Shown piece by piece: positions 1-63,115 of a DNA stretch of 63,115 nucleotides; position 1 is the stretch's first letter, and each line of letters begins with the position of its first letter. The stretch is taken from contig NZ_LMUQ01000021.1 of assembly GCF_009765865.1 (NCBI RefSeq), positions 1-63,115 of the forward strand, written 5' to 3'. Under the pieces are notes generated by a model, which saw only the letters and a list, made by a program, of their open reading frames with translations, searched no databases and was not told where the DNA came from. Made by a program: the position numbers and the translations under genes. Source of the stretch: Acidisoma sp. L85 (lineage in GTDB: Bacteria > Pseudomonadota > Alphaproteobacteria > Acetobacterales > Acetobacteraceae).

Positions 1-1
1 G

Positions 2-82
2 ACCAAGTCCGCAGACGACATCTTGGCGTCAATCCAGCGCTTCTGCCAAAGAACCGTCGACGTCCAGCAGAGATGTGGATAG
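2..82 (+). pseudogene. C-terminal end of a transposase (IS630-like), cut by the window edge
   Basis: An open frame enters from the left edge and stops at TAG 80-82. It encodes about 26 residues beginning TKSADDILASIQRFCQR. This resembles the tail of IS630-family transposases, where a WTK-ADDIL-S-RFCQR ending is common; the base before the frame could complete the Trp codon. Only the tail is visible, so it cannot be said whether the element is intact. It suggests that the left side of the island is bordered by a mobile element. Confidence 0.4.
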
Positions 83-370
83 AAACTTCGGAATCATGAC
101 ACTAGCAGGAATTGATCATCCTGCTAGCCCAGTGCTCAAATGGGGCGGCGCCCTCTAGCTCCGAGTCCGCTGAAGCATGTCGCGCGATTAAACTTTTTGG
201 AAGGTATTGAGAAGTGAGACTCGCAATTCTGCTCTTCCGCAGATTGGCCTAGCCTCCTGTCTCAGCCAGAAGCAAAGAGGGCCAAGTCCTCCAGATTTCT
301 GCCGAGCCAGGAAAGCTGCTGCGTCATGCTGACCCTAATTTTTAGACGAGTAAGCCCGCACCATGCGGTT
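83..370. other. Non-coding stretch, nothing recognised
   Basis: Between the transposase tail and the first FixK/FNR box no convincing reading frame, RNA gene or repeat was seen. The terminal repeat of the left-hand insertion element may lie here but was not identified. Confidence 0.3.
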
Positions 371-384
371 TTGATCTAAATCAA
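371..384 (+). promoter_or_regulatory. FixK/FNR box TTGATCTAAATCAA
   Basis: A perfect TTGAT-N4-ATCAA inverted repeat, the consensus of the FNR/FixK/ANR branch of Crp-family regulators. Its centre lies about 107 bp upstream of the proposed start of the receiver remnant at 485, and the histidine kinase at 955 follows on the same strand. It probably drove a receiver-kinase operon under low oxygen. Confidence 0.75.
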
Positions 385-484
385 AACCTGGAACGCCCGG
401 GTGGCGCACTACCCCGGTGCCGCTGTCGTGTTGACCAACGTCTAGGCCAACCCTGCAGAGGCAGAACGCTTTATCTGGGGGGCC

Positions 485-857
485 TTGCGTGGGGGGTTGC
501 GTGTCTTGCTCGTCGAGGACGATTACCTTGTCCGGCTGGTGGCCGGAGAGTTTCTCCGAGACGAGGGTTTTGAGGTCGAAGAGGCCTCTTCCGGTGACGA
601 GGCAGCTCTGCAGCTTGTCGGGCCGAGATTTTTTCATGTGTTGTTCACCGATGTCCAAATGCCAGGGAAATATGGATGGTGTCCACGTCGCGACCCACGC
701 CCGTGGCTTCCATCCAGCGATTATTCTAATCGTCGCGTCCGGGCTCGCGCCGCTCATCCACGACCGCCTCCAGGAGTTCCGTCCGGCCATCACCTTCTTT
801 CCTAAACCCTATCATATGTCCGAGATCGTCCGCACGATTAGGCGTCTGGCCGCGTAA
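485..857 (+). pseudogene. Stand-alone response-regulator receiver, frameshifted
   Basis: The first frame (TTG 485) gives a receiver N-terminus with LRVLLVEDDYLVRLVAGEFL and the phosphoacceptor motif LFTDVQMPG. The frame is lost at about 670-676, and the rest of the domain continues in the next frame from MDGVHVA to the FFPKPY motif with its conserved Lys, ending in RRLAA and a stop at 857. One extra base in the GGGAAAT run explains it: removing it restores PGNMDGV. The complete product would be a CheY/FixJ-N-like single-domain protein of about 123 residues. It lies just upstream of the histidine kinase, so they were probably partners. A sequencing error is possible. Confidence 0.75.
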
Positions 858-954
858 GGACCGGTCCACCCCAATCTGCGAGGGTGCTAGCCCGCCACGG
901 GTGACGTATCCACCTAAGGCCCTCACGAGCCAGGAGAGTAAGTGGAGCGTTTCG

Positions 955-2130
955 ATGGCTGATGTTGCCAAAGCCGCGATAGCTGCAAGCGCTCGAATTG
1001 ATGCGTTGCCGGTGATCCTCGATGTGATTTGCAGAACGACTGGCATGGGCTTCGTGGCAGTGGCCAGGGTAACTGACGATCGATGGATCGCGTGCGATCT
1101 GCTCGACCGGATCAATTTTGGTCTCAAGCCCGGCGGGGAGCTAAAGATCGAGACGACCATTTGCAGCGAAATCCGGCGCGACGCCGAGCCAGTCGTCACC
1201 GATCACGTTGACCTGGACCCGCGACATGGCCAGCACCACACACCTCGACTCTATGGTTTTCAAAGCTATATCTCCATGCCGATCGTCAGGGCCGATGGCT
1301 CAATGTTTGGTGCTCTCTGCGCAATCGATCCACAGCCTAGGCGGCTGAGTGCTTCTGCGACCGTAGCGATGTTCAAGGCGTTCTCGGACTTGATCGCCAG
1401 TCACCTCGATGCGCAGGACGACAGCGACGCTCGTGACAAGGAGCTGACCGACCAACGCCATAACGCCGAGTTGCGGGAGCAGTTCATTGCCGTGCTCGGT
1501 CATGATCTTCTAAATCCGCTCGCCGCGATCGACGGCGGGATCAAGCTGCTGGCCAAACGGCCACTTGACGACAAAGCTGTCGTTATCATCAAGCTGATGC
1601 AAGAAAGCGCGACGCGGATGAGCGGCCTCATCGATAGTGTTCTAGACTTCGCGCGCGGGCGCCTGGGTAACGGCATCGCTCTGGAGCGCGCCTCCAGCGC
1701 TTCATTAGTGCCGTTGCTTGAGCTGGTCGTTGCAGAGCTACGGACGGCATGGCCTGATCGTGCCATCGAAACCGATTTCACGATCTACCAGCCCGTCTCA
1801 TGTGACCCCGAACGTGTCGCTCAGTTATTCTCCAACCTATTGGCGAATGCCATTACGCACGGCGCGGCCGATGCCGCGATCCGGACGAAAGCCTGGACAC
1901 ATGGCGGCTTCTTCGAGTTGTCGGTCGCCAATTCGGGTGAGCCAATCCCCCTAGCGGCAATGGAGCATCTGTTCCAGCCATTTTACCGCAACTCACTACG
2001 CCCAACTCAGCAAGGGCTCGGCCTGGGGCTGTATATCGCCTCAATGATCGCTCCGGCGCATGGCGGCAAAATAGACGTCACATCTATCCCAGCTGAAACA
2101 CGCTTCACGTTTCGCATGCCCATCATTTAG
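955..2130 (+). CDS. GAF-domain sensor histidine kinase
   Basis: A predicted soluble sensor kinase of 391 residues. Residues about 13-155 form a GAF domain of the type ending FGALCAIDP. A HisKA dimerisation/phosphoacceptor helix follows with His183 in LGHDLLNPL, then a HATPase domain with N box QLFSNLLANAITHG and G box GLGLGLYIA. No membrane segment is seen. ATG 955 is preferred because GGAG lies 7 nt upstream; GTG 901 would add 18 residues. It follows the frameshifted receiver and shares its FixK/FNR box, suggesting a two-component pair whose receiver is now broken. The ligand of the GAF domain is unknown. Confidence 0.88.
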   Translation: MADVAKAAIAASARIDALPVILDVICRTTGMGFVAVARVTDDRWIACDLLDRINFGLKPGGELKIETTICSEIRRDAEPVVTDHVDLDPRHGQHHTPRLYGFQSYISMPIVRADGSMFGALCAIDPQPRRLSASATVAMFKAFSDLIASHLDAQDDSDARDKELTDQRHNAELREQFIAVLGHDLLNPLAAIDGGIKLLAKRPLDDKAVVIIKLMQESATRMSGLIDSVLDFARGRLGNGIALERASSASLVPLLELVVAELRTAWPDRAIETDFTIYQPVSCDPERVAQLFSNLLANAITHGAADAAIRTKAWTHGGFFELSVANSGEPIPLAAMEHLFQPFYRNSLRPTQQGLGLGLYIASMIAPAHGGKIDVTSIPAETRFTFRMPII

Positions 2131-2268
2131 TCGAGTTTACACCCTTTGCCGCCAGCACATTTTGTTCCGATCATCGCGCCACGGAACGACGAGTCTCCGT
2201 CTAGGACGACCACCTTTGCATCATATCGGGCTGTCACAGCCTTAGGCTTTCGGAAGGAAGGTAGGACG

Positions 2269-2565
2269 ATGGAACACGATAGCGGTTGGTTCGCCCACGA
2301 GATCATGCTCATTACGCATCCAATTGATGGCCATCGACGCCGCCTGACGTTGCCATGCCGATGGATTGAGTTCGTGCAGAACTGGGACGCGAAAGGGAAT
2401 AAACGACCGTTCTTCCAAATCTCGGCTAAGAACACGGCGGGCTTGAATGAAGAGAAGTGGCACATCCTTGCATTTCAGGATGGCAGCGGCAATCAACACC
2501 AGTACGTGATCAGCGATATCAAGGAGACCAAGCCCAATGTCATCCGACTGACTAAGGCAGCTTGA
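2269..2565 (+). CDS. Conserved-looking small protein of unknown function
   Basis: A 98-residue acidic-basic mixed protein (MEHDSGWFAHEIMLITHP...) with no signal peptide or membrane segment. The start at ATG 2269 is chosen because a strong purine-rich Shine-Dalgarno region (GGAAGGTAGGA) lies directly upstream; an open frame extends to 2146 but has no comparable signal. The product was not recognised. It stands alone between the histidine kinase and the convergent CBS-BON gene, and no FixK/FNR box is seen upstream. Confidence 0.65.
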   Translation: MEHDSGWFAHEIMLITHPIDGHRRRLTLPCRWIEFVQNWDAKGNKRPFFQISAKNTAGLNEEKWHILAFQDGSGNQHQYVISDIKETKPNVIRLTKAA

Positions 2566-2957
2566 ACCGTGCAACACCATCATGATCAGTCAGTGAGATC
2601 GCTCACTCGCCTTCGGTGTAGGAAAGCCACAGCGGCGACTTAAGCCGTCCGGTCGCCGCGAACTCTGCCGGACGGCGTTGTGGATCTTTTGGGCTTCGTG
2701 GCTAGCAGGTGTTTTAGATGGTGATAGAATGGCCGCTATGGGACTTCTTCGCTCCAGCGCCCCAGAATGGGGAGGCTTACTCTCACACGTATCTCCACCT
2801 GTCTTGGATTTAGGATGTTTCATCATGACGATGTCCCGGTGAGACGCCGAAAGCGCCCACCAGTCGCTAAGTCCTCGCTCCGCAACATCGGCGCACGCAT
2901 GCCTAGCCGAACGACGCTGACATTTTAGCGGATCGAATCACTGAACTCATGTGTCGG
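2566..2957. other. Intergenic stretch, nothing recognised
   Basis: About 390 bp between convergent genes. A short antisense open frame (2590-2826) has low-complexity Ser/Arg/Pro composition typical of a shadow frame. No strong terminator was found by eye. Confidence 0.3.
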
Positions 2958-3665
2958 CTAGGGGTTGGGCCCGAATGAGGCTATTAGCGGTTCTTTGAAC
3001 ACAAGACGATCCTCGATAGCGACGACCCCGGGAACGGTCTCTGCCGCGACGCGGAGTGCGCTTCGCGCGATTTGATCATGGATGGTCCCGGTGAGCGTGA
3101 CCACACCGGCGTGTACTTTCAAAGTCACGCGACAATTCTCCAAACAGGGCATTTCGAGGACTTTGGCGGAAACGTTGGCCTCTATATCCCGATCGCTTCC
3201 CTGGAAATTTGGAAGGTCGGCAAGCTTGCGGCCGAGTGCTGCAACGAGATCAGCGCGACTCACAATACCCGCGAGTAGCTTACCTTGCACGACTGGAATG
3301 CGCCGGATATTGTGCTTCTCCATGAGTCTAACGACTCCTTCGAGCAGTGCTTCCTCTGTCACGGTTACAACCTCGCCGGTCATGAGGTCGTCAACGCGCC
3401 GACTGTGTGCGCGGACGTAGTCGTCGGCCGCGTGCCGGTGACGCACAAGAAGTTCGAGGAAGCCGGGATGACGGCAGCCGTCAGTGTCGGTCTCGACTCT
3501 TCGCAATAAATCGCCTTGTGTCAGGATACCGACCAGCCGGCCGTCGCTTGAGACAACCGGGACGCCGCTGACGCGGTTCAACACCATGATTCTTATCGCC
3601 AAGTCAATCGTAGCAAACGGTCCGACCGTCAACACGGATCTAGTCATAATGTCGCCAGCTTTCAT
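2958..3665 (-). CDS. CBS-pair protein with C-terminal BON domain
   Basis: A 235-residue cytoplasmic protein. Two CBS motifs (about residues 1-60 and 90-145) show the DIMTRSVLTVGP and DLMTGEVVTVTE openings, NRVSGVPVV and HNIRRIPVV cores, and the GIVSRADLV ending. A BON domain with VTLTGTIHDQIAR and PGVVAIEDRLV occupies about residues 155-225. CBS pairs usually bind adenine nucleotides; BON domains are thought to bind membranes or partners. ATG 3665 has AAGGA 8 nt upstream. It lies 148 bp downstream of the CoA-transferase gene on the same strand and may be cotranscribed from the box at 5554. The same architecture recurs at 31663-32376. Confidence 0.9.
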   Translation of the reverse strand: MKAGDIMTRSVLTVGPFATIDLAIRIMVLNRVSGVPVVSSDGRLVGILTQGDLLRRVETDTDGCRHPGFLELLVRHRHAADDYVRAHSRRVDDLMTGEVVTVTEEALLEGVVRLMEKHNIRRIPVVQGKLLAGIVSRADLVAALGRKLADLPNFQGSDRDIEANVSAKVLEMPCLENCRVTLKVHAGVVTLTGTIHDQIARSALRVAAETVPGVVAIEDRLVFKEPLIASFGPNP

Positions 3666-3813
3666 CAACCATTCCTTCGATCCGCTACGGTCGCCCTACC
3701 GCAAGACGCCGATTGCATGCTGTTTGTCTCACCCGAGAAGGCTACTTTCTGCGGGCACTCGATGGCCCCGCGGCGGATTGGCGGCTGCCAACCGCGCTGG
3801 TCTCAGTGACGCT

Positions 3814-5346
<1,533 letters not shown>

Positions 5347-5553
5347 TCAAACTTGCACTCACTCGGTTACAAGGTCGATGAGTTGCTCCACATCAAAGCA
5401 GTTAGTCGGGATGCGCCGCGATCGCATTAGCCCGCCACTTGGCAACGCCGACGCCATCGGAGGCGTCCGCCCGGCGGACTGCCGGATAGGCCGCCGCTTA
5501 GCGGGCGGATGGCAGACCGACAACACGACTACGGCACCGCCAGCCAACCTTGA

Positions 5554-5567
5554 TTGATACAGATCAA
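5554..5567 (-). promoter_or_regulatory. FixK/FNR box TTGATACAGATCAA
   Basis: A perfect TTGAT-N4-ATCAA palindrome about 230 bp upstream of the CoA-transferase start. It could also serve the rightward phosphoglycerate kinase remnant at 5739. The 5332-5738 stretch holds no other recognisable feature. Confidence 0.7.
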
Positions 5568-5660
5568 AGACTCGAGACATCTAAACGCGGAGGCTGCGTA
5601 TACCGCCACTGGGCCATCCACAACCAGGTCGGCGTTCCGGTGACACGACAAGGCTCCGCC

Positions 5661-5674
5661 TGAATCTAGATCAG
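5661..5674 (+). promoter_or_regulatory. Degenerate FixK/FNR-like site TGAATCTAGATCAG
   Basis: Three mismatches from TTGAT-N4-ATCAA over the ten scored bases. It sits about 70 bp before the start of the phosphoglycerate kinase remnant, the distance seen for intact boxes here (54-70 bp), so it may be a decayed operator of that gene. Confidence 0.3.
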
Positions 5675-5738
5675 AAGATTGCGCCCCCGATCTAACCAAT
5701 CTCGTTCGCAGTCGTCTTCGCGCAGAAAGAATCGCGTC

Positions 5739-5994
5739 ATGCGTCTCCACTCGCTAGACGAATTGGCTCGGACGGAAAGTGCGTGTTGTTGCGCGCGGAC
5801 CTCATTGTGCCAATGGACGGTGGCCGCCTCGGTGAATTCTTCCGGCTGGAAAATACCTGCACCACGTTGCGCGACCTTGTGACAAGGGTGCGCGCGTTGT
5901 CGTCTGCAGTCACCTTGGCCGGCCACAGGGCGTGCGCGATCCGGCACTGACTCTGCGTCCGGTGGCTCATGCTCTGACGGGCGTTGGACTAGTG
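5739..5994 (+). pseudogene. Phosphoglycerate kinase, N-terminal remnant with two frameshifts
   Basis: Three successive frames rebuild the N-terminus of phosphoglycerate kinase. ATG 5739 gives MRLHSLDELARTE. A shift near 5776 gives KCVLLRADLIVPMDGGRL and RLENTCTTLRDLVT, matching the family pattern RVLLRADLNVPMDGG with the conserved Arg/Asp. A second shift near 5884 gives KGARVVVCSHLGRPQGVRDP followed by LTLRPVAHAL, the SHLGRP substrate loop. Homology ends at about 5994 and the remaining roughly 300 residues are absent. The remnant cannot be functional. It shows that a glycolytic gene once belonged to this cluster, consistent with phosphoketolase-based glycolysis. Confidence 0.7.
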
Positions 5995-6580
5995 GCCGCG
6001 CAGTTGCAGTATCGCGAGGCCATTTACGGTGTTCGCCTCGTTTTGCCGGGCTTTCATCCGACATGTGGACGAACTAGTCTAGCCGCACGCTTGAGTGGAT
6101 GACGTCTCGCATAGTGCAGCCAAAAGCACCGCCCATTTCGCTCCGGGCCTGGGACTTCGCTCGGGGCGACTCAGGATCACAAGGGGCACATTGCCGAAGC
6201 CATTTTTCCTACGCTCGGCGCGGCATAGCCGCATATTACGCTAAAGGCGGGTCGCTATCTGGCGAACCGTGTGCCGATCCTCCTCCGCCGCGTCCGCAGG
6301 CACTGTCATCACGAGCCTAAGGTCAGTTCGTTCTGCACGGATGCGCCGAGCGGCCGCGAGCAATGTCCTCAGGTCCTCGAAAAGGATATGGTCTTCGAAG
6401 GTATCACCTGGTCCGAGGAGCTTAAGTCGCCACAAGCTGGACAATTGCCTTAATTCTTTTCACCTAACGAATGGTATAAATGAACGGCCGGCGCAATTAT
6501 TTCTCTCGACCCGGCGGGTTGCATGGCACAACGCCGTTACTGGTTGGGGCTTCGCGCCAAGGCGGCAGTTGCGTCGTCGT
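5995..6580. other. Decayed region, no assignable gene
   Basis: Short open frames occur on both strands (for example 6241-6444 on the minus strand) but none gives a family match by eye. The flanks are gene remnants, so this stretch is probably eroded coding DNA. Confidence 0.3.
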
Positions 6581-6885
6581 GAGGAGTGTGGACACCCGCG
6601 AAAACAACTGTCTCGTGGAGAAAGGCTTCTTGAGGAGGGTGCTGCCACTGAGGTGTTCAATGCACTGTCTATCGGCGCTCATCAACAGGACGCCTGCGTC
6701 TGCGGTAGCCCACGAGCTATAGCTGCGAGTTCGAGCCCGCTTAAACTTGGACCGAGATTTACATTGACGGGCAGGACGACGCCTTTCTTCGCCCGATCCA
6801 AGTGGCGCAGGGCGCCTTCACGAAGCGTCTCGGCGACGCAGCCGCGAAGCGGCCTATCGTCATCTGTGACGATGGCGAGCGGTAC
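6581..6885 (-). pseudogene. Response-regulator receiver remnant
   Basis: On the minus strand one frame reads LAIVTDDDRPLRGCVAETLRE, then GALRHLDRA and VNVNLGPSLSGLELAAIARG. The next frame continues VLLMSADRQ and LLKKPFSTRQLFSRVSTLL. This is the order of a FixJ/CheY receiver: acidic pocket, phosphoacceptor strand, helix, and Lys-Pro-Phe motif. There is an internal deletion between the first helix and ALRHL, a frameshift near 6690, and the phosphoacceptor Asp is replaced by Asn in VNVNLGP. The product would be non-functional. It is a second broken orphan receiver, distinct from that at 485-857. Confidence 0.55.
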
Positions 6886-7036
6886 CGGAGGTAGCGTCGT
6901 AATGATTCCCATGTTGTCAGCAGACACCCCCTTAGGGCTCATGTCTGATAAGCATGTCGCCTTCTCCATGGGAAGCTCCACCATGATGATGTCAGGACGC
7001 AGGCTCCCTAGTTGAGGCCGACGGCATTAAGCCGTC

Positions 7037-7050
7037 TTGATCGAGATCAA
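7037..7050 (+). promoter_or_regulatory. FixK/FNR box TTGATCGAGATCAA
   Basis: Perfect palindromic consensus, about 122 bp before the start of a truncated CBS gene at 7166. The operator has survived although the gene has not. Confidence 0.7.
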
Positions 7051-7165
7051 GCCAAGCCGGATTGGGTCAGACGAGGGTGAGAAGGGTTAGCCTATCTTTA
7101 ATAAGTCTTCGAACCGAAATGCGATGGACCGCGAGGGTGGGCCAGATTGACCCGAGAGGTAAGCC

Positions 7166-7321
7166 GTGAAGATGCGACAATTGAACCTAGAGCATTCAAC
7201 TGCCGCTCAGGTGATGAGCAAGGAACCGCTGACCGTTACGGGCGAGACTTCTCAGGTCCCCGCGATAGGTCTGATGATAGTGATTAGAATCAACGGTGTA
7301 CTTGGGGGTGGACGCCATTAG
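7166..7321 (+). pseudogene. Truncated CBS-domain protein
   Basis: GTG 7166 (or ATG 7172) opens a 51-residue frame with AAQVMSKEPLTVTGETSQV followed by GLMIVIRINGVLGGG and a stop at 7319-7321. This matches the first CBS motif of the neighbouring proteins (DIMT-EPLTV, then a helix, then NRVSGVPVVD) but is interrupted exactly where VPVVD should follow. The second CBS motif is not seen in the following 370 bp. AGAGG lies just upstream of the start, and a perfect FixK/FNR box is present. A short peptide could still be made, but the fold would be incomplete. Confidence 0.65.
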
Positions 7322-7697
7322 CGCACCCACTGGCGTGCTTCAGAATTGCGAGACGAAGGTAACGATCACGATTACTCAGCGGCTGCGATCGAACGCGTCG
7401 GCGGCGACATTGTGTGGTCGTATGAGGAGGAGGTGACGAGTCATTGGTTGATGTTGCTGGGAGATATAGGGGGCCGCCATCCAAGGTGTCCGCCGGGCAC
7501 TAACGATGGCTTTCGGTTAGGCCGTCTGCAACCACTCAGCGGCCCAGTCTCGGCTCGGCCACCGAAACCTAGAATCTCTGAGTTGCAGGTCGCGGGCTCT
7601 CATCGTTGCGGCGCATCCAGGTCCATAAACGCGGCGAGCCGCGGTTCGGGCGCCATGACCCGGCAAAATTCAAAAGATGAAGTCGCGCGACCGGTGG
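7322..7697. other. Non-coding or eroded stretch
   Basis: No gene recognised between the CBS remnant and the next box. A frame at 7346-7741 shows no family features and overlaps the box at 7698. Confidence 0.3.
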
Positions 7698-7711
7698 TTG
7701 ATCCGGATCAA
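7698..7711 (+). promoter_or_regulatory. FixK/FNR box TTGATCCGGATCAA
   Basis: Perfect consensus palindrome, its centre about 121 bp upstream of the universal stress protein gene starting at 7826. Confidence 0.75.
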
Positions 7712-7825
7712 GGCCGTCCGGCGTCTCTCGGTCGACACTAGGCTTAACGGGCTCAGGATTATGCGCGAGTGCAGGCGCCCCCGTGGTCATGACGTCGAAC
7801 GAGTAGTTTAATAAGGACTAGGAAA

Positions 7826-8635
7826 ATGACGATCGCTAGCTTGATGGTCGAGGTCGATCTTGAGAGCGACAACAACGCGCTCCTGCGCTTCACCGCAGAC
7901 CTTGCGGGCCAGCACGGCGCATCAGTCATCGGTATCGCGGTACGCCAGCCTCACCAGATACTGTACGGCGATGGCTATGTGCCTATCCAAGTGCTTGAGG
8001 CCGAAGAATCTGAACTGGAGAAAAAGCTGGAGCGGGCAAGGGAACACTTTGAATCGGCGATGCACGGGCGAACTGAATCGTTCGCTTGGCGCTTCTCGAC
8101 TGTGCTCGGACCATCTTCCGAATACATTGTCCAACAAGCCCGCGCCGCTGATATTGTTATAGTTGGCAGCAGCCGCCGGCGGGCGGCGCTCCTTGGTGGT
8201 ATAGTGATCGGCGCCGGGCGACCTGTGCTCGTGGTCCCCAATGACCTTGAGGGGTCAAATCTGGATCGCGTTTTGATCGCCTGGAAGGATACGCGAGAGG
8301 CACGCCGCGTCACTCTCGATGCCATGCCATTTATCCGTAAAGCACGAGCAGTGGAAGTCATCGAGGTTGCACCACATGAAGACCGGGCGGATGCGGCATC
8401 TCGCTTGGAGGACGTCATTCTGTGGCTGAGGCGACATGGAGTTCAAGCTGAAGCTCAGGTTATATCTGCCTCGGGTGACAACGCCGCCCAGCTAACCGAC
8501 ATTGTGACCGAACATCATGCAAATCTGGTGGTCGCGGGTGGATACGGCCACAGCCGACTCCAAGAATGGATACTCGGGGGCGTCACCCGTAGTCTTCTGA
8601 CTGTGCCGAAGTGCTGCACCTTTTTGTCCCATTAG
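7826..8635 (+). CDS. Universal stress protein, tandem USP domains
   Basis: A 269-residue protein made of two UspA-like folds. The N-terminal domain ends in ADIVIVGSSRR and RPVLVVPND; the C-terminal domain starts DRVLIAWKDTREARR and ends NLVVAGGYGHSRLQEWILGGVTRSLL. The last segment corresponds to the nucleotide-binding loop G-x2-G-x9-G-S/T of ATP-binding USPs, in slightly altered form. No signal peptide is present, so it is cytoplasmic. Paralogues with the same WKD-REARR and GYGHS signatures are at 11692 and 21739. It is preceded by a perfect FixK/FNR box. Precise function unknown; the family is tied to stress survival. Confidence 0.93.
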   Translation: MTIASLMVEVDLESDNNALLRFTADLAGQHGASVIGIAVRQPHQILYGDGYVPIQVLEAEESELEKKLERAREHFESAMHGRTESFAWRFSTVLGPSSEYIVQQARAADIVIVGSSRRRAALLGGIVIGAGRPVLVVPNDLEGSNLDRVLIAWKDTREARRVTLDAMPFIRKARAVEVIEVAPHEDRADAASRLEDVILWLRRHGVQAEAQVISASGDNAAQLTDIVTEHHANLVVAGGYGHSRLQEWILGGVTRSLLTVPKCCTFLSH

Positions 8636-8756
8636 AATTCGTTGCGCGACCGATCGAAGGCGGCACTGCACAGTCAATCTCGCCGGACGATTGCTAAACG
8701 CTGCCACAAGTCGCTCGGCTTCAACTTGCCTCGGCGGGAGGTGGGAAGGTATAATC

Positions 8757-10190
8757 TTGACAGAGACCCGGTCCGACAATGAACGACCCGGAGCACGCGT
8801 AACAGGGTCCAGATCCGAGAGCCGCACGCTCCTTTGGCTTTGGCAGCTATCCTTTATTGTCGCCGTCACCGGTCCTATATTGGCGATCTCTATGGCGAGT
8901 GAAAGTCGCGGCGCCGAGAATGCATCGCCTCGTCAGCCTCAGACGACGTTGCACCTTCCGGACTTCAGTGCAGTTGTCGCTCGAGTGCGGTTATCAGTCG
9001 TGACCGTTACCGCTCTGGACCAGGATTCGTCCGACCCGGGAGCCGACGAGGATTCTACGGTGTCGCAACCCTCCGGCTCACTGCCTTTCGGCAACGGGCT
9101 ATCATTAAGCGGGGCTGCGGAAACACAGGCCTCTGGCTTCATAATCGGTGCCGATGGGACCATTCTCACCGACATTCGTGTCGTGCTCAATGCGTCGACG
9201 GCGCTGGTGACGCTTGATAGCGGTGCCGAGCTCTCTGCGCGGGTTCTCGGCCGCGACATCCGCAGCGGTATCGCGGTGTTGAAGGTAGAAGCGAGCAAGC
9301 CTCTCTTACCAGTCACTTTCGCCGACTCCTCCACGGCGAGGTCGGGCGAGTGGGTTGTCAGCATGGGCAACCCACTGGGGCTTGGTCCATCAGCAAATGC
9401 CGGCATCATCTCGGCGTTGGGCCGGAATACAGACGCCAGCCCCTACGATCAGCTCATTCGAATTGAGGCGCCGATGAATTCCGGCGACTCTGGCGGCCCC
9501 CTCTTCGACCAAGACGGCCGTGTGATCGGTGTAATGACGGCGATTTCGCTGCCACCAGTCGGCCCTTCCGGCGTCGGTTTCGCCGTCCCCTCAGAAATCA
9601 TCCGACCGATTGCGAGCGAGATTGAAGCAGTCGGCCATGTGGTGCGCGGCTATATTGGCGTGAGCTTACAAGCTCTGACGCCGGGCCTGTCGGAGGCGTT
9701 CGGCCTCGGAAGGGCTTCGGGAGCGTTGATCACGAAGGTCCAGGTGGATGGACCTGCGGCCGCCGCGGGCCTTCAGCCAGGTGACGTTATCCAGGCTCTT
9801 AATGGCAGACCAGTTCAGGCGCCACGGGATCTCGTGAGCGGCATAACGGCACTGAAACCGGGAGAGCGAGCAAGGCTAGACATTTTTCGGGGGCAGGGCG
9901 GCCAATTGGTGGTGCTGCGGGTAATCCAACTGCCGGACGATCGCGAACGGCACAAGCCGGTAGGCCAAGTCCGTCAGGAGGAGGAGCTTGGCCTAACATT
10001 CGAAGAGGTATCGTCGACGCTCGTCGAGCAACTGGGACTTCCACCCGGGACAAATGGCGCAGTCATTACGGAGGTGGAGCCGGGTTCACCGGGCGATGCC
10101 AGCGGGCTACAGGTGGGAGACGTCGTGGTCGGAGTTGGGTTGCGACCTGTGACAAACATGACAAAGCCGCACGCGCTATCCGCAGTGTAA
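8757..10190 (+). CDS. HtrA/DegP-like protein, catalytic His and Asp apparently lost
   Basis: A 477-residue S1C-family relative with an N-terminal membrane anchor or signal (LLWLWQLSFIVAVTGPILAI, about residues 25-45), a trypsin-like domain (about 120-290) and two PDZ domains (about 310-400 and 415-477). Aligned by eye to DegP, the Ser motif is intact (NSGDSGGPL, Ser245). The His motif TNNHVV reads TDIRVV (Arg141) and the Asp motif RSDIAL reads RSGIAV (Gly171), so proteolysis is not expected. The second PDZ ends early at HALSAV; a different frame from about 10170 to TGA 10298-10300 encodes the expected ending (SVREKNRTVILRI), so a frameshift shortened it. TTG 8757 is chosen for GGAAGG upstream; TTG 8691 is possible. 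Confidence 0.8.
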   Translation: MTETRSDNERPGARVTGSRSESRTLLWLWQLSFIVAVTGPILAISMASESRGAENASPRQPQTTLHLPDFSAVVARVRLSVVTVTALDQDSSDPGADEDSTVSQPSGSLPFGNGLSLSGAAETQASGFIIGADGTILTDIRVVLNASTALVTLDSGAELSARVLGRDIRSGIAVLKVEASKPLLPVTFADSSTARSGEWVVSMGNPLGLGPSANAGIISALGRNTDASPYDQLIRIEAPMNSGDSGGPLFDQDGRVIGVMTAISLPPVGPSGVGFAVPSEIIRPIASEIEAVGHVVRGYIGVSLQALTPGLSEAFGLGRASGALITKVQVDGPAAAAGLQPGDVIQALNGRPVQAPRDLVSGITALKPGERARLDIFRGQGGQLVVLRVIQLPDDRERHKPVGQVRQEEELGLTFEEVSSTLVEQLGLPPGTNGAVITEVEPGSPGDASGLQVGDVVVGVGLRPVTNMTKPHALSAV

Positions 10191-10300
10191 GGGAAAAAAA
10201 CCGTACAGTAATCCTCCGGATTATTAGCGAGGGTGAGGCGTCCTTCGTTACGGTCGACCCGAGCGAGACGTCGAACAAAAGTAACGGTGTCGCCCAATGA

Positions 10301-10728
10301 TCCCGCAACCCGTCGGGACAGACCGAAGGATTTGTGGGCAAGAAGATGTTACGCATAGGTATATACGCGGTCGACCAGAGTTGCAGCGGATAGCCTGGCT
10401 TAGCCCGAGTACTTTGGCCAGGCGATCGCGAGTATGCCCGAGCCTGCCTAATGACAGTCGAACATGTCGCGAGCTCCCCGCGATGTGCGGGTCTCCGTGC
10501 AACCCAGTTAAAAGCGATAGATCTAGAGATATAGGTGAGAAAATGTCGGAGCATCCCTCAACAAAGCCAGCCATTTGGTTGCTCAGAAAGCTCGCGCGCC
10601 AAACTGGCATCGTTAGGTCGATTAGCGCAGCCGTCGGAACAAAGATTGGTAAGGAAACATGGACGAACCCAGGTAGAACGCGGTCTGGACGATGCGCTAC
10701 GGCGTTTCCCGGTGGATTGGTTGACATC
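10301..10728. other. Stretch without a confident gene
   Basis: An open frame runs through here into the next gene and contains ATG 10543 with AGGTGAG upstream. Its encoded sequence is basic and unlike the secreted protein that follows, and a signal peptide would then be internal. No FixK/FNR box seen. Confidence 0.3.
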
Positions 10729-11127
10729 ATGCGCTCCGGCTTCAAATATCGGATGGGCCAACTTGGCATCGGATTTTGGCTAGTGATTGCGCCCTGTTCG
10801 GTTGCGTCGGCTCAGACTGTTGCGCTGCCGGTGCTTGCCTGGCCGGGCCTGACCCAAGATGATGTCAATCGCATGCATGCCTCGGCTGCAAGGCTCTATG
10901 AAGGGCGGTCGATTGGCACGGTGGAGCGGTGGCGCAGCCCCGGATCACGCGATGCGGGCGAGGCAAAGTTAGTCGCTAGCTTCGTCGCTGCCGGAATGCC
11001 CTGTAGGACTATCGATTACACGGTTCGATTTGAAACGGCTAGAAGTAGATTAGATCACTACGTCCTCAATTGGTGTCAGGTTTCAGGGGGTGCTTGGAAA
11101 GTGGTCGAACTAGCCCGAAAAAAGTAA
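10729..11127 (+). CDS. Secreted surface-antigen-like protein
   Basis: A 132-residue exported protein. ATG 10729 is followed by a basic start and hydrophobic core ending VASAQT, a good signal peptidase I site after about residue 30. The mature part has the pattern GTVERWRSPGSRDAGEAKLV...GMPCRTIDYTVRF...NWCQVSGGAWKVVE, resembling 17-kDa/RT0821-type surface antigen domains, with two Cys that could pair in the periplasm. The ribosome site at this start is weak; an upstream ATG 10543 in frame has a better one but would bury the signal. It precedes the cytochrome c'-like lipoprotein by about 75 bp. Confidence 0.65.
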   Translation: MRSGFKYRMGQLGIGFWLVIAPCSVASAQTVALPVLAWPGLTQDDVNRMHASAARLYEGRSIGTVERWRSPGSRDAGEAKLVASFVAAGMPCRTIDYTVRFETARSRLDHYVLNWCQVSGGAWKVVELARKK

Positions 11128-11140
11128 AGACAGCGCGGAG

Positions 11141-11158
11141 CTGAGTGATGTCGCTCAG
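11141..11158. repeat. Inverted repeat CTGAGtGAtgTCgCTCAG
   Basis: A near-perfect palindrome between the stop of the surface-antigen-like gene and the lipoprotein start at 11202. It has no T tract, so an operator is as likely as a terminator. It is not a FixK/FNR box. Confidence 0.3.
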
Positions 11159-11201
11159 TTCGTTTGCACCGCAGCGGATAATAGAAGTTGGAGTCCGTTC
11201 T

Positions 11202-11639
11202 ATGAAACTATCGAAGAGCTTTTTGTACCTAGTGTTGCTGATCCCCCTTGGCTGTACGCCGCCAGCGACTTCAGTGCCCACTAGCCAAGCTACGATACAG
11301 GGTCAGTCGATGGAGCATATGCTTTCGGATGTCAATAAGATCCGGGCATTCGCTTACGGGAGCGGCAGCGCCGCAGCCACCGAGGAGTCGGCACATGATC
11401 TAGTCTCATGGTCACGGCGCTTGGGTGAGTTGTTCCCTGCTGGGGAGGCGACAGCAGATTACGTGGATATGAGCCCAGAGCGGGTGGGGGGTGCCCCTGC
11501 TGCGATGAGAGAGACGTCCGGAATGCTGCTGGTGGCGGTGCAAAATGGCAACCGCCCGGACATTGGGAGCCAGCTCGCTAACACCGAGAAGAATGGTTGC
11601 GGCTTCTGTCATCTCATTACGAACACCAGCATCAGATGA
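11202..11639 (+). CDS. Lipoprotein cytochrome c'-like (class II c-type cytochrome)
   Basis: A 145-residue protein. The N-terminus MKLSKSFLYLVLLIPLGC is a lipoprotein signal with lipobox LPLGC-like ending (Cys about 18). A single haem-binding motif CGFCH lies close to the C-terminus (NGCGFCHLITNTSIR), the position typical of cytochrome c'. The helical stretch with the LFPAGEA segment fits class II cytochromes. These bind NO, CO or transfer electrons in the periplasm. ATG 11202 has GGAG 9 nt upstream; an upstream start at 11145 would bury the signal. Located between two stress genes; NO defence is an inference. Confidence 0.75.
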   Translation: MKLSKSFLYLVLLIPLGCTPPATSVPTSQATIQGQSMEHMLSDVNKIRAFAYGSGSAAATEESAHDLVSWSRRLGELFPAGEATADYVDMSPERVGGAPAAMRETSGMLLVAVQNGNRPDIGSQLANTEKNGCGFCHLITNTSIR

Positions 11640-11691
11640 CGCCACCAAAATCCAGATTTAAGATGAGGAAAGGGACTCGGGGGTATTACGG

Positions 11692-12525
11692 ATGACTTAT
11701 GCCAACGTGATGGTCTATCTGGAACTTGGGCAGCGCAACGGCGCGGTCCTCGAAGTAACAAGAGAGTTGGCAACGCGCTTCGGGAGCCGTGTGATAGGCA
11801 TCGCAGCTCGCCGGATAAAGCCCGTGGAGTATGCCGATGGCTTATGGGTCTACGTTGACAGCCACGGTCCTGATTGGGAAGAGATTGAGAGGGCGATAGA
11901 GGTTGCGGAAGAGGAGTGCCGGACTACGCTCGCGGCCAGTGTGCCCCATTTAGAGTTTCGATCCTCCACGAGCTTCGCCTCTTTGACCAGCTTCCTCGCC
12001 CAACAAGCCCGGAGCGCAGATTTATTCGTCGCGGCAACTAATAGCAACAAACACATGTCCGCTCCTGGAGTAAGGGGCGGGATCGGCGACCTGGTGATGG
12101 AGATCGGGCGTCCCGTTCTCCTGGTGCCACCTTCCTTAAGCGCACTGAAGCTGGAAAAGGTGATGATTGCATGGAAGGACACGAGGGAGGCGCGACGCGC
12201 AGCCTCTGAAGCCCTCCCTCTCTTGCAAGTCGCCAGCAAGGTGTCCGTTGTGGAGACGGTCACCGAAGAGGGGGCCCTCGAATGTCGTGCGCGCCTTCAA
12301 GACGTCGCGAAGTGGCTCGGGGAGCATCAAGTGACAGCGGCTGCTATGCCCCTGATCTCCGCTGGTAATGTGGAGGATGAGCTGCGGATGGCCGCGGCGG
12401 AGTATGGACCGGACCTAGTCGTGGCGGGCGCATATGGACACCCACGTTTGCGCGAGTGGGTGTTCGGCGGGGTGACGCGCGACTTTCTGTTGCGCTCTGA
12501 GCAACTGATATTAATGTCACATTAG
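11692..12525 (+). CDS. Universal stress protein, tandem USP domains
   Basis: A 277-residue paralogue of the proteins at 7826 and 21739. Domain one runs to IGRPVLLVPPS; domain two contains KVMIAWKDTREARRAASEALPLL and ends DLVVAGAYGHPRLREWVFGGVTRDFLL, the altered ATP-loop signature shared by the three copies. Cytoplasmic, no membrane segment. A purine-rich region (AGGAAAGGGA) lies upstream of ATG 11692, though at a long distance. It follows the cytochrome c' gene by 52 bp and may be cotranscribed with it. No box of its own was found. Confidence 0.92.
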   Translation: MTYANVMVYLELGQRNGAVLEVTRELATRFGSRVIGIAARRIKPVEYADGLWVYVDSHGPDWEEIERAIEVAEEECRTTLAASVPHLEFRSSTSFASLTSFLAQQARSADLFVAATNSNKHMSAPGVRGGIGDLVMEIGRPVLLVPPSLSALKLEKVMIAWKDTREARRAASEALPLLQVASKVSVVETVTEEGALECRARLQDVAKWLGEHQVTAAAMPLISAGNVEDELRMAAAEYGPDLVVAGAYGHPRLREWVFGGVTRDFLLRSEQLILMSH

Positions 12526-12794
12526 CCGACTACAGCTGACCAAACCGAAAGCGTCGTTAACACCAGATTGCCGCAGGCTGGCCTCCCCATGACGGGAGCA
12601 ACGAATGTCAGGTTCGGCCGGTGGGTTTACTCTTCTCGTCGCGCTACGACCACCATGCACGGTGGCGGCGGGCCCGCGAAAGGTGTAGTCCGACGCGCCG
12701 GCAGAAGCACTTTCCAGGACAGCTTAAAGCCGAGTGACCATCCTCAAGCGAGATTCAGCTCCGTCGCTGGTCTAAGCTTCGCAAGTAAGGCGTG

Positions 12795-12808
12795 TTGACT
12801 TGGATCAA
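12795..12808 (+). promoter_or_regulatory. FixK/FNR box TTGACTTGGATCAA
   Basis: One mismatch from TTGAT-N4-ATCAA. Its centre is about 61 bp upstream of the CBS gene at 12863, consistent with a class II site at -41.5. The rest of the 12526-12862 gap holds nothing recognised. Confidence 0.7.
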
Positions 12809-12862
12809 GCGATCAGATCGATCCAATAGGCACAATGTCGCGTCAACGTTAAGGACGGCCCG

Positions 12863-13333
12863 ATGTCGATGACAGCAGCCGACGTTATGACTTCACCCGC
12901 TATCGTAGTAAGTCCCGAGGCAGGTGTTGCGGAGATCGCGGAGTTACTTTCCGCTAAGCGGATCAGCGCCGTTCCGGTGTGTGATCCAAACGGCAGGCTG
13001 CTTGGCATCGTGAGCGAGTGGGACCTCCTGAGACCATTCTGCGAGTCAGTGAGAACGCGGCGTGACCGATGGCTTGCCAAAGCTGCTAGCGGGGAAGACC
13101 TTTCGCAGAGCATCCTCAATTACCTTCGAAGAGACTCGCGCTCTGCGTCTAGCATAATGATCACACAAGTCGTGACAGCAACAGAGCAACTGACACTGCC
13201 GCAGCTCGCGGACTTGATGATGAGGCATGGGGTAAAGCGCCTGCCAGTCCTTCGGAACGATATCGTCGTAGGCGTCGTTAGTCGCGCTGATCTGGTGAGC
13301 GCACTCGCGCGAGTTCCAACTATGCTCGGCTAG
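12863..13333 (+). CDS. CBS-pair protein
   Basis: A 156-residue protein consisting almost only of two CBS motifs. The first reads DVMTSPAIVVSPEAGVAEIAELL and KRISAVPVCDPNGRLLGIVSEWDLL; the second reads ITQVVTATEQLTLPQLADLMMRHGVKRLPVL and GVVSRADLVSAL. Such stand-alone CBS pairs bind AMP, ATP or related ligands; no catalytic domain is attached. ATG 12863 has AAGGA 7 nt upstream. Closely similar in layout to the protein at 28151-28630. It has its own FixK/FNR box and converges on the BON gene across a hairpin terminator. Confidence 0.92.
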   Translation: MSMTAADVMTSPAIVVSPEAGVAEIAELLSAKRISAVPVCDPNGRLLGIVSEWDLLRPFCESVRTRRDRWLAKAASGEDLSQSILNYLRRDSRSASSIMITQVVTATEQLTLPQLADLMMRHGVKRLPVLRNDIVVGVVSRADLVSALARVPTMLG

Positions 13334-13403
13334 GTTGCCATCGGCATCAAGCATTCCTATTGGAAGCGCAAAAGTGCAGCCTGTTTTGCATGGAAGACAC
13401 CAA

Positions 13404-13427
13404 CCGCGCGACTGCATTATCGCGCGG
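13404..13427. terminator. Hairpin between convergent genes
   Basis: CCGCGCGA and TCGCGCGG form a perfect 8-bp stem around an 8-nt loop, midway between the convergent CBS and BON genes. The T tract is weak on both sides, but position and stability fit a bidirectional terminator. Confidence 0.55.
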
Positions 13428-13480
13428 CGTATTGGCTTTCTGCCTATGGCTTAGGGCACAAGGAAGGCCGAACTCCCGTC

Positions 13481-14128
13481 TCAGGAGACGGCAAGCTTGT
13501 CGATGACTGATACAACTCCTGGCACCGCCCAGGCAGCACGCTCAGCCGCGGCACGTTCGTGCCAAGTGTTGACCCGACCTTCGAGTACGACTTTGTTTTC
13601 ATCCACCCCGACGCGAATTCCCGCCGCTTCGACCTCCGCGCTGCGCCTGAAGGCCGTTTCGATGCGGCTTTTCACGTCGCTGACTTGGACACTGGGACTG
13701 ATCTCGATTAGGTCTGTTACGCCAATGACACCGGAAAGCCGATGTACAGCATCTTCAGCTCTTCGGCGTTGAAAGTCCCACTCTAGCTTTCCTGTCAGTG
13801 TTACCCAACCCTGCTGAACTTTAACCTTGACAGCCCCATCGGGAACGGCGGCGTCCCACGCAATCATGTTTAGCGCACGATGTGCGATTTCGTCATCAGC
13901 CGTCTTCTTCGCCGCAGGGTCGCGAATCTCGATTTCTTGTGCGATACCCCGAACCCCTTTGACGGATTGAACCGTCCGTTCGGCATTGAGCTTTTCACTA
14001 TAGCTCGCAACATGCCCGGTAAGAGTGACGATGCCATCATCGACGATAATACCAATATTGGTAGCGCTGACGCTGGGTTCGAATTCTAGAGCAGCAATGA
14101 CGTGTTGACGTAAATCAGCGTTGTTCAT
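13481..14128 (-). CDS. Triple BON-domain protein
   Basis: A 215-residue protein with three consecutive BON repeats. Each has the core VTLTGHV/KLEW/RV segment and a PGV or KGV turn: GIVTLTGHVASYSEK with VKGVRGIAQEI, GWVTLTGKLEWDFQR with LSGVIGVTDLI, and KVVLEGRVNTWHERA with VPGVVSVIDKL. No signal peptide, so probably cytoplasmic, unlike OsmY. ATG 14128 (MNNADLRQ) is preferred over 14164 because GGAG lies just upstream. The same architecture is repeated at 30962-31615. A FixK/FNR-like box lies about 96 bp upstream. Confidence 0.9.
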   Translation of the reverse strand: MNNADLRQHVIAALEFEPSVSATNIGIIVDDGIVTLTGHVASYSEKLNAERTVQSVKGVRGIAQEIEIRDPAAKKTADDEIAHRALNMIAWDAAVPDGAVKVKVQQGWVTLTGKLEWDFQRRRAEDAVHRLSGVIGVTDLIEISPSVQVSDVKSRIETAFRRSAEVEAAGIRVGVDENKVVLEGRVNTWHERAAAERAAWAVPGVVSVIDKLAVS

Positions 14129-14217
14129 GAGTGTCTCCACTAGAGGTTCTCCGAGACTGACCACTTCCTTCCGGGCTTCTCGGCCGTATGACTATAGGGG
14201 ATTCGCAACGCGAAGTA

Positions 14218-14231
14218 CTGATGTGCATCAA
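14218..14231 (-). promoter_or_regulatory. FixK/FNR box TTGATGCACATCAG
   Basis: Read on the minus strand, one mismatch from consensus, centred about 96 bp upstream of the triple BON gene. Confidence 0.6.
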
Positions 14232-14349
14232 AAATGCGCCAATCGGGGTTCACCGCTGAGGGACCTTTTTCCGACAAGAAGCTTCAACAGCAGCATCCGC
14301 GCTGCGATCGTGGCCGACGCCGTAGAAGCTCTCGTCATTGATTGAGAGG

Positions 14350-14363
14350 TTGACATGGATCAA
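14350..14363 (+). promoter_or_regulatory. FixK/FNR box TTGACATGGATCAA
   Basis: One mismatch from consensus, centred about 54 bp upstream of the small gene at 14411 and presumably also driving the APH-like/P-loop gene at 14740. Together with the box at 14218 it makes this a divergent control region. Confidence 0.7.
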
Positions 14364-14410
14364 GTGGTGTAGGAGCGGATCCTCCAATATCGCGTTGTTG
14401 TGGAGGCAGC

Positions 14411-14653
14411 ATGACTAGACCCAGAAAGGTGCTCGACACGCAAACGTGCCAGGCCGCGCTCAGGTGGTGGCGGGAGGAGGGCAGCCCGGCTGGTCACCTC
14501 AGCAATTACATGCAAAGGATCCTGGACGTCCGGGTAGGAGCGAGTGAAGCGGTCAGTGAGCTGAAAAAAGTCCGGCCCATTCCGTTTCCATCAGGAGCTC
14601 TGGGCGCGTTGGCGCGAGCCGGCGCCGAGCCGACACGAACGTCTGATACTTAA
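14411..14653 (+). CDS. Small protein of unknown function under a FixK/FNR box
   Basis: An 80-residue basic protein (MTRPRKVLDTQTCQAALRWW...). GGAGG lies 5 nt before ATG 14411 and a FixK/FNR box lies at the expected distance. No domain was recognised; the C-terminal third is Ala/Gly/Pro-rich. It precedes the APH-like/P-loop gene on the same strand by 86 bp and may be translated from the same transcript. Confidence 0.55.
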   Translation: MTRPRKVLDTQTCQAALRWWREEGSPAGHLSNYMQRILDVRVGASEAVSELKKVRPIPFPSGALGALARAGAEPTRTSDT

Positions 14654-14739
14654 TTCGGGGCAGTCGATGAGCTGGGTGCCGCCCAGTACCCGCGCTCTGG
14701 CACCTCCACCATCCTCAACGCGCAGAATCGGGGCACGAC

Positions 14740-16374
14740 ATGCTCGACGCACAGATATGCAGCCCTCGACTGACAGATTTCTCGGGCGATGACGCCAAGG
14801 CGCAGAACGCGGTCTTTGCCTTCCTTCAAGACCCGTCAACCCACGGGCTAGGTCGACCGATTACAAGGATCGACACGCATGGGGCTGCGGTTTTCCTAGC
14901 GGGCGCTGATGTTTACAAAGTAAAGCGCGCTATTCGTCTTCCCTTTATGGACTTCTCGACCCTTGCTAAGCGGCATACAGCATGCGTTTCGGAGATGACG
15001 GTCAATCGCGAAAACGCTCCCGGTCTTTATCTGGGAGTTGTGCCGATCACCCAGATCGGGGGGAGCCTGCAGCTCGGCGGTCCTGGTGACGTCGTGGAAT
15101 GGGCGGTCCATCTGCGTCGCTTCGACGAAAATGCAACACTTGATCGCTTGGCGGCAAAAGGTGCGCTCGGTCCGGCCTTGATCGACAAGCTGGCACGGGC
15201 GATCGTTACAGCACATGGACGTGCGCCAGTAAGGGATGGCCGGCGAGCGACCAACGCTCTGCGTGGCGTCGCGGCGGAGACTTCGCAGGAGCTTTCCGAT
15301 GCCACTGACGTGTTTTCCCCGGAACTGACCGCGATCTACGCGAGGGACCTAGCCGCTGCCTTTAAGCACGTTGAGTCACTTTTGACCCGCCGTGGCGAGC
15401 TGGGTCAAGTGCGACGCTGCCACGGTGACCTTCACCTTGGCAATGTGGTTCTGGTCGATGGAAGTCCTATTCTGTTCGATGCTATCGAGTTTGACGACGC
15501 CATCGCCACGTCCGACGTCCTTTACGATTTGGCTTTTCTGGTCATGGATCTTTGTGAGCGTGGGCTGCGCAGTGACGCCAACCACTTGCTCAACCGCTAT
15601 CTCCTGCTGTCAGATGATGAATCCCTTCAAGTAGAGGGTCTTGCAGCATTCCCCTTCTTTCTGAGCTTGCGTGCCGCGATTCGGTCGAAGGTGGCGGTTA
15701 CCTTGGGTCGGTCTCATCCTGAGAAGAAGGCTCCCTCTGAGGATGCCTTGGCTTACTTCGAGGCCGCACGTAGATTTCTTTGTCCTATGCCTCCCCAATT
15801 GATCGCTATCGGTGGTCTTTCCGGTACGGGAAAGACCACGATTGCGACCGCAGTCGCGCCCTTCATCGGGCGCGCTCCGGGAGCACTTCATTTCCGCAGC
15901 GACGTCGAGCGGAAACATCTTTTTGGAGTTGCCGAGACTATCCACCTAGCGACCGACGCCTATCAGACAGAGATCTCGCTACAGGTCTATGGTCGGCTTC
16001 GGGAGCTTGCCCTAAAGGGACTTCATGCCGGGCAGTCGGTTATTGTAGATGCGACGCACCATCACCCCGAGGAGCGCGACGCCATTGCGGCAATTGCTGC
16101 GCGAGAAAGCGCGAGCTTCCTTGGCGTATGGCTTGAGGCTCCGGCCGAGGTCTTGCGGCACCGCGTCTTAGAGCGGAAGGGGGACGCTTCCGACGCCACG
16201 CCGTTGGTCCTCGCTTCACAGATCACGGAGCCCGTCGGCGACATCACGTGGTCGAAGTTGGATGCAGCTCAACGACTTTGCGCGCTGGAATCAGCCGTGG
16301 TGGAGCTTGCGCAGCGAGCAGGGTCCGCAACGCCAGACGACATTGGCCGCCTCTCACGTAAGGCGACAGGTTGA
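14740..16374 (+). CDS. Aminoglycoside phosphotransferase-like/P-loop kinase fusion (Rv2004c-like)
   Basis: A 544-residue two-domain protein. The N-terminal part (about 1-330) is APH/kinase-like, with the catalytic loop CHGDLHLGNVV and the following FDAIEFDD metal-binding motif. The C-terminal part (about 350-520) is a P-loop nucleotide kinase-like domain with Walker A GGLSGTGKTT and an RSDVERKHLFG segment. This arrangement is known from M. tuberculosis Rv2004c, a member of the DosR dormancy regulon whose substrate is not established. It is preceded by a FixK/FNR box and the small gene at 14411. True aminoglycoside resistance is unlikely. Confidence 0.88.
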   Translation: MLDAQICSPRLTDFSGDDAKAQNAVFAFLQDPSTHGLGRPITRIDTHGAAVFLAGADVYKVKRAIRLPFMDFSTLAKRHTACVSEMTVNRENAPGLYLGVVPITQIGGSLQLGGPGDVVEWAVHLRRFDENATLDRLAAKGALGPALIDKLARAIVTAHGRAPVRDGRRATNALRGVAAETSQELSDATDVFSPELTAIYARDLAAAFKHVESLLTRRGELGQVRRCHGDLHLGNVVLVDGSPILFDAIEFDDAIATSDVLYDLAFLVMDLCERGLRSDANHLLNRYLLLSDDESLQVEGLAAFPFFLSLRAAIRSKVAVTLGRSHPEKKAPSEDALAYFEAARRFLCPMPPQLIAIGGLSGTGKTTIATAVAPFIGRAPGALHFRSDVERKHLFGVAETIHLATDAYQTEISLQVYGRLRELALKGLHAGQSVIVDATHHHPEERDAIAAIAARESASFLGVWLEAPAEVLRHRVLERKGDASDATPLVLASQITEPVGDITWSKLDAAQRLCALESAVVELAQRAGSATPDDIGRLSRKATG

Positions 16375-16393
16375 TTCCGCTCGATGCAAACGG

Positions 16394-17335
16394 TCACCCG
16401 GCGAATTGGAGACGCTTGGCAAGAGGATCGACGATAGTTCCGGCAACCCCTCGGAGGATGTTGGCCGCGTCCTCCAACCGACCAATGCCCGCGAGACCGC
16501 CCGTCGACGTCACAAACTGAATGGCTCCGTCGATTTTTGGTCCCATGGTTCCAGCCCGGAAGTCACTTCGATGACCGCGCAGGCTCGTTGGATCGGATCG
16601 TCGGATCGCCCGGGCATTTGGGGTTCCGAAGCCCAGATAGGTGGCGTCCACGTCAGTCAGCATTAGGAGCCTGTCCGCGCCTAGCAGGGTCGCTAGGAGC
16701 CCACTACAGCGATCTTTGTCCACCACTGCCTCGGCGCCGGTGAGGAACCCATTTGCGTCACGGACACAGGGTATTCCGCCGCCGCCGGCGCAGATAACGG
16801 TAACGCCTGCTGCCATCAGCACGGCTATCTCAGGCTGCTGCAGAATCTCGAGGGGCTCAGGGGAGGCGACAACACGCCGCCAACCGTCGCCATCCGCCGT
16901 CATTTGCCAGCCACGTTCCGCTTTGATGCGAGCGGCCTCCGCCTTACTGTAAACTGCACCGATCGGCTTCTGGGGCTTTTTGAAGGCGGGATCGGAGGCG
17001 TCGACGCGGACATGGGTCAGGAGCGTAGCGACTTTTGCGCCAGCAGGAAGACGGTTGCGCATCTGCTGCTCGATCATGTATCCGATCATGCCTTCGCTTT
17101 CAGCGTCTAACACATCCAGCGGGGCTTGGGCATCCGATGGTCCGGCCTCCGATTGCAAAGCGAGCATCCCCACCTGCGGTCCATTGCCATGGGTGATAAC
17201 CAACTGATGTCCAGCCATGACGATTTCTGCTAGCTGAGCCGCAGCCACTCGAACATTAGCCCATTGGTTGGCAACCGACTGCTTCTCACCTCGCTTAAGT
17301 AGGGCGTTTCCGCCCAGCGCCGCCACCACGCGCAT
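16394..17335 (-). CDS. arcC: Carbamate kinase
   Basis: A 313-residue amino-acid-kinase-fold enzyme that makes ATP from carbamoyl phosphate and ADP, the last step of the arginine deiminase pathway. Marks include VVAALGGNALLKRGE at the N-terminus, THGNGPQVGML, AGGGGIPCVRD, and LTDVDATYLGFGTP. ATG 17335 is chosen since GGAG precedes it within the end of arcB; the longer open frame to 17410 lies inside arcB. It is the last gene of arcD-arcA-arcB-arcC, with only 4 bp between the arcB stop and this start. Confidence 0.95.
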   Translation of the reverse strand: MRVVAALGGNALLKRGEKQSVANQWANVRVAAAQLAEIVMAGHQLVITHGNGPQVGMLALQSEAGPSDAQAPLDVLDAESEGMIGYMIEQQMRNRLPAGAKVATLLTHVRVDASDPAFKKPQKPIGAVYSKAEAARIKAERGWQMTADGDGWRRVVASPEPLEILQQPEIAVLMAAGVTVICAGGGGIPCVRDANGFLTGAEAVVDKDRCSGLLATLLGADRLLMLTDVDATYLGFGTPNARAIRRSDPTSLRGHRSDFRAGTMGPKIDGAIQFVTSTGGLAGIGRLEDAANILRGVAGTIVDPLAKRLQFAG

Positions 17336-17339
17336 GGTA

Positions 17340-18341
17340 TTACGCTCCAATTGTGGCGACGAGGATCGCCTTGATCGAATGCATACGATTTTCGGCTTGG
17401 TCGAAGACAATCGAGCCAGAGCTCTCGAAAACCTCGTCTGTCACTTCCATGCAATCGATGCCGAAGCGCTTGAAAATATCAGCGCCGACCGATGTGCCAG
17501 TGTTATGGAACGCTGGCAGGCAGTGCATAAATTTAACAAAGGGGTTCGCGGCCGCGGCCATCACCTCACGCGTAACACGATACGGTGTAAGCAGTTCAAT
17601 GCGGTCAGACCAAGCGGCCTCGTCCTCGCCCATCGAGAGCCAGACATCCGCGTATAAGAAATCGGCTCCACTTACCGCCTCCGACACTTTTTCGGTCAAA
17701 GTGAAACGCCCGCCATTTTGCCCCGCCAGCTGCGTCACCTTCTCAACGAGGGCTTTATCGGGCCACAGTTTCCTCGGCGCCGCGATACGCATATCTATAC
17801 CAATCTTGGCCGCGCCTATCGCGAGGGAGAGAGCAACATTGTCTAGGCCGTCTCCGATAAAGCTGAGAACAACGTCCGACAGGTGCTTGTGAGTGAACTC
17901 TCGCATCGTCATAAAATCCGCAAGCACCTGGGTCGGATGGGCTTGGTCGGTTAGGCCATTATAGACGGGCACACCCGAATACTGCGCAAGCTCCTCCGCT
18001 AAAGTCTGCCCAAAACCGCGATATTCGATGGCGTCATAAATTCGGCCCAACACGCGAGCGGTATCCTTCATCGTCTCCTTGTGCCCAATATGGCTGCCGC
18101 TTGGGCCGAGGTAGGTGACGTGCGCGCCTTGATCGTATGCCGCCACCTCGAAGCCGCTGCGTGTTCTTGTAGAATCCTTTTCGAAGATCAGAGCGATATT
18201 CTTACGCTTAAGGCGAGGGCGCTCGTAGCCCCCGTATTTAGCGGCCTTCAGCTCCGCCGCGAGCCTCAATAGGAAGCGGATCTCGTCCGGCGATAAATCA
18301 TCGAGCGACAATAGGCTGCGGCCGCGCAAATTGATCGGCAT
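17340..18341 (-). CDS. arcB: Catabolic ornithine carbamoyltransferase
   Basis: A 333-residue enzyme converting citrulline and phosphate to ornithine and carbamoyl phosphate. It shows the carbamoyl-phosphate loop STRTR, the HPTQVLAD motif, the ornithine loop DVWLSMGE, and the HCLPAFH active-site Cys motif near the C-terminus. Length and operon position favour the catabolic form over anabolic ArgF. AAGGG precedes ATG 18341. It lies 12 bp downstream of arcA. Confidence 0.95.
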
Positions 18342-18353
18342 GATCTTATCCCT

Positions 18354-19577
18354 TCAAATTGCGTCGCGACGAACCGGGCAGGTCATACAGTGGCCGCCCC
18401 CGCGACCACGCCCCAACTCGGAACCCTCGACGGTAATTACTTCGATCCCGGCCCGACGCAGCAGCGTATTGGTATAAACGTTGCGGTCATAGCTAATGAC
18501 AACACCGGGTTCAACCGCGACGACATTGTTTCCGTCATCCCATTGTTCACGTTCGGCCTCGTAAGAATCGCCGCCAGTTGCGATGAGGCGAAGTTCCTTC
18601 AGGCCGAGTGCCCTTCGTACTACCTCTGGAAAGGGTGCGTCCTCCTCAACCACGTGAAGGCAATCTGGGGTAGGTCCGACCTCTAAGGTGAAGCTCCTTA
18701 GACGGTCGACCACCGCCGGGTAGAGTGTCGCAAGGTCCGGTGCACAGAAGGTGAAGACCGTATCGAGATGCATAAAGCTGCGATCGCGCGGCATAAGGGC
18801 CGCGATAACCCGTGTGAACTGCCCTGAGGAAAACAGGCGTCTGGCAAGTCGGCTGACCGCATGCGGCGTGGTGCGCTCTCCCATACCGATCAGCACGACA
18901 CCGTTGCCAATCGGCATGACGTCGCCACCTTCCAGCGTCGCCGTGCCGGCGAAGTTAGCTGTGCCGTCCCACCAAGTGTCGAACTTTGCCGCTCGGAAGC
19001 GGGGATGGAAGCGATAGACGGCACCAACATTGAGCGCCTCAGGCCGTCGCGCAGGCCAATACATGGAGTTGACCGACACGCCGCCGCCCACCCAGCAGGA
19101 GCTGTCGCGGGTGAAGATCTGGTTGGGCAGCGGTGGTAATACGAAGTCCTGCGATTCGAAGCTCCGGTCCACCAGACCCTGCGGTTTGAAGGGAAGCTCG
19201 GCGCGAGCGATGCCGCCAATTAGAGTGGTTGCTAGGTGACTGGCTGACATTTCGTCCAGCCAGCCGATCAGCTCGTCAACAAGCTCGAAACCTACCGTCT
19301 CCTCATTCACCCGCGCACGCGTCAGCCACCGTCGTGCGTCTGCATCAGCCATTGTCTCCGCGAGGAGCTTGCCGAACTCAAGCACTTCGACCCCTCGGTC
19401 CTGGAGCGTGTCGACAAATGCGTCATGCTCCTGACGAGCGCGCTTCACCCACAGAACATCGTCAAAAAGGAGCGTGTGGCAGTTTTCGGGTGTTAATCGC
19501 TGTAGGCTGAGATCCGGCCGATGCACAATTACCTCGCGCAATCGCCCAACTTCGGAATAGACTCCAGGATCACTCAT
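18354..19577 (-). CDS. arcA: Arginine deiminase
   Basis: A 407-residue cytoplasmic enzyme hydrolysing arginine to citrulline and ammonia. Family marks are the N-terminal [16 protein letters not shown], the [13 protein letters not shown] segment, the MHLDTVFTF histidine motif, and the C-terminal [15 protein letters not shown] with the nucleophilic Cys. Full length. GAGG precedes ATG 19577. It follows arcD by 23 bp and precedes arcB by 12 bp, consistent with one transcript under the FixK/FNR box at 21255, as the ANR-controlled arc operon of Pseudomonas. Confidence 0.96.
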
Positions 19578-19600
19578 AGGGGAAACCTCGCTCGGCTGGC

Positions 19601-21079
19601 TCAGGAGAGGGGATTGATTGCGCCGGTGTACATGAGCCAGGCCGCGGCTACGCCCGCAACAATCAGTAGCGCCGCGATTACTGCCTCAGCGGGATGAAAT
19701 AGCCGGAGCTTCAATTGCCTTCGGGCGACCCAGTAAATAAGAATGCCGGGCGCATAGAGGATAGCACACATGAATAAGTATGACGTTCCTGCCGCATATA
19801 CGAGCCATATGCCATAGACAGTAGCGACGAGCCCAATGACCAGATCGCGGATCTTGGCCTCTGCTTCGCCACGGATAGCGAGGAGAGCGGCATAAGCGCC
19901 AGAGAAAATATACGGGACGAGGATCGCGACTGAGGCAATAGAGAACAATGCTTGATAAGTGCTGTTCGCGAAGAGTGTTATGAGGAGGAAAAGTTGGACG
20001 AGACCATTGGTAACCCAGAGCGAAGTCGTTGGCGAGCCATTTGCATTGGCCCGCCCGAAGAAGCGGGGCATCGTGCCATCGCGCGAAGCGACAAAGGGTA
20101 TCTCCGCTGCAAGCAAGGTCCAACTCAGGAAAGCTCCAAAGACCGACACCACAAGGGCAATGTTAATCAGTCCTGCACCCCATGGGCCGACCACATGCTC
20201 CAAAACGCCGGCCATCGACGGATTTTTTAGCCCAGCAAGCTCGGGCTGGCTCATGATCCCGAGTGCCAGCAGAGACACCAAGGCGTATAGCAACAGGCAG
20301 ATCACGAAACCGCCGATCGTCGCCGCCCCGACATCGCGGCGCCGCTCGGCACGTGCTGACACCACGCTCGCGCCTTCAATTCCGATAAAGACCCAAAGGG
20401 TGACGAGCATCGTGCTCTTCACCTGCGTAAGAACCGAACCTAATCCTTTCGTGGCGGCGCCACTGAAGTCGAGCGCGAAGATGTTCGTATGGAAGGCTGC
20501 GATGGCAAGCACGATAAAGAGCACGATGGGCGCGATTTTGGCTATGGTCGTCACGAGATTGACGAGTGCTGCCTGACGCACACCCGACAAAATGAGCGCG
20601 TGGATGACCCAAAGCGCGACGGAAGCGCCCAGGACGGCCTGCCATGTATTTCCATTGCCGAAGGCAGGATAGAAGAACGACAGGGCGCTAAAGACTATAA
20701 CAGCATATGAGACGTTCCCAACCCAAGCGCTGATCCAGTAGCCCCAAGCGCTGTTGAAGCCGACGAACGGACCGAAACCGGCTTTGGCATAGGCGTATGG
20801 GCCGGCATCGAGCTCCGGCTTGCTCCTTGAGAGCCGCTGATACACCTGTGCGAGGGCGAGCATTCCCACACCAGTGATTACCCAACCGATTAAGATGGCC
20901 AGAGGTGCTGCGGCTGCCGCCATATTCTGCGGAAGGCTGAAGACGCCGGATCCGACCATCGAGCCGACGACAATCGCCGTCAGCGCTCCCAACCGGAGCT
21001 TACCCGAATGCTTCGCGACGACGCCCGCCTGTGAGACGAGATTTGGAGGGGCGAGTGGTGCTACTGGGCTAATACTCAT
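19601..21079 (-). CDS. arcD: Arginine/ornithine antiporter
   Basis: A 492-residue APC-superfamily transporter with about 12 hydrophobic segments. It starts with [24 protein letters not shown], the first-helix motif of basic amino-acid antiporters, and has [19 protein letters not shown]. It exchanges external arginine for ornithine and so feeds the deiminase pathway without energy cost. GGAGGT lies 8 nt before ATG 21079. First gene of the arc operon. Confidence 0.93.
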
Positions 21080-21254
21080 GACATGTTACCTCCGAACCTT
21101 TGGCAGCTCTCTCGCGTGATGATGGGGTCATGGCACCCCTCCCGTTTGATGACTGGCGATCGCGGTATCGAACTGTTTCACACCATTTGATCCGCCGATG
21201 ATCACGCCTTAACACCCGTCCTCGCAAGAATGGTCGGCAAAGGGGGACCGCGCA

Positions 21255-21268
21255 TTGACTCACATCAA
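21255..21268 (-). promoter_or_regulatory. FixK/FNR box TTGATGTGAGTCAA
   Basis: Read on the minus strand, one mismatch from consensus. It lies about 180 bp before the arcD start, leaving a long leader. Confidence 0.65.
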
Positions 21269-21738
21269 GGTCAAGTGAGTCAGGTGCGGGGGTTGTTGTA
21301 AACGTCGATATGTAAGCTAGCGCGACAGGCGCTATAACGATCAACGCTTGCGATGGAGGCGATGCTATCCGAACACTTAGCAGTAAAGCCGTCCTTCCAT
21401 GGGAGCAGGGGAATCTGAACGCGCCGGATAAGGAGAGGATACTGGGCGATCGACGCAACTCTCCTAGAAGGTTCGATAGAAACGACTTGATCGGCCGAGG
21501 CGACGCTGACCGTGTATCTACGTCCCGTCTCGACCGAACGACGTAGACCCTTTCCCTCAACCCCGATCTTGCGGTGGTCATGCGCAGCCAAGCGACTGGG
21601 GTTAGATGGCAACCGCTGCAGACGGACGCCTAAACCCAGGTATCAGCGGCGGGGCGCTCGGCCGAGAAGCCTCTGGCGGGTATGTTGGCGTGCGCGAGGA
21701 TTGCCACAGGACATAAAACTTGGTCTGGCGGAGGGCGC
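21269..21738. other. Intergenic stretch, nothing recognised
   Basis: Open frames on both strands here are long only because of base composition and lack family features. No hairpin with a T tract was found by eye. Confidence 0.3.
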
Positions 21739-22569
21739 CTAGTGGGAGACGAATGCGCATCGCTCGGCACGTAGGAGAAGATCTCGTGTCACACCTCCAA
21801 GCACCACCTCCCGAAGTTGACTGTGCCCGTAAGCGCCCCCGACGACCACGTCTGCTCGGTATTCATCGACAAATGCCTCGAGTTGTGCAGCATCGTCGCC
21901 ATTGGCCGCGGCTGCGACAGCCTCCGCTATGATACCGTGGCGCCCGAGCCATGCAGCAACATCGTTCACACGTCTGGTCGCCGCGGCAAGATCGGCTTTG
22001 CCGGCGATCTCGATAACCGTCACTTCTTCTGCTAGTTTCAACAGAGGGAGCGCATCTGAGCTGGCGCGACGCGTTTCTCGCTTATCTTTCCAGAAAACCA
22101 ATACCCGCCGGAATTTGAGTCGATCCATATTTTTAGGCACGATGAGCAACGGCCGCCCAATTTGCATCAGCAGATTGCCAAGATTAACGTGACGGGCGCG
22201 GCAGAGTGGTTGGTTGGCCGAGCTTGGTCCAGTGATGACGAGGTCGGCTACCCGTGCCTCATGCGCAAGATACTCGGAGAGGGGCGCGATTGTCACTGAT
22301 GAGCGCCATTCCAGCTTGCTTGCGCGACCGAGAAGCGCCGACCGAAACTCAGTCTCTGCGGCTTCGAGTTCTCTCTCGATCTCGCGAAAATCACGTTCGA
22401 TAGCGTCGTCGAAATCGAGCGCATCATTGTAGAGGAGCTGAAGTGGTTGGCGAGCAGCGATGCCAACCACTTCAGCGTGACACCTCTCAGCAAGCTCTCC
22501 GGTAACCCTCAGAAGGCCTGCATTGTCCTCTCCCGGCGCCAAGTTTACCATTATCGTGGTGTATGTCAC
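21739..22569 (-). CDS. Universal stress protein, tandem USP domains
   Basis: A 276-residue third paralogue of the stress proteins at 7826 and 11692. Domain one ends IGRPLLIVPKN; domain two contains RVLVFWKDKRETRRASSDALPLL and ends DVVVGGAYGHSQLREVVLGGVTRDLLL. GTG 22569 is selected because GGGAGA lies 7 nt upstream; a TTG at 22587 is in frame without a site. Unlike the 7826 copy, no good FixK/FNR box was seen in the 400 bp upstream. Confidence 0.9.
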   Translation of the reverse strand: MTYTTIMVNLAPGEDNAGLLRVTGELAERCHAEVVGIAARQPLQLLYNDALDFDDAIERDFREIERELEAAETEFRSALLGRASKLEWRSSVTIAPLSEYLAHEARVADLVITGPSSANQPLCRARHVNLGNLLMQIGRPLLIVPKNMDRLKFRRVLVFWKDKRETRRASSDALPLLKLAEEVTVIEIAGKADLAAATRRVNDVAAWLGRHGIIAEAVAAAANGDDAAQLEAFVDEYRADVVVGGAYGHSQLREVVLGGVTRDLLLRAERCAFVSH

Positions 22570-22970
22570 GAAATACTCTCCCTTCAAGGATCATAAGATT
22601 GCTGACTGGATCATCTAGGGGTTCTTGACTTGGCCGGCGGTGATCGTCGCATCCGGGTCTATACGACGCAGCGACGCATCGTCGCGGTCAAGGAACAGCC
22701 TTTGGAGGTTAGATGTCCGTCATAGTTCATGCCGAACAGAAGTCATGAGCGAGGGTTTTCGCAGAAGGCTGGACTTCTGCGTATCGAGATAAGAGACTAC
22801 TCCGAGTGGCGATCCGAAAGTCTTATGAACGAGTGAGGCGGCCGCCATCATCACGAGAACCACATCGTCGTAGCGTGGCTTAAGATAAGGGCATACCGGA
22901 GGCCACGAGTTGACGAAGATCAAGACGAGGCAGATCTCGAGCCCCAGCAATGACCCTCGTTCGCGGGTTA
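22570..22970. other. Intergenic stretch, nothing recognised
   Basis: The stretch upstream of the stress protein and downstream of the ABC-2 operon. A partial TTGACTTGG half-site at about 22624 lacks the second arm. Confidence 0.3.
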
Positions 22971-24071
22971 TCAGGTTACCGCTCGCCGGACAGCAACCCA
23001 GGCTGCGGCGAACGACGCCAGCCCGATCAGTGCAATTGGCCAGGCGTATTGGAGCACCAGGCAGGCGGGCAAGTCTTGTAGGAACAATCCACGCGCGATG
23101 ATGAGCATCCAACGTATCGGATCAGCACGCGAGACAAGTTCCGCCAGCGCAGGCATATTTTCGATCGGGGCGGCGTAGCCGGACAGCACCACCATAGGTG
23201 ATGCGATCACGAAGACGCTGAGCATTGCCTGCTGCTGAGTGCGCGCTATTGAGGATATTACCAGCCCAATAGCCACGCCGGCTAACAAGTAAAGCACCAA
23301 CGTCGCCTGCAGCATGGCCATGCTACCTAGAAATGGCAATTTGAACCACAACAGCCCTGCGAGGATGACGATGTTTGCATCGATCCATCCGACTATGAGG
23401 CCTGGTAGAGCCTTGCCGATCAGGATCTCTGCGGGGCGAAGCGGCGTTACGAGCAGCTGTTCAAACGTGCCCAGCTCGCGTTCGCGGGCGAGCGACAGTG
23501 CGCTTACAAGCATCGCGATCATGAGCGAAAGCACTGCCACGAGACCGGGAAGTATGAACCATTGGCTCTCAAGAGTTGGGTTAAACCAGTCGCGGGTGAC
23601 CAACGTTAGCGGAACTTTGCCTTCGCCGGGTTGGATCGCCGATAGCTCTGCGACAATCTGCGTAGCATAGCTTTCCACGAGCAAGGCCGTGTTCGAACGA
23701 CGCCCATCGATCAGCAGCTGTACCTCTGCGTCGCGGCCGGCGAGGACGTCAGCCGAATAGGTCTGCGGGACGTGCAGCACGGCCGCCACCTGCCTAGCAT
23801 CGATTGCCGCGGCGGCTCCCGCCGGACTTTGTAGGCTCGCCACCGCGTGGAAGGCTGGGGATGCGGCAAAGCGCCTTACCAGTTCGGCGCTTTGCACCCC
23901 GGCATCGTCGTTCCAGATCCCTAGAGCAACATCACGCACGTCGTAGGTTGCAGCATAGGCGAAAACGAAGACTTGGAGAAGCGGCGGAACTAAGATGACG
24001 AAGCGGGTGTGCCGGTCCTTCCACAGGCCGGTGAGCTCCTTGGTCAAAAGCGCCATTACACGCTGGAACAT
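22971..24071 (-). CDS. ABC-2 type permease (YhhJ/YbhR-like)
   Basis: A 366-residue inner-membrane protein with one N-terminal helix (RFVILVPPLLQVFVFAYA), a large periplasmic region, and five or six C-terminal helices including the ABC-2 signature region ERELGTFEQLLVTPLRPAEILIGK. ATG 24071 overlaps the TGA of the upstream permease (ATGA). With its partner it should form the channel of an HlyD-coupled exporter. Substrate unknown; the type usually exports drugs or other hydrophobic compounds. Confidence 0.9.
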   Translation of the reverse strand: MFQRVMALLTKELTGLWKDRHTRFVILVPPLLQVFVFAYAATYDVRDVALGIWNDDAGVQSAELVRRFAASPAFHAVASLQSPAGAAAAIDARQVAAVLHVPQTYSADVLAGRDAEVQLLIDGRRSNTALLVESYATQIVAELSAIQPGEGKVPLTLVTRDWFNPTLESQWFILPGLVAVLSLMIAMLVSALSLARERELGTFEQLLVTPLRPAEILIGKALPGLIVGWIDANIVILAGLLWFKLPFLGSMAMLQATLVLYLLAGVAIGLVISSIARTQQQAMLSVFVIASPMVVLSGYAAPIENMPALAELVSRADPIRWMLIIARGLFLQDLPACLVLQYAWPIALIGLASFAAAWVAVRRAVT

Positions 24072-25192
24072 CAGTCGAGACGCCGCCGAGTGACGAGGAG
24101 CGTGGCGCCGACGGCCAGGATGGCGGCCGCCGCCAAGCCACACAGATTGGGCAAAATGACGGCCCATATGTCGCCAGCCAAAAAAACGGTCTGAAGTATC
24201 GAAACGAGATAGCGAGCTGGCACACCGTAGGTGATGATCTGCAGCCAGCGCGGCATGGAGGCGATATCGAATAACATGCCTGACAGCATCATTGCCGGAA
24301 GCATGGTGGTCAGGAAGGCCACTTGGGCTGCAACGAATTGATTGCGGGCCAGTGTTGAGATGAATAGGCCCAGGCCCAGGGCGAAGACCAGGAACAGTGC
24401 CGACGCCGCTCCCATGGCGCCGAAGCTGCCGCGGAAGGGCAGATCGAATAATCCGACGGCTAAGAGCACCGAAAGTAGCATGCTGCCCATACCGAGGACA
24501 AAGTAGCAGCCAAGTTTCGCTAAGATCAGCTCAGCCATGGCCGCGGGCGATGCCAGCATGCTTTCCATCGTTCCGCGCTCCCATTCACGCGCGACGATCA
24601 GCGCAGTCAAGAGGGTGCCCGTCATGCTCATCACCATCACGATGATTCCTGGTACGATCGCGTCCGCCGACCGTAGTTCAGGATTGAACCAGTAGCGCGA
24701 TGCCAGATCGATCGTGGGTCCACTAAGGCGTCGTTCACTCGCCTGACCGACAAGCCAGGTGGTAAGCGCACCGGATACGTAGCCCTCGAGAATGCGGGCA
24801 GTGTTAGGATCCGTCGCATTCACCGCGAGCTGGGCGGTTGCGGGCCAGCGGATGGGATTAGCCAGTCGCTCGCTGAAATCGTCACGCACGACCAGCATGC
24901 CGCGCACATCGCCTCGTATCATCGCCGCTTCTGCGTCATGAGTGTTCGGCATGCGTTGCGGATCGATAAAAGGCGAGGCAGCTAGCGACTGCAGCATACC
25001 ACGGACCTCCTCTTCTGGAGCCGCGATAACGACCGCGATCCTCATGTGATTGGCGTCGAAGGAGATTCCATAGCCATTCACGATGAGCAGAACCAGCGGC
25101 AGAAGGAATGCGATGAGAATGGCGGAAGGGTCCCTGGAAATCTGTTTGATCTCTTTCCCCACTAGGCCGCGCATGCGAAGGGCGACGCTCAC
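24071..25192 (-). CDS. ABC-2 type permease (YbhS-like)
   Basis: A 373-residue permease with an N-terminal cytoplasmic KEIKQISRDPSAILIAFLLPLVLL helix start, a periplasmic domain, and the ABC-2 motif EWERGTMESMLASPAAMAELILAK. The GTG start overlaps the TGA of the ATPase gene (GTGA), and its own stop overlaps the next permease. Such overlaps indicate translational coupling in a four-gene exporter operon. Confidence 0.9.
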   Translation of the reverse strand: MSVALRMRGLVGKEIKQISRDPSAILIAFLLPLVLLIVNGYGISFDANHMRIAVVIAAPEEEVRGMLQSLAASPFIDPQRMPNTHDAEAAMIRGDVRGMLVVRDDFSERLANPIRWPATAQLAVNATDPNTARILEGYVSGALTTWLVGQASERRLSGPTIDLASRYWFNPELRSADAIVPGIIVMVMSMTGTLLTALIVAREWERGTMESMLASPAAMAELILAKLGCYFVLGMGSMLLSVLLAVGLFDLPFRGSFGAMGAASALFLVFALGLGLFISTLARNQFVAAQVAFLTTMLPAMMLSGMLFDIASMPRWLQIITYGVPARYLVSILQTVFLAGDIWAVILPNLCGLAAAAILAVGATLLVTRRRLD

Positions 25193-26928
25193 GTGGGATC
25201 GCTCGGCTGCTCGCCACGCTTTACCAGGGCGATGAACGCGTCTTCCAGGGACGGGTCGGGTAGTTCGGTTGTTCGGACTTGAGCGCGGAGGCTAGCGGGC
25301 GTCCCCGTGGCGATCATCCGACCATCACTGATGATGCCGAGACGATCGCAATTTTCGGCCTCATCCATAAAATGGCTGGTCACCAACACAGCGACACCTG
25401 AGGCTGAGAGATCCCCGATGCGCTGCCAAAACTCCCGCCGTGTAAGTGGATCCACGCCTGAGGTCGGCTCGTCCAGAAAGAGAATATCAGGGTCATGCAG
25501 CAAGGCCGTGGCTAAGGCCAGCCGCTGCTTAACGCCAAGGGGCAAAGAGCCTGAGGTAGAATTGGCTACCTCCGACAGTTCGAACCGTTTTAGAGCCAGG
25601 TCGATCGCAAGGGCGCGCTGAGCGCGCGGGAGCCCGTAGGTGCGCGCGAAAAAGCTAAGGTTTTCCAATACAGTAAGCTCGGCGTAAAGCGAGAAGCGCT
25701 GCGCCATATATCCGATGCGGCCCCGGGCGGCGGCGGCTGACCGCAGGAGGTTCTTGCCCGCGACCTGGGCGGTTCCTTCGCTGGGTCGGAGCAAGCCGCA
25801 GAGCATGCGAAAGATCGTGGATTTGCCGGCTCCGTTTGGACCAAGCAGTCCGAAGATCTCGCCTCTTGCGACCTGAAGAGTCACATGATCAACGGCTAAG
25901 AAGGTGCCGAATCGGCGCGAAAGGTCGTGCACTTCGATTGCCGCACGTGAGGCTGATGCAGAAACTGGCTGCGAAAAGGCCCGGATCATCTCATGGGACG
26001 ATTTCACCTTCCGCGCGGGCAGGCGGTCAATGAATCCATCCTCAAAACGGGGCGCGAGCGAGGTCAGCTCAATGCCACCGAGCGCCGCGGCCTTCGGAAC
26101 CGGCACACCTTTCCTTAACACGATCCGCACAGCGTCACCGTCCATCGTGGCGTCCAATACGCTAGGATCGTCACGCGCGCGTTCCGCGACTTTGCGGCGG
26201 GTTCCTGTAGCCGCGGTCAGGCGGAAGACGCGGCCCCACAGAGGCGCTGTAAATGCCTCGGGCTGTGTTGCCGCTAGTAGTTTGCCCTCATGGAGGAGCA
26301 AAACCTCACTGCACCGCGCGGCCTCGTCCAGATACGCTGTTGCCCAAATTACACCCATACCGTCCTTGCGACCTTCTTCAAGCATTGCTGAGACAATGGC
26401 CCAAAGTTCGCGCCGAGACGCAGGATCGACACCCACCGAAGGCTCGTCGAGCAGCAGGAGTCGCGGCTGACCCAACAACGCGCAGGCTAGTCCAAGCTTC
26501 TGCTTCATCCCACCCGACAATTGACCGGCGAGGCGGCGGTTAAACGGCGCGAGACCGGTAAAACGCAAGAGGTGCGCTGACCTCTCTGCGCGAACCGCCT
26601 GTGTGAGTCCATGGAGATCGGCGGAGAGTTGCAGATTTTCGGCGACGCTCAGATCTTCGTAGAGTCCGAAACGTTGCGGCATGTAACCGATCGCGCGATG
26701 GACGGAAGTAGCGTCGGTGACCATGTCATGGCCCAACACCGTGATCCGTCCTTGGCTCGGGCGCAACAGTCCGGCGAGCAGCCGGAGCAAGGTCGTTTTG
26801 CCAGCGCCGTCGGGCCCGATAAGGCCGGTGATTACACCGGCCATGACGTTCGCCGAAACTCCCGCGAGGGCGATCCTATCGCCGAAAGAATGATACAGAT
26901 CATCGATCCGCACGAGCGGGTCGGTCAT
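25189..26928 (-). CDS. ABC transporter ATPase with two fused nucleotide-binding domains (YbhF-like)
   Basis: A 579-residue protein with two ABC ATPase domains. NBD1 has Walker A GPDGAGKTT, signature LSGGMKQKLGLA and Walker B LLLLDEPSVGVDP. NBD2 has Walker A GPNGAGKST, the altered signature LPLGVKQRLALA typical of YbhF relatives, and LFLDEPTSGVDP. ATG 26928 overlaps the TGA of the HlyD gene (ATGA); the long upstream extension of the open frame lies inside that gene. Powers the two permeases that follow. Confidence 0.93.
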   Translation of the reverse strand: MTDPLVRIDDLYHSFGDRIALAGVSANVMAGVITGLIGPDGAGKTTLLRLLAGLLRPSQGRITVLGHDMVTDATSVHRAIGYMPQRFGLYEDLSVAENLQLSADLHGLTQAVRAERSAHLLRFTGLAPFNRRLAGQLSGGMKQKLGLACALLGQPRLLLLDEPSVGVDPASRRELWAIVSAMLEEGRKDGMGVIWATAYLDEAARCSEVLLLHEGKLLAATQPEAFTAPLWGRVFRLTAATGTRRKVAERARDDPSVLDATMDGDAVRIVLRKGVPVPKAAALGGIELTSLAPRFEDGFIDRLPARKVKSSHEMIRAFSQPVSASASRAAIEVHDLSRRFGTFLAVDHVTLQVARGEIFGLLGPNGAGKSTIFRMLCGLLRPSEGTAQVAGKNLLRSAAAARGRIGYMAQRFSLYAELTVLENLSFFARTYGLPRAQRALAIDLALKRFELSEVANSTSGSLPLGVKQRLALATALLHDPDILFLDEPTSGVDPLTRREFWQRIGDLSASGVAVLVTSHFMDEAENCDRLGIISDGRMIATGTPASLRAQVRTTELPDPSLEDAFIALVKRGEQPSDPT

Positions 26929-27962
26929 GACGTCAGTTGCTTGGGCAGATGAATTGTGACGGGCTGACCTTGCCGGATACCGGAATCCGGATCGGTCACA
27001 CGGATCCGAAGCCTGTAGACGAGCTGCGTCCGCAGCTCGGGGGTTTCTACGGTTTTGGGCGTGAATTCCGCCTCGGGCGAGACGTAGCCGATCTGGCCAG
27101 CATATGGGTGGCCAGATCGGCTGTCGGTGAAAATACTCACCGCGGCTCCGGGCGCGACGCGGCCGAGCATAGCTTCTGGCACGAAAGCTCTTATCCAGAC
27201 TTCTCCGGTTATGGCGATCGAATAGACCGGAGAATTTGGCAGCACAACTGTTCCTGGTTCGACCACCCGGGTCATCACGATGCCGTCGCAAGGTGCCTTA
27301 ATCAGCGTGCGAGACAACTCGGTACGCGCGAGCTCAAGCGAGGCTTCAGATTGGCGAAGCTGGGCGCGAGCAATGTCGATATCCTCGCTGCGCGGCCCGT
27401 TAATGGCTTCCGTCAGCGCAGCCTGTGTCTGCGCAACAAGTGCTCGAGCGGAGTCAAGAGCCCTCCGAGCGTCGTCGAGGGCCTGGCGAGGGGTCGCATT
27501 GGTCAAGACGAGTACCTGCTGCCTGTTGAACGTTGCCTGGGTATTGGCAAGCACTGCCTGAGCGCTGGCGAGATTGGCGCGGGCCTGGTCAACATCCTCC
27601 GGCCGCGTTCCATGTACTAGCTTCTCAACTTCCGCCTGTGCTGCATCGCGGCGCGCCATTGCGAGGGAGGTAGCATTTCGATAAGTTGCGCTATCGAGCG
27701 CCGCGAGGACCTCGCCGAGCTTAACGGGGTCGCCTTCGCGCTTCTGCATAGTGGTGATAGTGCCTTCGCTGTTGAAGGCGAGGTCGACTTGCCGGATTTC
27801 GACGTTGCCGTAGAGCGTGCTGGTTTGCGGTGCTGCGCCAAGCCGCTGAACTACTTCCCAGCCCATCCATCCCATGAGAGCCAGAACAACGACGGCTAAC
27901 CCGATCCGCTTCATGTCTAGGTGCCAGTCGTCATGATTGCGGTCGCCGTCATCGGTCATCAT
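26925..27962 (-). CDS. HlyD-family periplasmic adaptor (YbhG-like)
   Basis: A 345-residue membrane-fusion protein. One N-terminal helix (IGLAVVVLALMGWMGW) anchors it. A lipoyl/barrel part then surrounds a long Ala-rich coiled coil (about residues 90-200, many ARANLASAQAVLANTQ-like heptads), followed by LIKAPCDGIVMTRVVEPG. ATG 27962 or 27959 is preferred since GAGGG lies upstream; the frame extends to 28157 but would cross both boxes. First gene of the exporter operon. Confidence 0.9.
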   Translation of the reverse strand: MMTDDGDRNHDDWHLDMKRIGLAVVVLALMGWMGWEVVQRLGAAPQTSTLYGNVEIRQVDLAFNSEGTITTMQKREGDPVKLGEVLAALDSATYRNATSLAMARRDAAQAEVEKLVHGTRPEDVDQARANLASAQAVLANTQATFNRQQVLVLTNATPRQALDDARRALDSARALVAQTQAALTEAINGPRSEDIDIARAQLRQSEASLELARTELSRTLIKAPCDGIVMTRVVEPGTVVLPNSPVYSIAITGEVWIRAFVPEAMLGRVAPGAAVSIFTDSRSGHPYAGQIGYVSPEAEFTPKTVETPELRTQLVYRLRIRVTDPDSGIRQGQPVTIHLPKQLTS

Positions 27963-28004
27963 CCCTCTGTTACGGCGAGGGTAACGACACTGGTTCAAAG
28001 CGTT

Positions 28005-28018
28005 TTGATCCAGGTCAT
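28005..28018 (-). promoter_or_regulatory. FixK/FNR-like box, TTGATCCAGGTCAT on the plus strand
   Basis: Two mismatches from consensus. Its centre is about 50 bp from the HlyD start, fitting activation of the exporter operon. Confidence 0.5.
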
Positions 28019-28082
28019 TCTTTGGACTAATCTGCGCGTTATGCTTCGTTCGATCCGAAGGCTGAGGTAAGACGGACGCAAC

Positions 28083-28096
28083 TTGAGCGAGATCAA
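28083..28096 (+). promoter_or_regulatory. FixK/FNR box TTGAGCGAGATCAA
   Basis: One mismatch from consensus, centred 61 bp before the CBS gene at 28151, the same distance as for the CBS gene at 12863. Confidence 0.65.
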
Positions 28097-28150
28097 CTAG
28101 TCGGGGCGACGTTCTGCTATTTGGGGTGAGATCGGAAGAAGGGGCACGAC

Positions 28151-28630
28151 ATGGCAATCAAGGCCGCGGATATCATGACACGGAGCGTGGTCACTGCTAA
28201 ACCGGAGGACTCGGTCACTCAGATCGCACATCTCCTGTGCGATTTCGAGATAAGTGCCGTTCCAGTGTGTGACGATAAAGGCGGCATCCTCGGCATGATA
28301 AGCGAAGGCGATCTAATGCGTCCGTTCGGAAAAGCCAAGACGTTGAAGCGCGCTTGGTGGCTCGGCGTGCTCGCCGAAGGAACCGAGCTTGCACCATCTT
28401 TTTTGGAGTATATCCGTCAGGACAACCGACGCGCTCGCGATTTGATGACCAGTCCTGTCATCACAGCGACTGAGGAAACCGAAATTTCTGAGTTGGCCGA
28501 CCTCATGGGCCGACAACGGATCAAGCGCTTGCCAATCACCCGGGAGGGGAAACTCATTGGCATCGTCAGCCGGGCGGATATCGTGCATGCGCTCGCGTAT
28601 CGTCCTCAAGACATCGGCCAGGCGGCCTGA
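28151..28630 (+). CDS. CBS-pair protein
   Basis: A 159-residue stand-alone CBS pair: DIMTRSVVTAKPEDSVTQIAHLL and FEISAVPVCDDKGGILGMISEGDLMRPF in the first motif, DLMTSPVITATEETEISELADLM and QRIKRLPITREGKLIGIVSRADIVHAL in the second. Very similar in plan to the protein at 12863. AAGGGG precedes ATG 28151. It has its own FixK/FNR box and lies divergent from the exporter operon. Likely an adenine-nucleotide or redox-linked sensor; ligand unknown. Confidence 0.93.
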   Translation: MAIKAADIMTRSVVTAKPEDSVTQIAHLLCDFEISAVPVCDDKGGILGMISEGDLMRPFGKAKTLKRAWWLGVLAEGTELAPSFLEYIRQDNRRARDLMTSPVITATEETEISELADLMGRQRIKRLPITREGKLIGIVSRADIVHALAYRPQDIGQAA

Positions 28631-28889
28631 TATCGGGACCGCGGTGCTGCAGGATTGTTTACATCCAGCAGCGGCTTGGTTTCGCGGCATCACGACAGCG
28701 CTGCCGGACGGCATCGTCTCGATTCTGCGGATGACCAGTACTGCAGGCGGCTGAATACTTCGGAGGATTGGTGACCAGTCGACGCTTGAAGGGTTAGCCT
28801 CTGGCCCAAGTTATGCGTTGGCTTGGCCGCAGACGCCGCAAGTCTGATGAAGATACGCTCTGCTGCCGCGATGCCCATTGAGGTGTGTT

Positions 28890-30641
28890 TTGTACTTTTT
28901 GGCCCTGGCGACCGACTACGACGGAACCATAGCGAACCATGGCGCGGTGACGCCCGAGACCTTAGACGCCCTTCGACGCTTCAAACAGACCGGGCGTAAA
29001 TTAATTCTCGTGACGGGGCGCGAGGTTCCTGACTTGCAGAAGGTATTCCGTGAGCTGGCCATTTTTGACCGTGTCGTCGCGGAGAATGGCGCTCTGATCC
29101 TTGAACCTTCGACCGGAAGGGAGCGGTTACTGGCTCCAGCGCTCCCAGCTGAGTTTATTGACCGACTTCGTAAGATGAACGTCGAGCCACTTTCGGTGGG
29201 GCGGGCCATTGCGGCGACTTGGGAACCTCACCAAGCCACGGTTCTGAACGTTATCCGTGAGCTTGGGCTCGATTTGCAAATCACTTTCAATAAGGGGGCG
29301 GTGATGATCCTGCCGCCAGGTATAAGCAAGGCGAGTGGCCTTCTAGAGGCCCTCGTCGAGCTCGAGATCTCGGCCCACAACGTCACAGGAGTCGGGGACG
29401 CCGAAAACGATCATGCATTTCTTCAGATATGCGGCTGTGCGGCTGCCGTGGCGAATGCTCTTCCTTCGGTGAAGGAAGCCGCTGACATTGTGCTTATCGG
29501 GGATCACGGCGCAGGGGTCAGCGAGTTAGTCAACGAGATTATCGCGCACGACGCAGATATCGCGCCCGCGACGAAGCACGGATTGCTCGTCGGCGTGGAT
29601 CGTGCGGGCAAGAGTTTCTATATCAAACCGCATGGCGGAAGCGTTTTGGTCATTGGTCCCTCTGGTTGCGGAAAGTCCACCCTCGCCACGGCCTTGACGG
29701 AACGCATGGCGCTGCAACGATTTGAATTCTGCGTGCTTGATCCGGAGGGCGATTATCTCGACCTCAAGCACGCCGTATGTGTCGGAAGCGCAGCCACGGC
29801 GCCCGACGTTCCTGAGGCGCTCAAGCTGTGTCACAACGTGGGCGTCAATCTGGTCATAAACACGCAAGCTTTGGGTATAGCCGAGCGTCAGTCACTTTTT
29901 GGAAACCTACTGGCGCAAATCTCCCACTTTCGGGCCTTGACAGGACGTCCGCATTGGCTCGTGATTGACGAGGCACATCAAGTCTTGCCGGCGTTTGAGG
30001 CTGGTCCACGACACCTCAGGGTGGGCGTGCCGTCGGCAGCCATTCTACTCACGATGTTCCCGGAGGCGCTGGCGGCCGATGCGGTGGCAATGGCCGAAGT
30101 CGTTCTGGCCTTCGGCTCCATGCCACTCGAGGGCCTGCGCGCCCTCAGAACGACATTTGATGTGCCTATGCCGACAGAAGTGCCGGTCCTGAACTGCGAC
30201 GAGTTGCTGTATTGGGAGCCGCATTCAGGGCAGCGGCCGGTGCCGCTTAAAGTTGACCGCCCGGTCCAGATCCATAAGAGGCATGTGGGAAAGTATGCCT
30301 CAGGGGATGTTGGCGCTTGGCGGAGTTTCTACTTCAGAGGGCCGGGCGGCCGGATGAATGTTGGCGCCGAGAACCTATACCGCTTCCTCGACGTCGCGCA
30401 TGCCGTGGATGATGAAACTTGGGAATATCATCGACAAGCCGGCGACTATTCTGCCTGGTTTAGGCACGTTATCAAAGACGAGGATCTTGCCCGGGAGGCT
30501 AAGACCGTAGAAGAAGACACCCATCTTAATGCTTCCGAGAGTCGCAGGATCATTAGCAAGGCCATACGCCGGCGTTACGCCGCGCCCGGAGCTCCTACTT
30601 CTGCATGCCAGAGCTATCTCGAGCCTCATGAGTTAGTGTGA
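28890..30641 (+). CDS. HAD-family phosphatase fused to a P-loop ATPase
   Basis: A roughly 583-residue fusion. The N-terminal part (about 1-230) is a HAD-IIB (Cof/sugar-phosphatase type) hydrolase: motif I ATDYDGTIA, motif II LVTGRE, Lys region KGAVMI with GISKASGL, motif IV GVGDAENDHAFL. The central part has Walker A VIGPSGCGKSTLA, a VLDPEGDY strand, and Walker B HWLVIDEAHQVLP, as in DUF87/HerA-like ATPases. The C-terminal 150 residues (YFRGPGGRMNVGAENLYRFLD...) are unassigned. TTG 28890 has GAGGTG upstream; TTG 28878 is possible. No box of its own was found; read-through from the CBS gene 260 bp upstream is possible. Confidence 0.85.
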   Translation: MYFLALATDYDGTIANHGAVTPETLDALRRFKQTGRKLILVTGREVPDLQKVFRELAIFDRVVAENGALILEPSTGRERLLAPALPAEFIDRLRKMNVEPLSVGRAIAATWEPHQATVLNVIRELGLDLQITFNKGAVMILPPGISKASGLLEALVELEISAHNVTGVGDAENDHAFLQICGCAAAVANALPSVKEAADIVLIGDHGAGVSELVNEIIAHDADIAPATKHGLLVGVDRAGKSFYIKPHGGSVLVIGPSGCGKSTLATALTERMALQRFEFCVLDPEGDYLDLKHAVCVGSAATAPDVPEALKLCHNVGVNLVINTQALGIAERQSLFGNLLAQISHFRALTGRPHWLVIDEAHQVLPAFEAGPRHLRVGVPSAAILLTMFPEALAADAVAMAEVVLAFGSMPLEGLRALRTTFDVPMPTEVPVLNCDELLYWEPHSGQRPVPLKVDRPVQIHKRHVGKYASGDVGAWRSFYFRGPGGRMNVGAENLYRFLDVAHAVDDETWEYHRQAGDYSAWFRHVIKDEDLAREAKTVEEDTHLNASESRRIISKAIRRRYAAPGAPTSACQSYLEPHELV

Positions 30642-30885
30642 CGATCATCATTTCGAACCGCGCGACAGACCTGTGCTTCGCCCTCCGGGCCGCCGGCTGG
30701 CCTCGCGAGCTCCGTCGCTGCAAGGTGGCCTATCGGCCGCTAGCGCGAGAAACACTTGTCCCGATTTCGATCGGTCTGGCCGATCTCTGAGGCGCCCGCT
30801 AATAAATCTTCTGCGGCAAAGCGGGGCTCACCGGCGAAAGTTGCGCGCCGCAAAGGTCCCCAAGGCACGTCAATCGGCTGAGCAG
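30642..30885. other. Intergenic stretch before the BON operon
   Basis: No gene recognised; the FixK/FNR box at 30886 marks its end. Confidence 0.3.
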
Positions 30886-30899
30886 TTGAGCTAAATCAA
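30886..30899 (+). promoter_or_regulatory. FixK/FNR box TTGAGCTAAATCAA
   Basis: One mismatch from consensus, centred about 70 bp upstream of the BON gene at 30962. Confidence 0.65.
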
Positions 30900-30961
30900 A
30901 GCGACGCATTCGCTTCCGGGGGAATGTTGTCAAGCCCTCGCAGAGGAAGGGAAGACTGCAG

Positions 30962-31615
30962 ATGAGCAATGATGCGGCATTACGACGCGATGTCGAAGCC
31001 GAACTCGAGTTCGATCCGGCGATCGAGGCAAGCAGGATCGGGGTCGCGGTCAACGATGGCGTGGTCACTCTCACAGGACACGTTCCAACCTTTGATGAGA
31101 AGATACTCGTGGAGCGCGCGGTGCAACGGGTGAAAGGTGTCAAGGCTATTGCCGAAAAGATCGAGGTGGTTTTGCCGGACCATGCCAGGTTCGACGACGA
31201 GGAGATCGCCCGACGCCTCGCTAGTCTTCTTGCATGGACGGTTCCGGCCCTAGCACATGGAGTGCCGATCAAAGTCGAGGGCCGCTGGGTGGAACTCTCC
31301 GGCGAGGTCGATTGGAACTATCAGAAGCAAGCTGCCGAGAACCTCGCACAGCGCCTATTAGGCGTTGCTGGCGTCACGAATCGGATTACGGTCCGCAAGC
31401 AGGTCTTCCCTGGGAATATGAAGGATCGCATCGCCGAAGCGTTCAGGCGGAATGCCGAGTTGGATCCGGACAACATCAGCATAGCCGTCGACGGTGGACG
31501 CGTGACACTGTCAGGCAGGGTTAAAGGCTGGCGTGAACGCAATGTCGCGGAGAACACCGCCTGGGCGGTGCCGGGCGTCACGCACGTGGTGGACAGGCTG
31601 GCCGTCGGCCGATGA
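30962..31615 (+). CDS. Triple BON-domain protein
   Basis: A 217-residue cytoplasmic protein with three BON repeats: GVVTLTGHVPTFDEK/VKGVKAIAEKI, RWVELSGEVDWNYQK/LLGVAGVTNRI, and GRVTLSGRVKGWRER/VPGVTHVVDRL. Same architecture and length as the protein at 13481-14128, so they are paralogues. GGAAGG lies upstream of ATG 30962. Its TGA overlaps ATG 31612, so it is probably coupled with the following CBS-BON gene. Confidence 0.92.
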   Translation: MSNDAALRRDVEAELEFDPAIEASRIGVAVNDGVVTLTGHVPTFDEKILVERAVQRVKGVKAIAEKIEVVLPDHARFDDEEIARRLASLLAWTVPALAHGVPIKVEGRWVELSGEVDWNYQKQAAENLAQRLLGVAGVTNRITVRKQVFPGNMKDRIAEAFRRNAELDPDNISIAVDGGRVTLSGRVKGWRERNVAENTAWAVPGVTHVVDRLAVGR

Positions 31616-31662
31616 AGCGCATGGTCGCCGTTCGAGACCTTCCTTTATTCAAGGGGCTGACG

Positions 31663-32376
31663 ATGAACGCCGTCGATATCATGACACCGGAGCCGTTGAC
31701 CGTTAGAGCGGACGACACTCTCTACAAGGCCGTGCAGTTGATGATAGGACATCGCGTTAGCGGCCTGCCGGTTGTTGACCCGGACGGTCGCGTGATTGGG
31801 ATGCTGACAGAAGGTGATTTACTGGAGCGCGCCGAGATCGGAACTGAGATAGCGCCAAACTGGCTTCTGGCTTTCCTAGCGCCAGGACGGCTCGCGAGGA
31901 ACTTCGTTCAAAGTCACGGCAGGCGCGTCGGCGAGGTTATGACGGACCATCCGGTCTGCATAACTGAAACAACCTCGCTTGAAGATGTGGTGATGCTGAT
32001 GCAACGCAAGCGAATTAAGCGACTTCCGGTCGTGCGGGACGAGGCATTGGTGGGTATAGTGAGCCGAGCGGACTTTCTGCGGGCTCTTGCGCCGCTTCTA
32101 GATCCGCAAGAAACGGCGGCCCTTGGGGATGCCGAAATCAGGGAGAAAGTCATCTCAAGTTTGGACGAAAAAGCTTGGGCGCCCATCGGTATCAAGGTCA
32201 CCGTCGTGGATGGAAGGGTCGACCTCGACGGAATCATTTCGGACGAGCGCACACGTGACGCCATCATCGTCGTGGCGGAGAATGTCGCCGGGGTTAAGTC
32301 TGTCAAGGATCATCTCGTGTGGATCGAGCCGAATTCCGGTTTGACGGTTGGCATAAGTGGAGGCTCGCCGCTTTGA
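31663..32376 (+). CDS. CBS-pair protein with C-terminal BON domain
   Basis: A 237-residue protein with CBS motifs DIMTPEPLTVRADDTLYKAVQLM/HRVSGLPVVDPDGRVIGMLTEGDLL and EVMTDHPVCITETTSLEDVVMLM/KRIKRLPVVRDEALVGIVSRADFL, then a BON domain (VTVVDGRVDLDGIISDE, VAGVKSVKDHLVWIEP). ATG 31663 has AAGGGG 7 nt upstream; ATG 31612 overlaps the BON stop and would add 17 residues. Paralogue of 2958-3665. The pairing with a BON gene in one operon suggests they act together. Confidence 0.92.
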   Translation: MNAVDIMTPEPLTVRADDTLYKAVQLMIGHRVSGLPVVDPDGRVIGMLTEGDLLERAEIGTEIAPNWLLAFLAPGRLARNFVQSHGRRVGEVMTDHPVCITETTSLEDVVMLMQRKRIKRLPVVRDEALVGIVSRADFLRALAPLLDPQETAALGDAEIREKVISSLDEKAWAPIGIKVTVVDGRVDLDGIISDERTRDAIIVVAENVAGVKSVKDHLVWIEPNSGLTVGISGGSPL

Positions 32377-32663
32377 CGCGGGATAATCGACACAGCTGCG
32401 GCGCAAGGGACGAGAGCGCATTTACACTTTCCATCGCGTTTTTAGGCCGCGCCTCGCAAAGTTTGATCGGAACGCAGAGCGCACCGGTCTCTGGCAGTTT
32501 CGGTGATTGGTTCGGAGCCCTCGGTGCTTGTCGCGGGATGATATCGCGGGGCAGCTTTTCAGAAGTTTGTGTGGAGTATCCATGGAAGCTAGTGCTCAGC
32601 GGATCCCGTTAAGAACCGTGCGTCGAACGGATGTGCAGTAGGTTACGAGTTGTGGAGGCAAAA

Positions 32664-32927
32664 GTGACAGTAGTAGATGTTCGAGTCGACGAAGCTCTTT
32701 GGGGCTCAACTATCTTGCCGGAAGGCTTCGTCGAGCGTTGGTTCGTCACCGATGGCACGCTGGTGTCTCGCGGGGATCGAATTGCCGAAGTCCGCATTGA
32801 GGACAGCCGCCACGAGATCACAGCACCGGTGACCGGCTGGCTCTCAACTGCGTCGAAGGTCAACGCCGTCGTTGAACCTGGCACCCTTCTCGCACGTCTG
32901 ACAACGGACGGGAAGGGCACGCCTTAA
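32664..32927 (+). CDS. Small lipoyl/biotinyl-like domain protein without the modified lysine
   Basis: An 87-residue protein that is almost wholly a biotinyl/lipoyl fold: VERWFVTDGTLVSRGDRIAEV, EITAPVTGWL, and VEPGTLLARL match the usual pattern. Where lipoyl domains carry Asp-Lys-Ala, this one reads EDSRHEITAP, with Asp at the expected Lys position, so lipoylation or biotinylation is not expected. GGAGG precedes GTG 32664. It lies 160 bp upstream of phosphoketolase on the same strand. Function unknown; possibly a structural or binding module. Confidence 0.7.
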   Translation: MTVVDVRVDEALWGSTILPEGFVERWFVTDGTLVSRGDRIAEVRIEDSRHEITAPVTGWLSTASKVNAVVEPGTLLARLTTDGKGTP

Positions 32928-33088
32928 GGCGGGTCGTCCGAAGGGTTGGACCTCGTATTCCTCCGGGACGGCAAGGAACACCGATGTGCCGGCCTTATCG
33001 ACCATTGCTGTCGAGAGCAGCGAATACTCTGTTCATGATGTGAAGTAGAACGGTCCGAAATTTTCGACCTACTGTGCCAGGATACACG

Positions 33089-35461
33089 ATGAACCAGATA
33101 GCGACGCCCGAACTCACGCACTTGAGCCCGGAGGAACTTCGGAAGGTAGACGCATGGTGGAGGGCCGCAAACTACTTAAACGTCGGCCAAATTTATCTTT
33201 GTGCTAATCCGTTGCTACGCGAGAAGCTCCGTGTCGAGCATATCAAGCCACGTCTGCTCGGTCATTGGGGCACGTCCCCAGGTCTGAACCTCATTTACGT
33301 GCATATGAATCGGCTTATCAAGAAATACGATCTCGATGCAATCTACATGGCCGGTCCGGGTCACGGGGGTCCCGCTTTGCTCGCGAACCTATGGCTCGAG
33401 GGCAGCTATACAGAGTTCTTCCCGCTGGTGACGCAAGACGAAACCGGCATGTTACGCCTGTTCCGTCAGTTTTCCACACCCGGCGGGGTGCCGAGCCATG
33501 CAAGCGTACCGACGCCGGGGTCGATCCATGAAGGCGGCGAACTCGGGTATGTTCTCTTACACGCCTTTGGCGCAGTCATGGACAACCCCGATCTCCTAGT
33601 TACCGCGGTTGTGGGGGATGGAGAAGCCGAGACGGGACCGCTGGCTGGTAGTTGGAAGAGCATCGACTTCATTAACCCAGCTCGAGATGGCGCAGTGCTG
33701 CCGATCTTGCACCTGAACGGGTATAAGATTTCCGGACCGACCGTCTGGGCACGACACAGCGACGACGATCTATCGAAGTTCTTCCAGGGGCAACGGTACG
33801 AACCACTTTTTATCGAGGGAGACGATCCGGCCAATGTGCATGAGAAATTCGCGGTTGCGCTTGAAACGGCCGTCCTGAAGATCCGTGCCCTTCAGCGTGC
33901 CGCCCGCCAAGATGGTGTGAGGAAGCGACCGCCGTGGCCCATGATTGTCCTTCGTACGCCCAAGGGCTGGACAGGTCCTAAGGTTGTTGACGGTCTGCCT
34001 GTCGAGGGCACGTTTCGGGCTCACCAGGTGCCGGTGTCGGAGGTCAAGACGAATCCGGTCCATCTCAAGATTCTAGAAGATTGGATGCATAGCTATAAAC
34101 CGGAGGAGCTGTTTGACCACGAAGGGCGCTTTCGCGAAGAATTTGCCGAACTGGCGCCGAGTGGAACCCGGCGCATGGGGTCGAACCCGAACGCCAATGG
34201 CGGCAAATTGAGTGTGCCGCTGGTTCTGCCCGATTATACGGCCTACCAGGTCAGTTTCACCAACCGGGCGATAGAGCGGAGTGGCTCGACGGCGATCCTA
34301 GGAAAGTATTTGCGTGACCTGTATAGTGCTAACCCTCATAACTTCCGCCTATTTTGCCCGGACGAGACGAACTCGAATCGACTGGGCGCTGTGTTTGAAG
34401 TTTCGGACCGCTGTCTGGTCAGTGACATATTGCCGCAGGATGATCACGTCTCGCACAACGGACGTGTCATGGAAGTCCTTAGTGAACACTGCTGCCATGG
34501 GTGGCTCGAGGGTTATACGCTCACCGGGCGCCATGGCCTTTTTGCAACCTATGAAGCCTTTGCGATGATCGTTGATTCAATGGCGATTCAGCACGCAAAA
34601 TGGATCGAGCACGCGAAGCGCGTTCCTTGGCGAGCGGATGTGCCATCGCTCAACTACCTCCTGACCTCGACGTGCTGGCGCAATGACCACAATGGCTTTA
34701 GTCATCAGGGGCCAGGCTTCATCGACACCATTATCCATCGCAAGCCGAGCGTGGCGCGAGTTTATCTGCCGCCAGACGCGAACTGCTTACTATCAGTCGC
34801 CGATCATTGTTTCCGGAGTGTGAATTACCTGAATCTCATTGTCATCGATAAACAGCCCCAACTACAGTGGCTAACGATGGAGGAAGCGAAGGCCCATTGT
34901 GGTCGGGGCGCGGGCGTCTGGGAGATGTACAGCAACCATCCGGAAGACCCGGACATCGTACTCGCCTGTGCCGGCGACATCCCGACCCAAGAGACTATTG
35001 CTGCCGCATGGATGCTGCGACAGTATGCGCCAGCGCTGAAAGTGCGGGTCGTCAATGTCGTCGATCTCATGCGGCTCTGTCCCCCAGATCGTCATCCCCA
35101 TGGCATGGACGACGAGGAGTTTGTAAAGATCTTCACGGCGACCGTCCCGGTGATCTTTGCTTTTCACGGGTATCCGGGCGTCATCCACGACCTGCTGCAT
35201 GGACGAGCAGCGCACGATCGTTTTCATGTCCGTGGCTACATAGAGGAAGGAACCACAACGACGCCCTTCGACATGGTCGTCTTGAACAAGATGAGCCGCC
35301 TCCATCTCTGCCTCGACGTGCCGCGCTATGTTCCCGATATGCTCCGAAGCAGTGGTATATTGATTGACCGATGCAACAGTCTGCTGGCAAGACACGATCC
35401 TCATATCCGAGTGCATTTTGACGATCTTCCCGAAATTAAAGACTGGACGTGGTCAAAATGA
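33089..35461 (+). CDS. xfp: Phosphoketolase (xylulose-5-P/fructose-6-P)
   Basis: A 790-residue thiamine-diphosphate enzyme that splits xylulose 5-phosphate (and often fructose 6-phosphate) with phosphate to acetyl phosphate plus glyceraldehyde 3-phosphate or erythrose 4-phosphate. Full length for the family. Marks: N-terminal [25 protein letters not shown], the TPP-binding [28 protein letters not shown], and [23 protein letters not shown] 33089 has CAGGA 7 nt upstream. No acetate kinase or phosphotransacetylase gene is seen in the window. No clear FixK/FNR box was found directly upstream. Confidence 0.96.
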
Positions 35462-36419
35462 CAAGCTAGCGATGTCATCAGGATTCTTCTTCGGGCGATG
35501 ACGTCGCAGGGACACGGAAATTCACCGCGAGATCAAGCGATACGTGTGGTTCGTCAATCAGGATTTTAGTGTCGACCCCCTGCAGCTAACTTTTTGATGG
35601 CGGTGAGACGGCGCCCTAATCTTCCGGAGCTAACTCAGGAAAGACCGGGTTGCGTCGACCGGCACAATCTGTCCAGTACGCGGGCAGCCCACGCCGTTGG
35701 CGGAAGGCCTTTAGGACGGAGCCAGCGTGAGTATCACGCTGAGCGTCCCATCTACCCGGCGAAAGTCAATCGTAGAAACACTCCTTGAATCGATCTGCGT
35801 CAGTCACCACCGCACAAAGCGGCACGGTACTTAAGTTTGCGGGCCACTCGCACTCAAAGGGAGCCGCTCAAGAAATTCCTACCACCAAGTTCGTCAGTCC
35901 GAACATTCTCTTGCTTATCGCGCTCGCTCGTGCGTGGAGAGTGAAGGGCCGAGCGATCCCCGAGGGGAGGGCTCTCAACTGTGGCTACGTGTCTCACGGG
36001 GTGGGGTAACCGGGCACTAGGACCGTCTGCCACCGTCCTCTCCGCTCTCTCAGAGCTGCTTAAGAGGTTAGGCGACTCGAGCGTATGACTCGACGGCTTG
36101 AATGTCTTGCTCTCTGCCGTCGACGAGCCGGCTTACTTTGACGAGGCACTGATAAACACTATAGACATTGTCCGCGGCAACCTCTGCAGACTGCGCAGGG
36201 CCCTACGCTCTAAGTCACCCAGATTATTGGCTCGCCGACGACTAGCCGCACACTCGCGTACGACGGGGTGCATTTTCAGATGTTGCGGACTTCGGCCTGA
36301 GGTCCTCTGACTACTCAGCATCCGCCTTGCCCTGTCCGCTCGGGAAAGGTGAACAGCCATCGCGCATAGAAGATTTCAGCCGCGACTGTCCTCGAACTGG
36401 ATCTGAGATGAGGATGCGC
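35462..36419. other. Nearly 1 kb without a recognisable gene
   Basis: Between phosphoketolase and cydX. Short frames (35594-35788, 35785-36009, 36098-36310 and others) show no domain features and inconsistent composition. This may be eroded DNA, as at 5.7-7.3 kb, but no family was recognised. Confidence 0.35.
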
Positions 36420-36539
36420 TCAATCCGACGAATGCTCTGCTTCAACAGCCGTAGTTGAATCGAACTCGTGCCACATGCCGTTGACGACACCGAACAACAC
36501 GGCCAGCCCGACACCAAGAATCCAAGTGAAATACCACAT
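36420..36539 (-). CDS. cydX: CydX-type small subunit of cytochrome bd oxidase
   Basis: A 39-residue single-helix protein: MWYFTWILGVGLAVLFGVV followed by NGMWHEFDS and an acidic tail. The MWYF-W-LG-G start and the single membrane helix are characteristic of CydX/YbgT, which stabilises the haems of bd oxidase. It lies 12 bp after the cydB stop with GAGGAAG upstream of ATG 36539. It is easily missed because it is so short. Confidence 0.88.
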   Translation of the reverse strand: MWYFTWILGVGLAVLFGVVNGMWHEFDSTTAVEAEHSSD

Positions 36540-36551
36540 GATACTTCTTCC

Positions 36552-37709
36552 TCAATAAAAGTCCGGATTTGTTGCAACTTCGTTTGTTGTCACTTTACCC
36601 CACATCACCCAATAGACCCAGGTTGTGTAGAGCAGGACGAGGGGAAGGAAGATGATTGTTGAAACCAACATAATGAACAATGTGGCGGGACTCGAGGACG
36701 CATTCCACACCGTCAGGCTGGAGTGGGCGTCGATCGAGCTTGGCAAAATATAGGGGAACATCGAGAGGCCAACGGTCCCGATAATGCCTATGACGGAGAG
36801 CGCTGAGCCGCCCAAGGCCAGGCCCTCAAAGCGGCGGCGGATGCCCGCGAAAGCTAGAACTGCTCCAAAGAAGGCCAGCACAGGCACGGTCATGAACCAA
36901 GGGTGCAGACTGTAATTCGCCAGCCAGCTTCCGGCTAGACGCAGGCTTGTGGTGTGCAGCGGGTTGGACGGCGCGTCGGGCGCCACGGCACTCGTGATAT
37001 GGAATCCGATGTTGGCCCGGGCAATCCATAGGCCTCCGATTGCGAACAGCAGAGGGGAGAGAAGGGCCGCCCAGCTTCCGATCAGGCGGGCCCGTGCATG
37101 CACCGGCCCCCGCTCAACTTTAACAGCGAGAAAGGCTGCGCCGTGAAGAACGATCATGCAGACCGAGAGCACGCCGCAGAGCAGCGCGAAGGGCGAGAAG
37201 AGGCCCAGAAGGCTGCCCGCATAATACGTGCGCAAGTCATCATCGAGTCGGAAGGGAATGCCCAGAAGGACGTTTCCCACGGCTACGCCGAATACGAGAG
37301 CGGGCACCGCGCCGCCGACGAAAAGCGCCCAGTCCCAGCGCGCACGCCACGCCGTCCCAGGCCGCTTAGAACGATATTTGAATCCCACCGGGCGCAGAAT
37401 GAGCGCCGCGAGGACCAAGAACATCGCTAGGTAGAATCCTGAGAAGCTCACGGCGTAGACGAAAGGCCAGGCCGCGAAGATCGCGCCGCCTCCAAGGATG
37501 AACCAGACTTGATTTCCTTCCCAGGTTGGACCTACGGCGTTGATCACCATGCGGCGCTCGTTATCCGTGCGAGCGACAAAAGGAAGAAGCGCAGCCACGC
37601 CGAGATCCCATCCATCGGTGAGCGCAAAGCCGATCAGTAAGACGCCTAACATTCCCCACCAGATAACTCTGAGCGTCGCATAGTCCAGTGGCACGTCCGC
37701 TAAGTTCAT
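36552..37709 (-). CDS. cydB: Cytochrome bd ubiquinol oxidase subunit II
   Basis: A 385-residue membrane protein with about 8-9 helices, containing the family start RVIWWGMLGVLLIGFALTDGWDLGV and the GPTWEGNQVWFI motif. Partner of CydA in the quinol-oxidising, oxygen-reducing bd complex. ATG 37709 is preferred for its GGGAG site; the frame extends upstream into cydA. Followed by cydX. Confidence 0.95.
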   Translation of the reverse strand: MNLADVPLDYATLRVIWWGMLGVLLIGFALTDGWDLGVAALLPFVARTDNERRMVINAVGPTWEGNQVWFILGGGAIFAAWPFVYAVSFSGFYLAMFLVLAALILRPVGFKYRSKRPGTAWRARWDWALFVGGAVPALVFGVAVGNVLLGIPFRLDDDLRTYYAGSLLGLFSPFALLCGVLSVCMIVLHGAAFLAVKVERGPVHARARLIGSWAALLSPLLFAIGGLWIARANIGFHITSAVAPDAPSNPLHTTSLRLAGSWLANYSLHPWFMTVPVLAFFGAVLAFAGIRRRFEGLALGGSALSVIGIIGTVGLSMFPYILPSSIDAHSSLTVWNASSSPATLFIMLVSTIIFLPLVLLYTTWVYWVMWGKVTTNEVATNPDFY

Positions 37710-37723
37710 CGACGTCTCCCTTC

Positions 37724-39292
37724 CTACACGGCTATCGGGGTGGCCGGGATATTTCCCGGCGCCGGTGCTGGATCTTCGTGCGCTGCGTAGGGCCCACGCC
37801 GGACCGTCCACGTAATCAATCCGACCTCAATGATCGCGAGTGTGCCGTAGAGCAACGTGAAACCCGCGATCGTGAGCCATAGCTGTGCACGGCTAAGCGA
37901 CGAGGCAGCAAGCCCTGTCGGCAACACGCCGTCGATCGCCCAAGGCTGTCGGCCAAACTCGGCGATGACCCAGCCCAGTTCGGTTGAAATCCAAGGAAGC
38001 GGGATAGCGCATACCGCAATCCAAAGAAACCATCGTTGGTCAAAACGCCTGCGGCTACACAGGATAAACGCGGTTCCGAACAAGATCAGGAAGAAGAATC
38101 CGAGGCCCGCCATAATGCGGAACGACCAAAACATGACAGGGACGTCCGGCACCGTATCCCAAGCCGCGTCTGTAATTTGCTGCGGCGTCGCGGTAAGCGG
38201 ATTGGGCAGGGTACGCTTGAGTAGAAGCGCATAGCCTAAGTCCGCACCGTGGCTAGCGAGAACCGCGCGCGCACCGGGATCGTCAGGATTTCGCTTCAAT
38301 GTCTGAACGGCTGCATACGCGAGCAATCCAGATTGGATCTTCTGATGCGCCTCGAGCACAAGCTCAGACATACCCGTGATCTGGGTATCTAAGCTGCGTG
38401 TTCCGATCAGCCCGAGTACCCAGGGTATGTGCACCGCGTACCGCGTAGTACGGGTCGCGACGTCCGGCCAGCCGACCAGGGTCAGGCCGGCGGGTGCTGG
38501 TTCAGTATGCCAGGCAGCCTCAATAGCGGCGAGCTTCATCTTTTGGTTTTCGCCGATCGTATATCCGCTCTCATCGCCCAAAACGATAACCGAGAGCGAG
38601 GCCGCGAGTCCGAAGGCAGAAGCGACAATCATCGACCGTCGTGCGAAGCCGATATATCTTCCGCGGAGAAGATATAGTGCGGAGATACCCAATACAGCGA
38701 CGGAAGCGATGACATATCCAGCGCTCACCGTATGGACGAACTTCGCCTGAGCCGTCGGGTTGAAGAGAACAGCGCTAAAGTCTGTTATCTCCATGCGCAT
38801 CGTCTCAGGATTGAATCGTGCGCCGACCGGATTTTGCATCCAACCATTGGCGATAAGAATCCAGAGGGCAGAGAGGTTCGTTCCCAAGGCCACCGCAAGG
38901 GTGACGCAGAGGTGTCCCAGCTTCGAGAGCCGCTGCCAGCCAAAGAACATGAGACCGACAAAGGTGGCTTCGAGAAAGAAGGCCATCAGACCTTCGATCG
39001 CAAGCGGAGCGCCAAATATGTCTCCCGCATATTGCGAGAAGTACGACCAATTGGTGCCGAATTCGAACTCCATAGTCAGTCCGGTTGCCACGCCCAACAC
39101 AAAGTTGATGCCGAAGATCATGCCCCAGAACCGGGTGATATCTCTCCACACGGTGCGGCCGGTCATCACGTAGATGCTTTCCATGATGACGAGCATGAAC
39201 GACATGCCGAGCGTGAGCGGCACGAAAAGAAAGTGATAGAGTGCTGTCAGCGCGAATTGAAGCCGCGAAAGGTCGACGACGCCGGGGTCCAT
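37724..39292 (-). CDS. cydA: Cytochrome bd ubiquinol oxidase subunit I
   Basis: A 522-residue haem-bearing subunit. Expected ligands are visible: His20 (ALYHFLF), His187 (FVHTVSAGYV) and Met394 (FRIMAG). The acidic residues Glu100 and Glu108 lie in IEGLMAFFLEATF. The quinol loop GDESGYTIGENQKMKLAAIEAAW holds Lys251 and Glu258. The complex gives high-affinity oxygen respiration in the cytoplasmic membrane. The FixK/FNR box at 39370 is about 84 bp upstream. First gene of cydABX. Confidence 0.96.
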   Translation of the reverse strand: MDPGVVDLSRLQFALTALYHFLFVPLTLGMSFMLVIMESIYVMTGRTVWRDITRFWGMIFGINFVLGVATGLTMEFEFGTNWSYFSQYAGDIFGAPLAIEGLMAFFLEATFVGLMFFGWQRLSKLGHLCVTLAVALGTNLSALWILIANGWMQNPVGARFNPETMRMEITDFSAVLFNPTAQAKFVHTVSAGYVIASVAVLGISALYLLRGRYIGFARRSMIVASAFGLAASLSVIVLGDESGYTIGENQKMKLAAIEAAWHTEPAPAGLTLVGWPDVATRTTRYAVHIPWVLGLIGTRSLDTQITGMSELVLEAHQKIQSGLLAYAAVQTLKRNPDDPGARAVLASHGADLGYALLLKRTLPNPLTATPQQITDAAWDTVPDVPVMFWSFRIMAGLGFFFLILFGTAFILCSRRRFDQRWFLWIAVCAIPLPWISTELGWVIAEFGRQPWAIDGVLPTGLAASSLSRAQLWLTIAGFTLLYGTLAIIEVGLITWTVRRGPYAAHEDPAPAPGNIPATPIAV

Positions 39293-39369
39293 CTCGGTTA
39301 ATCACTCCTGCGCTGTTGCCGCCGAATGGCAGAGGTCGCCATAGGTTAAACGCTCGCCCAGAAAAGCGT

Positions 39370-39383
39370 TTGATCTAGGTCAA
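39370..39383. promoter_or_regulatory. FixK/FNR box TTGATCTAGGTCAA between divergent cyd operons
   Basis: One mismatch from consensus. It lies between cydA (start 84 bp to the left of the box centre) and cydD (start 41 bp to the right), so one site may serve both operons. Confidence 0.7.
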
Positions 39384-39417
39384 TGCTTCGGTTGCCGACT
39401 TCGATTAGGCTCTGGGT

Positions 39418-41082
39418 ATGCCGAATGAAACTTGCACCCGGTTGGCCATGACACGGCGGAAGACTTGGCTGCGGGTTGCGGTGGCGTCCGGCGGTCGCCG
39501 CAATCGAACTTCTGCCGCCATGCTCGTTCTAGACAACCTGGCCGCGATAGGCTTTGCCGCCGGGCTCGCCTTGGGGCTGACGCGCTTGCCGGCCGGAATA
39601 ACGTCTGCGTTGCCGTGGCTTGTGCTAGGTGCGGCCAGCGTGGCCGCGCGTGGACTCTGCGCCTTAGCGTCCACGCGCATCGGCGCAGCGGCGGCGCGTG
39701 ATGCTAAGCGCGTGCTGCGCGACCGCATTGTGCGCTTGACGCTCGCTTTGCCATCGGGGACCCGCCCAGCGGCGGGAGCTTTGATGACCTCAGCGGTCGA
39801 TAAGGTCGAGACGCTCGACGGTTACGTTGCTCGCTTTCTTCCAGCGCGTACTGCGGTCGCGGGTATGTTTCTCATTCTCGTCGCGGTCGGTTGCGCAAGC
39901 ATCGTTGCGGCCGCGATCCTCCTCTGCACGATCGTTCCTTTCGTATTTTTGATGGTTCTTGCGGGCGGCGCCGCAGCTGATGAGGCCCGCGCTCAGTTCG
40001 CGGCTTTGACGCGGCTCGGTGCACTGTTCGCCGATCGTATCCGAATGCTGCCCCTGGTCCTTGTCTTCCAGGCGGAAGAGAAGGAAACGCGTCGTATTGG
40101 CGAGGCTGCTGACGAGCTGCAGCGACGCACTATGAGCGTGTTGCGGATTGCGTTCATTAGTTCCGCCGGGTTGGAATTCTTCGCAGCGCTGTCCGTGGCC
40201 CTGGTCGCCGTCTATGCTGGCTTCGACCTGCTTGGCCTGCTCCCGGCCTTCGTGCCGGAGCATCTGGATCTATGCCGCGCTTTTTTTGTGCTCGCGCTCG
40301 CCCCCGAGTTTTACGCGCCCATGCGCCGCCTCGCAGCCAGCTATCACGACCGTCAGGCAACGGAAAGCGCAGTCGACGGGATTATCGCGTTGGAGTCCGT
40401 CGCGCCAATACATGAAAAGGTCGCTCAACGTCTGTCACGCGCGCCGCGCATCCAATTTGACCATGTCACCGTCCGCTATCCGGGTGAAGACCGCGCAGCT
40501 CTGTCTAGTCTACAGTTGGATGTGGCTCCCGGCCAGATTGTCGCATTGCTGGGACAGAGCGGCACGGGAAAGACGACGGCACTCACCTTGTTACTCGGCC
40601 TCACTCCGCCCACGAGTGGTGAGGTTAGAATCGACGGCGCACCCCTATCCGAACTCGGGTCACTAACCGAGTCGATCGCCTGGGTGGGGCAGGTGCCTGT
40701 GATCATCCCGGGTAGCATCGCCGCCAATATTTCGCTCTCTCGCCCGTGGGCGACCCGGCGTGAGGTGGAAGCTGCTGCGGAGAAGGCAGGGCTCGGGATG
40801 ATGCTGTCGTCACGGCGCGATGGCCTTGATACGCACTTGGATGAGCGTGGCGGCGGGCTGTCAGGGGGCGAGCGGCAGCGGATCGCTCTTGCCCGCGCGT
40901 TGCTCAAATCCGCGCCGATCCTACTGTTGGATGAGCCGACCGCGCATGTGGACGCGGCGTCGGAAGCCTCGCTCATCGCCGCGATTGCACGCGGCGCCCG
41001 CGGAAGCACCACCATACTAGCCACCCATTCGGCTCAACTCGCCGCTATCGCCGATAGGATTGTTCGGTTGGCCGTCGCATGA
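39418..41082 (+). CDS. cydD: CydD subunit of the cysteine/glutathione ABC exporter
   Basis: A 554-residue ABC half-transporter: about six helices in residues 1-310, then an ATPase domain with Walker A GQSGTGKTT, signature LSGGERQRIALA, and Walker B ILLLDEPTAHVD. CydDC exports thiols to the periplasm and is needed to assemble bd oxidase. The 3' end overlaps cydC (ATGA). The start is uncertain: ATG 39418 lies only 41 bp from the box centre, so transcription at the usual class II distance would begin at the start codon itself; ATG 39448 is the alternative. Confidence 0.93.
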   Translation: MPNETCTRLAMTRRKTWLRVAVASGGRRNRTSAAMLVLDNLAAIGFAAGLALGLTRLPAGITSALPWLVLGAASVAARGLCALASTRIGAAAARDAKRVLRDRIVRLTLALPSGTRPAAGALMTSAVDKVETLDGYVARFLPARTAVAGMFLILVAVGCASIVAAAILLCTIVPFVFLMVLAGGAAADEARAQFAALTRLGALFADRIRMLPLVLVFQAEEKETRRIGEAADELQRRTMSVLRIAFISSAGLEFFAALSVALVAVYAGFDLLGLLPAFVPEHLDLCRAFFVLALAPEFYAPMRRLAASYHDRQATESAVDGIIALESVAPIHEKVAQRLSRAPRIQFDHVTVRYPGEDRAALSSLQLDVAPGQIVALLGQSGTGKTTALTLLLGLTPPTSGEVRIDGAPLSELGSLTESIAWVGQVPVIIPGSIAANISLSRPWATRREVEAAAEKAGLGMMLSSRRDGLDTHLDERGGGLSGGERQRIALARALLKSAPILLLDEPTAHVDAASEASLIAAIARGARGSTTILATHSAQLAAIADRIVRLAVA

Positions 41083-42710
41083 GGGCATCCATTCATGCCT
41101 TGATCGCCGTCGAGCGGAGACGGCAGCGGGGCAAGCTCGCAATTGCGGCTCTGTCGGCAGCAGCCGTAACCGCGTCATCCGTGCTGCTGCTCGGACTATC
41201 CGGTTGGTTTATCGGCGGTGCGGCCTTGGCCGGTCTCGGCGGTCCAGCTGTGGTCTACGCCTTCAATTACATGTTGCCAGCTGTAGCTATCCGGCTTCTA
41301 GCTATCCTCCGCACCGGGGGCCGATATACCGAACGCATTCTTGGTCATGAGGCCGCCTTCGGGGCACTCGCGCAGCTGCGTCCGGCGTTATTCCGCGCCA
41401 TTGTAGCGGCTCCAGCTGTTACCGCACTCAAACTCACGGTCGGCGATGCGTCGATGCGTATGGTCCAGGATGTGGACGCGGTTGAGGCACGTTTCGTGCG
41501 CCTGTCCGCTTCTTGGGGGGCGGCCGCCTCTTTTATTAGCGGGATGGCGTTGCTGCTTTGTGTTGGTGTTGTACCTGCCTGCGCGACGATGATAGTCCTG
41601 GGGTTGGCGCTTCTGACCGCCTGGGCTCTCTCCAGGCTCTCAGAAATCAACGGTCGGGCGGTGCAGCGGGCCAACGGAAGCCTTAAGCAGGAATACATGA
41701 GGGCGATCGCCGCCGCCGCCGAGTTGAGGGCCTATGGACTTGGCGACTGGGCCGCCGCGCGGGTGGCCGCGGAAGGCGAAGCGCTTCTCGATGCGCAGGC
41801 CCGCGCGACCGCCTGGGGTGGCTACTCCACGCTGCTCCAAGCAACAACACCAGGCTTGGCGGGCGTGGTGGCTTTGGCGCTGAGCGCCAACGCGTCGCTG
41901 CCCTTGGCCGCATTGGCGGCGCTCGCTGCGGTCATGACCGTAGACGGCGCTAACGCCTTCCTCCGCGGCTTCGAGGTTCGGGGCAGTCTCGCAGAATCTG
42001 AGGCGCGATTGGATGAGATACTGCAGGCTCGGGCGCCCTTGGAACACAGTCCCGTGTCGATGCGATTTCCACCCAACATCAGCCTTTCTGCTCCGGCGGC
42101 CGTATATCCGCCCGGCACCATCCTTGGGGTCAGCGGACCGTCTGGCAGCGGAAAATCGAGCTTGCTCGAGCGGCTTGTGGGTTTACGAACCGATGCCGAC
42201 GCGATCCGCATAGGGGGCGTTGACATCGGCGTTTTGGAGCCGGCGGCGCTTCGCGGCTGCTTCGCCTATGCCCCCCAAGACGCCGCACTCCTCGCCGGGA
42301 CCGTGCGAGACAATCTTTTGCTCGCCCGCCCGGCGCCCATCTCCGACGACCTACTTTGGGGGGCGTTGCACGATGCCGGGCTGGATGAGCGCATCCACGG
42401 CCTGCCCGCCAAGCTTGACGCCTGGATCGGCGAAAATGGTGCGGCGCTTTCTGGCGGCGAGCGAAGGAGGCTTAGCCTCGCGCGCAGCTATCTTCGGGAG
42501 GCCCCGTGGTTGCTCCTCGATGAGCCAACGGTGGGGCTCGACAGCGTGACGGAGGCAATCGTGATCGAGCGGCTGCGCAGCCGCCTGGCGCGGACCGGAC
42601 AAGGCGCAATACTTGTATCGCACCGGCCTGCACCGCTGGCGATTTGCCAGGTTATGCGGTACACAGATGCCAAGACGTTCAAACAAACGGAAGTCCTGGA
42701 GCTGGTTTGA
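41079..42710 (+). CDS. cydC: CydC subunit of the cysteine/glutathione ABC exporter
   Basis: A 543-residue partner of CydD, with a six-helix N-terminal region and an ATPase domain: Walker A GPSGSGKSS, signature LSGGERRRLSLA, Walker B WLLLDEPTVGLD. Translationally coupled to cydD by a 4-bp overlap. Identified by pairing and position next to cydAB. Confidence 0.93.
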   Translation: MRASIHALIAVERRRQRGKLAIAALSAAAVTASSVLLLGLSGWFIGGAALAGLGGPAVVYAFNYMLPAVAIRLLAILRTGGRYTERILGHEAAFGALAQLRPALFRAIVAAPAVTALKLTVGDASMRMVQDVDAVEARFVRLSASWGAAASFISGMALLLCVGVVPACATMIVLGLALLTAWALSRLSEINGRAVQRANGSLKQEYMRAIAAAAELRAYGLGDWAAARVAAEGEALLDAQARATAWGGYSTLLQATTPGLAGVVALALSANASLPLAALAALAAVMTVDGANAFLRGFEVRGSLAESEARLDEILQARAPLEHSPVSMRFPPNISLSAPAAVYPPGTILGVSGPSGSGKSSLLERLVGLRTDADAIRIGGVDIGVLEPAALRGCFAYAPQDAALLAGTVRDNLLLARPAPISDDLLWGALHDAGLDERIHGLPAKLDAWIGENGAALSGGERRRLSLARSYLREAPWLLLDEPTVGLDSVTEAIVIERLRSRLARTGQGAILVSHRPAPLAICQVMRYTDAKTFKQTEVLELV

Positions 42711-42819
42711 AAAGGCTTCATCGCGGACAGGGCCGGAGGAAGGTGGTTCACTCACCGTATGTCACGATCGATTGGCCAGCTCTGTAGACCCAGGCGATGT
42801 CGGACACCCCTCGGCCGCA

Positions 42820-44520
42820 ATGACGAGGTTTGACCTGCGCCATCGCGCGCCCTGGGCGTTTACCTCTTTACAAGGATGGCACGTTAACTGGTTCCCGCGA
42901 GATCTTGCCGCTGGCTTAATCCTTGCGGCGATTGCCGTGCCGGAGCAACTCGCGACTGCTCGACTCGCCGGTCTGCCACCGGAAACCGGTCTCATAGCCT
43001 TTATCGCCGCGTCACTTGGCTTCGTGATATTTGGCGCCAGTCGCCTTCTCTCCGCGGGCGCCGACTCCACAATCGCGCTCATTTTTGCCGGTGGACTAGT
43101 AGCAATCGCCCCAGCCGGCACCGCGGAATATGCTCACCTCGCCTCGCTACTTGCCCTAATGGTCGGTGCGATTCTCATCGCTGCTGCTCTCCTCCGCGCT
43201 GGATGGGTCGCCGATCTTTTGTCGATTCCCGTGACAACTGGGTTCCTGGCCGGAGTTTCGTTGCATATTGCCATAGGTCAGCTGCCGTCTCTTCTGGGAA
43301 TCGCGGAGGTTTCAGGGTCGTTATGGGAGCGATTGCCCGAACTTCTTGGCGAGATTGCGCACCTCAATCCCTATTGCCTCATGATTGGCCTGGTTGCGAT
43401 TTGCACGACCTTGCTTTCGGAGAAACTGGCGCCGCATCTTCCCGGCGCGCTCATTGCGATCTTAGGAACGTCGATTGCAATTGCAGTGTTCCATCTCAAG
43501 CGGCTAGGCGTGACCATGATTGCCGATTTTTCGCCTGTTGGGCAAGCACCGTTTCTCTCGGACTTCTCCAATATGCAAGATTTCATGAAGCTGGTCCCTT
43601 TGGCCGGGATCGTGGCGCTTGTCTGTATGATGCAGACCGCGGCTGTGGCGCGTGCTTTTGCCGGCGAAGGGAAGCAGCTTGAGCCGATAAGTCCAAACTT
43701 TGCAGGCGTCGGCGCCGGATGCATTCTTTCTGCGCTCATGGGTGCTTTTTCGGTGAATGCTAGCCCACCGCGTACCGCGGCGCTTGTCGGAGCAGGAGCT
43801 CGATCGCAAGTGGCCTCGCTCATTGCGGCGGCCTGCACGCTCGTTCTTATTATTAGTGGCGGAGCACTGGTTCACTACGTCTCACAGGCGGCGCTAGCGG
43901 GCATTTTGATTGTGATCGCGATACGCATATTTCGGTGGAGCGAGATGGTGCGGATTATGCGGCTAGGTGGCTCGGAAATTGTCCTCGTCCTCGCCAGCGC
44001 CGCACTCGTGACCGCGCTACCCATCGAGACGGGCATGTTATACAGCATAGTGCTTTCACTGCTCCAGAGCGTCTATGCAATGGCCCGGCCGCTTTGCCTA
44101 GAACTTGCACGCGTCCCGACTACGACAGTGTGGTGGCCCCCAAGCGACGCGGAGCGTGGTGAAGCCGAGCCAGGAATATTGGTGTTTGCACCCGCCGCGC
44201 CCATCAACTTCACCAACGCTGTCTATATCTGCCGTCGACTGCAAACAGCTGTGGCCTCGGCTCGGGTGCCCTTGAGACTTGTGGTGATCGAGGCAAGCGG
44301 TGTGGTTGAAGTGGATTACACCGGCTCTATCATCCTCCAACAAACGATTGCCGATCTGCGTCGGAAGGGAATTGTGCTGACGCTGGCCCGGCTATCGTCG
44401 GAGCGGGCGCGGTTCCAGGCCGAGCGGACGGGGTTGCTCAGCTGCCTAGGCCATTCAGCAGTTTTCAGATCAGTCGAAGATGCCATCAGCAGCAGCATCA
44501 GCGGCAAAGCCGTGCCCTGA
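42820..44520 (+). CDS. SulP-family anion transporter with C-terminal STAS domain
   Basis: A 566-residue transporter with about 10-12 helices, starting DLAAGLILAAIAVPEQLATARLAGLPPETGL as SulP permeases do. A cytoplasmic STAS domain occupies about residues 455-555 (ILVFAPAAPINFTNA, VIEASGVVEVDYTGS). The family carries sulfate, bicarbonate or dicarboxylates; the substrate cannot be assigned. ATG 42820 is the first good Met before the family start, but no clear ribosome site is seen. It lies 109 bp after cydC on the same strand and may be read from the cydD promoter. Confidence 0.88.
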   Translation: MTRFDLRHRAPWAFTSLQGWHVNWFPRDLAAGLILAAIAVPEQLATARLAGLPPETGLIAFIAASLGFVIFGASRLLSAGADSTIALIFAGGLVAIAPAGTAEYAHLASLLALMVGAILIAAALLRAGWVADLLSIPVTTGFLAGVSLHIAIGQLPSLLGIAEVSGSLWERLPELLGEIAHLNPYCLMIGLVAICTTLLSEKLAPHLPGALIAILGTSIAIAVFHLKRLGVTMIADFSPVGQAPFLSDFSNMQDFMKLVPLAGIVALVCMMQTAAVARAFAGEGKQLEPISPNFAGVGAGCILSALMGAFSVNASPPRTAALVGAGARSQVASLIAAACTLVLIISGGALVHYVSQAALAGILIVIAIRIFRWSEMVRIMRLGGSEIVLVLASAALVTALPIETGMLYSIVLSLLQSVYAMARPLCLELARVPTTTVWWPPSDAERGEAEPGILVFAPAAPINFTNAVYICRRLQTAVASARVPLRLVVIEASGVVEVDYTGSIILQQTIADLRRKGIVLTLARLSSERARFQAERTGLLSCLGHSAVFRSVEDAISSSISGKAVP

Positions 44521-44834
44521 CCAAAGCCGGGACGGGCGCGCGCACCAGGACCGTAGCCGCGCGTGGTGAAGCCCTCGTTCAGCTCGGGAGAGTCATCCGT
44601 GGGCGGAACGATGGTTTTACAGGGCCGCTCGGTCCGAGCAATGCAGAGCCAGGCTCGACGACACGAGGCTGCAAGAAGCCCAGTTCACCTTCGTGCCCGC
44701 TACCGTTCACGAATCATCGAATGCGGCGGCGACGCGGAGCTGTGGTCGTCATCAACGAAACCGTCAGACGATCCGACGCCCCTAAGCACGGCGGCATCCC
44801 GCAGACGACACCTGAAGATCCGCCCGCCGCTGGG
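44521..44834. other. Intergenic stretch between convergent genes, nothing recognised
   Basis: No gene, clear terminator or box was identified between the SulP gene and pntB. Confidence 0.3.
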
Positions 44835-46268
44835 TCAGGCGGCATTCAAAATCGCACCTTCGCCCAGGTCTTTGATGGCCTGGATCATCGTCACGAGCAC
44901 CGCCTGGGCGTCTCCATAGACCATATTGCAATTGTCGGCGTAAAAGAGCTCGTTTTCCACGCCCGCATAGCCCCGGCCCTGGCCGCGCTTGATAACATAA
45001 ACCTGATGTGCCTGATCGGCGTTGAGGATCGGCATCCCGTAGACTGGTGACGCCTTGTTCGTCCTCGCCGCGGGGTTCACCACGTCATTGGCGCCGATGA
45101 TAAGCACATCGTCGGTGGAGCTGAACTCGTCGTTGATTTCGTCCAAGTCGTGGATGATATCATAGGGCACGCCCGCCTCGGCGAGCAGCACGTCCATGTG
45201 TCCGGGCATCCGACCCGCTACCGGATGAATTGCAAATTTCACATCGACGCCAGCGGCCTGCAAGAGCTTGACGAACTCATAGAGCTTTTGCTGCGCCTGA
45301 GCGGCGGCGAGGCCATAGCCCGGGACAATGATCACCTTGCCGGCGTAGCGCATGGTAACCGCCGCGTCACTCGCTTCAACCGGTTTGAGGCGGCCCTTGA
45401 TCTCTCGCTCCTGCTCAATGATGACATCGCCAAAATTGCTGAAGAGGACATTCCACACCGACCGATTCATTGCCTTGGCCATCAGCAATGTAAGAAGCGT
45501 GCCCGCCGAGCCGACCACCATACCGGCGATCATCAGCGCGGGATTCTGTAGTACGAAGCCCTCGAGGGCGACGGCAAGACCGGTAAAGGCATTATAGAGC
45601 GAGATGACGACCGGCATGTCGGCGCCACCGATCGGCATCGTCATCAGGACCCCGAAGAGGAGCGCTCCTACGAAGAATAGAGCGGTGGCTCCGTTGCCAG
45701 CCGTGCCGCCTTTCGTGATGAAATAAAATCCGAGTCCCAGTGTGGCTAGGAATACGAGGCTGTTAAGGGCCTGTTGGCCCCATATTCGCCACGGGTTGTT
45801 GATGCGGCCGCCGAGTTTGGCCCACGCGATGATTGAACCCGAGAATGATATCGAGCCGATCAGCGCGCCAGCCAATGTCACGCCGAGTTGCGGTTTGCCT
45901 GACGTTCTTCCGCTGACGAGCTCCACTGCGGCGATGGCGGCGGCCGCTCCGCCACCCATCCCGTTATAGAGCGCGACCATCTGCGGCATCGCCGTGATCG
46001 CCACCGTCTTGCCACTCCGCCAGCCCCAGCCAAGGCCCAAGCCGAGCGCAATTGCCACGAGCGTGAAATTAACGAGCAAGTGTGGCCTGGCCACGGCTTC
46101 AACGTTGATGACGTAGAGCAAGCTGGCCAAAACGGCCAACACCATGCCGATTCCCGCCGCGACGATGCCCGAATGGGCCGTAACTGGCGAGGACATGCGC
46201 TTCAAACCGTAGATGAATAGGAAGGCGGCCACAAAACTTCCGGTGTCGATGATCCAATGCGAACTCAT
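44835..46268 (-). CDS. pntB: NAD(P) transhydrogenase subunit beta
   Basis: A 477-residue membrane protein: about eight or nine helices (residues 1-260), then the NADP(H)-binding domain III (about 300-477) with the Rossmann start KVIIVPGYGLAAAQAQ, HPVAGRMPGHMDVLLAEA, and VIGANDVVNPAA-like segment. It couples proton flow to hydride transfer between NADH and NADP. ATG 46268 overlaps the pntA2 stop (ATGA). Last gene of the pntA1-pntA2-pntB set. Confidence 0.96.
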   Translation of the reverse strand: MSSHWIIDTGSFVAAFLFIYGLKRMSSPVTAHSGIVAAGIGMVLAVLASLLYVINVEAVARPHLLVNFTLVAIALGLGLGWGWRSGKTVAITAMPQMVALYNGMGGGAAAAIAAVELVSGRTSGKPQLGVTLAGALIGSISFSGSIIAWAKLGGRINNPWRIWGQQALNSLVFLATLGLGFYFITKGGTAGNGATALFFVGALLFGVLMTMPIGGADMPVVISLYNAFTGLAVALEGFVLQNPALMIAGMVVGSAGTLLTLLMAKAMNRSVWNVLFSNFGDVIIEQEREIKGRLKPVEASDAAVTMRYAGKVIIVPGYGLAAAQAQQKLYEFVKLLQAAGVDVKFAIHPVAGRMPGHMDVLLAEAGVPYDIIHDLDEINDEFSSTDDVLIIGANDVVNPAARTNKASPVYGMPILNADQAHQVYVIKRGQGRGYAGVENELFYADNCNMVYGDAQAVLVTMIQAIKDLGEGAILNAA

Positions 46269-46582
46269 GCTGGACCTCCGCGGCTTTTCTTCGATCGGCT
46301 GGACTGAAACATTGCGAGCATGCGTTCCGTCACAGCAAAGCCGCCCGAGGCGTTGCCCGCGCCCAACAGAACACCGACGAATCCAATCACCTGCTCCGGC
46401 ATCGTGCTTGCGTTAAGCAGGGCATAGATGGCGCCGACGACGATGATACCATGGACAAAGTTCGAACCCGACATTAGCGGTGTATGCAGGATCGACGGAA
46501 CGCGAGAAATTACCTCGTATCCTGCGAACGCGGCGAGCATGAAAATGTAGAGAGCTACAATTCCGACGACGGGCGTTTCCAT
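46265..46582 (-). CDS. pntA2: NAD(P) transhydrogenase subunit alpha, membrane part
   Basis: A 105-residue protein with about three helices (IVALYIFMLAAFAGYEVISRVPSILHTPLMSGSN is the family core). In alphaproteobacteria such as Rhodospirillum the alpha subunit is split in two genes, as here. It follows pntA1 by 25 bp and overlaps pntB. Confidence 0.95.
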   Translation of the reverse strand: METPVVGIVALYIFMLAAFAGYEVISRVPSILHTPLMSGSNFVHGIIVVGAIYALLNASTMPEQVIGFVGVLLGAGNASGGFAVTERMLAMFQSSRSKKSRGGPA

Positions 46583-46607
46583 CCCAATCTCCCGATCGAT
46601 TATCTGG

Positions 46608-47747
46608 CTATGCGACCAATTTGGTTGTCGTGATCAAGGTTTGAACGTGCTCATTCGCGATATGCCCCGCGCGGGTAAGCACCGTTCTACTTAGTACTTC
46701 ATCGTCCCAGTCGGGGCTCACTCTCTTGTCTTTTATGATCAGCTCGAGCAGACTGAGAATATTCTTGGCGTAAAGCTCGCTGGCGTGTTCGCCGAGAAGC
46801 GAAGGGACGTTCATCGGCGCGACGATCGTCACCTCCCCCACGCGGATGGTCTCGCCCGGCCTGGTGTATTCGCAGTTGCCGCCGCCTTCGGCCGCAAGGT
46901 CGACGATGACGGCGCCGGATTTCATGCCGTCGACCTGTAGCTTGCTAATCAATTTCGGCGATGATCGTCCAGGTACCGCCGCGGTAGTGATGATCAGGTC
47001 GGCTTGCTGGATGTGCTTGCTGAGAATGACCGCGACCTTGCTCTGTTCGTCTGCTGTCAGCTCTCGTGCATACCCGCCTTCGCCCCGTGCATCGAAGCCA
47101 GTATCGACGAACTTCGCACCGAGCGACGCCGCTTCCTCTTTTGTTTCGAGGCGCACGTCATAACCCTCGACGATCGCGCCGAGGCGGTGCGCCGTAGCGA
47201 GGGCCTGAAGGCCGGCGACGCCGAGGCCCATCACGAGCACTGTAGCGGCCCTAAGCGACCCGGCCGCAGTGGTCATTCTAGGGAGAATCCGGGCGAGATG
47301 TGTGGCCCCGAGCAGGACAGAGTAGTAGCCGCTCAAAGAGGCCTGACTGGATAGCGCGTCCATAGCTTGGGCCCGGCTTATGCGGGGAACCTGTTCCATG
47401 GCGAAACAGGTGATCGATTTATCTTGAAGCAACCTAACGAGGTCCGGTTGCCTCTGGGCATAGACGAAGGAGATAAGGATCGCTCCCGGTTTCATTGCCA
47501 GGACAATCTCGGCGGCCGGCGGCTGGACGCCGAGCACAATATCAGCGTCGCCGACCAGCGTCTTAGCGTCGGCGACAAACTTGACCTGACTAAAGGCGCT
47601 GTCCGGAAGTTTTACGGCTTCCCCGGCGCCCATTTGAATATATACTTCCGCGCCAAGCTTCATCAGCTTGGCAAGAAGGCTAGGAACCATCGCAACACGA
47701 CGCTCGTCCGGCGTGGTTTCCTTCAGGACGGCTACTTTGATTGGCAT
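46608..47747 (-). CDS. pntA1: NAD(P) transhydrogenase subunit alpha, NAD-binding part
   Basis: A 379-residue soluble domain I. It starts KVAVLKETTPDERRVAMVP, typical of the alanine dehydrogenase/PntA family, and contains the RISRAQAMDALSSQASLSGYYSV segment and the NAD-binding glycine motif VMGLGVAGLQALATAHRLGA. ATG 47747 with GGAG upstream is chosen over the open frame extending to 47912. It lies about 195 bp after the aldehyde dehydrogenase gene on the same strand, possibly one long transcript. Confidence 0.95.
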   Translation of the reverse strand: MPIKVAVLKETTPDERRVAMVPSLLAKLMKLGAEVYIQMGAGEAVKLPDSAFSQVKFVADAKTLVGDADIVLGVQPPAAEIVLAMKPGAILISFVYAQRQPDLVRLLQDKSITCFAMEQVPRISRAQAMDALSSQASLSGYYSVLLGATHLARILPRMTTAAGSLRAATVLVMGLGVAGLQALATAHRLGAIVEGYDVRLETKEEAASLGAKFVDTGFDARGEGGYARELTADEQSKVAVILSKHIQQADLIITTAAVPGRSSPKLISKLQVDGMKSGAVIVDLAAEGGGNCEYTRPGETIRVGEVTIVAPMNVPSLLGEHASELYAKNILSLLELIIKDKRVSPDWDDEVLSRTVLTRAGHIANEHVQTLITTTKLVA

Positions 47748-47941
47748 GGTGCGCTCCGTCAATTTTCTCGACAATGTTGCCGTAAATGGGCCGGGCGCAG
47801 CGCAGCTCTGCCCCTTTGGACCTTCGCGCCATCTCCGCCGCCGCCAGGGCTCACTTTGCTTGAGACCGGAGCCCCCGCTGGAGCCCCTTCCTGTGGCACG
47901 ATCCAGCACCACAGGAAGGCAGAGACCTAGGCGATCACGCC

Positions 47942-49333
47942 TCAGAATTCGGCGTCGATATCGACGACATCAATCAGCTTGTGATTGACGAACTCTTTAA
48001 TACCAAGTCCGAGCAGTTCACGACCGTACCCGGAGCGGCGAATACCGCCGAAAGGGAGGTCGGCTTTGACCATAGTCGGATGGTTTACGAACACCATGCC
48101 TGTCGAAATTTTCTCGGCCACCTCCGCGCCATGCTTAACATCCGAGGTGAAGACGGAACCACCTAGGCCAAAAGGCGAGTCATTGGCGATGCGCAGGGCA
48201 TCCTCTTCGTCCTTGGCACGGAACAGCATGGAAACCGGACCGAAAAATTCCCAATAGCGCGCAGGGTTCTCTTCGCTGACATCTGTTAGAATCGTCGGTT
48301 GGACAAAGGCTCCTCGGTTTGGCACCTTGGGGCCAACTTCGGTTGCCTTAGCGCCGTGTGCGGCCGCCCGTCGGATCTTGTCCTTCAAGTCGTCGGCGGC
48401 TCCCTGCGACGACAATGGTGCTAACGTCGTCTCGGCATCGAACGGATCGCCCGCGCGCAGCCCTGCGACACCGACAGTATAGCGTTCAAGGAACCGATCG
48501 TAGATTTCATCGACGATGATCATGCGTTTGGAGGACACGCAGACTTGTCCCCCATTCCAATGACGGCCGAAGACGGCCCATTTGACTGTTTTTTCTAGAT
48601 CGGCATCGGCGAGTACCACAAACGCGTCTGCCCCGCCGAGCTCCATCGTAGACTTTTTCAAGGCTTTGCCTGCTTGAGCAGCGATGATGGCACCTGCCTC
48701 TTCCGACCCAGTGAGTGCCACGCCACGAACGCGTGAGTCGTTGAGGATAAGCTCGACCTGCGAACGCGTGGCATACAGATTCTTAAAAGCCCCTGCAGGC
48801 AGACCCGCATCGCGCATCAGCTGCTCGAAAGCTGCGGCACTCTGGGGCACGTTCGAAGCGTGCTTGAGCAACATCGTGTTCCCGGCAGAGAGCTGTGGCG
48901 CGATGATGCGAGCAATCTGATAATATGGGAAATTCCAGGGTTCTATGGCGAGCAACACACCGAGCGGATCATGAACGAGCATCGCCTTGCCTTCCGCCGG
49001 ATTGCCCACGGGTAGCTTTTCCGGGGCTAGCAGGGCTTCGGCGTGCTGGGCGTAGTATTCAAAAATATTTGCCGAAAGCTCGACTTCTGCTTTCGCCTCA
49101 GCGAAGAGCTTGCCCATCTCAAGGGTTAGAGTCTTAGCGTAGGTGTCGACTTCCTTTCGCAGGAGGCTGGCAGCAGCATGCATGATCTCCGCGCGTGCGG
49201 AAAAAGGAGTCTTCTTCCAAGATAGAAACGCAGCGTGCGCGTCCGCTATGGCTTGTGCGACTTCATTATCACTGGCGTTCGGAAACGTTTTCAGGACATC
49301 ACCTGTGTAAGGGTTTGTACTGGCATATGTCAT
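47942..49333 (-). CDS. NAD(P)-dependent aldehyde dehydrogenase, succinate-semialdehyde type
   Basis: A 463-residue aldehyde dehydrogenase. It has the EPWNFPYYQ motif, the general base Glu in MELGGADAFVV, and the nucleophile Cys in NGGQVCVSSKR. The C-terminal PFGGIRRSGYGRELL is intact. Length and motifs place it near succinate-semialdehyde dehydrogenases (GabD1/Sad type), but the substrate cannot be fixed by eye. It is preceded by a FixK/FNR-like box and followed by the pnt genes, which suggests linked NAD(P)H balancing. Confidence 0.93.
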   Translation of the reverse strand: MTYASTNPYTGDVLKTFPNASDNEVAQAIADAHAAFLSWKKTPFSARAEIMHAAASLLRKEVDTYAKTLTLEMGKLFAEAKAEVELSANIFEYYAQHAEALLAPEKLPVGNPAEGKAMLVHDPLGVLLAIEPWNFPYYQIARIIAPQLSAGNTMLLKHASNVPQSAAAFEQLMRDAGLPAGAFKNLYATRSQVELILNDSRVRGVALTGSEEAGAIIAAQAGKALKKSTMELGGADAFVVLADADLEKTVKWAVFGRHWNGGQVCVSSKRMIIVDEIYDRFLERYTVGVAGLRAGDPFDAETTLAPLSSQGAADDLKDKIRRAAAHGAKATEVGPKVPNRGAFVQPTILTDVSEENPARYWEFFGPVSMLFRAKDEEDALRIANDSPFGLGGSVFTSDVKHGAEVAEKISTGMVFVNHPTMVKADLPFGGIRRSGYGRELLGLGIKEFVNHKLIDVVDIDAEF

Positions 49334-49429
49334 AGCATTGTGTCCTTCCTAGCAGCCTAAGCGTCTGAAGCGCGTGGGCTGAGTGACCCCCGCCTGTCCG
49401 GAGGCTCCCATAGTTCGATATTGCGAGCT

Positions 49430-49443
49430 TTGATTTGGATCAC
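49430..49443 (-). promoter_or_regulatory. FixK/FNR box, TTGATTTGGATCAC on the plus strand
   Basis: One mismatch from consensus, centred about 103 bp before the aldehyde dehydrogenase start. The rest of the 49334-49833 gap holds a second weaker site (49769) and no gene. Confidence 0.6.
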
Positions 49444-49768
49444 TGCAGCTTCAATTGAGGGACGGCCCGCGCACATGGCGACAGAGAACATTCTGGTGTC
49501 GGAATAGGAGTGGGACGCGTCCGAGGCTTGAATGACGGTCGTCTTCCGTCGTTCCTTGAATTTGATGATGGCAGGTCCACAAAGAGCAAAAATCACCCGC
49601 GGGCAGTGGCGACCGATTCAGCTGTAGAACGTAGTGCCGATGCGACTGCCGACGGCACGGGCAGAATGAAGCGGCGGCGCTCTGCGACACGCTGTCAAGC
49701 CAGATATGTTGTCTCCGTGCGCGATTTTAGCCCGCGGTCACTTTCCCACGTTGCAGATGATCGCACGC

Positions 49769-49782
49769 TTGATCTGGCGCAA
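49769..49782 (+). promoter_or_regulatory. Half-conserved FixK/FNR site TTGATCTGGCGCAA
   Basis: The left arm is perfect and the right arm has two mismatches. It lies 58 bp (centre) before the alcohol dehydrogenase start, the same spacing as the better boxes. Confidence 0.4.
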
Positions 49783-49833
49783 AGCGCCGCTCGTGTGCGC
49801 GCCTAATCTAACCCCACTGGAAAGGGCAAGATC

Positions 49834-50907
49834 ATGACGAAAACGATGAGAGCCGCGGTTGTTCACTCCTTCGGCAAGCCACTGGTGATCGAGGATGTCC
49901 CGATACCTGTGCCCGGGCCGGGCGAGCTACTCGTGAAAGTCATTGCCTGCGGCGTATGCCATACCGACCTTCACGCCGCTGAGGGCGATTGGCCGGTGAA
50001 GCCTGTGCCGCCGTTCATTCCGGGCCACGAGGTGGCGGGTGTGGTGGCCGCTATTGGGCCTGGCGTAAGTGATTTCAAAGAGGGCGATCCGGTCGGTGTC
50101 GCGTGGCTCCATGACGCCTGCATGCGCTGCGAATACTGCGAGACCGGTTGGGAGACGCTCTGCGAGCACCAGCACGACACCGGCTATAGCTGCGACGGCG
50201 GCTTTGCCGAATACGTCATCGCCTCGGCAGCCTTCGTGGCCCGTCTTCCGGTTGGCGTCGATTTCGCGCAGATCGCGCCGATTCTGTGTGCGGGTGTCAC
50301 AACGTACAAGGGCCTAAAGGAGACCGAGGCCCGTCCGGGCGAGTGGGTCGCTATTTCAGGCGTCGGCGGTCTTGGTCACGTTGCAATCCAGTACGCCAAG
50401 GCCATGGGGCTTAAAGTCGTCGCGCTCGATGTGACCCCTGAGAAGCTTGCTTTGGCGCGCACAACAGGTGCGGACGTAGCCGTCAACGCTCAGTCGCCGG
50501 ATGCGGTCGCCGAGGTTCTAAAGGCGACGGACGGCGGAGCGCATGGGATTCTTGTGACAGCCGTTTCGCCGCCAGCTTTCTCGCAGGCGCTGCATATGGT
50601 GCGACGTAAGGGTACGATCGCGCTCGTCGGCCTGCCGCCCGGCGAGTTTCCGACGCCAATTTTCGATGTAGTACTAAAACGCATCACCTTGCGTGGGTCA
50701 ATTGTCGGCAGCCGTCGCGACCTCGACGAAGCGATCGTCTTCGCGATGGAGGGCAAAGTAAAGGCCGAGATTACCAGGGCACCGCTCGGTGACATCAACA
50801 AAATTTTCTCGCAACTCAAAGCGGGCAGGGTTGAAGGCCGTATGGTACTGGATTTCACGGCGCCACTGGAGACGTCAGTGAAGGAACCGGAAGTCGCGTA
50901 TGCATAA
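49834..50907 (+). CDS. Zinc-dependent alcohol dehydrogenase (AdhP-like)
   Basis: A 357-residue MDR enzyme. Catalytic zinc ligands are in CGVCHTDLHAAEGDW and PGHEVAG; the structural zinc Cys cluster is CMRCEYCETGWETLC; the NAD-binding motif is GVGGLGHVAIQYAKAMG. It resembles ethanol-active AdhP/AdhA enzymes that regenerate NAD under low oxygen. GGAAAGGG precedes ATG 49834. A weak FixK/FNR site lies upstream. Confidence 0.94.
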   Translation: MTKTMRAAVVHSFGKPLVIEDVPIPVPGPGELLVKVIACGVCHTDLHAAEGDWPVKPVPPFIPGHEVAGVVAAIGPGVSDFKEGDPVGVAWLHDACMRCEYCETGWETLCEHQHDTGYSCDGGFAEYVIASAAFVARLPVGVDFAQIAPILCAGVTTYKGLKETEARPGEWVAISGVGGLGHVAIQYAKAMGLKVVALDVTPEKLALARTTGADVAVNAQSPDAVAEVLKATDGGAHGILVTAVSPPAFSQALHMVRRKGTIALVGLPPGEFPTPIFDVVLKRITLRGSIVGSRRDLDEAIVFAMEGKVKAEITRAPLGDINKIFSQLKAGRVEGRMVLDFTAPLETSVKEPEVAYA

Positions 50908-51079
50908 GTTCGCCCGATGACTTGCGAGCATTCCCGATCGTAGCTGACGGCACGTTCGTGTGCTTGAGTGTCGGCGGCCAAGGAGTCACGCAGCGCTCTG
51001 CAGAGACCGATCGTAGCCCTGCTTCAGTTGGCGCGATCGGTCAAGAGCCCAATGGAATAGCCGATGTGCGAAGGTCAGC

Positions 51080-52063
51080 ATGAGAGCAATGGTCTTGAGA
51101 GCGATCGGCCAACCTTTACGTCTAGAAAGCCGCCCTGACCCCTTGCCGAGTGCCGGGGAAATTCGGGTGCGCGTCGAGGCCTGCGCGGTTTGCCGGACGG
51201 ACCTCCACGTGATTGACGGCGAATTGCCAGACCCGAGGCTGCCCATTGTTCCGGGTCATGAGATCGTCGGAATCGTAGAAGCCCTGGGAGAAAATGTGTC
51301 GCAGCCGGCGCTCGGCACCCGCGTGGGCATTCCCTGGCTCGGGCATACTTGCGGTCATTGTCCCTACTGCAATGCGGGACGGGAAAACCTCTGCGATAAG
51401 CCAGCCTTCACCGGGTTTACCCGTGACGGCGGCTTCGCGACCCATGTGGTGGCAGATGCCGCCTTTGCTTTCCCTCTCATTGGCTTTGACAATCCCGTCG
51501 CGGCCGCTCCGCTGATGTGTGCCGGCTTGATCGGGTGGCGATCTCTCCGAATGGCCGGGGACGGACTCAGAATCGGCCTCTACGGCTTCGGCGCCGCCGC
51601 TCACATCCTGGCACAAGTATGCAGATGGCAGGAGCGGCAGGTCTATGCATTCACACATGCCGGAGACGCAGTTGCGCAGGAGTTCGCCGCAAAGCTCGGC
51701 GCTTGCTGGACGGGAAGCTCGGAGGAAAGACCTCCTGAAGAGCTGGACGCAGCGATAATCTTCGCCCCGGTCGGCGCGCTGGTACCGAACGCGCTCCTTT
51801 CGGTGCGGAAGGGGGGGCGAGTCGTCTGTGGAGGAATCCACATGAGCGACATCCCGCAGTTCCCATACAGCTCGCTCTGGGAAGAACGTCAGCTGGTTTC
51901 TGTGGCCAATTTAACCAGGCAAGACGCGCTGGAATTCCTAGCGATCGCGCCACAGGCGGCAGTCAAAACGGTGACGACGGTCTACCCCCTCGAACGAGCC
52001 AACGAGGCGCTCGCCGATCTGCGGGCCGGCCGATTTCAAGGCGCAGCAGTCCTGGTTCCATAA
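51080..52063 (+). CDS. Zinc-dependent alcohol dehydrogenase family protein
   Basis: A 327-residue MDR enzyme distinct from its neighbour. Catalytic zinc motifs CAVCRTDLHVIDGEL and PGHEIVG and the structural cluster CGHCPYCNAGRENLC are complete. The nucleotide loop is GLYGFGAAAHILAQV, so Gly-x-Gly-x-x-Ala rather than the usual GxGxxG. Slightly shorter than AdhP. AAGGT precedes ATG 51080. It follows the first alcohol dehydrogenase by about 170 bp. Substrate unknown. Confidence 0.92.
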   Translation: MRAMVLRAIGQPLRLESRPDPLPSAGEIRVRVEACAVCRTDLHVIDGELPDPRLPIVPGHEIVGIVEALGENVSQPALGTRVGIPWLGHTCGHCPYCNAGRENLCDKPAFTGFTRDGGFATHVVADAAFAFPLIGFDNPVAAAPLMCAGLIGWRSLRMAGDGLRIGLYGFGAAAHILAQVCRWQERQVYAFTHAGDAVAQEFAAKLGACWTGSSEERPPEELDAAIIFAPVGALVPNALLSVRKGGRVVCGGIHMSDIPQFPYSSLWEERQLVSVANLTRQDALEFLAIAPQAAVKTVTTVYPLERANEALADLRAGRFQGAAVLVP

Positions 52064-52088
52064 ACAACGCCGATCGAGTTCGCAACAA

Positions 52089-52364
52089 CTATAGAAGTTC
52101 CCTCACGAGGGAGCTTAATCCCCGGATCGCAATCAAATCGGAGACCAGGGCTTCTGGGGCTTGAGACGTTTTAACAAAGCATCCGAGCGCACTCCACTGA
52201 GTCCTTTCAAAGAAGCCCAGCTGATCGATATCGGATATTAGCTGGGGACAACCTCGGATGTTACTGAGCACTTTCGAAGTCACGCGCCGCGCGGTCCGAC
52301 AGGAAGCTCGCGTTCGCTGGACTCCGGAGGTCTCATCGGAAAACTTCGTCACGGTTGACCGCAA
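52089..52364 (-). CDS. Possible small protein, uncertain
   Basis: A 91-residue frame in the gap between the second alcohol dehydrogenase and the hybrid kinase. The C-terminal two-thirds (IRGCPQLISDIDQLGFFERT...) has plausible protein composition, but no domain, ribosome site or box supports it. It may be a remnant or a chance frame. Confidence 0.2.
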   Translation of the reverse strand: MRSTVTKFSDETSGVQRTRASCRTARRVTSKVLSNIRGCPQLISDIDQLGFFERTQWSALGCFVKTSQAPEALVSDLIAIRGLSSLVRELL

Positions 52365-52428
52365 GACTTGTTGTGGTTTCTTCGATAGAGACCAAGGGTC
52401 GATTTTGTTCGATCGCGCTCGTTGTCAA

Positions 52429-54351
52429 TCAAACCTGACCGTCAAGAAGCTCCCGAATGCGAACAGCTAGCTCACCGGCGGTATAGGGTTTTTTCAACCA
52501 GTTACTCGCCGGGGCCAGTTCGCGTCTGCCGGCGCGGCCTTCCGAATATCCGGAGGTCAAAAGGATTTTGATATCTGGACGGGTCGACCGCACCTCCTTT
52601 GCCAGTTCGTCACCGGTTATGTCTCCGGGCATGACGACATCGGTGAAGAGCAGCTTGATTTCAGGACGGGAGGAAAGCAAGCTCAGCGCCTCAGCGCCGT
52701 TCATTGCTTCGATGACACTATAGCCCATTTCTGTTAGCCGCGAGACGGCAACGCGGCGGACGCGTGCGTCGTCTTCGACAACAAGAATCGTTTCGGTGCC
52801 GCCAGGCATCTTCTCTCGCCTGCGAATGGTCGTCTCCGGGTCGTCGCCGCTGCGGGCCTGACTAGCAGGGGCAGGGGGAAGAAACAGCCGCACGCTGGTG
52901 CCCATGCCAGGCTCGCTGCTGAGTTGGATGTGCCCGCCGGACTGCTTGACGAAGCCATAGACCATGCTGAGGCCAAGGCCAGTACCCGCGCCCACATCCT
53001 TCGTAGTGAAGAATGGCTCGAACGCATGCTTTCTCACCTCGTCGGACATTCCGGTCCCAGTATCGGTAACGGAGATTGACACATAGTTTCCAGTGCGTGC
53101 CTCAGGATGCATTTGTGCATAAGCGGTATCAAGCCGCGTCGCCGAAAGTTCCACTGTAAGCTTCCCACCACGCGGCATGGCAGAGCGAGCGTTCAAAGTG
53201 AGATTGAGAAGGGCATTTTGCAGTTGCGACGGGTCCACGAGCACCTGATGTGTAGAGCCTGAGACGATGGTGCATAGCTCAATTGCCTCCCCAAGAGTTC
53301 GCCGCAGAAGATCGGAGAAGCTGAGTATGAGCTGACCAACATTGATCAACTGCGGATGGAGCGACTGGCGCCGCCCGAAGGCCAATAATTGCTCAGTCAG
53401 CTTCGCCCCATCACTCGCGGCATCTTGAGCCTCGCGTACAAGCAAACCGAGTTCTTTGCTGTCGACCCGGCTCTCAATCATCTCAAGATTGCCGCTGATG
53501 ACCGTCAAAAGATTATTGAAGTCGTGGGCGATGCCACCCGTCAATTGTCCAACGGCCTCCATCTTATGAGCTTGACGGAGCTCCTCTTCGATTTTGTGTC
53601 GGCTGGTGAGATCGCGAATGAAACCTGTAAAAATGCGGTTGCCGCTCGTTACCGCCTCGCCGATCGCTAGTTCCATAGAGAAATGGGTGCCATCTTTGCG
53701 AAGACCGGTGACGACACGCCCATAGCCAATTATGCGCCGCTCTCCGGTTCTCAGATAGTGCGAGAGATAGCCGTCATGAGCATCGCGATCTGGCTGTGGC
53801 ATCAAGATGCGAACATTCTGCCCTAGTATCTCCGTAGTCTCGTAGCCGAACAGCCGTTCTGCAGCAGCGCTGAAAGAGCTTATCTTGCCGGCTTCATCGA
53901 TCACCACCATCGCCTCTGGCAGGGTTTCCAAGATCGACCGCAGATGTGCTTCCCTGGTGATGAGGTCAATCTGCGTTTGCTTTAGGGCAGTTACGTCGAC
54001 GTTAGTCTCGACGATCGCGAAGCCCGACGGGTCCTCCGACAACACCGCCACCCAACGGCTGGCAACGAAGATCGCTCGTCCGTCCTTGTGCCGGTGCGTG
54101 AGCTCGCCCTTCCAAATGTCACTATCGCGTAAATGGGCGCGGATGCTTTCGAGGGGTTCTAGGAAATCGGTCTCCAAAAACTCGTGAACAATCCGACCGA
54201 CTGCCTCCTCGCGGCTCCATCCGTAAAGCTCCTCGCACCCAGTGGTCCAACGGCTGATTACGCCGTCAAAGCCGTGAACGATGATGTTGGCGCTGTCGAG
54301 AATGCGGACAATTTCATCAAGGCTGTGGCCGCTAGTGACCTTTGACTTCAA
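52429..54351 (-). CDS. FixL-like haem-PAS hybrid histidine kinase with receiver
   Basis: A 640-residue soluble kinase: PAS1 (about 10-125), PAS2 (about 132-255), HisKA with His276 in GGIAHDFNN, HATPase (G boxes DTGTGM and [11 protein letters not shown]), and a C-terminal receiver (about 520-640) with Asp571 in [10 protein letters not shown] and Lys in KKPYT. PAS2 closely follows Fix[36 protein letters not shown], and FTGFIRDLT. The haem ligand His200 of B. japonicum FixL corresponds to His192 and the distal Arg220 to Arg212; Arg206 and His214 correspond to His and Arg. This predicts oxygen sensing by haem. The gene precedes nothing downstream and lies 17 bp after the FixK-like gene. Confidence 0.93.
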
Positions 54352-54368
54352 AGCAGGCGTAACCTTCC

Positions 54369-55139
54369 TTATTGTGCCGTGTAATACTCAGGCCATACGG
54401 CTCGCCGTATCGAATTAGTTTCGTCGGAAGCGTACCCCACGTCGCCCTCGCCGGCAAGCACCAGGAGCTTCGCCAGCCTTTTTATAACAACGGCATGGCG
54501 CCCCGTCGGGGCGATAACGCCACAAGTCGTCAGCTTCGTCATCGTACGTGATACCGTTTCGATCGTGAGACCGAGATAATCGGCCATGTCCTGGCGCGTC
54601 ATCGGCAGCTCTATAACAGGCTGCTCCTGCTGCTCCCGGCGCAGCCGCCGCATTATGACGAGCAGGAAGCTGCTGACACGTTCTTCAGCACTTTTGCGTG
54701 CCAGGAGCACCATCTGGTCTTGTGCGGCCGCCATTTCGTCGCAGAGCTGGGCAAAGAGTTGGGGACGAAGGTCGGGGGAATGGTTGATCTCATCTTGAAA
54801 CCGAGTGCGCCCGAAGCGGCGGACTCTTGCCGTTGTTACCGCCTCGGCGGTATAAAGGTAGCTGTCTCGGAGAGAAACACCGAGGAGATCGCCGGGATAC
54901 ACGAAGCCCGTAATGACCCTGCGGCCGTCGCTCATAATCTTAAATATCCGCAGGACCCCTTCCGTGACGGCGAAGACATGACTTGCAGTATCGCCTTCCC
55001 AAAATACCGCCGATCCGGCCTCGAATCGTTCTGCCATCTGTTTGCTGAAAAGCTCTTCGATGGTCGACGGTTGATGGCAGGGGGGCGCGAAATCCGCGAC
55101 GACCCGGGTTTGCCGTGACATCGCACTTTCCGTGAACAT
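54369..55139 (-). CDS. FixK/FNR-type transcription regulator (Crp family)
   Basis: A 256-residue Crp/Fnr protein with an N-terminal cyclic-nucleotide-like barrel ([23 protein letters not shown]...[10 protein letters not shown]) and a C-terminal winged helix whose recognition helix reads [12 protein letters not shown]. The Glu and Ser/Arg in E-x-VSR are those of FNR/FixK proteins that read TTGAT-N4-ATCAA. The cysteine cluster needed for an FNR iron-sulfur centre is absent, as in FixK. ATG 55139 has AGAGG upstream; ATG 55121 is possible. Candidate activator for the boxes throughout the window. It is encoded directly upstream of the haem-PAS kinase. Confidence 0.92.
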
Positions 55140-55173
55140 TGGCGACCTCTTTCCCGCGTGTTGACGCGGGCAG

Positions 55174-55187
55174 TTGAGCCAGCTCAC
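55174..55187 (-). promoter_or_regulatory. Weak FixK/FNR-like site TTGAGCCAGCTCAC
   Basis: Three mismatches from TTGAT-N4-ATCAA. It lies about 40 bp upstream of the FixK-like start and could allow weak autoregulation, but chance is possible. Confidence 0.25.
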
Positions 55188-55278
55188 GTGACGGCGTAAC
55201 GATGGCAGTGTTCTCGTTGGTGCGAGATTGTGACGGACTGTAACATGGGGAGAGACGCGCTGGTCTCCAAAATTAGAC

Positions 55279-56007
55279 GTGGCTGAACCACAGACCCGCT
55301 CCGAGCATGTTCTCGTCGTGGACGACGATGCGCGTATTCGTCAAATGCTCACTCGTTACCTTGAGGAGCAGGGCTATCGGGTCACAGGGGTCGCGGACGG
55401 CCAAGCTATGCGAGAATTCTTACGAGACACCGTGGTCGACATCATCCTGCTTGACCTTGTCCTGCCCGGTGAAGACGGCCTGGGTTTAGCCCGCTGGGTC
55501 AGGTCACTTTCCGACGTGCCGATCATGATGCTGACCGGCCGCGACGATGTCATTGACCGGATCGTTGGACTGGAGATCGGCGCCGACGACTATATCGCCA
55601 AGCCGTTCCATCTGCGGGAGGTGCTGGCGCGATTGAAGACCGTCCTCCGTCGCCGGCAACCTCCAACATCGTCGAACCGAGCCGAAGATAGAGATGTTTT
55701 TCGGTTCGAAGGCTGGGTTCTAGATTTGGGGCGGCGACAACTGCTCACCAGCGATGGCTTGGAAGTTGTCCTCACGACCGGGGAGTTCGATATGCTGGTC
55801 GCGTTAGCAAAACATCCGGGACGAGTATTCTCGCGGGAGGTGCTCATGGACCTGACACACGGAAGAACATTGGAAGCATTCGACAGGACAATAGATGCAC
55901 AAATCGCGCGGCTGCGAAAAAAAATAGAACAAGATGTGAAGAGGCCAATGCTCATAAAATCAGTGAGAGGTATCGGCTACGTCTTCACGGGCAAACCGAT
56001 CATCTGA
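55279..56007 (+). CDS. OmpR-family response regulator
   Basis: A 242-residue regulator: receiver (about 10-125) with acidic pocket VVDDDAR, phosphoacceptor Asp59 in LLDLVLPGEDG, and Lys in AKPFHLRE; then a winged helix (about 145-238) with GEFDMLVALAKHPGRVFSREVLMDL and RTIDAQIARLRKKIE ending in RGIGYVF. The GTG start at 55279 has only a weak ribosome site. It is transcribed away from the FixK-like gene. No dedicated OmpR-type kinase is adjacent, so its partner may be the hybrid kinase or lie elsewhere. Confidence 0.93.
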   Translation: MAEPQTRSEHVLVVDDDARIRQMLTRYLEEQGYRVTGVADGQAMREFLRDTVVDIILLDLVLPGEDGLGLARWVRSLSDVPIMMLTGRDDVIDRIVGLEIGADDYIAKPFHLREVLARLKTVLRRRQPPTSSNRAEDRDVFRFEGWVLDLGRRQLLTSDGLEVVLTTGEFDMLVALAKHPGRVFSREVLMDLTHGRTLEAFDRTIDAQIARLRKKIEQDVKRPMLIKSVRGIGYVFTGKPII

Positions 56008-56020
56008 ATACCATAGGTTC

Positions 56021-56491
56021 TCAATCTTTAGCTGAGGTGTGTCCGTTCAGGATTATCACCAGACCATGATCGCGCCGGTCAATCTCCAGATCGCCAAGAT
56101 CAGGCATGCACCTATCCTGCCACAGCGTCCAGACGCGGATTGTGTCACAGGCTTCCCTTTTTGCGAGCGCTTTTAGGTGTCGGAGAAGATCGGTTGCGAC
56201 GCCAGCTTCATCGGCAACGCTAGTTATAACGAAGAATGACACATCCAGCATCCGGTCATGCAAAAGATGTCTTCTGACGGCACAAAGGCATAATCCTTGG
56301 ACGTACCCGACGGGGTTTACCGCGACGACAATGTCGTCCTGGTCGTCACCGTGGAAGCTGGAAACCAGCCTCTCCTCGCAAAGCGCCCGCCAATTCTCAA
56401 GATCAAGCTTGGGCACAAGAGGATGGACTAGAAGGTAGGCTGGATCAATCTGCTCTCTAGCTATACGGCCGACGTTGTAGGTGACAGGCAT
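56021..56491 (-). CDS. Uncharacterised protein, possibly GNAT-fold
   Basis: A 156-residue protein converging on the response regulator gene, with 13 bp between stops. The layout (HPLVPKLDLENWRALCEERL, VNPVGYVQGLCLCAVR, VSFFVITSVADEAGVATDLLRHLKALA) is suggestive of a GNAT acetyltransferase: a strand, then a helix after a loop at the acetyl-CoA position. The diagnostic R/Q-x-x-G-x-G/A loop is not convincing. AAGGAG lies 8 nt before ATG 56491. Confidence 0.75.
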   Translation of the reverse strand: MPVTYNVGRIAREQIDPAYLLVHPLVPKLDLENWRALCEERLVSSFHGDDQDDIVVAVNPVGYVQGLCLCAVRRHLLHDRMLDVSFFVITSVADEAGVATDLLRHLKALAKREACDTIRVWTLWQDRCMPDLGDLEIDRRDHGLVIILNGHTSAKD

Positions 56492-57261
56492 CGTTGGTGC
56501 TCCTTATCGTCCTCCTTTAAGGTCCGGCTAAAGTCCTAGATGTGATCCAGCGCAAACCAACCCCTAAATGTCGAATAAACAAGGACGTGAGGTTCTACCG
56601 CGCGAGAAAGGATTCGAAATTTAACGCCGCGAGCACCGGAGCCCGGACGGGGTCGTCGAGGACAGCGTCGGTTGAGCAAGGAAGGTTGTGCGCAGGAAGC
56701 GGGCCTTCCTAATACACTTCGCTACGCGGTCGCACCGGATCGGCTTCGCTTGTGACTAGCCGGGTGAAGCCGGTCTCTGGATCAGCCAAGATCTAGGCGG
56801 CCCAAGCTGGCTAACCGACGTCGGCTAGGTGGAACGACATGACGAAGGTTCTCGACGAGTCGTGGTGCCGGCGGGGATCGCCGCAAGCGTGGGATGAGGC
56901 GGCCCAGAGGCGCTACACCGCTGTCAGAGGGAAGGTCTCCGCCCGGGAAACAGTTGAATGACGGGGACGTGAAACCGTGCTCGTGACATCCTCCGGCCGC
57001 CTTGATTAGGACCTGGGACTAGCCTCTCCAGCCCTGGTTGGAGCTCTGGCTCAGGCGATAGAGCAGCAGGGCGGACCGCGCTAAGGGGTGATGGTCGGAA
57101 GCGATTTCTGACCGTTGGCGGCGACGGTCGGCCGCGCTTTGAAGATAGTGGGGGCAACTTGAAGCCTTACGGGCGATCCAGCGGCGATCAAATCCTCATC
57201 TCTGCGACTGGGGAAGGCCAACCTCAAGACGTCGCCAAAAATAACTGTGGAAGCGAACAAT
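56492..57261. other. Long non-coding stretch, possibly structured RNA
   Basis: About 770 bp with no convincing gene. From about 56689 it holds GTGCGCAGG followed by many short complementary GC-rich arms (for example GCCGGGTGAAGCCGGTC) and a GAACGACATGACGAAGG segment. This is reminiscent of group II intron domain I, but no reverse transcriptase or domain V was recognised here. Could be a truncated intron fragment. Confidence 0.25.
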
Positions 57262-57275
57262 TTGATATGAATCAA
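57262..57275 (+). promoter_or_regulatory. FixK/FNR box TTGATATGAATCAA
   Basis: Perfect consensus palindrome, centred 62 bp upstream of the small gene at 57331. Confidence 0.75.
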
Positions 57276-57330
57276 GCCATGGAAACCGCGGCAGGGCACC
57301 ATCCAAGCCGGATAGTTGAGGCAGTTCAAA

Positions 57331-57585
57331 ATGTATGAAGTTTTTGACGACTTCCTAACGACGGATACCTGGTACACGACACAGCGGCCAGACATGCACC
57401 GGTTCTACCTAGCGCTGGATCAGGTCGTCTGGAGGGAAGACTTCGATGGAGAAAAATTGGCCGCTTACATGTGCCAGAAAACGGGTCATTCACGGGACAG
57501 CTATATGGGAGCCGAAATTGGCCGGCTTGCGGACGCGGCGTGTACCGTTCACAATTTCCTCAGTGGCGCTGGACGCCTAACTTAG
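57331..57585 (+). CDS. Small protein of unknown function under a perfect FixK/FNR box
   Basis: An 84-residue protein (MYEVFDDFLTTDTWYTTQ...) rich in aromatic and acidic residues in its first half, with a YMCQKTGHSRDSYMG segment and two Cys. No signal peptide or membrane segment. ATG 57331 has GAGGCAG upstream; TTG 57316 is the alternative. Not recognised. The operator spacing matches that of the CBS genes, so it is probably strongly induced with them. Confidence 0.7.
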   Translation: MYEVFDDFLTTDTWYTTQRPDMHRFYLALDQVVWREDFDGEKLAAYMCQKTGHSRDSYMGAEIGRLADAACTVHNFLSGAGRLT

Positions 57586-57674
57586 TCAATGCCGGCTGGC
57601 GGTAGCAGCTTGGCCTCTCCGTAGCTCACGCGCGCTCCCACCAAGCACAGTAAAGCGGCAAAAAGGGAGCCCCC

Positions 57675-58175
57675 GTGACAGGAATAAAGTATGCACTGCC
57701 TCAGGAAGAGTTGCGCCTGCTAGCCCATTTGCGGCGCCGCCCCGATCGCCTTCGCAAGGGGGCCATTCAACCAGGGGAGACCACAGGCGCTCGGGTATCC
57801 GATGCAGTTACCGGCATCGTCGGGTCATGGCGTTTTATCATTATTCAAAGCATCCTACTTGTCATCTGGATGATTTTGAATACGATTGCCTTAATGCGGC
57901 ATTGGGATCCTTATCCCTTCATTCTTCTCAATCTAGTGTTATCTTTTCAAGCAGCCTACACTGCGCCGATCATCATGATGAGCCAGAACCGGCAAGCCGT
58001 TCTCGACCGCAGCGCCGCGAAGAGTGATTACGACGTCAACTTGAAATCGGAACTGGAGATTGAGCTGCTTCATGAGAAGATCGACCACATGCGTGAGGTT
58101 GAAGTAAGCAAACTTATAGAGATGATCGATAAGCTGCAATCGGCCATCGTTGATTTGAAGCTGCCCCAAGTTTGA
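57675..58175 (+). CDS. DUF1003 membrane protein
   Basis: A 166-residue protein of the DUF1003 family. Two membrane helices (FIIIQSILLVIWMILNTIAL and FILLNLVLSFQAAYTAPIIM) are followed by the family signature MMSQNRQAVLDRSAAKSDYDVNLKSELEI and a coiled C-terminal helix. GGGAG precedes GTG 57675. Function of the family is not established. Follows the small gene at 57331 by about 90 bp, perhaps in the same transcript. Confidence 0.92.
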   Translation: MTGIKYALPQEELRLLAHLRRRPDRLRKGAIQPGETTGARVSDAVTGIVGSWRFIIIQSILLVIWMILNTIALMRHWDPYPFILLNLVLSFQAAYTAPIIMMSQNRQAVLDRSAAKSDYDVNLKSELEIELLHEKIDHMREVEVSKLIEMIDKLQSAIVDLKLPQV

Positions 58176-58391
58176 CAGGAGCCTGTCAAGCTGTTCGGGC
58201 GTAGCTCCAATGTGCGGCCACCAATCTCTGTCCATGCCCGGAAGCGGGTTCCCGCGGTCGTCAAACGACGACATTGACGCGGATCGCGCCTTTCTCACTC
58301 CACCAGCGGAAGCGAACATACGGCACCGCCGCAATTAGCGTGCCCGGGCCGGTGTGCCGTCGAAGACGACCTCTGTCCGGCCGCGGCGTAG

Positions 58392-58511
58392 GTATATCTT
58401 GGTGCCATCATCATCACCGCCGCCATCGTCACGGTCCTGCGGCGCCGGGAGTTCTCGTACACACAATCGCTTGCCGCGTTCGCTGCTCTGCTCGTGCTAG
58501 CGGCATCCTGA
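58392..58511 (+). pseudogene. Possible tail of a small membrane protein
   Basis: After a TAG, a 39-residue frame reads VYLGAIIITAAIVTVLRRRE then a second hydrophobic stretch ending LLVLAAS and a stop. It looks like the end of a two-helix membrane protein, but no start codon or ribosome site exists, so it is probably a remnant. The rest of 58176-59055 holds nothing recognised. Confidence 0.25.
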
Positions 58512-59093
58512 GCCGTTGGCCCCCCGATAGCGAAGGTGCAGCCAGAAGACGACGCCGTGGCGCAAAGCGAATGCAGCAGGTGACGTTTTCCCAGAAACAT
58601 GTTAATAAATGAGTTTTCCGGAAGTTCTCAGATCCAAACAGGAAAACGGCGGCAGCTTAGTTGCTGGCTGGATCGGCCACTCGCACCAAGTTATCCGTCT
58701 ACATCTGAGGAGCACCGGCTCGCGGGTATCCTCCACAACAAGCCGGCACGCGCCCGACGTAGGGACCCGTCTTCACTGATTGTCTCCATTTGTGAAACAA
58801 TCGTTCCAGCCCCAGTATACCATCATCGTCGATGGCATGCGCGCTGCAACGTGCAGCAAATGGTTCCAGCAAGACCTCAGCCAATAGGGTTCGACGAACC
58901 GTCACCGTGGACATTGCCGTACCTATGCAGGAGGGGGAGGGTGGGCTGCCTTGATCACGGCGATGGGGGAGGAAGTTTCGCTGATCAGACGCAGCGGTTG
59001 GCCTCAGCGCCATCTGCCGTCGCCGAAGCCAGCAAGGGTCCAAAAGTGCGGATTGATCGGGATAGGGGGATGTCTCGCGACGCCACCCCTCCC

Positions 59094-59131
59094 ACACCAC
59101 CGGGCATACGGGTCACGTACCACGGCGGTTC
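59094..59131 (-). ncRNA. Group II intron domain V-like hairpin
   Basis: The minus strand reads GAACCGCCGTGGTACGTG then ACCCGTATGCCCGGTGGTGTG. It folds with CCGCCG paired to CGGTGG around an upper stem. The CGC in the lower stem matches the catalytic triad reported for class C introns (other classes have AGC). Confidence 0.55.
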
Positions 59132-59138
59132 GACCGGG

Positions 59139-60521
59139 TTAAGCCGATGCCGGAACATAGAGTCGGGGGAGACCGAGTGAGTCGAAGTGGTGGTTGCGCA
59201 GGGCGGCTTGGACCGCCGGGTGTCCTGACATGCGCCAGAATCCCGTTGGTGAGCCGGCGGCGACGGCTGCTCTGAACTGCGATACGCCGCGGCGTCGCAG
59301 TTCTTTGAAGCGGTTGTGCCCGTTCCCCCACTGTCGCCAAAGATATGAGCGTAATCTTCGGCGAATCCACGCCTCCAGATTTGTGAGCACTCGGGGGGTC
59401 TGGCAGAAGCCGAAGTAGCTGCGCCACCCGGTGAGGTATGGCGCGAGTTCCTCGATAATCTGCGACAGGCTGAGCCCCCGTATCCGGCTGGTCATTTCCC
59501 GGACCCAGTCCTTGAATTTGTCGAGGGCTTTTGGCGCGATGCGCCGCTCGCTCCCGTCATTCGAGATGCTGAATCCGAGAAACTTGCGCTCCTCTGGCTG
59601 CGCTACCGCACTCTTCGTCTCGTTGACCTTCAGCCGCAGCTTCTGGGTCAGGAACTGGCTTACCGAGGCCATGACCCGTTCCCCGGCGCGGATGCTGCGG
59701 ACATAGATGTTGCAGTCGTCCGCGTACCGGCAGAAGCGGTGACCTCGGCGGGTCAACTCCTTGTCGAGATCGTCGAGCATGATGTTGCTTAGAAGGGGCG
59801 AGAGCGGACCGCCTTGCGGGGTCCCCTCATCCACCGGAAGGACCAGGCCGTCTTCCATCACCCCGACCTTGAGAAAAGCCCGGATGACTTTGAGCACGCG
59901 TTTGTCGGCTATCCGCGCGGCAATGCGGGCCATCAGACAATCGTGGTTAACTCGGTCAAAGAACTTTTCGAGGTCGAGATCAACGACGACGTTGTAGCCC
60001 TCGGCAACATAGTGTTGCGCTTGGGCCACCGCCTGATGGGCCGAACGCCCCGGCCGGAAGCCAAAACTATGCTCAGAAAACGTCGGGTCCCACCGCTCTT
60101 GCAGGACCTGCAGCATAGCTTGCTGGATCAGTCTATCGACGACGCAAGGCACGCCGAGTTTTCTGACCCCGCCGTCCGGCTTGGGTATCTCGACCCGCTT
60201 GACCGGTTGCGGCTGGTAGGTTCCGTCGAGCAATTGAGACCGTATGCTTGGCCAGTGTTCACGCAGGTAGACCTTGGCGTCGTCGATGGTCATCCCATCC
60301 ACGCCAGGACTCCCCTGGTTCCTTCGAACGCGTTTCCACGCACTTCGGAGATTCTCTCCGCCACACACCTCCTCCATGAGGTATTCCGTCACAGCCGGGC
60401 TTTCGAATGCTGGTTTCGCCACAGGTGGTTCGGCCCTCGGGTGTGCGACGGCCGGGGTTTCACCTCGATCGTTCGACTCCAAGGCCAGTACGTGCTGGAT
60501 GTTCTGTCGCTTTCCACTCAT
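59139..60521 (-). CDS. ltrA: Group II intron reverse transcriptase/maturase
   Basis: A 460-residue intron-encoded protein. The reverse transcriptase core shows GSPGVDGMTIDD, QPVKRVEIPKPDGG, DRLIQQAMLQVL, FGFRPGRSAHQAV, VDLDLEKFFDRVNHD, EGTPQGGPLSPLLSN, and the catalytic FCRYADDCNIYV. The maturase domain follows (LTGWRSYFGFC, LEAWIRRRLRSYLWRQW). No HNH endonuclease motif is seen at the C-terminus. The GTPQGGPLSPLL and YADD motifs are intact, so it may be active. Confidence 0.95.
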   Translation of the reverse strand: MSGKRQNIQHVLALESNDRGETPAVAHPRAEPPVAKPAFESPAVTEYLMEEVCGGENLRSAWKRVRRNQGSPGVDGMTIDDAKVYLREHWPSIRSQLLDGTYQPQPVKRVEIPKPDGGVRKLGVPCVVDRLIQQAMLQVLQERWDPTFSEHSFGFRPGRSAHQAVAQAQHYVAEGYNVVVDLDLEKFFDRVNHDCLMARIAARIADKRVLKVIRAFLKVGVMEDGLVLPVDEGTPQGGPLSPLLSNIMLDDLDKELTRRGHRFCRYADDCNIYVRSIRAGERVMASVSQFLTQKLRLKVNETKSAVAQPEERKFLGFSISNDGSERRIAPKALDKFKDWVREMTSRIRGLSLSQIIEELAPYLTGWRSYFGFCQTPRVLTNLEAWIRRRLRSYLWRQWGNGHNRFKELRRRGVSQFRAAVAAGSPTGFWRMSGHPAVQAALRNHHFDSLGLPRLYVPASA

Positions 60522-61001
60522 GAGTTGCCAGTCCTACTTGCCGCTCCCAATCGTTCGGGCCTTCAGCCATCGTTTCCGGCTCGGTCTATCCGTTGCTCCG
60601 CCTTTCGGCATGGAGTGCCTCACTAACCTTGCCGACTGCATGACCTACTATGCCCTCTGCTGACTCCTGCGCCCCGGTCAGGTCCCCTCGCGGTTCCCTC
60701 AGTTCCAAATGCGGAACGTGACGCAGGCCTCCCTAGGTAAGTTCGATCGCCTTCCCCGCACCCCTGCCGGATCTACAGCCCTGGCCTTTGATGGATGTGG
60801 ACTTCGCGATCCGTTGCTCGCTCGTCCGGCCAGGGACGCCTCGTATCCGGTTTCTGTTCGTCAGGTCGCGGTTTTGCTCCACACTTCCTTCAGACATTGC
60901 CTCGCAGTGATGCCCTTGTGCTTCGCTAAGCCTTCACCTCCATCAGGTTGGCCAGGGGACTTTCACCCCCAAGCTATCGAACATGCTAGGCACGCAACGA
61001 A

Positions 61002-61015
61002 CCCGCTAGCGCGGG
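61002..61015. terminator. Hairpin CCCGCTAGCGCGGG at the intron 5' junction
   Basis: A 5-bp GC stem with a 4-nt loop. On the minus strand it is followed by TTCGTT and then the intron start, which is the arrangement class C introns favour for insertion. Confidence 0.5.
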
Positions 61016-61042
61016 AGTAAGAGAAGGCGTGGCCTGAGGTGC

Positions 61043-61093
61043 CTCCTGTCTGAGAGGATTGCGGTTGTCCAGACCCCAATCATCAGACAGGAG
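61043..61093. repeat. 11-bp inverted repeat before the recombinase gene
   Basis: CTCCTGTCTGA at 61043-61053 and TCAGACAGGAG at 61083-61093 are exact reverse complements with 29 bp between. The right arm contains the GGAG ribosome site of the recombinase gene, so pairing in the mRNA would hide it. It may equally be the end structure of the IS91-type element. Confidence 0.65.
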
Positions 61094-61101
61094 ACCTTGT
61101 G

Positions 61102-61962
61102 ATGGCTCAGATGACCCCGCTCCGTCGGCGGCTTCTTGATGACATGACGGTTCGAAACCTCTCGCCAGCAACCCAGCAATCCTACGTGTACGCGGTCGCG
61201 AAGTTCAGCCGTTTCTTTGGTGTCGCCCCTGATCAGCTCGGCAATGAGGAGGTCAGAACCTATCAGGTCCACCTCGCCGGCCTCGGTATGTCCTGGTCCC
61301 ATATAAACCAGGTGTCCTGTGCCTTGCGTTTCTTCTACGGCATTACCCTCGGGCGCAAAGACGCTGCCCTTCGTATCGTGAGCGCGAAGGAACCCAGAAA
61401 GCTGCCGGTTGTGTTGAGCGTGGACGAGATCGTTCGCTTTCTTCAGGCGGTTCCTGGTCTGCGTAACCGAACGGCACTGACTACAGCCTACAGTGCCGGT
61501 CTACGGGTTTCTGAAGTCGTCGCGCTGAGGATCGCCGACATCGACAGTCGCCGCATGATCATAAGGATCGAGCACGGCAAAGGCGGCAAGGACCGCTATG
61601 TCATGCTCTCACCTCAGTTGCTCACCATCCTGCGAGCCTATTGGCGGCTCACTAAACCTGCCCACTGGCTATTCCCCGGTCGAGATGACGGCCAACCGGT
61701 CTGCGCGGCTACTCTACAGGCGGCGTGCCGCACGGCAGCACGCGAGGCCGAGATCGACAAGGTCGTCACGGTCCATATCCTGCGGCACAGTTTCGCGACT
61801 CATCTGCTGGAAAGTGGAACCGACATCCGCATCATCCAAGTGCTGCTCGGGCATGCCCGGCTGATGACGACAGCCATCTACACCAGGGTTGCCACGAACG
61901 TCATCGCCGGAACCGTCAGTCCGCTGGACCGGATGAATCTCGACGTAGGGCCACCAGGCTGA
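61102..61962 (+). CDS. Tyrosine recombinase of an IS91-type element
   Basis: A 286-residue XerC/phage-integrase-like enzyme. SAM-like N-terminal domain (LSPATQQSYVYAVAKFSRFF); catalytic domain with Arg in SAGLRVSEVV, Lys in HGKGGKDRYV, HILRHSFATHLL, LGHARLMTTAIYTRV with the nucleophilic Tyr. All catalytic residues appear present. ATG 61102 has GGAGA upstream; GTG 61099 is adjacent. It is 9 bp upstream of the IS91 transposase, a pairing common in proteobacterial IS91-type elements. Confidence 0.93.
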   Translation: MAQMTPLRRRLLDDMTVRNLSPATQQSYVYAVAKFSRFFGVAPDQLGNEEVRTYQVHLAGLGMSWSHINQVSCALRFFYGITLGRKDAALRIVSAKEPRKLPVVLSVDEIVRFLQAVPGLRNRTALTTAYSAGLRVSEVVALRIADIDSRRMIIRIEHGKGGKDRYVMLSPQLLTILRAYWRLTKPAHWLFPGRDDGQPVCAATLQAACRTAAREAEIDKVVTVHILRHSFATHLLESGTDIRIIQVLLGHARLMTTAIYTRVATNVIAGTVSPLDRMNLDVGPPG

Positions 61963-61971
61963 GGCCCCCCG

Positions 61972-63115
61972 ATGCGTGGTGGGCCAGAAGTGGCGGACGT
62001 GTTCCGTCGCTGCGGCGCTGTCTATCGCGACGTTCATGCCGGCCACCTCAGCCTCGACCAAAGGAAGGTCATGGGGGCCATCGAAGCCTGCCGATCGCCG
62101 GCACTCGGTGGCCATGTCGAGCAATGCGGCGACTGCGGGCACACGCGGGTCGCATATAATTCCTGCCGCAATCGGCACTGCCCGAAGTGCCAGGGGCTCG
62201 CTCGCGCCGAATGGTTGGCCGACCGGCAGGCCGACTTGCTCCCAGTGCCATACTTCCACGTCGTCTTCACCTTGCCGACAGCGATTGCCGAGGTGGCCTA
62301 CCAGAACAAGGCCGTCGTCTACGGCATATTGTTCAAGGCGGCGGCCGAGACGCTGCGCGTCATCGCCGCCGACCCCAAGCATCTGGGGGCCGAGATTGGT
62401 ATGGTCGCCGTTCTGCATACGTGGGGGCAAGCTCTCCAGCATCATCCTCATCTGCACTGCGTGGTCCCGGGGGGCGGCTCATCCCCCGACGGCACAAAAT
62501 GGGTCGCTTGCCGCCCAGGCTTCTTTCTGCCCGTGAGGGTGTTATCAACCCTCTATCGTCGTCTCTTCCTAACCCTGCTCCAAGCCGCATTCGACGAGGG
62601 CCGGCTGAAGTTCTTCTGCGAGCTCGCCGCGCTGGCCAAGCCGGCGGCGTTCGCCGCCCTCCTGAAGCCGCTGCGCAAGGCGCCCTGGGTCGTCTATGCC
62701 AAGCGTCCGTTTGGCGGCCCCGCGAAGGTCCTTGAGTATCTCGGCCGCTATACTCATCGAGTTGCCATCGCCAACAGCCGTCTCGTTGACATGACCGGTG
62801 GTCAAGTGAGCTTCCTGTGGAAAGATTATCGACATCACGACAAGCGCAAAGTGATGACGCTCGACGCGGACGAGTTCATCCGGCGGTTTCTGCTGCACGT
62901 TCTTCCGAACGGCTTCCATCGCATCCGTCATTACGGCTACCTCGCCAATGGCCATCGTGCCGCAAAACTCGTGCAGTGCAGGCGACTACTCACAGCCCCT
63001 GCTCCCCAGGACACTGGAATGGGTGGGGATTACCGGTTACGCTACCTCCAGTTGACGGGCCGTTCCCTCGTTATCTGCCCATGCTGCGGCGGCGGGATGA
63101 TCAACGTCGCCGCCA
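61972..63115 (+). CDS. IS91-family transposase, cut by the window edge
   Basis: An open frame from ATG 61972 to the window end, at least 381 residues. The N-terminal zinc-binding region is CGDCGHTRVAYNSCRNRHCPKCQ. The HUH metal-binding motif is HHPHLHCVVPGG. EYLGRYTHRVAIANSRL is also typical of IS91. The catalytic Tyr region should lie around LPNGFHRIRHYGYLAN. These enzymes move DNA by rolling-circle replication and can carry adjacent genes. The 3' end and the element's origin lie outside the window. Confidence 0.93.
   Translation, partial: MRGGPEVADVFRRCGAVYRDVHAGHLSLDQRKVMGAIEACRSPALGGHVEQCGDCGHTRVAYNSCRNRHCPKCQGLARAEWLADRQADLLPVPYFHVVFTLPTAIAEVAYQNKAVVYGILFKAAAETLRVIAADPKHLGAEIGMVAVLHTWGQALQHHPHLHCVVPGGGSSPDGTKWVACRPGFFLPVRVLSTLYRRLFLTLLQAAFDEGRLKFFCELAALAKPAAFAALLKPLRKAPWVVYAKRPFGGPAKVLEYLGRYTHRVAIANSRLVDMTGGQVSFLWKDYRHHDKRKVMTLDADEFIRRFLLHVLPNGFHRIRHYGYLANGHRAAKLVQCRRLLTAPAPQDTGMGGDYRLRYLQLTGRSLVICPCCGGGMINVAA

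Follow-up and report, generated by a model that had tools for sequence, protein, structure and literature searches.

Palindromes of the form TTGAT-N4-ATCAA recur along this contig, raising the questions of whether they mark one regulon, which protein would read them, and how such a locus came to lie in this genome. The window, that is, the whole stretch of 63,115 nucleotides analyzed here (63 kb, 1% of the 6.38-Mb genome), was searched for boxes counted by their mismatches to the palindrome. With at most one mismatch allowed, 17 of the genome's 151 boxes were located in the window versus 1.49 expected (binomial 3e-13), as were five of the genome's eight perfect boxes (371, 5554, 7037, 7698, and 57262; binomial 5e-9), and a 400-kb background from the same genome contained no perfect and five one-mismatch sites. 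The first-pass annotation had proposed comparing the box density with the genome background, and in this comparison the density was ∼11-fold that of the genome as a whole when up to one mismatch was allowed and ∼60-fold for perfect boxes; all 13 of its strong boxes (5 perfect and 8 one-mismatch) were recovered in place. The window has a higher A+T content than the genome sample, as would suit an origin of the boxes in chance or base composition, but 19 other palindromes built from the same letters gave 0 to 4 sites, spacers of 0 to 10 other than 4 gave 0 to 6, and 200 Markov shuffles gave a mean of 1.8 and a maximum of 6, compared with the observed 17, which rules out this origin with near certainty.

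Four further one-mismatch sites were detected (2324, 5383, 7280, and 22910), among which 2324, within a small ORF, is probably due to chance. The four boxes previously listed as weaker divided into two with two mismatches (28005 and 49769) and two with three (5661 and 55174), the latter pair being indistinguishable from chance by sequence. The box at 49769 is better supported, because in three Bosea loci the homologous ADH gene is preceded at 54 bp by a one-mismatch box (52 bp here). The boxes and their putative targets were as follows (no strand assigned):

371..384, perfect box; a frame-broken ORF with a receiver domain (485-857) follows after ∼100 bp
5383..5396, one-mismatch box, 52 bp from the CoA-transferase start
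5554..5567, perfect box, 223 bp from the same start
7037..7050, perfect box, no convincing target; degenerate stretch
7280..7293, one-mismatch box, no convincing target
7698..7711, perfect box, 115 bp before USP; within an ORF judged spurious
12795..12808, one-mismatch box, 55 bp before CBS protein 12863-13333
14218..14231, one-mismatch box, 54 bp upstream of BON protein 13481-14164 (minus)
14350..14363, one-mismatch box, between the BON (186 bp) and APH-AAA (377 bp) genes
21255..21268, one-mismatch box, 176 bp upstream of the permease gene in the arginine deiminase cluster; within an ORF judged spurious
22910..22923, one-mismatch box, 323 bp before USP 21739-22587 (minus)
28083..28096, one-mismatch box, 55 bp before CBS protein 28151-28630; in the 5' end of the HlyD ORF, judged over-extended
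30886..30899, one-mismatch box, 63 bp before BON/CBS-BON/lipoyl/phosphoketolase genes (30962-35461), a predicted single operon
39370..39383, one-mismatch box between cydA and cydD, 78 bp from the former and 35 bp from the latter
49430..49443, one-mismatch box, 97 bp before aldehyde dehydrogenase
49769..49782, two-mismatch box, 52 bp upstream of ADH
57262..57275, perfect box, followed at 55 bp by small ORF 57331-57585 (if a gene) and at 400 bp by a DUF1003 gene

The boxes avoided genes, with 6 of 17 in mechanically called ORFs, which cover 86% of the window (p 2e-6), and 1 of 17 in the curated gene list (77% of the window), compared with four of the five background boxes in ORFs. Distances to the start codon were 35 to 63 bp for the boxes at 5383, 12795, 14218, 28083, 30886, 39370, and 49769 and 78 to 223 bp for those at 39370 (cydA side), 49430, 371, 7698, 21255, 14350 (to the BON gene), and 5554. 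The earlier description of almost all boxes as lying 40 to 230 bp before a start is roughly right; 22910 lies 323 bp from a USP, and 7037 and 7280 have no convincing target. Moreover, a −10-like element 18 to 23 nt past the box in the gene direction had a mean match of 3.18 versus 2.42 in random intergenic sequence (2.41 in the opposite direction), with a p value of 0.0012 that is optimistic because the offset range was chosen after inspecting the data.

As to the protein that would read these boxes, the window encodes a candidate cascade:

52429..54351, minus, hFixL, hybrid kinase PAS-PAS-HisKA-HATPase-receiver (receiver C-terminal)
54369..55187, minus, FixK, Crp/Fnr family, recognition helix ETVSR
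55229..55244, minus, K-box GTTACA-N4-GTCACA, predicted FxkR site upstream of fixK, between fixK and fxkR
55279..56007, plus, FxkR, OmpR-family response regulator adjoining fixK
56021..56491, minus, unnamed protein, homologues of which occur in relatives' FixK loci; no Pfam or NCBIfam match

In the heme-PAS domain of hFixL, His192 (codon 53776-53778) and Arg212 (53716-53718) align, at the level of sequence, with FixL His200 and Arg220, the heme-PAS ligand and the distal Arg. The K-box has one mismatch to GTTACA-N4-GTTACA. The true FixK start is probably downstream of the GTG; the only cysteines of the protein are at positions 6, 37, 149, and 222, and a CxxC cluster of the FNR type was looked for in it and found absent. 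In the passages of PMC2908626 considered here, FixK proteins are those with an FNR-type recognition helix and without a four-Cys iron-sulfur cluster, and the window FixK shows the same combination.

A genome search with PF13545 returned only two strong matches (65.0 and 64.3 bits, the next being 28.3), namely, the window FixK and a Crp-like protein on contig C37 with ESVNKQL, not of the VSR type, in its recognition helix and without CxxC, leaving the window FixK as the only VSR-type (FNR/FixK-type) Crp/Fnr regulator found. FNR, FixK, and DNR recognize nearly the same site, as stated in the same passages (PMC2908626), so an FNR/ANR-type protein from another locus might read the boxes, with the window FixK incidental; however, the two strong matches offer no such protein, and in a genome that is 99.5% complete, where one could be missing, we consider this very unlikely. 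Genome searches found neither FnrN nor FixO, a cbb3 oxidase subunit, and the canonical fixNOQP target is thus not represented. With no CxxC and a sole VSR-type protein, the locus reads as a FixK rather than an FNR regulon, so that of the "FixK/FNR regulon" first suggested, the FixK half stands and the FNR half is dropped. Judged from its sequence, the window is a FixK regulon under an hFixL-FxkR-FixK cascade of rhizobial type, neither FNR nor DosR.

Other genes of the window look suited to survival at low oxygen:

3814..5331, minus, acetyl-CoA hydrolase/transferase
7826..12525, plus, USP (7826-8635), DegP-like protease, unnamed ORF, weak cytochrome c' match, USP (11692-12525)
14740..16374, plus, APH-AAA protein (the "Rv2004c-like protein" of the first-pass annotation)
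16394..21079, minus, carbamate kinase-like protein, ornithine carbamoyltransferase, arginine deiminase, amino-acid permease
22971..28157, minus, HlyD/ABC exporter (two permeases, double ATPase, HlyD)
33074..35461, plus, phosphoketolase
36552..39292, minus, cydAB, cytochrome bd oxidase
39418..42710, plus, cydDC-type ABC exporter, named from its position beside cydAB
44835..49333, minus, pntB, pntA2, and pntA1 transhydrogenase and aldehyde dehydrogenase
49834..52063, plus, two zinc alcohol dehydrogenases

We regard it as highly probable that the window is a low-oxygen island, probably horizontally acquired, with its own hFixL-FxkR-FixK switch. The heme-PAS hybrid kinase hFixL would sense falling oxygen and signal to FxkR, which would bind the K-box between fxkR and fixK and turn fixK on. 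FixK would then bind the TTGAT-N4-ATCAA sites preceding the promoters of about ten island units, whose operon extents are predicted, switching on the bd oxidase, arginine deiminase pathway, phosphoketolase, alcohol and aldehyde dehydrogenases, transhydrogenase, CoA-transferase, and USP/CBS/BON proteins, presumably in the service of survival.

Regulons of this kind are already known, with rhizobial FixK regulons and pRL9 as examples and Burkholderia lxa as an analogue. The described Rhizobium leguminosarum/etli hFixL-FxkR-FixK system, in the portions of its literature consulted, has the same three kinds of protein, a K-box before fixK, and the anaerobox TTGAT-N4-ATCAA. Bases 18047-59534 of pRL9 (R. 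johnstonii 3841) carry adhP, CoA-transferase, USPs, an APH-AAA protein, and an HlyD/ABC exporter together with nine boxes of at most one mismatch, but only 3 of the 14 perfect boxes of that genome, unlike the five of eight here. As far as the accounts cited here go, R. johnstonii 3841 also differs in having a cbb3 oxidase, hemN, and two fixK genes on pRL9 and FnrN elsewhere, whereas the window has the bd oxidase, arginine deiminase, and phosphoketolase, with no FixO or FnrN found. The predicted alphaproteobacterial FixK regulon includes, in the excerpts used, phosphoketolase, CBS protein, HlyD, ABC exporter, cytochrome c, zinc alcohol dehydrogenase, and a kinase, with FixK dependence reported for several members (Dufour et al. 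2010, PMC2908626). Similarly, in the sections consulted, USPs and CBS proteins are among the proteins of Bradyrhizobium diazoefficiens that are raised at low oxygen and have nearly consecutive gene numbers (PMC6515984). In those same descriptions, the alphaproteobacterial FixK and B. diazoefficiens FixK2 systems, unlike the window, are FixLJ driven, with a cbb3 oxidase among the low-oxygen genes, and neither arginine deiminase nor bd oxidase was found among the members described.

The Burkholderia cenocepacia lxa locus resembles the window in gene content, with ∼50 genes in one place, among them USPs, a BON protein, cytochrome c, and zinc alcohol dehydrogenase, raised at low oxygen there; in the parts of its description considered, the proposed regulator, BCAM0049, lies outside BCAM0275-BCAM0323, unlike the window, and no in-locus FixK cascade is described. 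The mycobacterial DosR regulon, a USP-rich hypoxia program like the one proposed for the window, has 10 USPs among 48 genes, and the DosR analogy is already in print for lxa (excerpts of PMC6127331). The comparison with DosR made for the present locus holds as an analogy of function with a different regulator, and no LuxR-type regulator was matched by Pfam among the 60 window ORFs scanned. The DosR regulon is under heme-based kinases and has another regulator class and box than FixK.

Loci of 80 relatives were compared, many of them close kin, so that the counts are not independent. Boxes occurred upstream of homologues of CBS-BON (13/16), USP (8/12), cydA (6/10), phosphoketolase (5/9), ADH (5/12), and APH-AAA (3/7), against 188/4800 random windows; upstream boxes were absent for hFixL (0/78), FxkR (0/74), and cydB (0/11), and mostly so for CoA-transferase (0/2), exporter ATPase (0/3), and ALDH (1/5). 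In addition, a K-box with at most two mismatches preceded fixK in 79 of the 80 relatives versus 11 of 3118 control windows.

Repeats at the contig ends, a group II intron, and a recombinase were also recorded:

1..106, no strand, end repeat of ∼95 bp, matched at 99% identity on five other contigs of this genome
59139..61962, group II intron RT (59139-60521, minus), intron D1-D4 (60741-60911, minus), and tyrosine recombinase (61099-61962, plus)
63020..63115, no strand, end repeat, 100% identical to C13:9465-9560

Matches of the contig-end repeats include the first bases of C11, C45, and C26, and the GC content is 58.6% in the window versus 62.6% in the 400-kb background (single stretches, 55.6 to 66.9%). 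In the FixK tree, the window protein groups with Bosea (99/89) on a long branch (0.33), its closest row being 70% identical. At E<=1e-60, FixK was found in none of 4 congeners, 298 other family members, and 394 other order members sampled, and a 385-genome class sample also gave no other strong match, which makes absence from the samples weak evidence for foreign origin. Contamination by a Bosea- or Rhizobium-like organism, under which the box concentration would be uninformative about the host, could account for the lower GC, the assembly contamination estimate of 2.67, and the lack of FixK in all four congeners; nevertheless, repeats of ∼95 bp at both ends, 99 to 100% identical to other contigs, are expected of one genome broken at shared repeats, and a closest row just 70% identical also speaks against this source, which we consider unlikely. 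Vertical inheritance with loss in the sampled relatives would fit partial samples and the empty class sample, but the placement with Bosea rows and the absence of FixK from every other sampled member of the genus, family, and order make it similarly improbable. Horizontal acquisition of the island is probable.

Global regulators usually have sites spread over the genome. Less expected here are the concentration on one repeat-bounded contig, the host whose sampled kin lack this FixK, and the recurrence in Bosea and Rhizobium. Since the switch, most perfect boxes, and apparent low-oxygen genes occur together, switch and program may travel as one block. We give about an even chance to the fuller proposal of a portable regulon, in which sensor, relay, activator, operators, and targets moved as a block into a lineage without FixK or FNR, the circuit being able to work there while leaving host genes largely untouched and the block recurring with varying cargo in Bosea and Rhizobium. 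With five of eight perfect sites and the regulator on one contig, movement and function of a whole regulon as a unit become testable; K-box plus box density is suggested as a route to further such islands, and the USP, CBS, BON, and APH-AAA proteins, companions of FixK in several genomes, gain a context. The regulon may not be confined to the window, because a perfect box on C10 also lies upstream of a gene (pyrophosphatase) and 134 sites of at most one mismatch occur outside. At distances of up to 10 kb from FixK, the window is unexceptional, with one of the eight perfect boxes, compared with 13 of 213 in 18 FixK-bearing relatives. Per 60 kb, 16 boxes were counted in Bosea and 13 in Rhizobium, against one or two in a pair of relatives that lack most of the cargo.

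Boxes of the FixK/FNR type (TTGAT-N4-ATCAA palindromes, named here by their first base in the window) were found to be concentrated in the window, which is contig C40 of the 85 contigs of the 6,376,414-bp host genome. Five of the eight perfect boxes in the whole genome lie in the window (binomial chance, 5e-9), as do 17 of the 151 boxes with at most one mismatch, against 1.49 expected (3e-13), in keeping with the first-pass annotation, which had proposed an island-wide regulon. All 13 strong boxes of that reading were recovered in place (5 of them perfect, the other 8 each with one mismatch), together with four additional one-mismatch boxes absent from its list. Its weaker sites fared unevenly: 5661 and 55174, the latter overlapping the annotated fixK start, carry three mismatches each and were left out of the counts, and 49769 was retained in the promoter-geometry set. 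Site 2324, within an ORF, was treated as a chance match. A chance origin of the boxes was ruled out by permuted palindromes (the other 19 built from the same five letters gave 0 to 4 sites each in the window), spacers other than 4 (0 to 6 sites), second-order shuffles of the window (mean, 1.8; maximum, 6), and a 400-kb background sample drawn at 20 sites of the host genome, which held 0 perfect and 5 one-mismatch boxes. The whole genomes of four congeners contained 6, 11, 4, and 6 perfect boxes. Three perfect boxes lie elsewhere in the genome: two are inside genes, and the third is 102 bp before an inorganic pyrophosphatase gene (stretch L099, position 3983) on contig C10, which is 16.5 kb long and has an rve-domain transposase-like gene. 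On contig C7 (stretch L103), one-mismatch boxes occur at 8060 and 8097, 37 bp apart and between ORFs, with a third 1.7 kb further on and no start codon seen nearby.

The boxes also avoid coding DNA. Mechanically called ORFs, taken without curation and covering 86% of the window, contain 6 of 17 boxes (P = 2e-6), compared with 4 of the 5 background boxes by the same kind of ORF; only 1 of 17 falls within the curated gene list (77% of the window), although this list is our own and omits ORFs or ORF ends judged spurious that hold boxes 371, 7698, 21255, 28083, and 57262. Several boxes stand at similar distances from the next start.

Distance from box to next start
Box 5383: 52 bp
Box 12795: 55 bp
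Box 14218: 54 bp
Box 28083: 55 bp
Box 30886: 63 bp
Box 49769: 52 bp
cydD/cydA box: 35 bp (cydD), 78 bp (cydA)

Moreover, the match to TATAAT peaks 18 to 23 nt past the box, reading toward the gene (3.18 of 6, the best among 16 offset bins), compared with 2.42 at random intergenic places (P = 0.0012, an optimistic value because the offset range was picked after a first look at the data) and 2.41 in the opposite direction. This test used 17 boxes, namely, the window's set with at most one mismatch minus 2324 plus 49769, with directions assigned by us. In class II geometry the activator is centred at -41.5, and the observed spacing is close to what such an activator needs. The receiver-domain gene that follows box 371 (485-857) is split over two frames, and similar DNA occurs on contigs C14 (79%), C46 (70%), and C60 and C73 (67%). 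Between the CoA-transferase and USP genes, 5666-7300 is without convincing genes and contains boxes 7037 and 7280; some pieces look receiver- or CBS-like by eye only, and three fragments have no Pfam match.

Three regulatory genes lie together in the window.

52429-54351, minus strand: hFixL, a PAS-PAS-HisKA-HATPase-receiver kinase
54369-55187, minus strand: FixK, a Crp/Fnr protein whose nearest PDB entry is FixK2 (4i2o, E 9e-33)
55279-56007, plus strand: FxkR, an OmpR-type regulator

The second PAS domain of hFixL aligns with the solved FixL heme-PAS and retains the proximal His and distal Arg. The recognition helix of FixK contains ETVSR, and CxxC is absent. Only two strong HTH_Crp_2 matches were found in the host genome, this FixK and one protein that is not VSR-type (Crp-type matches on the minus strand were judged by bit scores, and the contig C37 protein additionally by its sequence); control by FNR was thus rejected. 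Membership in a DosR system, to which the locus had been likened in function, was rejected as well, as no LuxR-type regulator appeared in Pfam scans of 60 window ORFs, a part of the total. Between the fixK and fxkR genes sits GTTACAGTCCGTCACA, one mismatch from the Rhizobium K-box, a motif that FxkR binds there (PMC4999443, PMC7888657). In 79 of 80 relatives, fixK is preceded by a K-box carrying no more than two mismatches, versus 11 of 3,118 control windows with such a site. A profile search of the host genome gave no match to FixO, and therefore the cbb3 oxidase, the classical FixK target, seems to be missing.

The boxes were further compared across 80 FixK loci of relatives (pRL9 counted once), many of them close kin, so that the following counts are not independent. 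Homologues of island genes have a box in front of them at a much higher rate than random windows of these loci (188 of 4,800).

Homologues in relatives with a box 5' of the gene
CBS-BON: 13/16
USP: 8/12
cydA: 6/10
Phosphoketolase: 5/9
ADH: 5/12
cydD: 4/8
APH-AAA: 3/7
BON: 2/4

No box precedes hFixL (0/78), FxkR (0/74), or the second operon gene cydB (0/11), and 5 of 80 FixK genes have one. As counter-evidence, homologues of the CoA-transferase (0/2), exporter ATPase (0/3), and ALDH (1/5) mostly lack it. Over 60 kb around FixK, boxes number 16 in Bosea psychrotolerans and 13 in Rhizobium sp. BK313, both of which share much cargo with the window, whereas Kaistia hirudinis (1 box) and Neorhizobium galegae (2 boxes) have the regulators and lack most of the cargo; in these four genomes, therefore, box density tracks cargo, and the island is met more than once. 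Up to 10 kb from FixK, the window is unremarkable, holding 1 of 8 perfect boxes (versus 13 of 213 in 18 relatives). A 156-aa protein (56021-56491) without Pfam or NCBIfam match has 29 homologue places in the relatives' FixK loci (29 to 59% identity), 8 of them with a box 5', and a small lipoyl/biotinyl-domain protein (32631-32927) is encoded immediately 5' of the phosphoketolase.

Similar cargo also occurs with few boxes or none. In 41 kb of a Sphingomonas plasmid cluster (cydABCD, Crp/Fnr, ALDH, adhP, and CoA-transferase) there are 2 one-mismatch boxes; Sphingomonas pISP1 has 2, and the Chelatococcus region surrounding APH-AAA has none. The Sphingomonas plasmid order (L127:15053-28816) is cydDC-cydAB-cydX-Crp/Fnr-GAF-ALDH-adhP-CoA-transferase, with a different regulator gene and hardly any TTGAT boxes.

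Regarding origin, FixK clusters with three Bosea entries (99/89) at up to 70% identity and on a long branch. At E ≤ 1e-60, FixK was matched in its own genome only, among 5 genus, 299 family, 395 order, and 385 class genomes; the class sample should include some Hyphomicrobiales, indicating that sampling is thin, and transfer is therefore argued from the family and order samples plus the tree. The nearest plasmid-record relatives differ among genes (cydB, Sphingomonas, 72%; APH-AAA, Chelatococcus, 53%; integrase, Skermanella, 68%), and the island may therefore be a mosaic. Contamination is argued against by contig-end repeats common to other contigs of the assembly. A group II intron with a reverse transcriptase/maturase (59046-60911) adjoins a tyrosine recombinase, and ∼100 bp (59046-59146) is repeated at 99% on contigs C8 and C59.

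The cascade is the rhizobial hFixL-FxkR-FixK system (PMC7888657, PMC4999443), and the cargo matches the prediction of Dufour et al. (PMC2908626) for the FixK regulon, several members of which are reported to depend on FixK2 or FixK. A 50-gene low-oxygen locus, lxa, is described in Burkholderia (PMC6127331, PMC9733578). In a literature search that reached part of the journals, no title or abstract described a FixK regulon collected on a single island together with its cascade. The hFixL-FxkR-FixKf cascade has been assigned to the Rhizobiaceae ancestor by Tsoy et al., whereas Bosea, Ancylobacter, Kaistia, and Methylovirgula also have all three cascade genes together.
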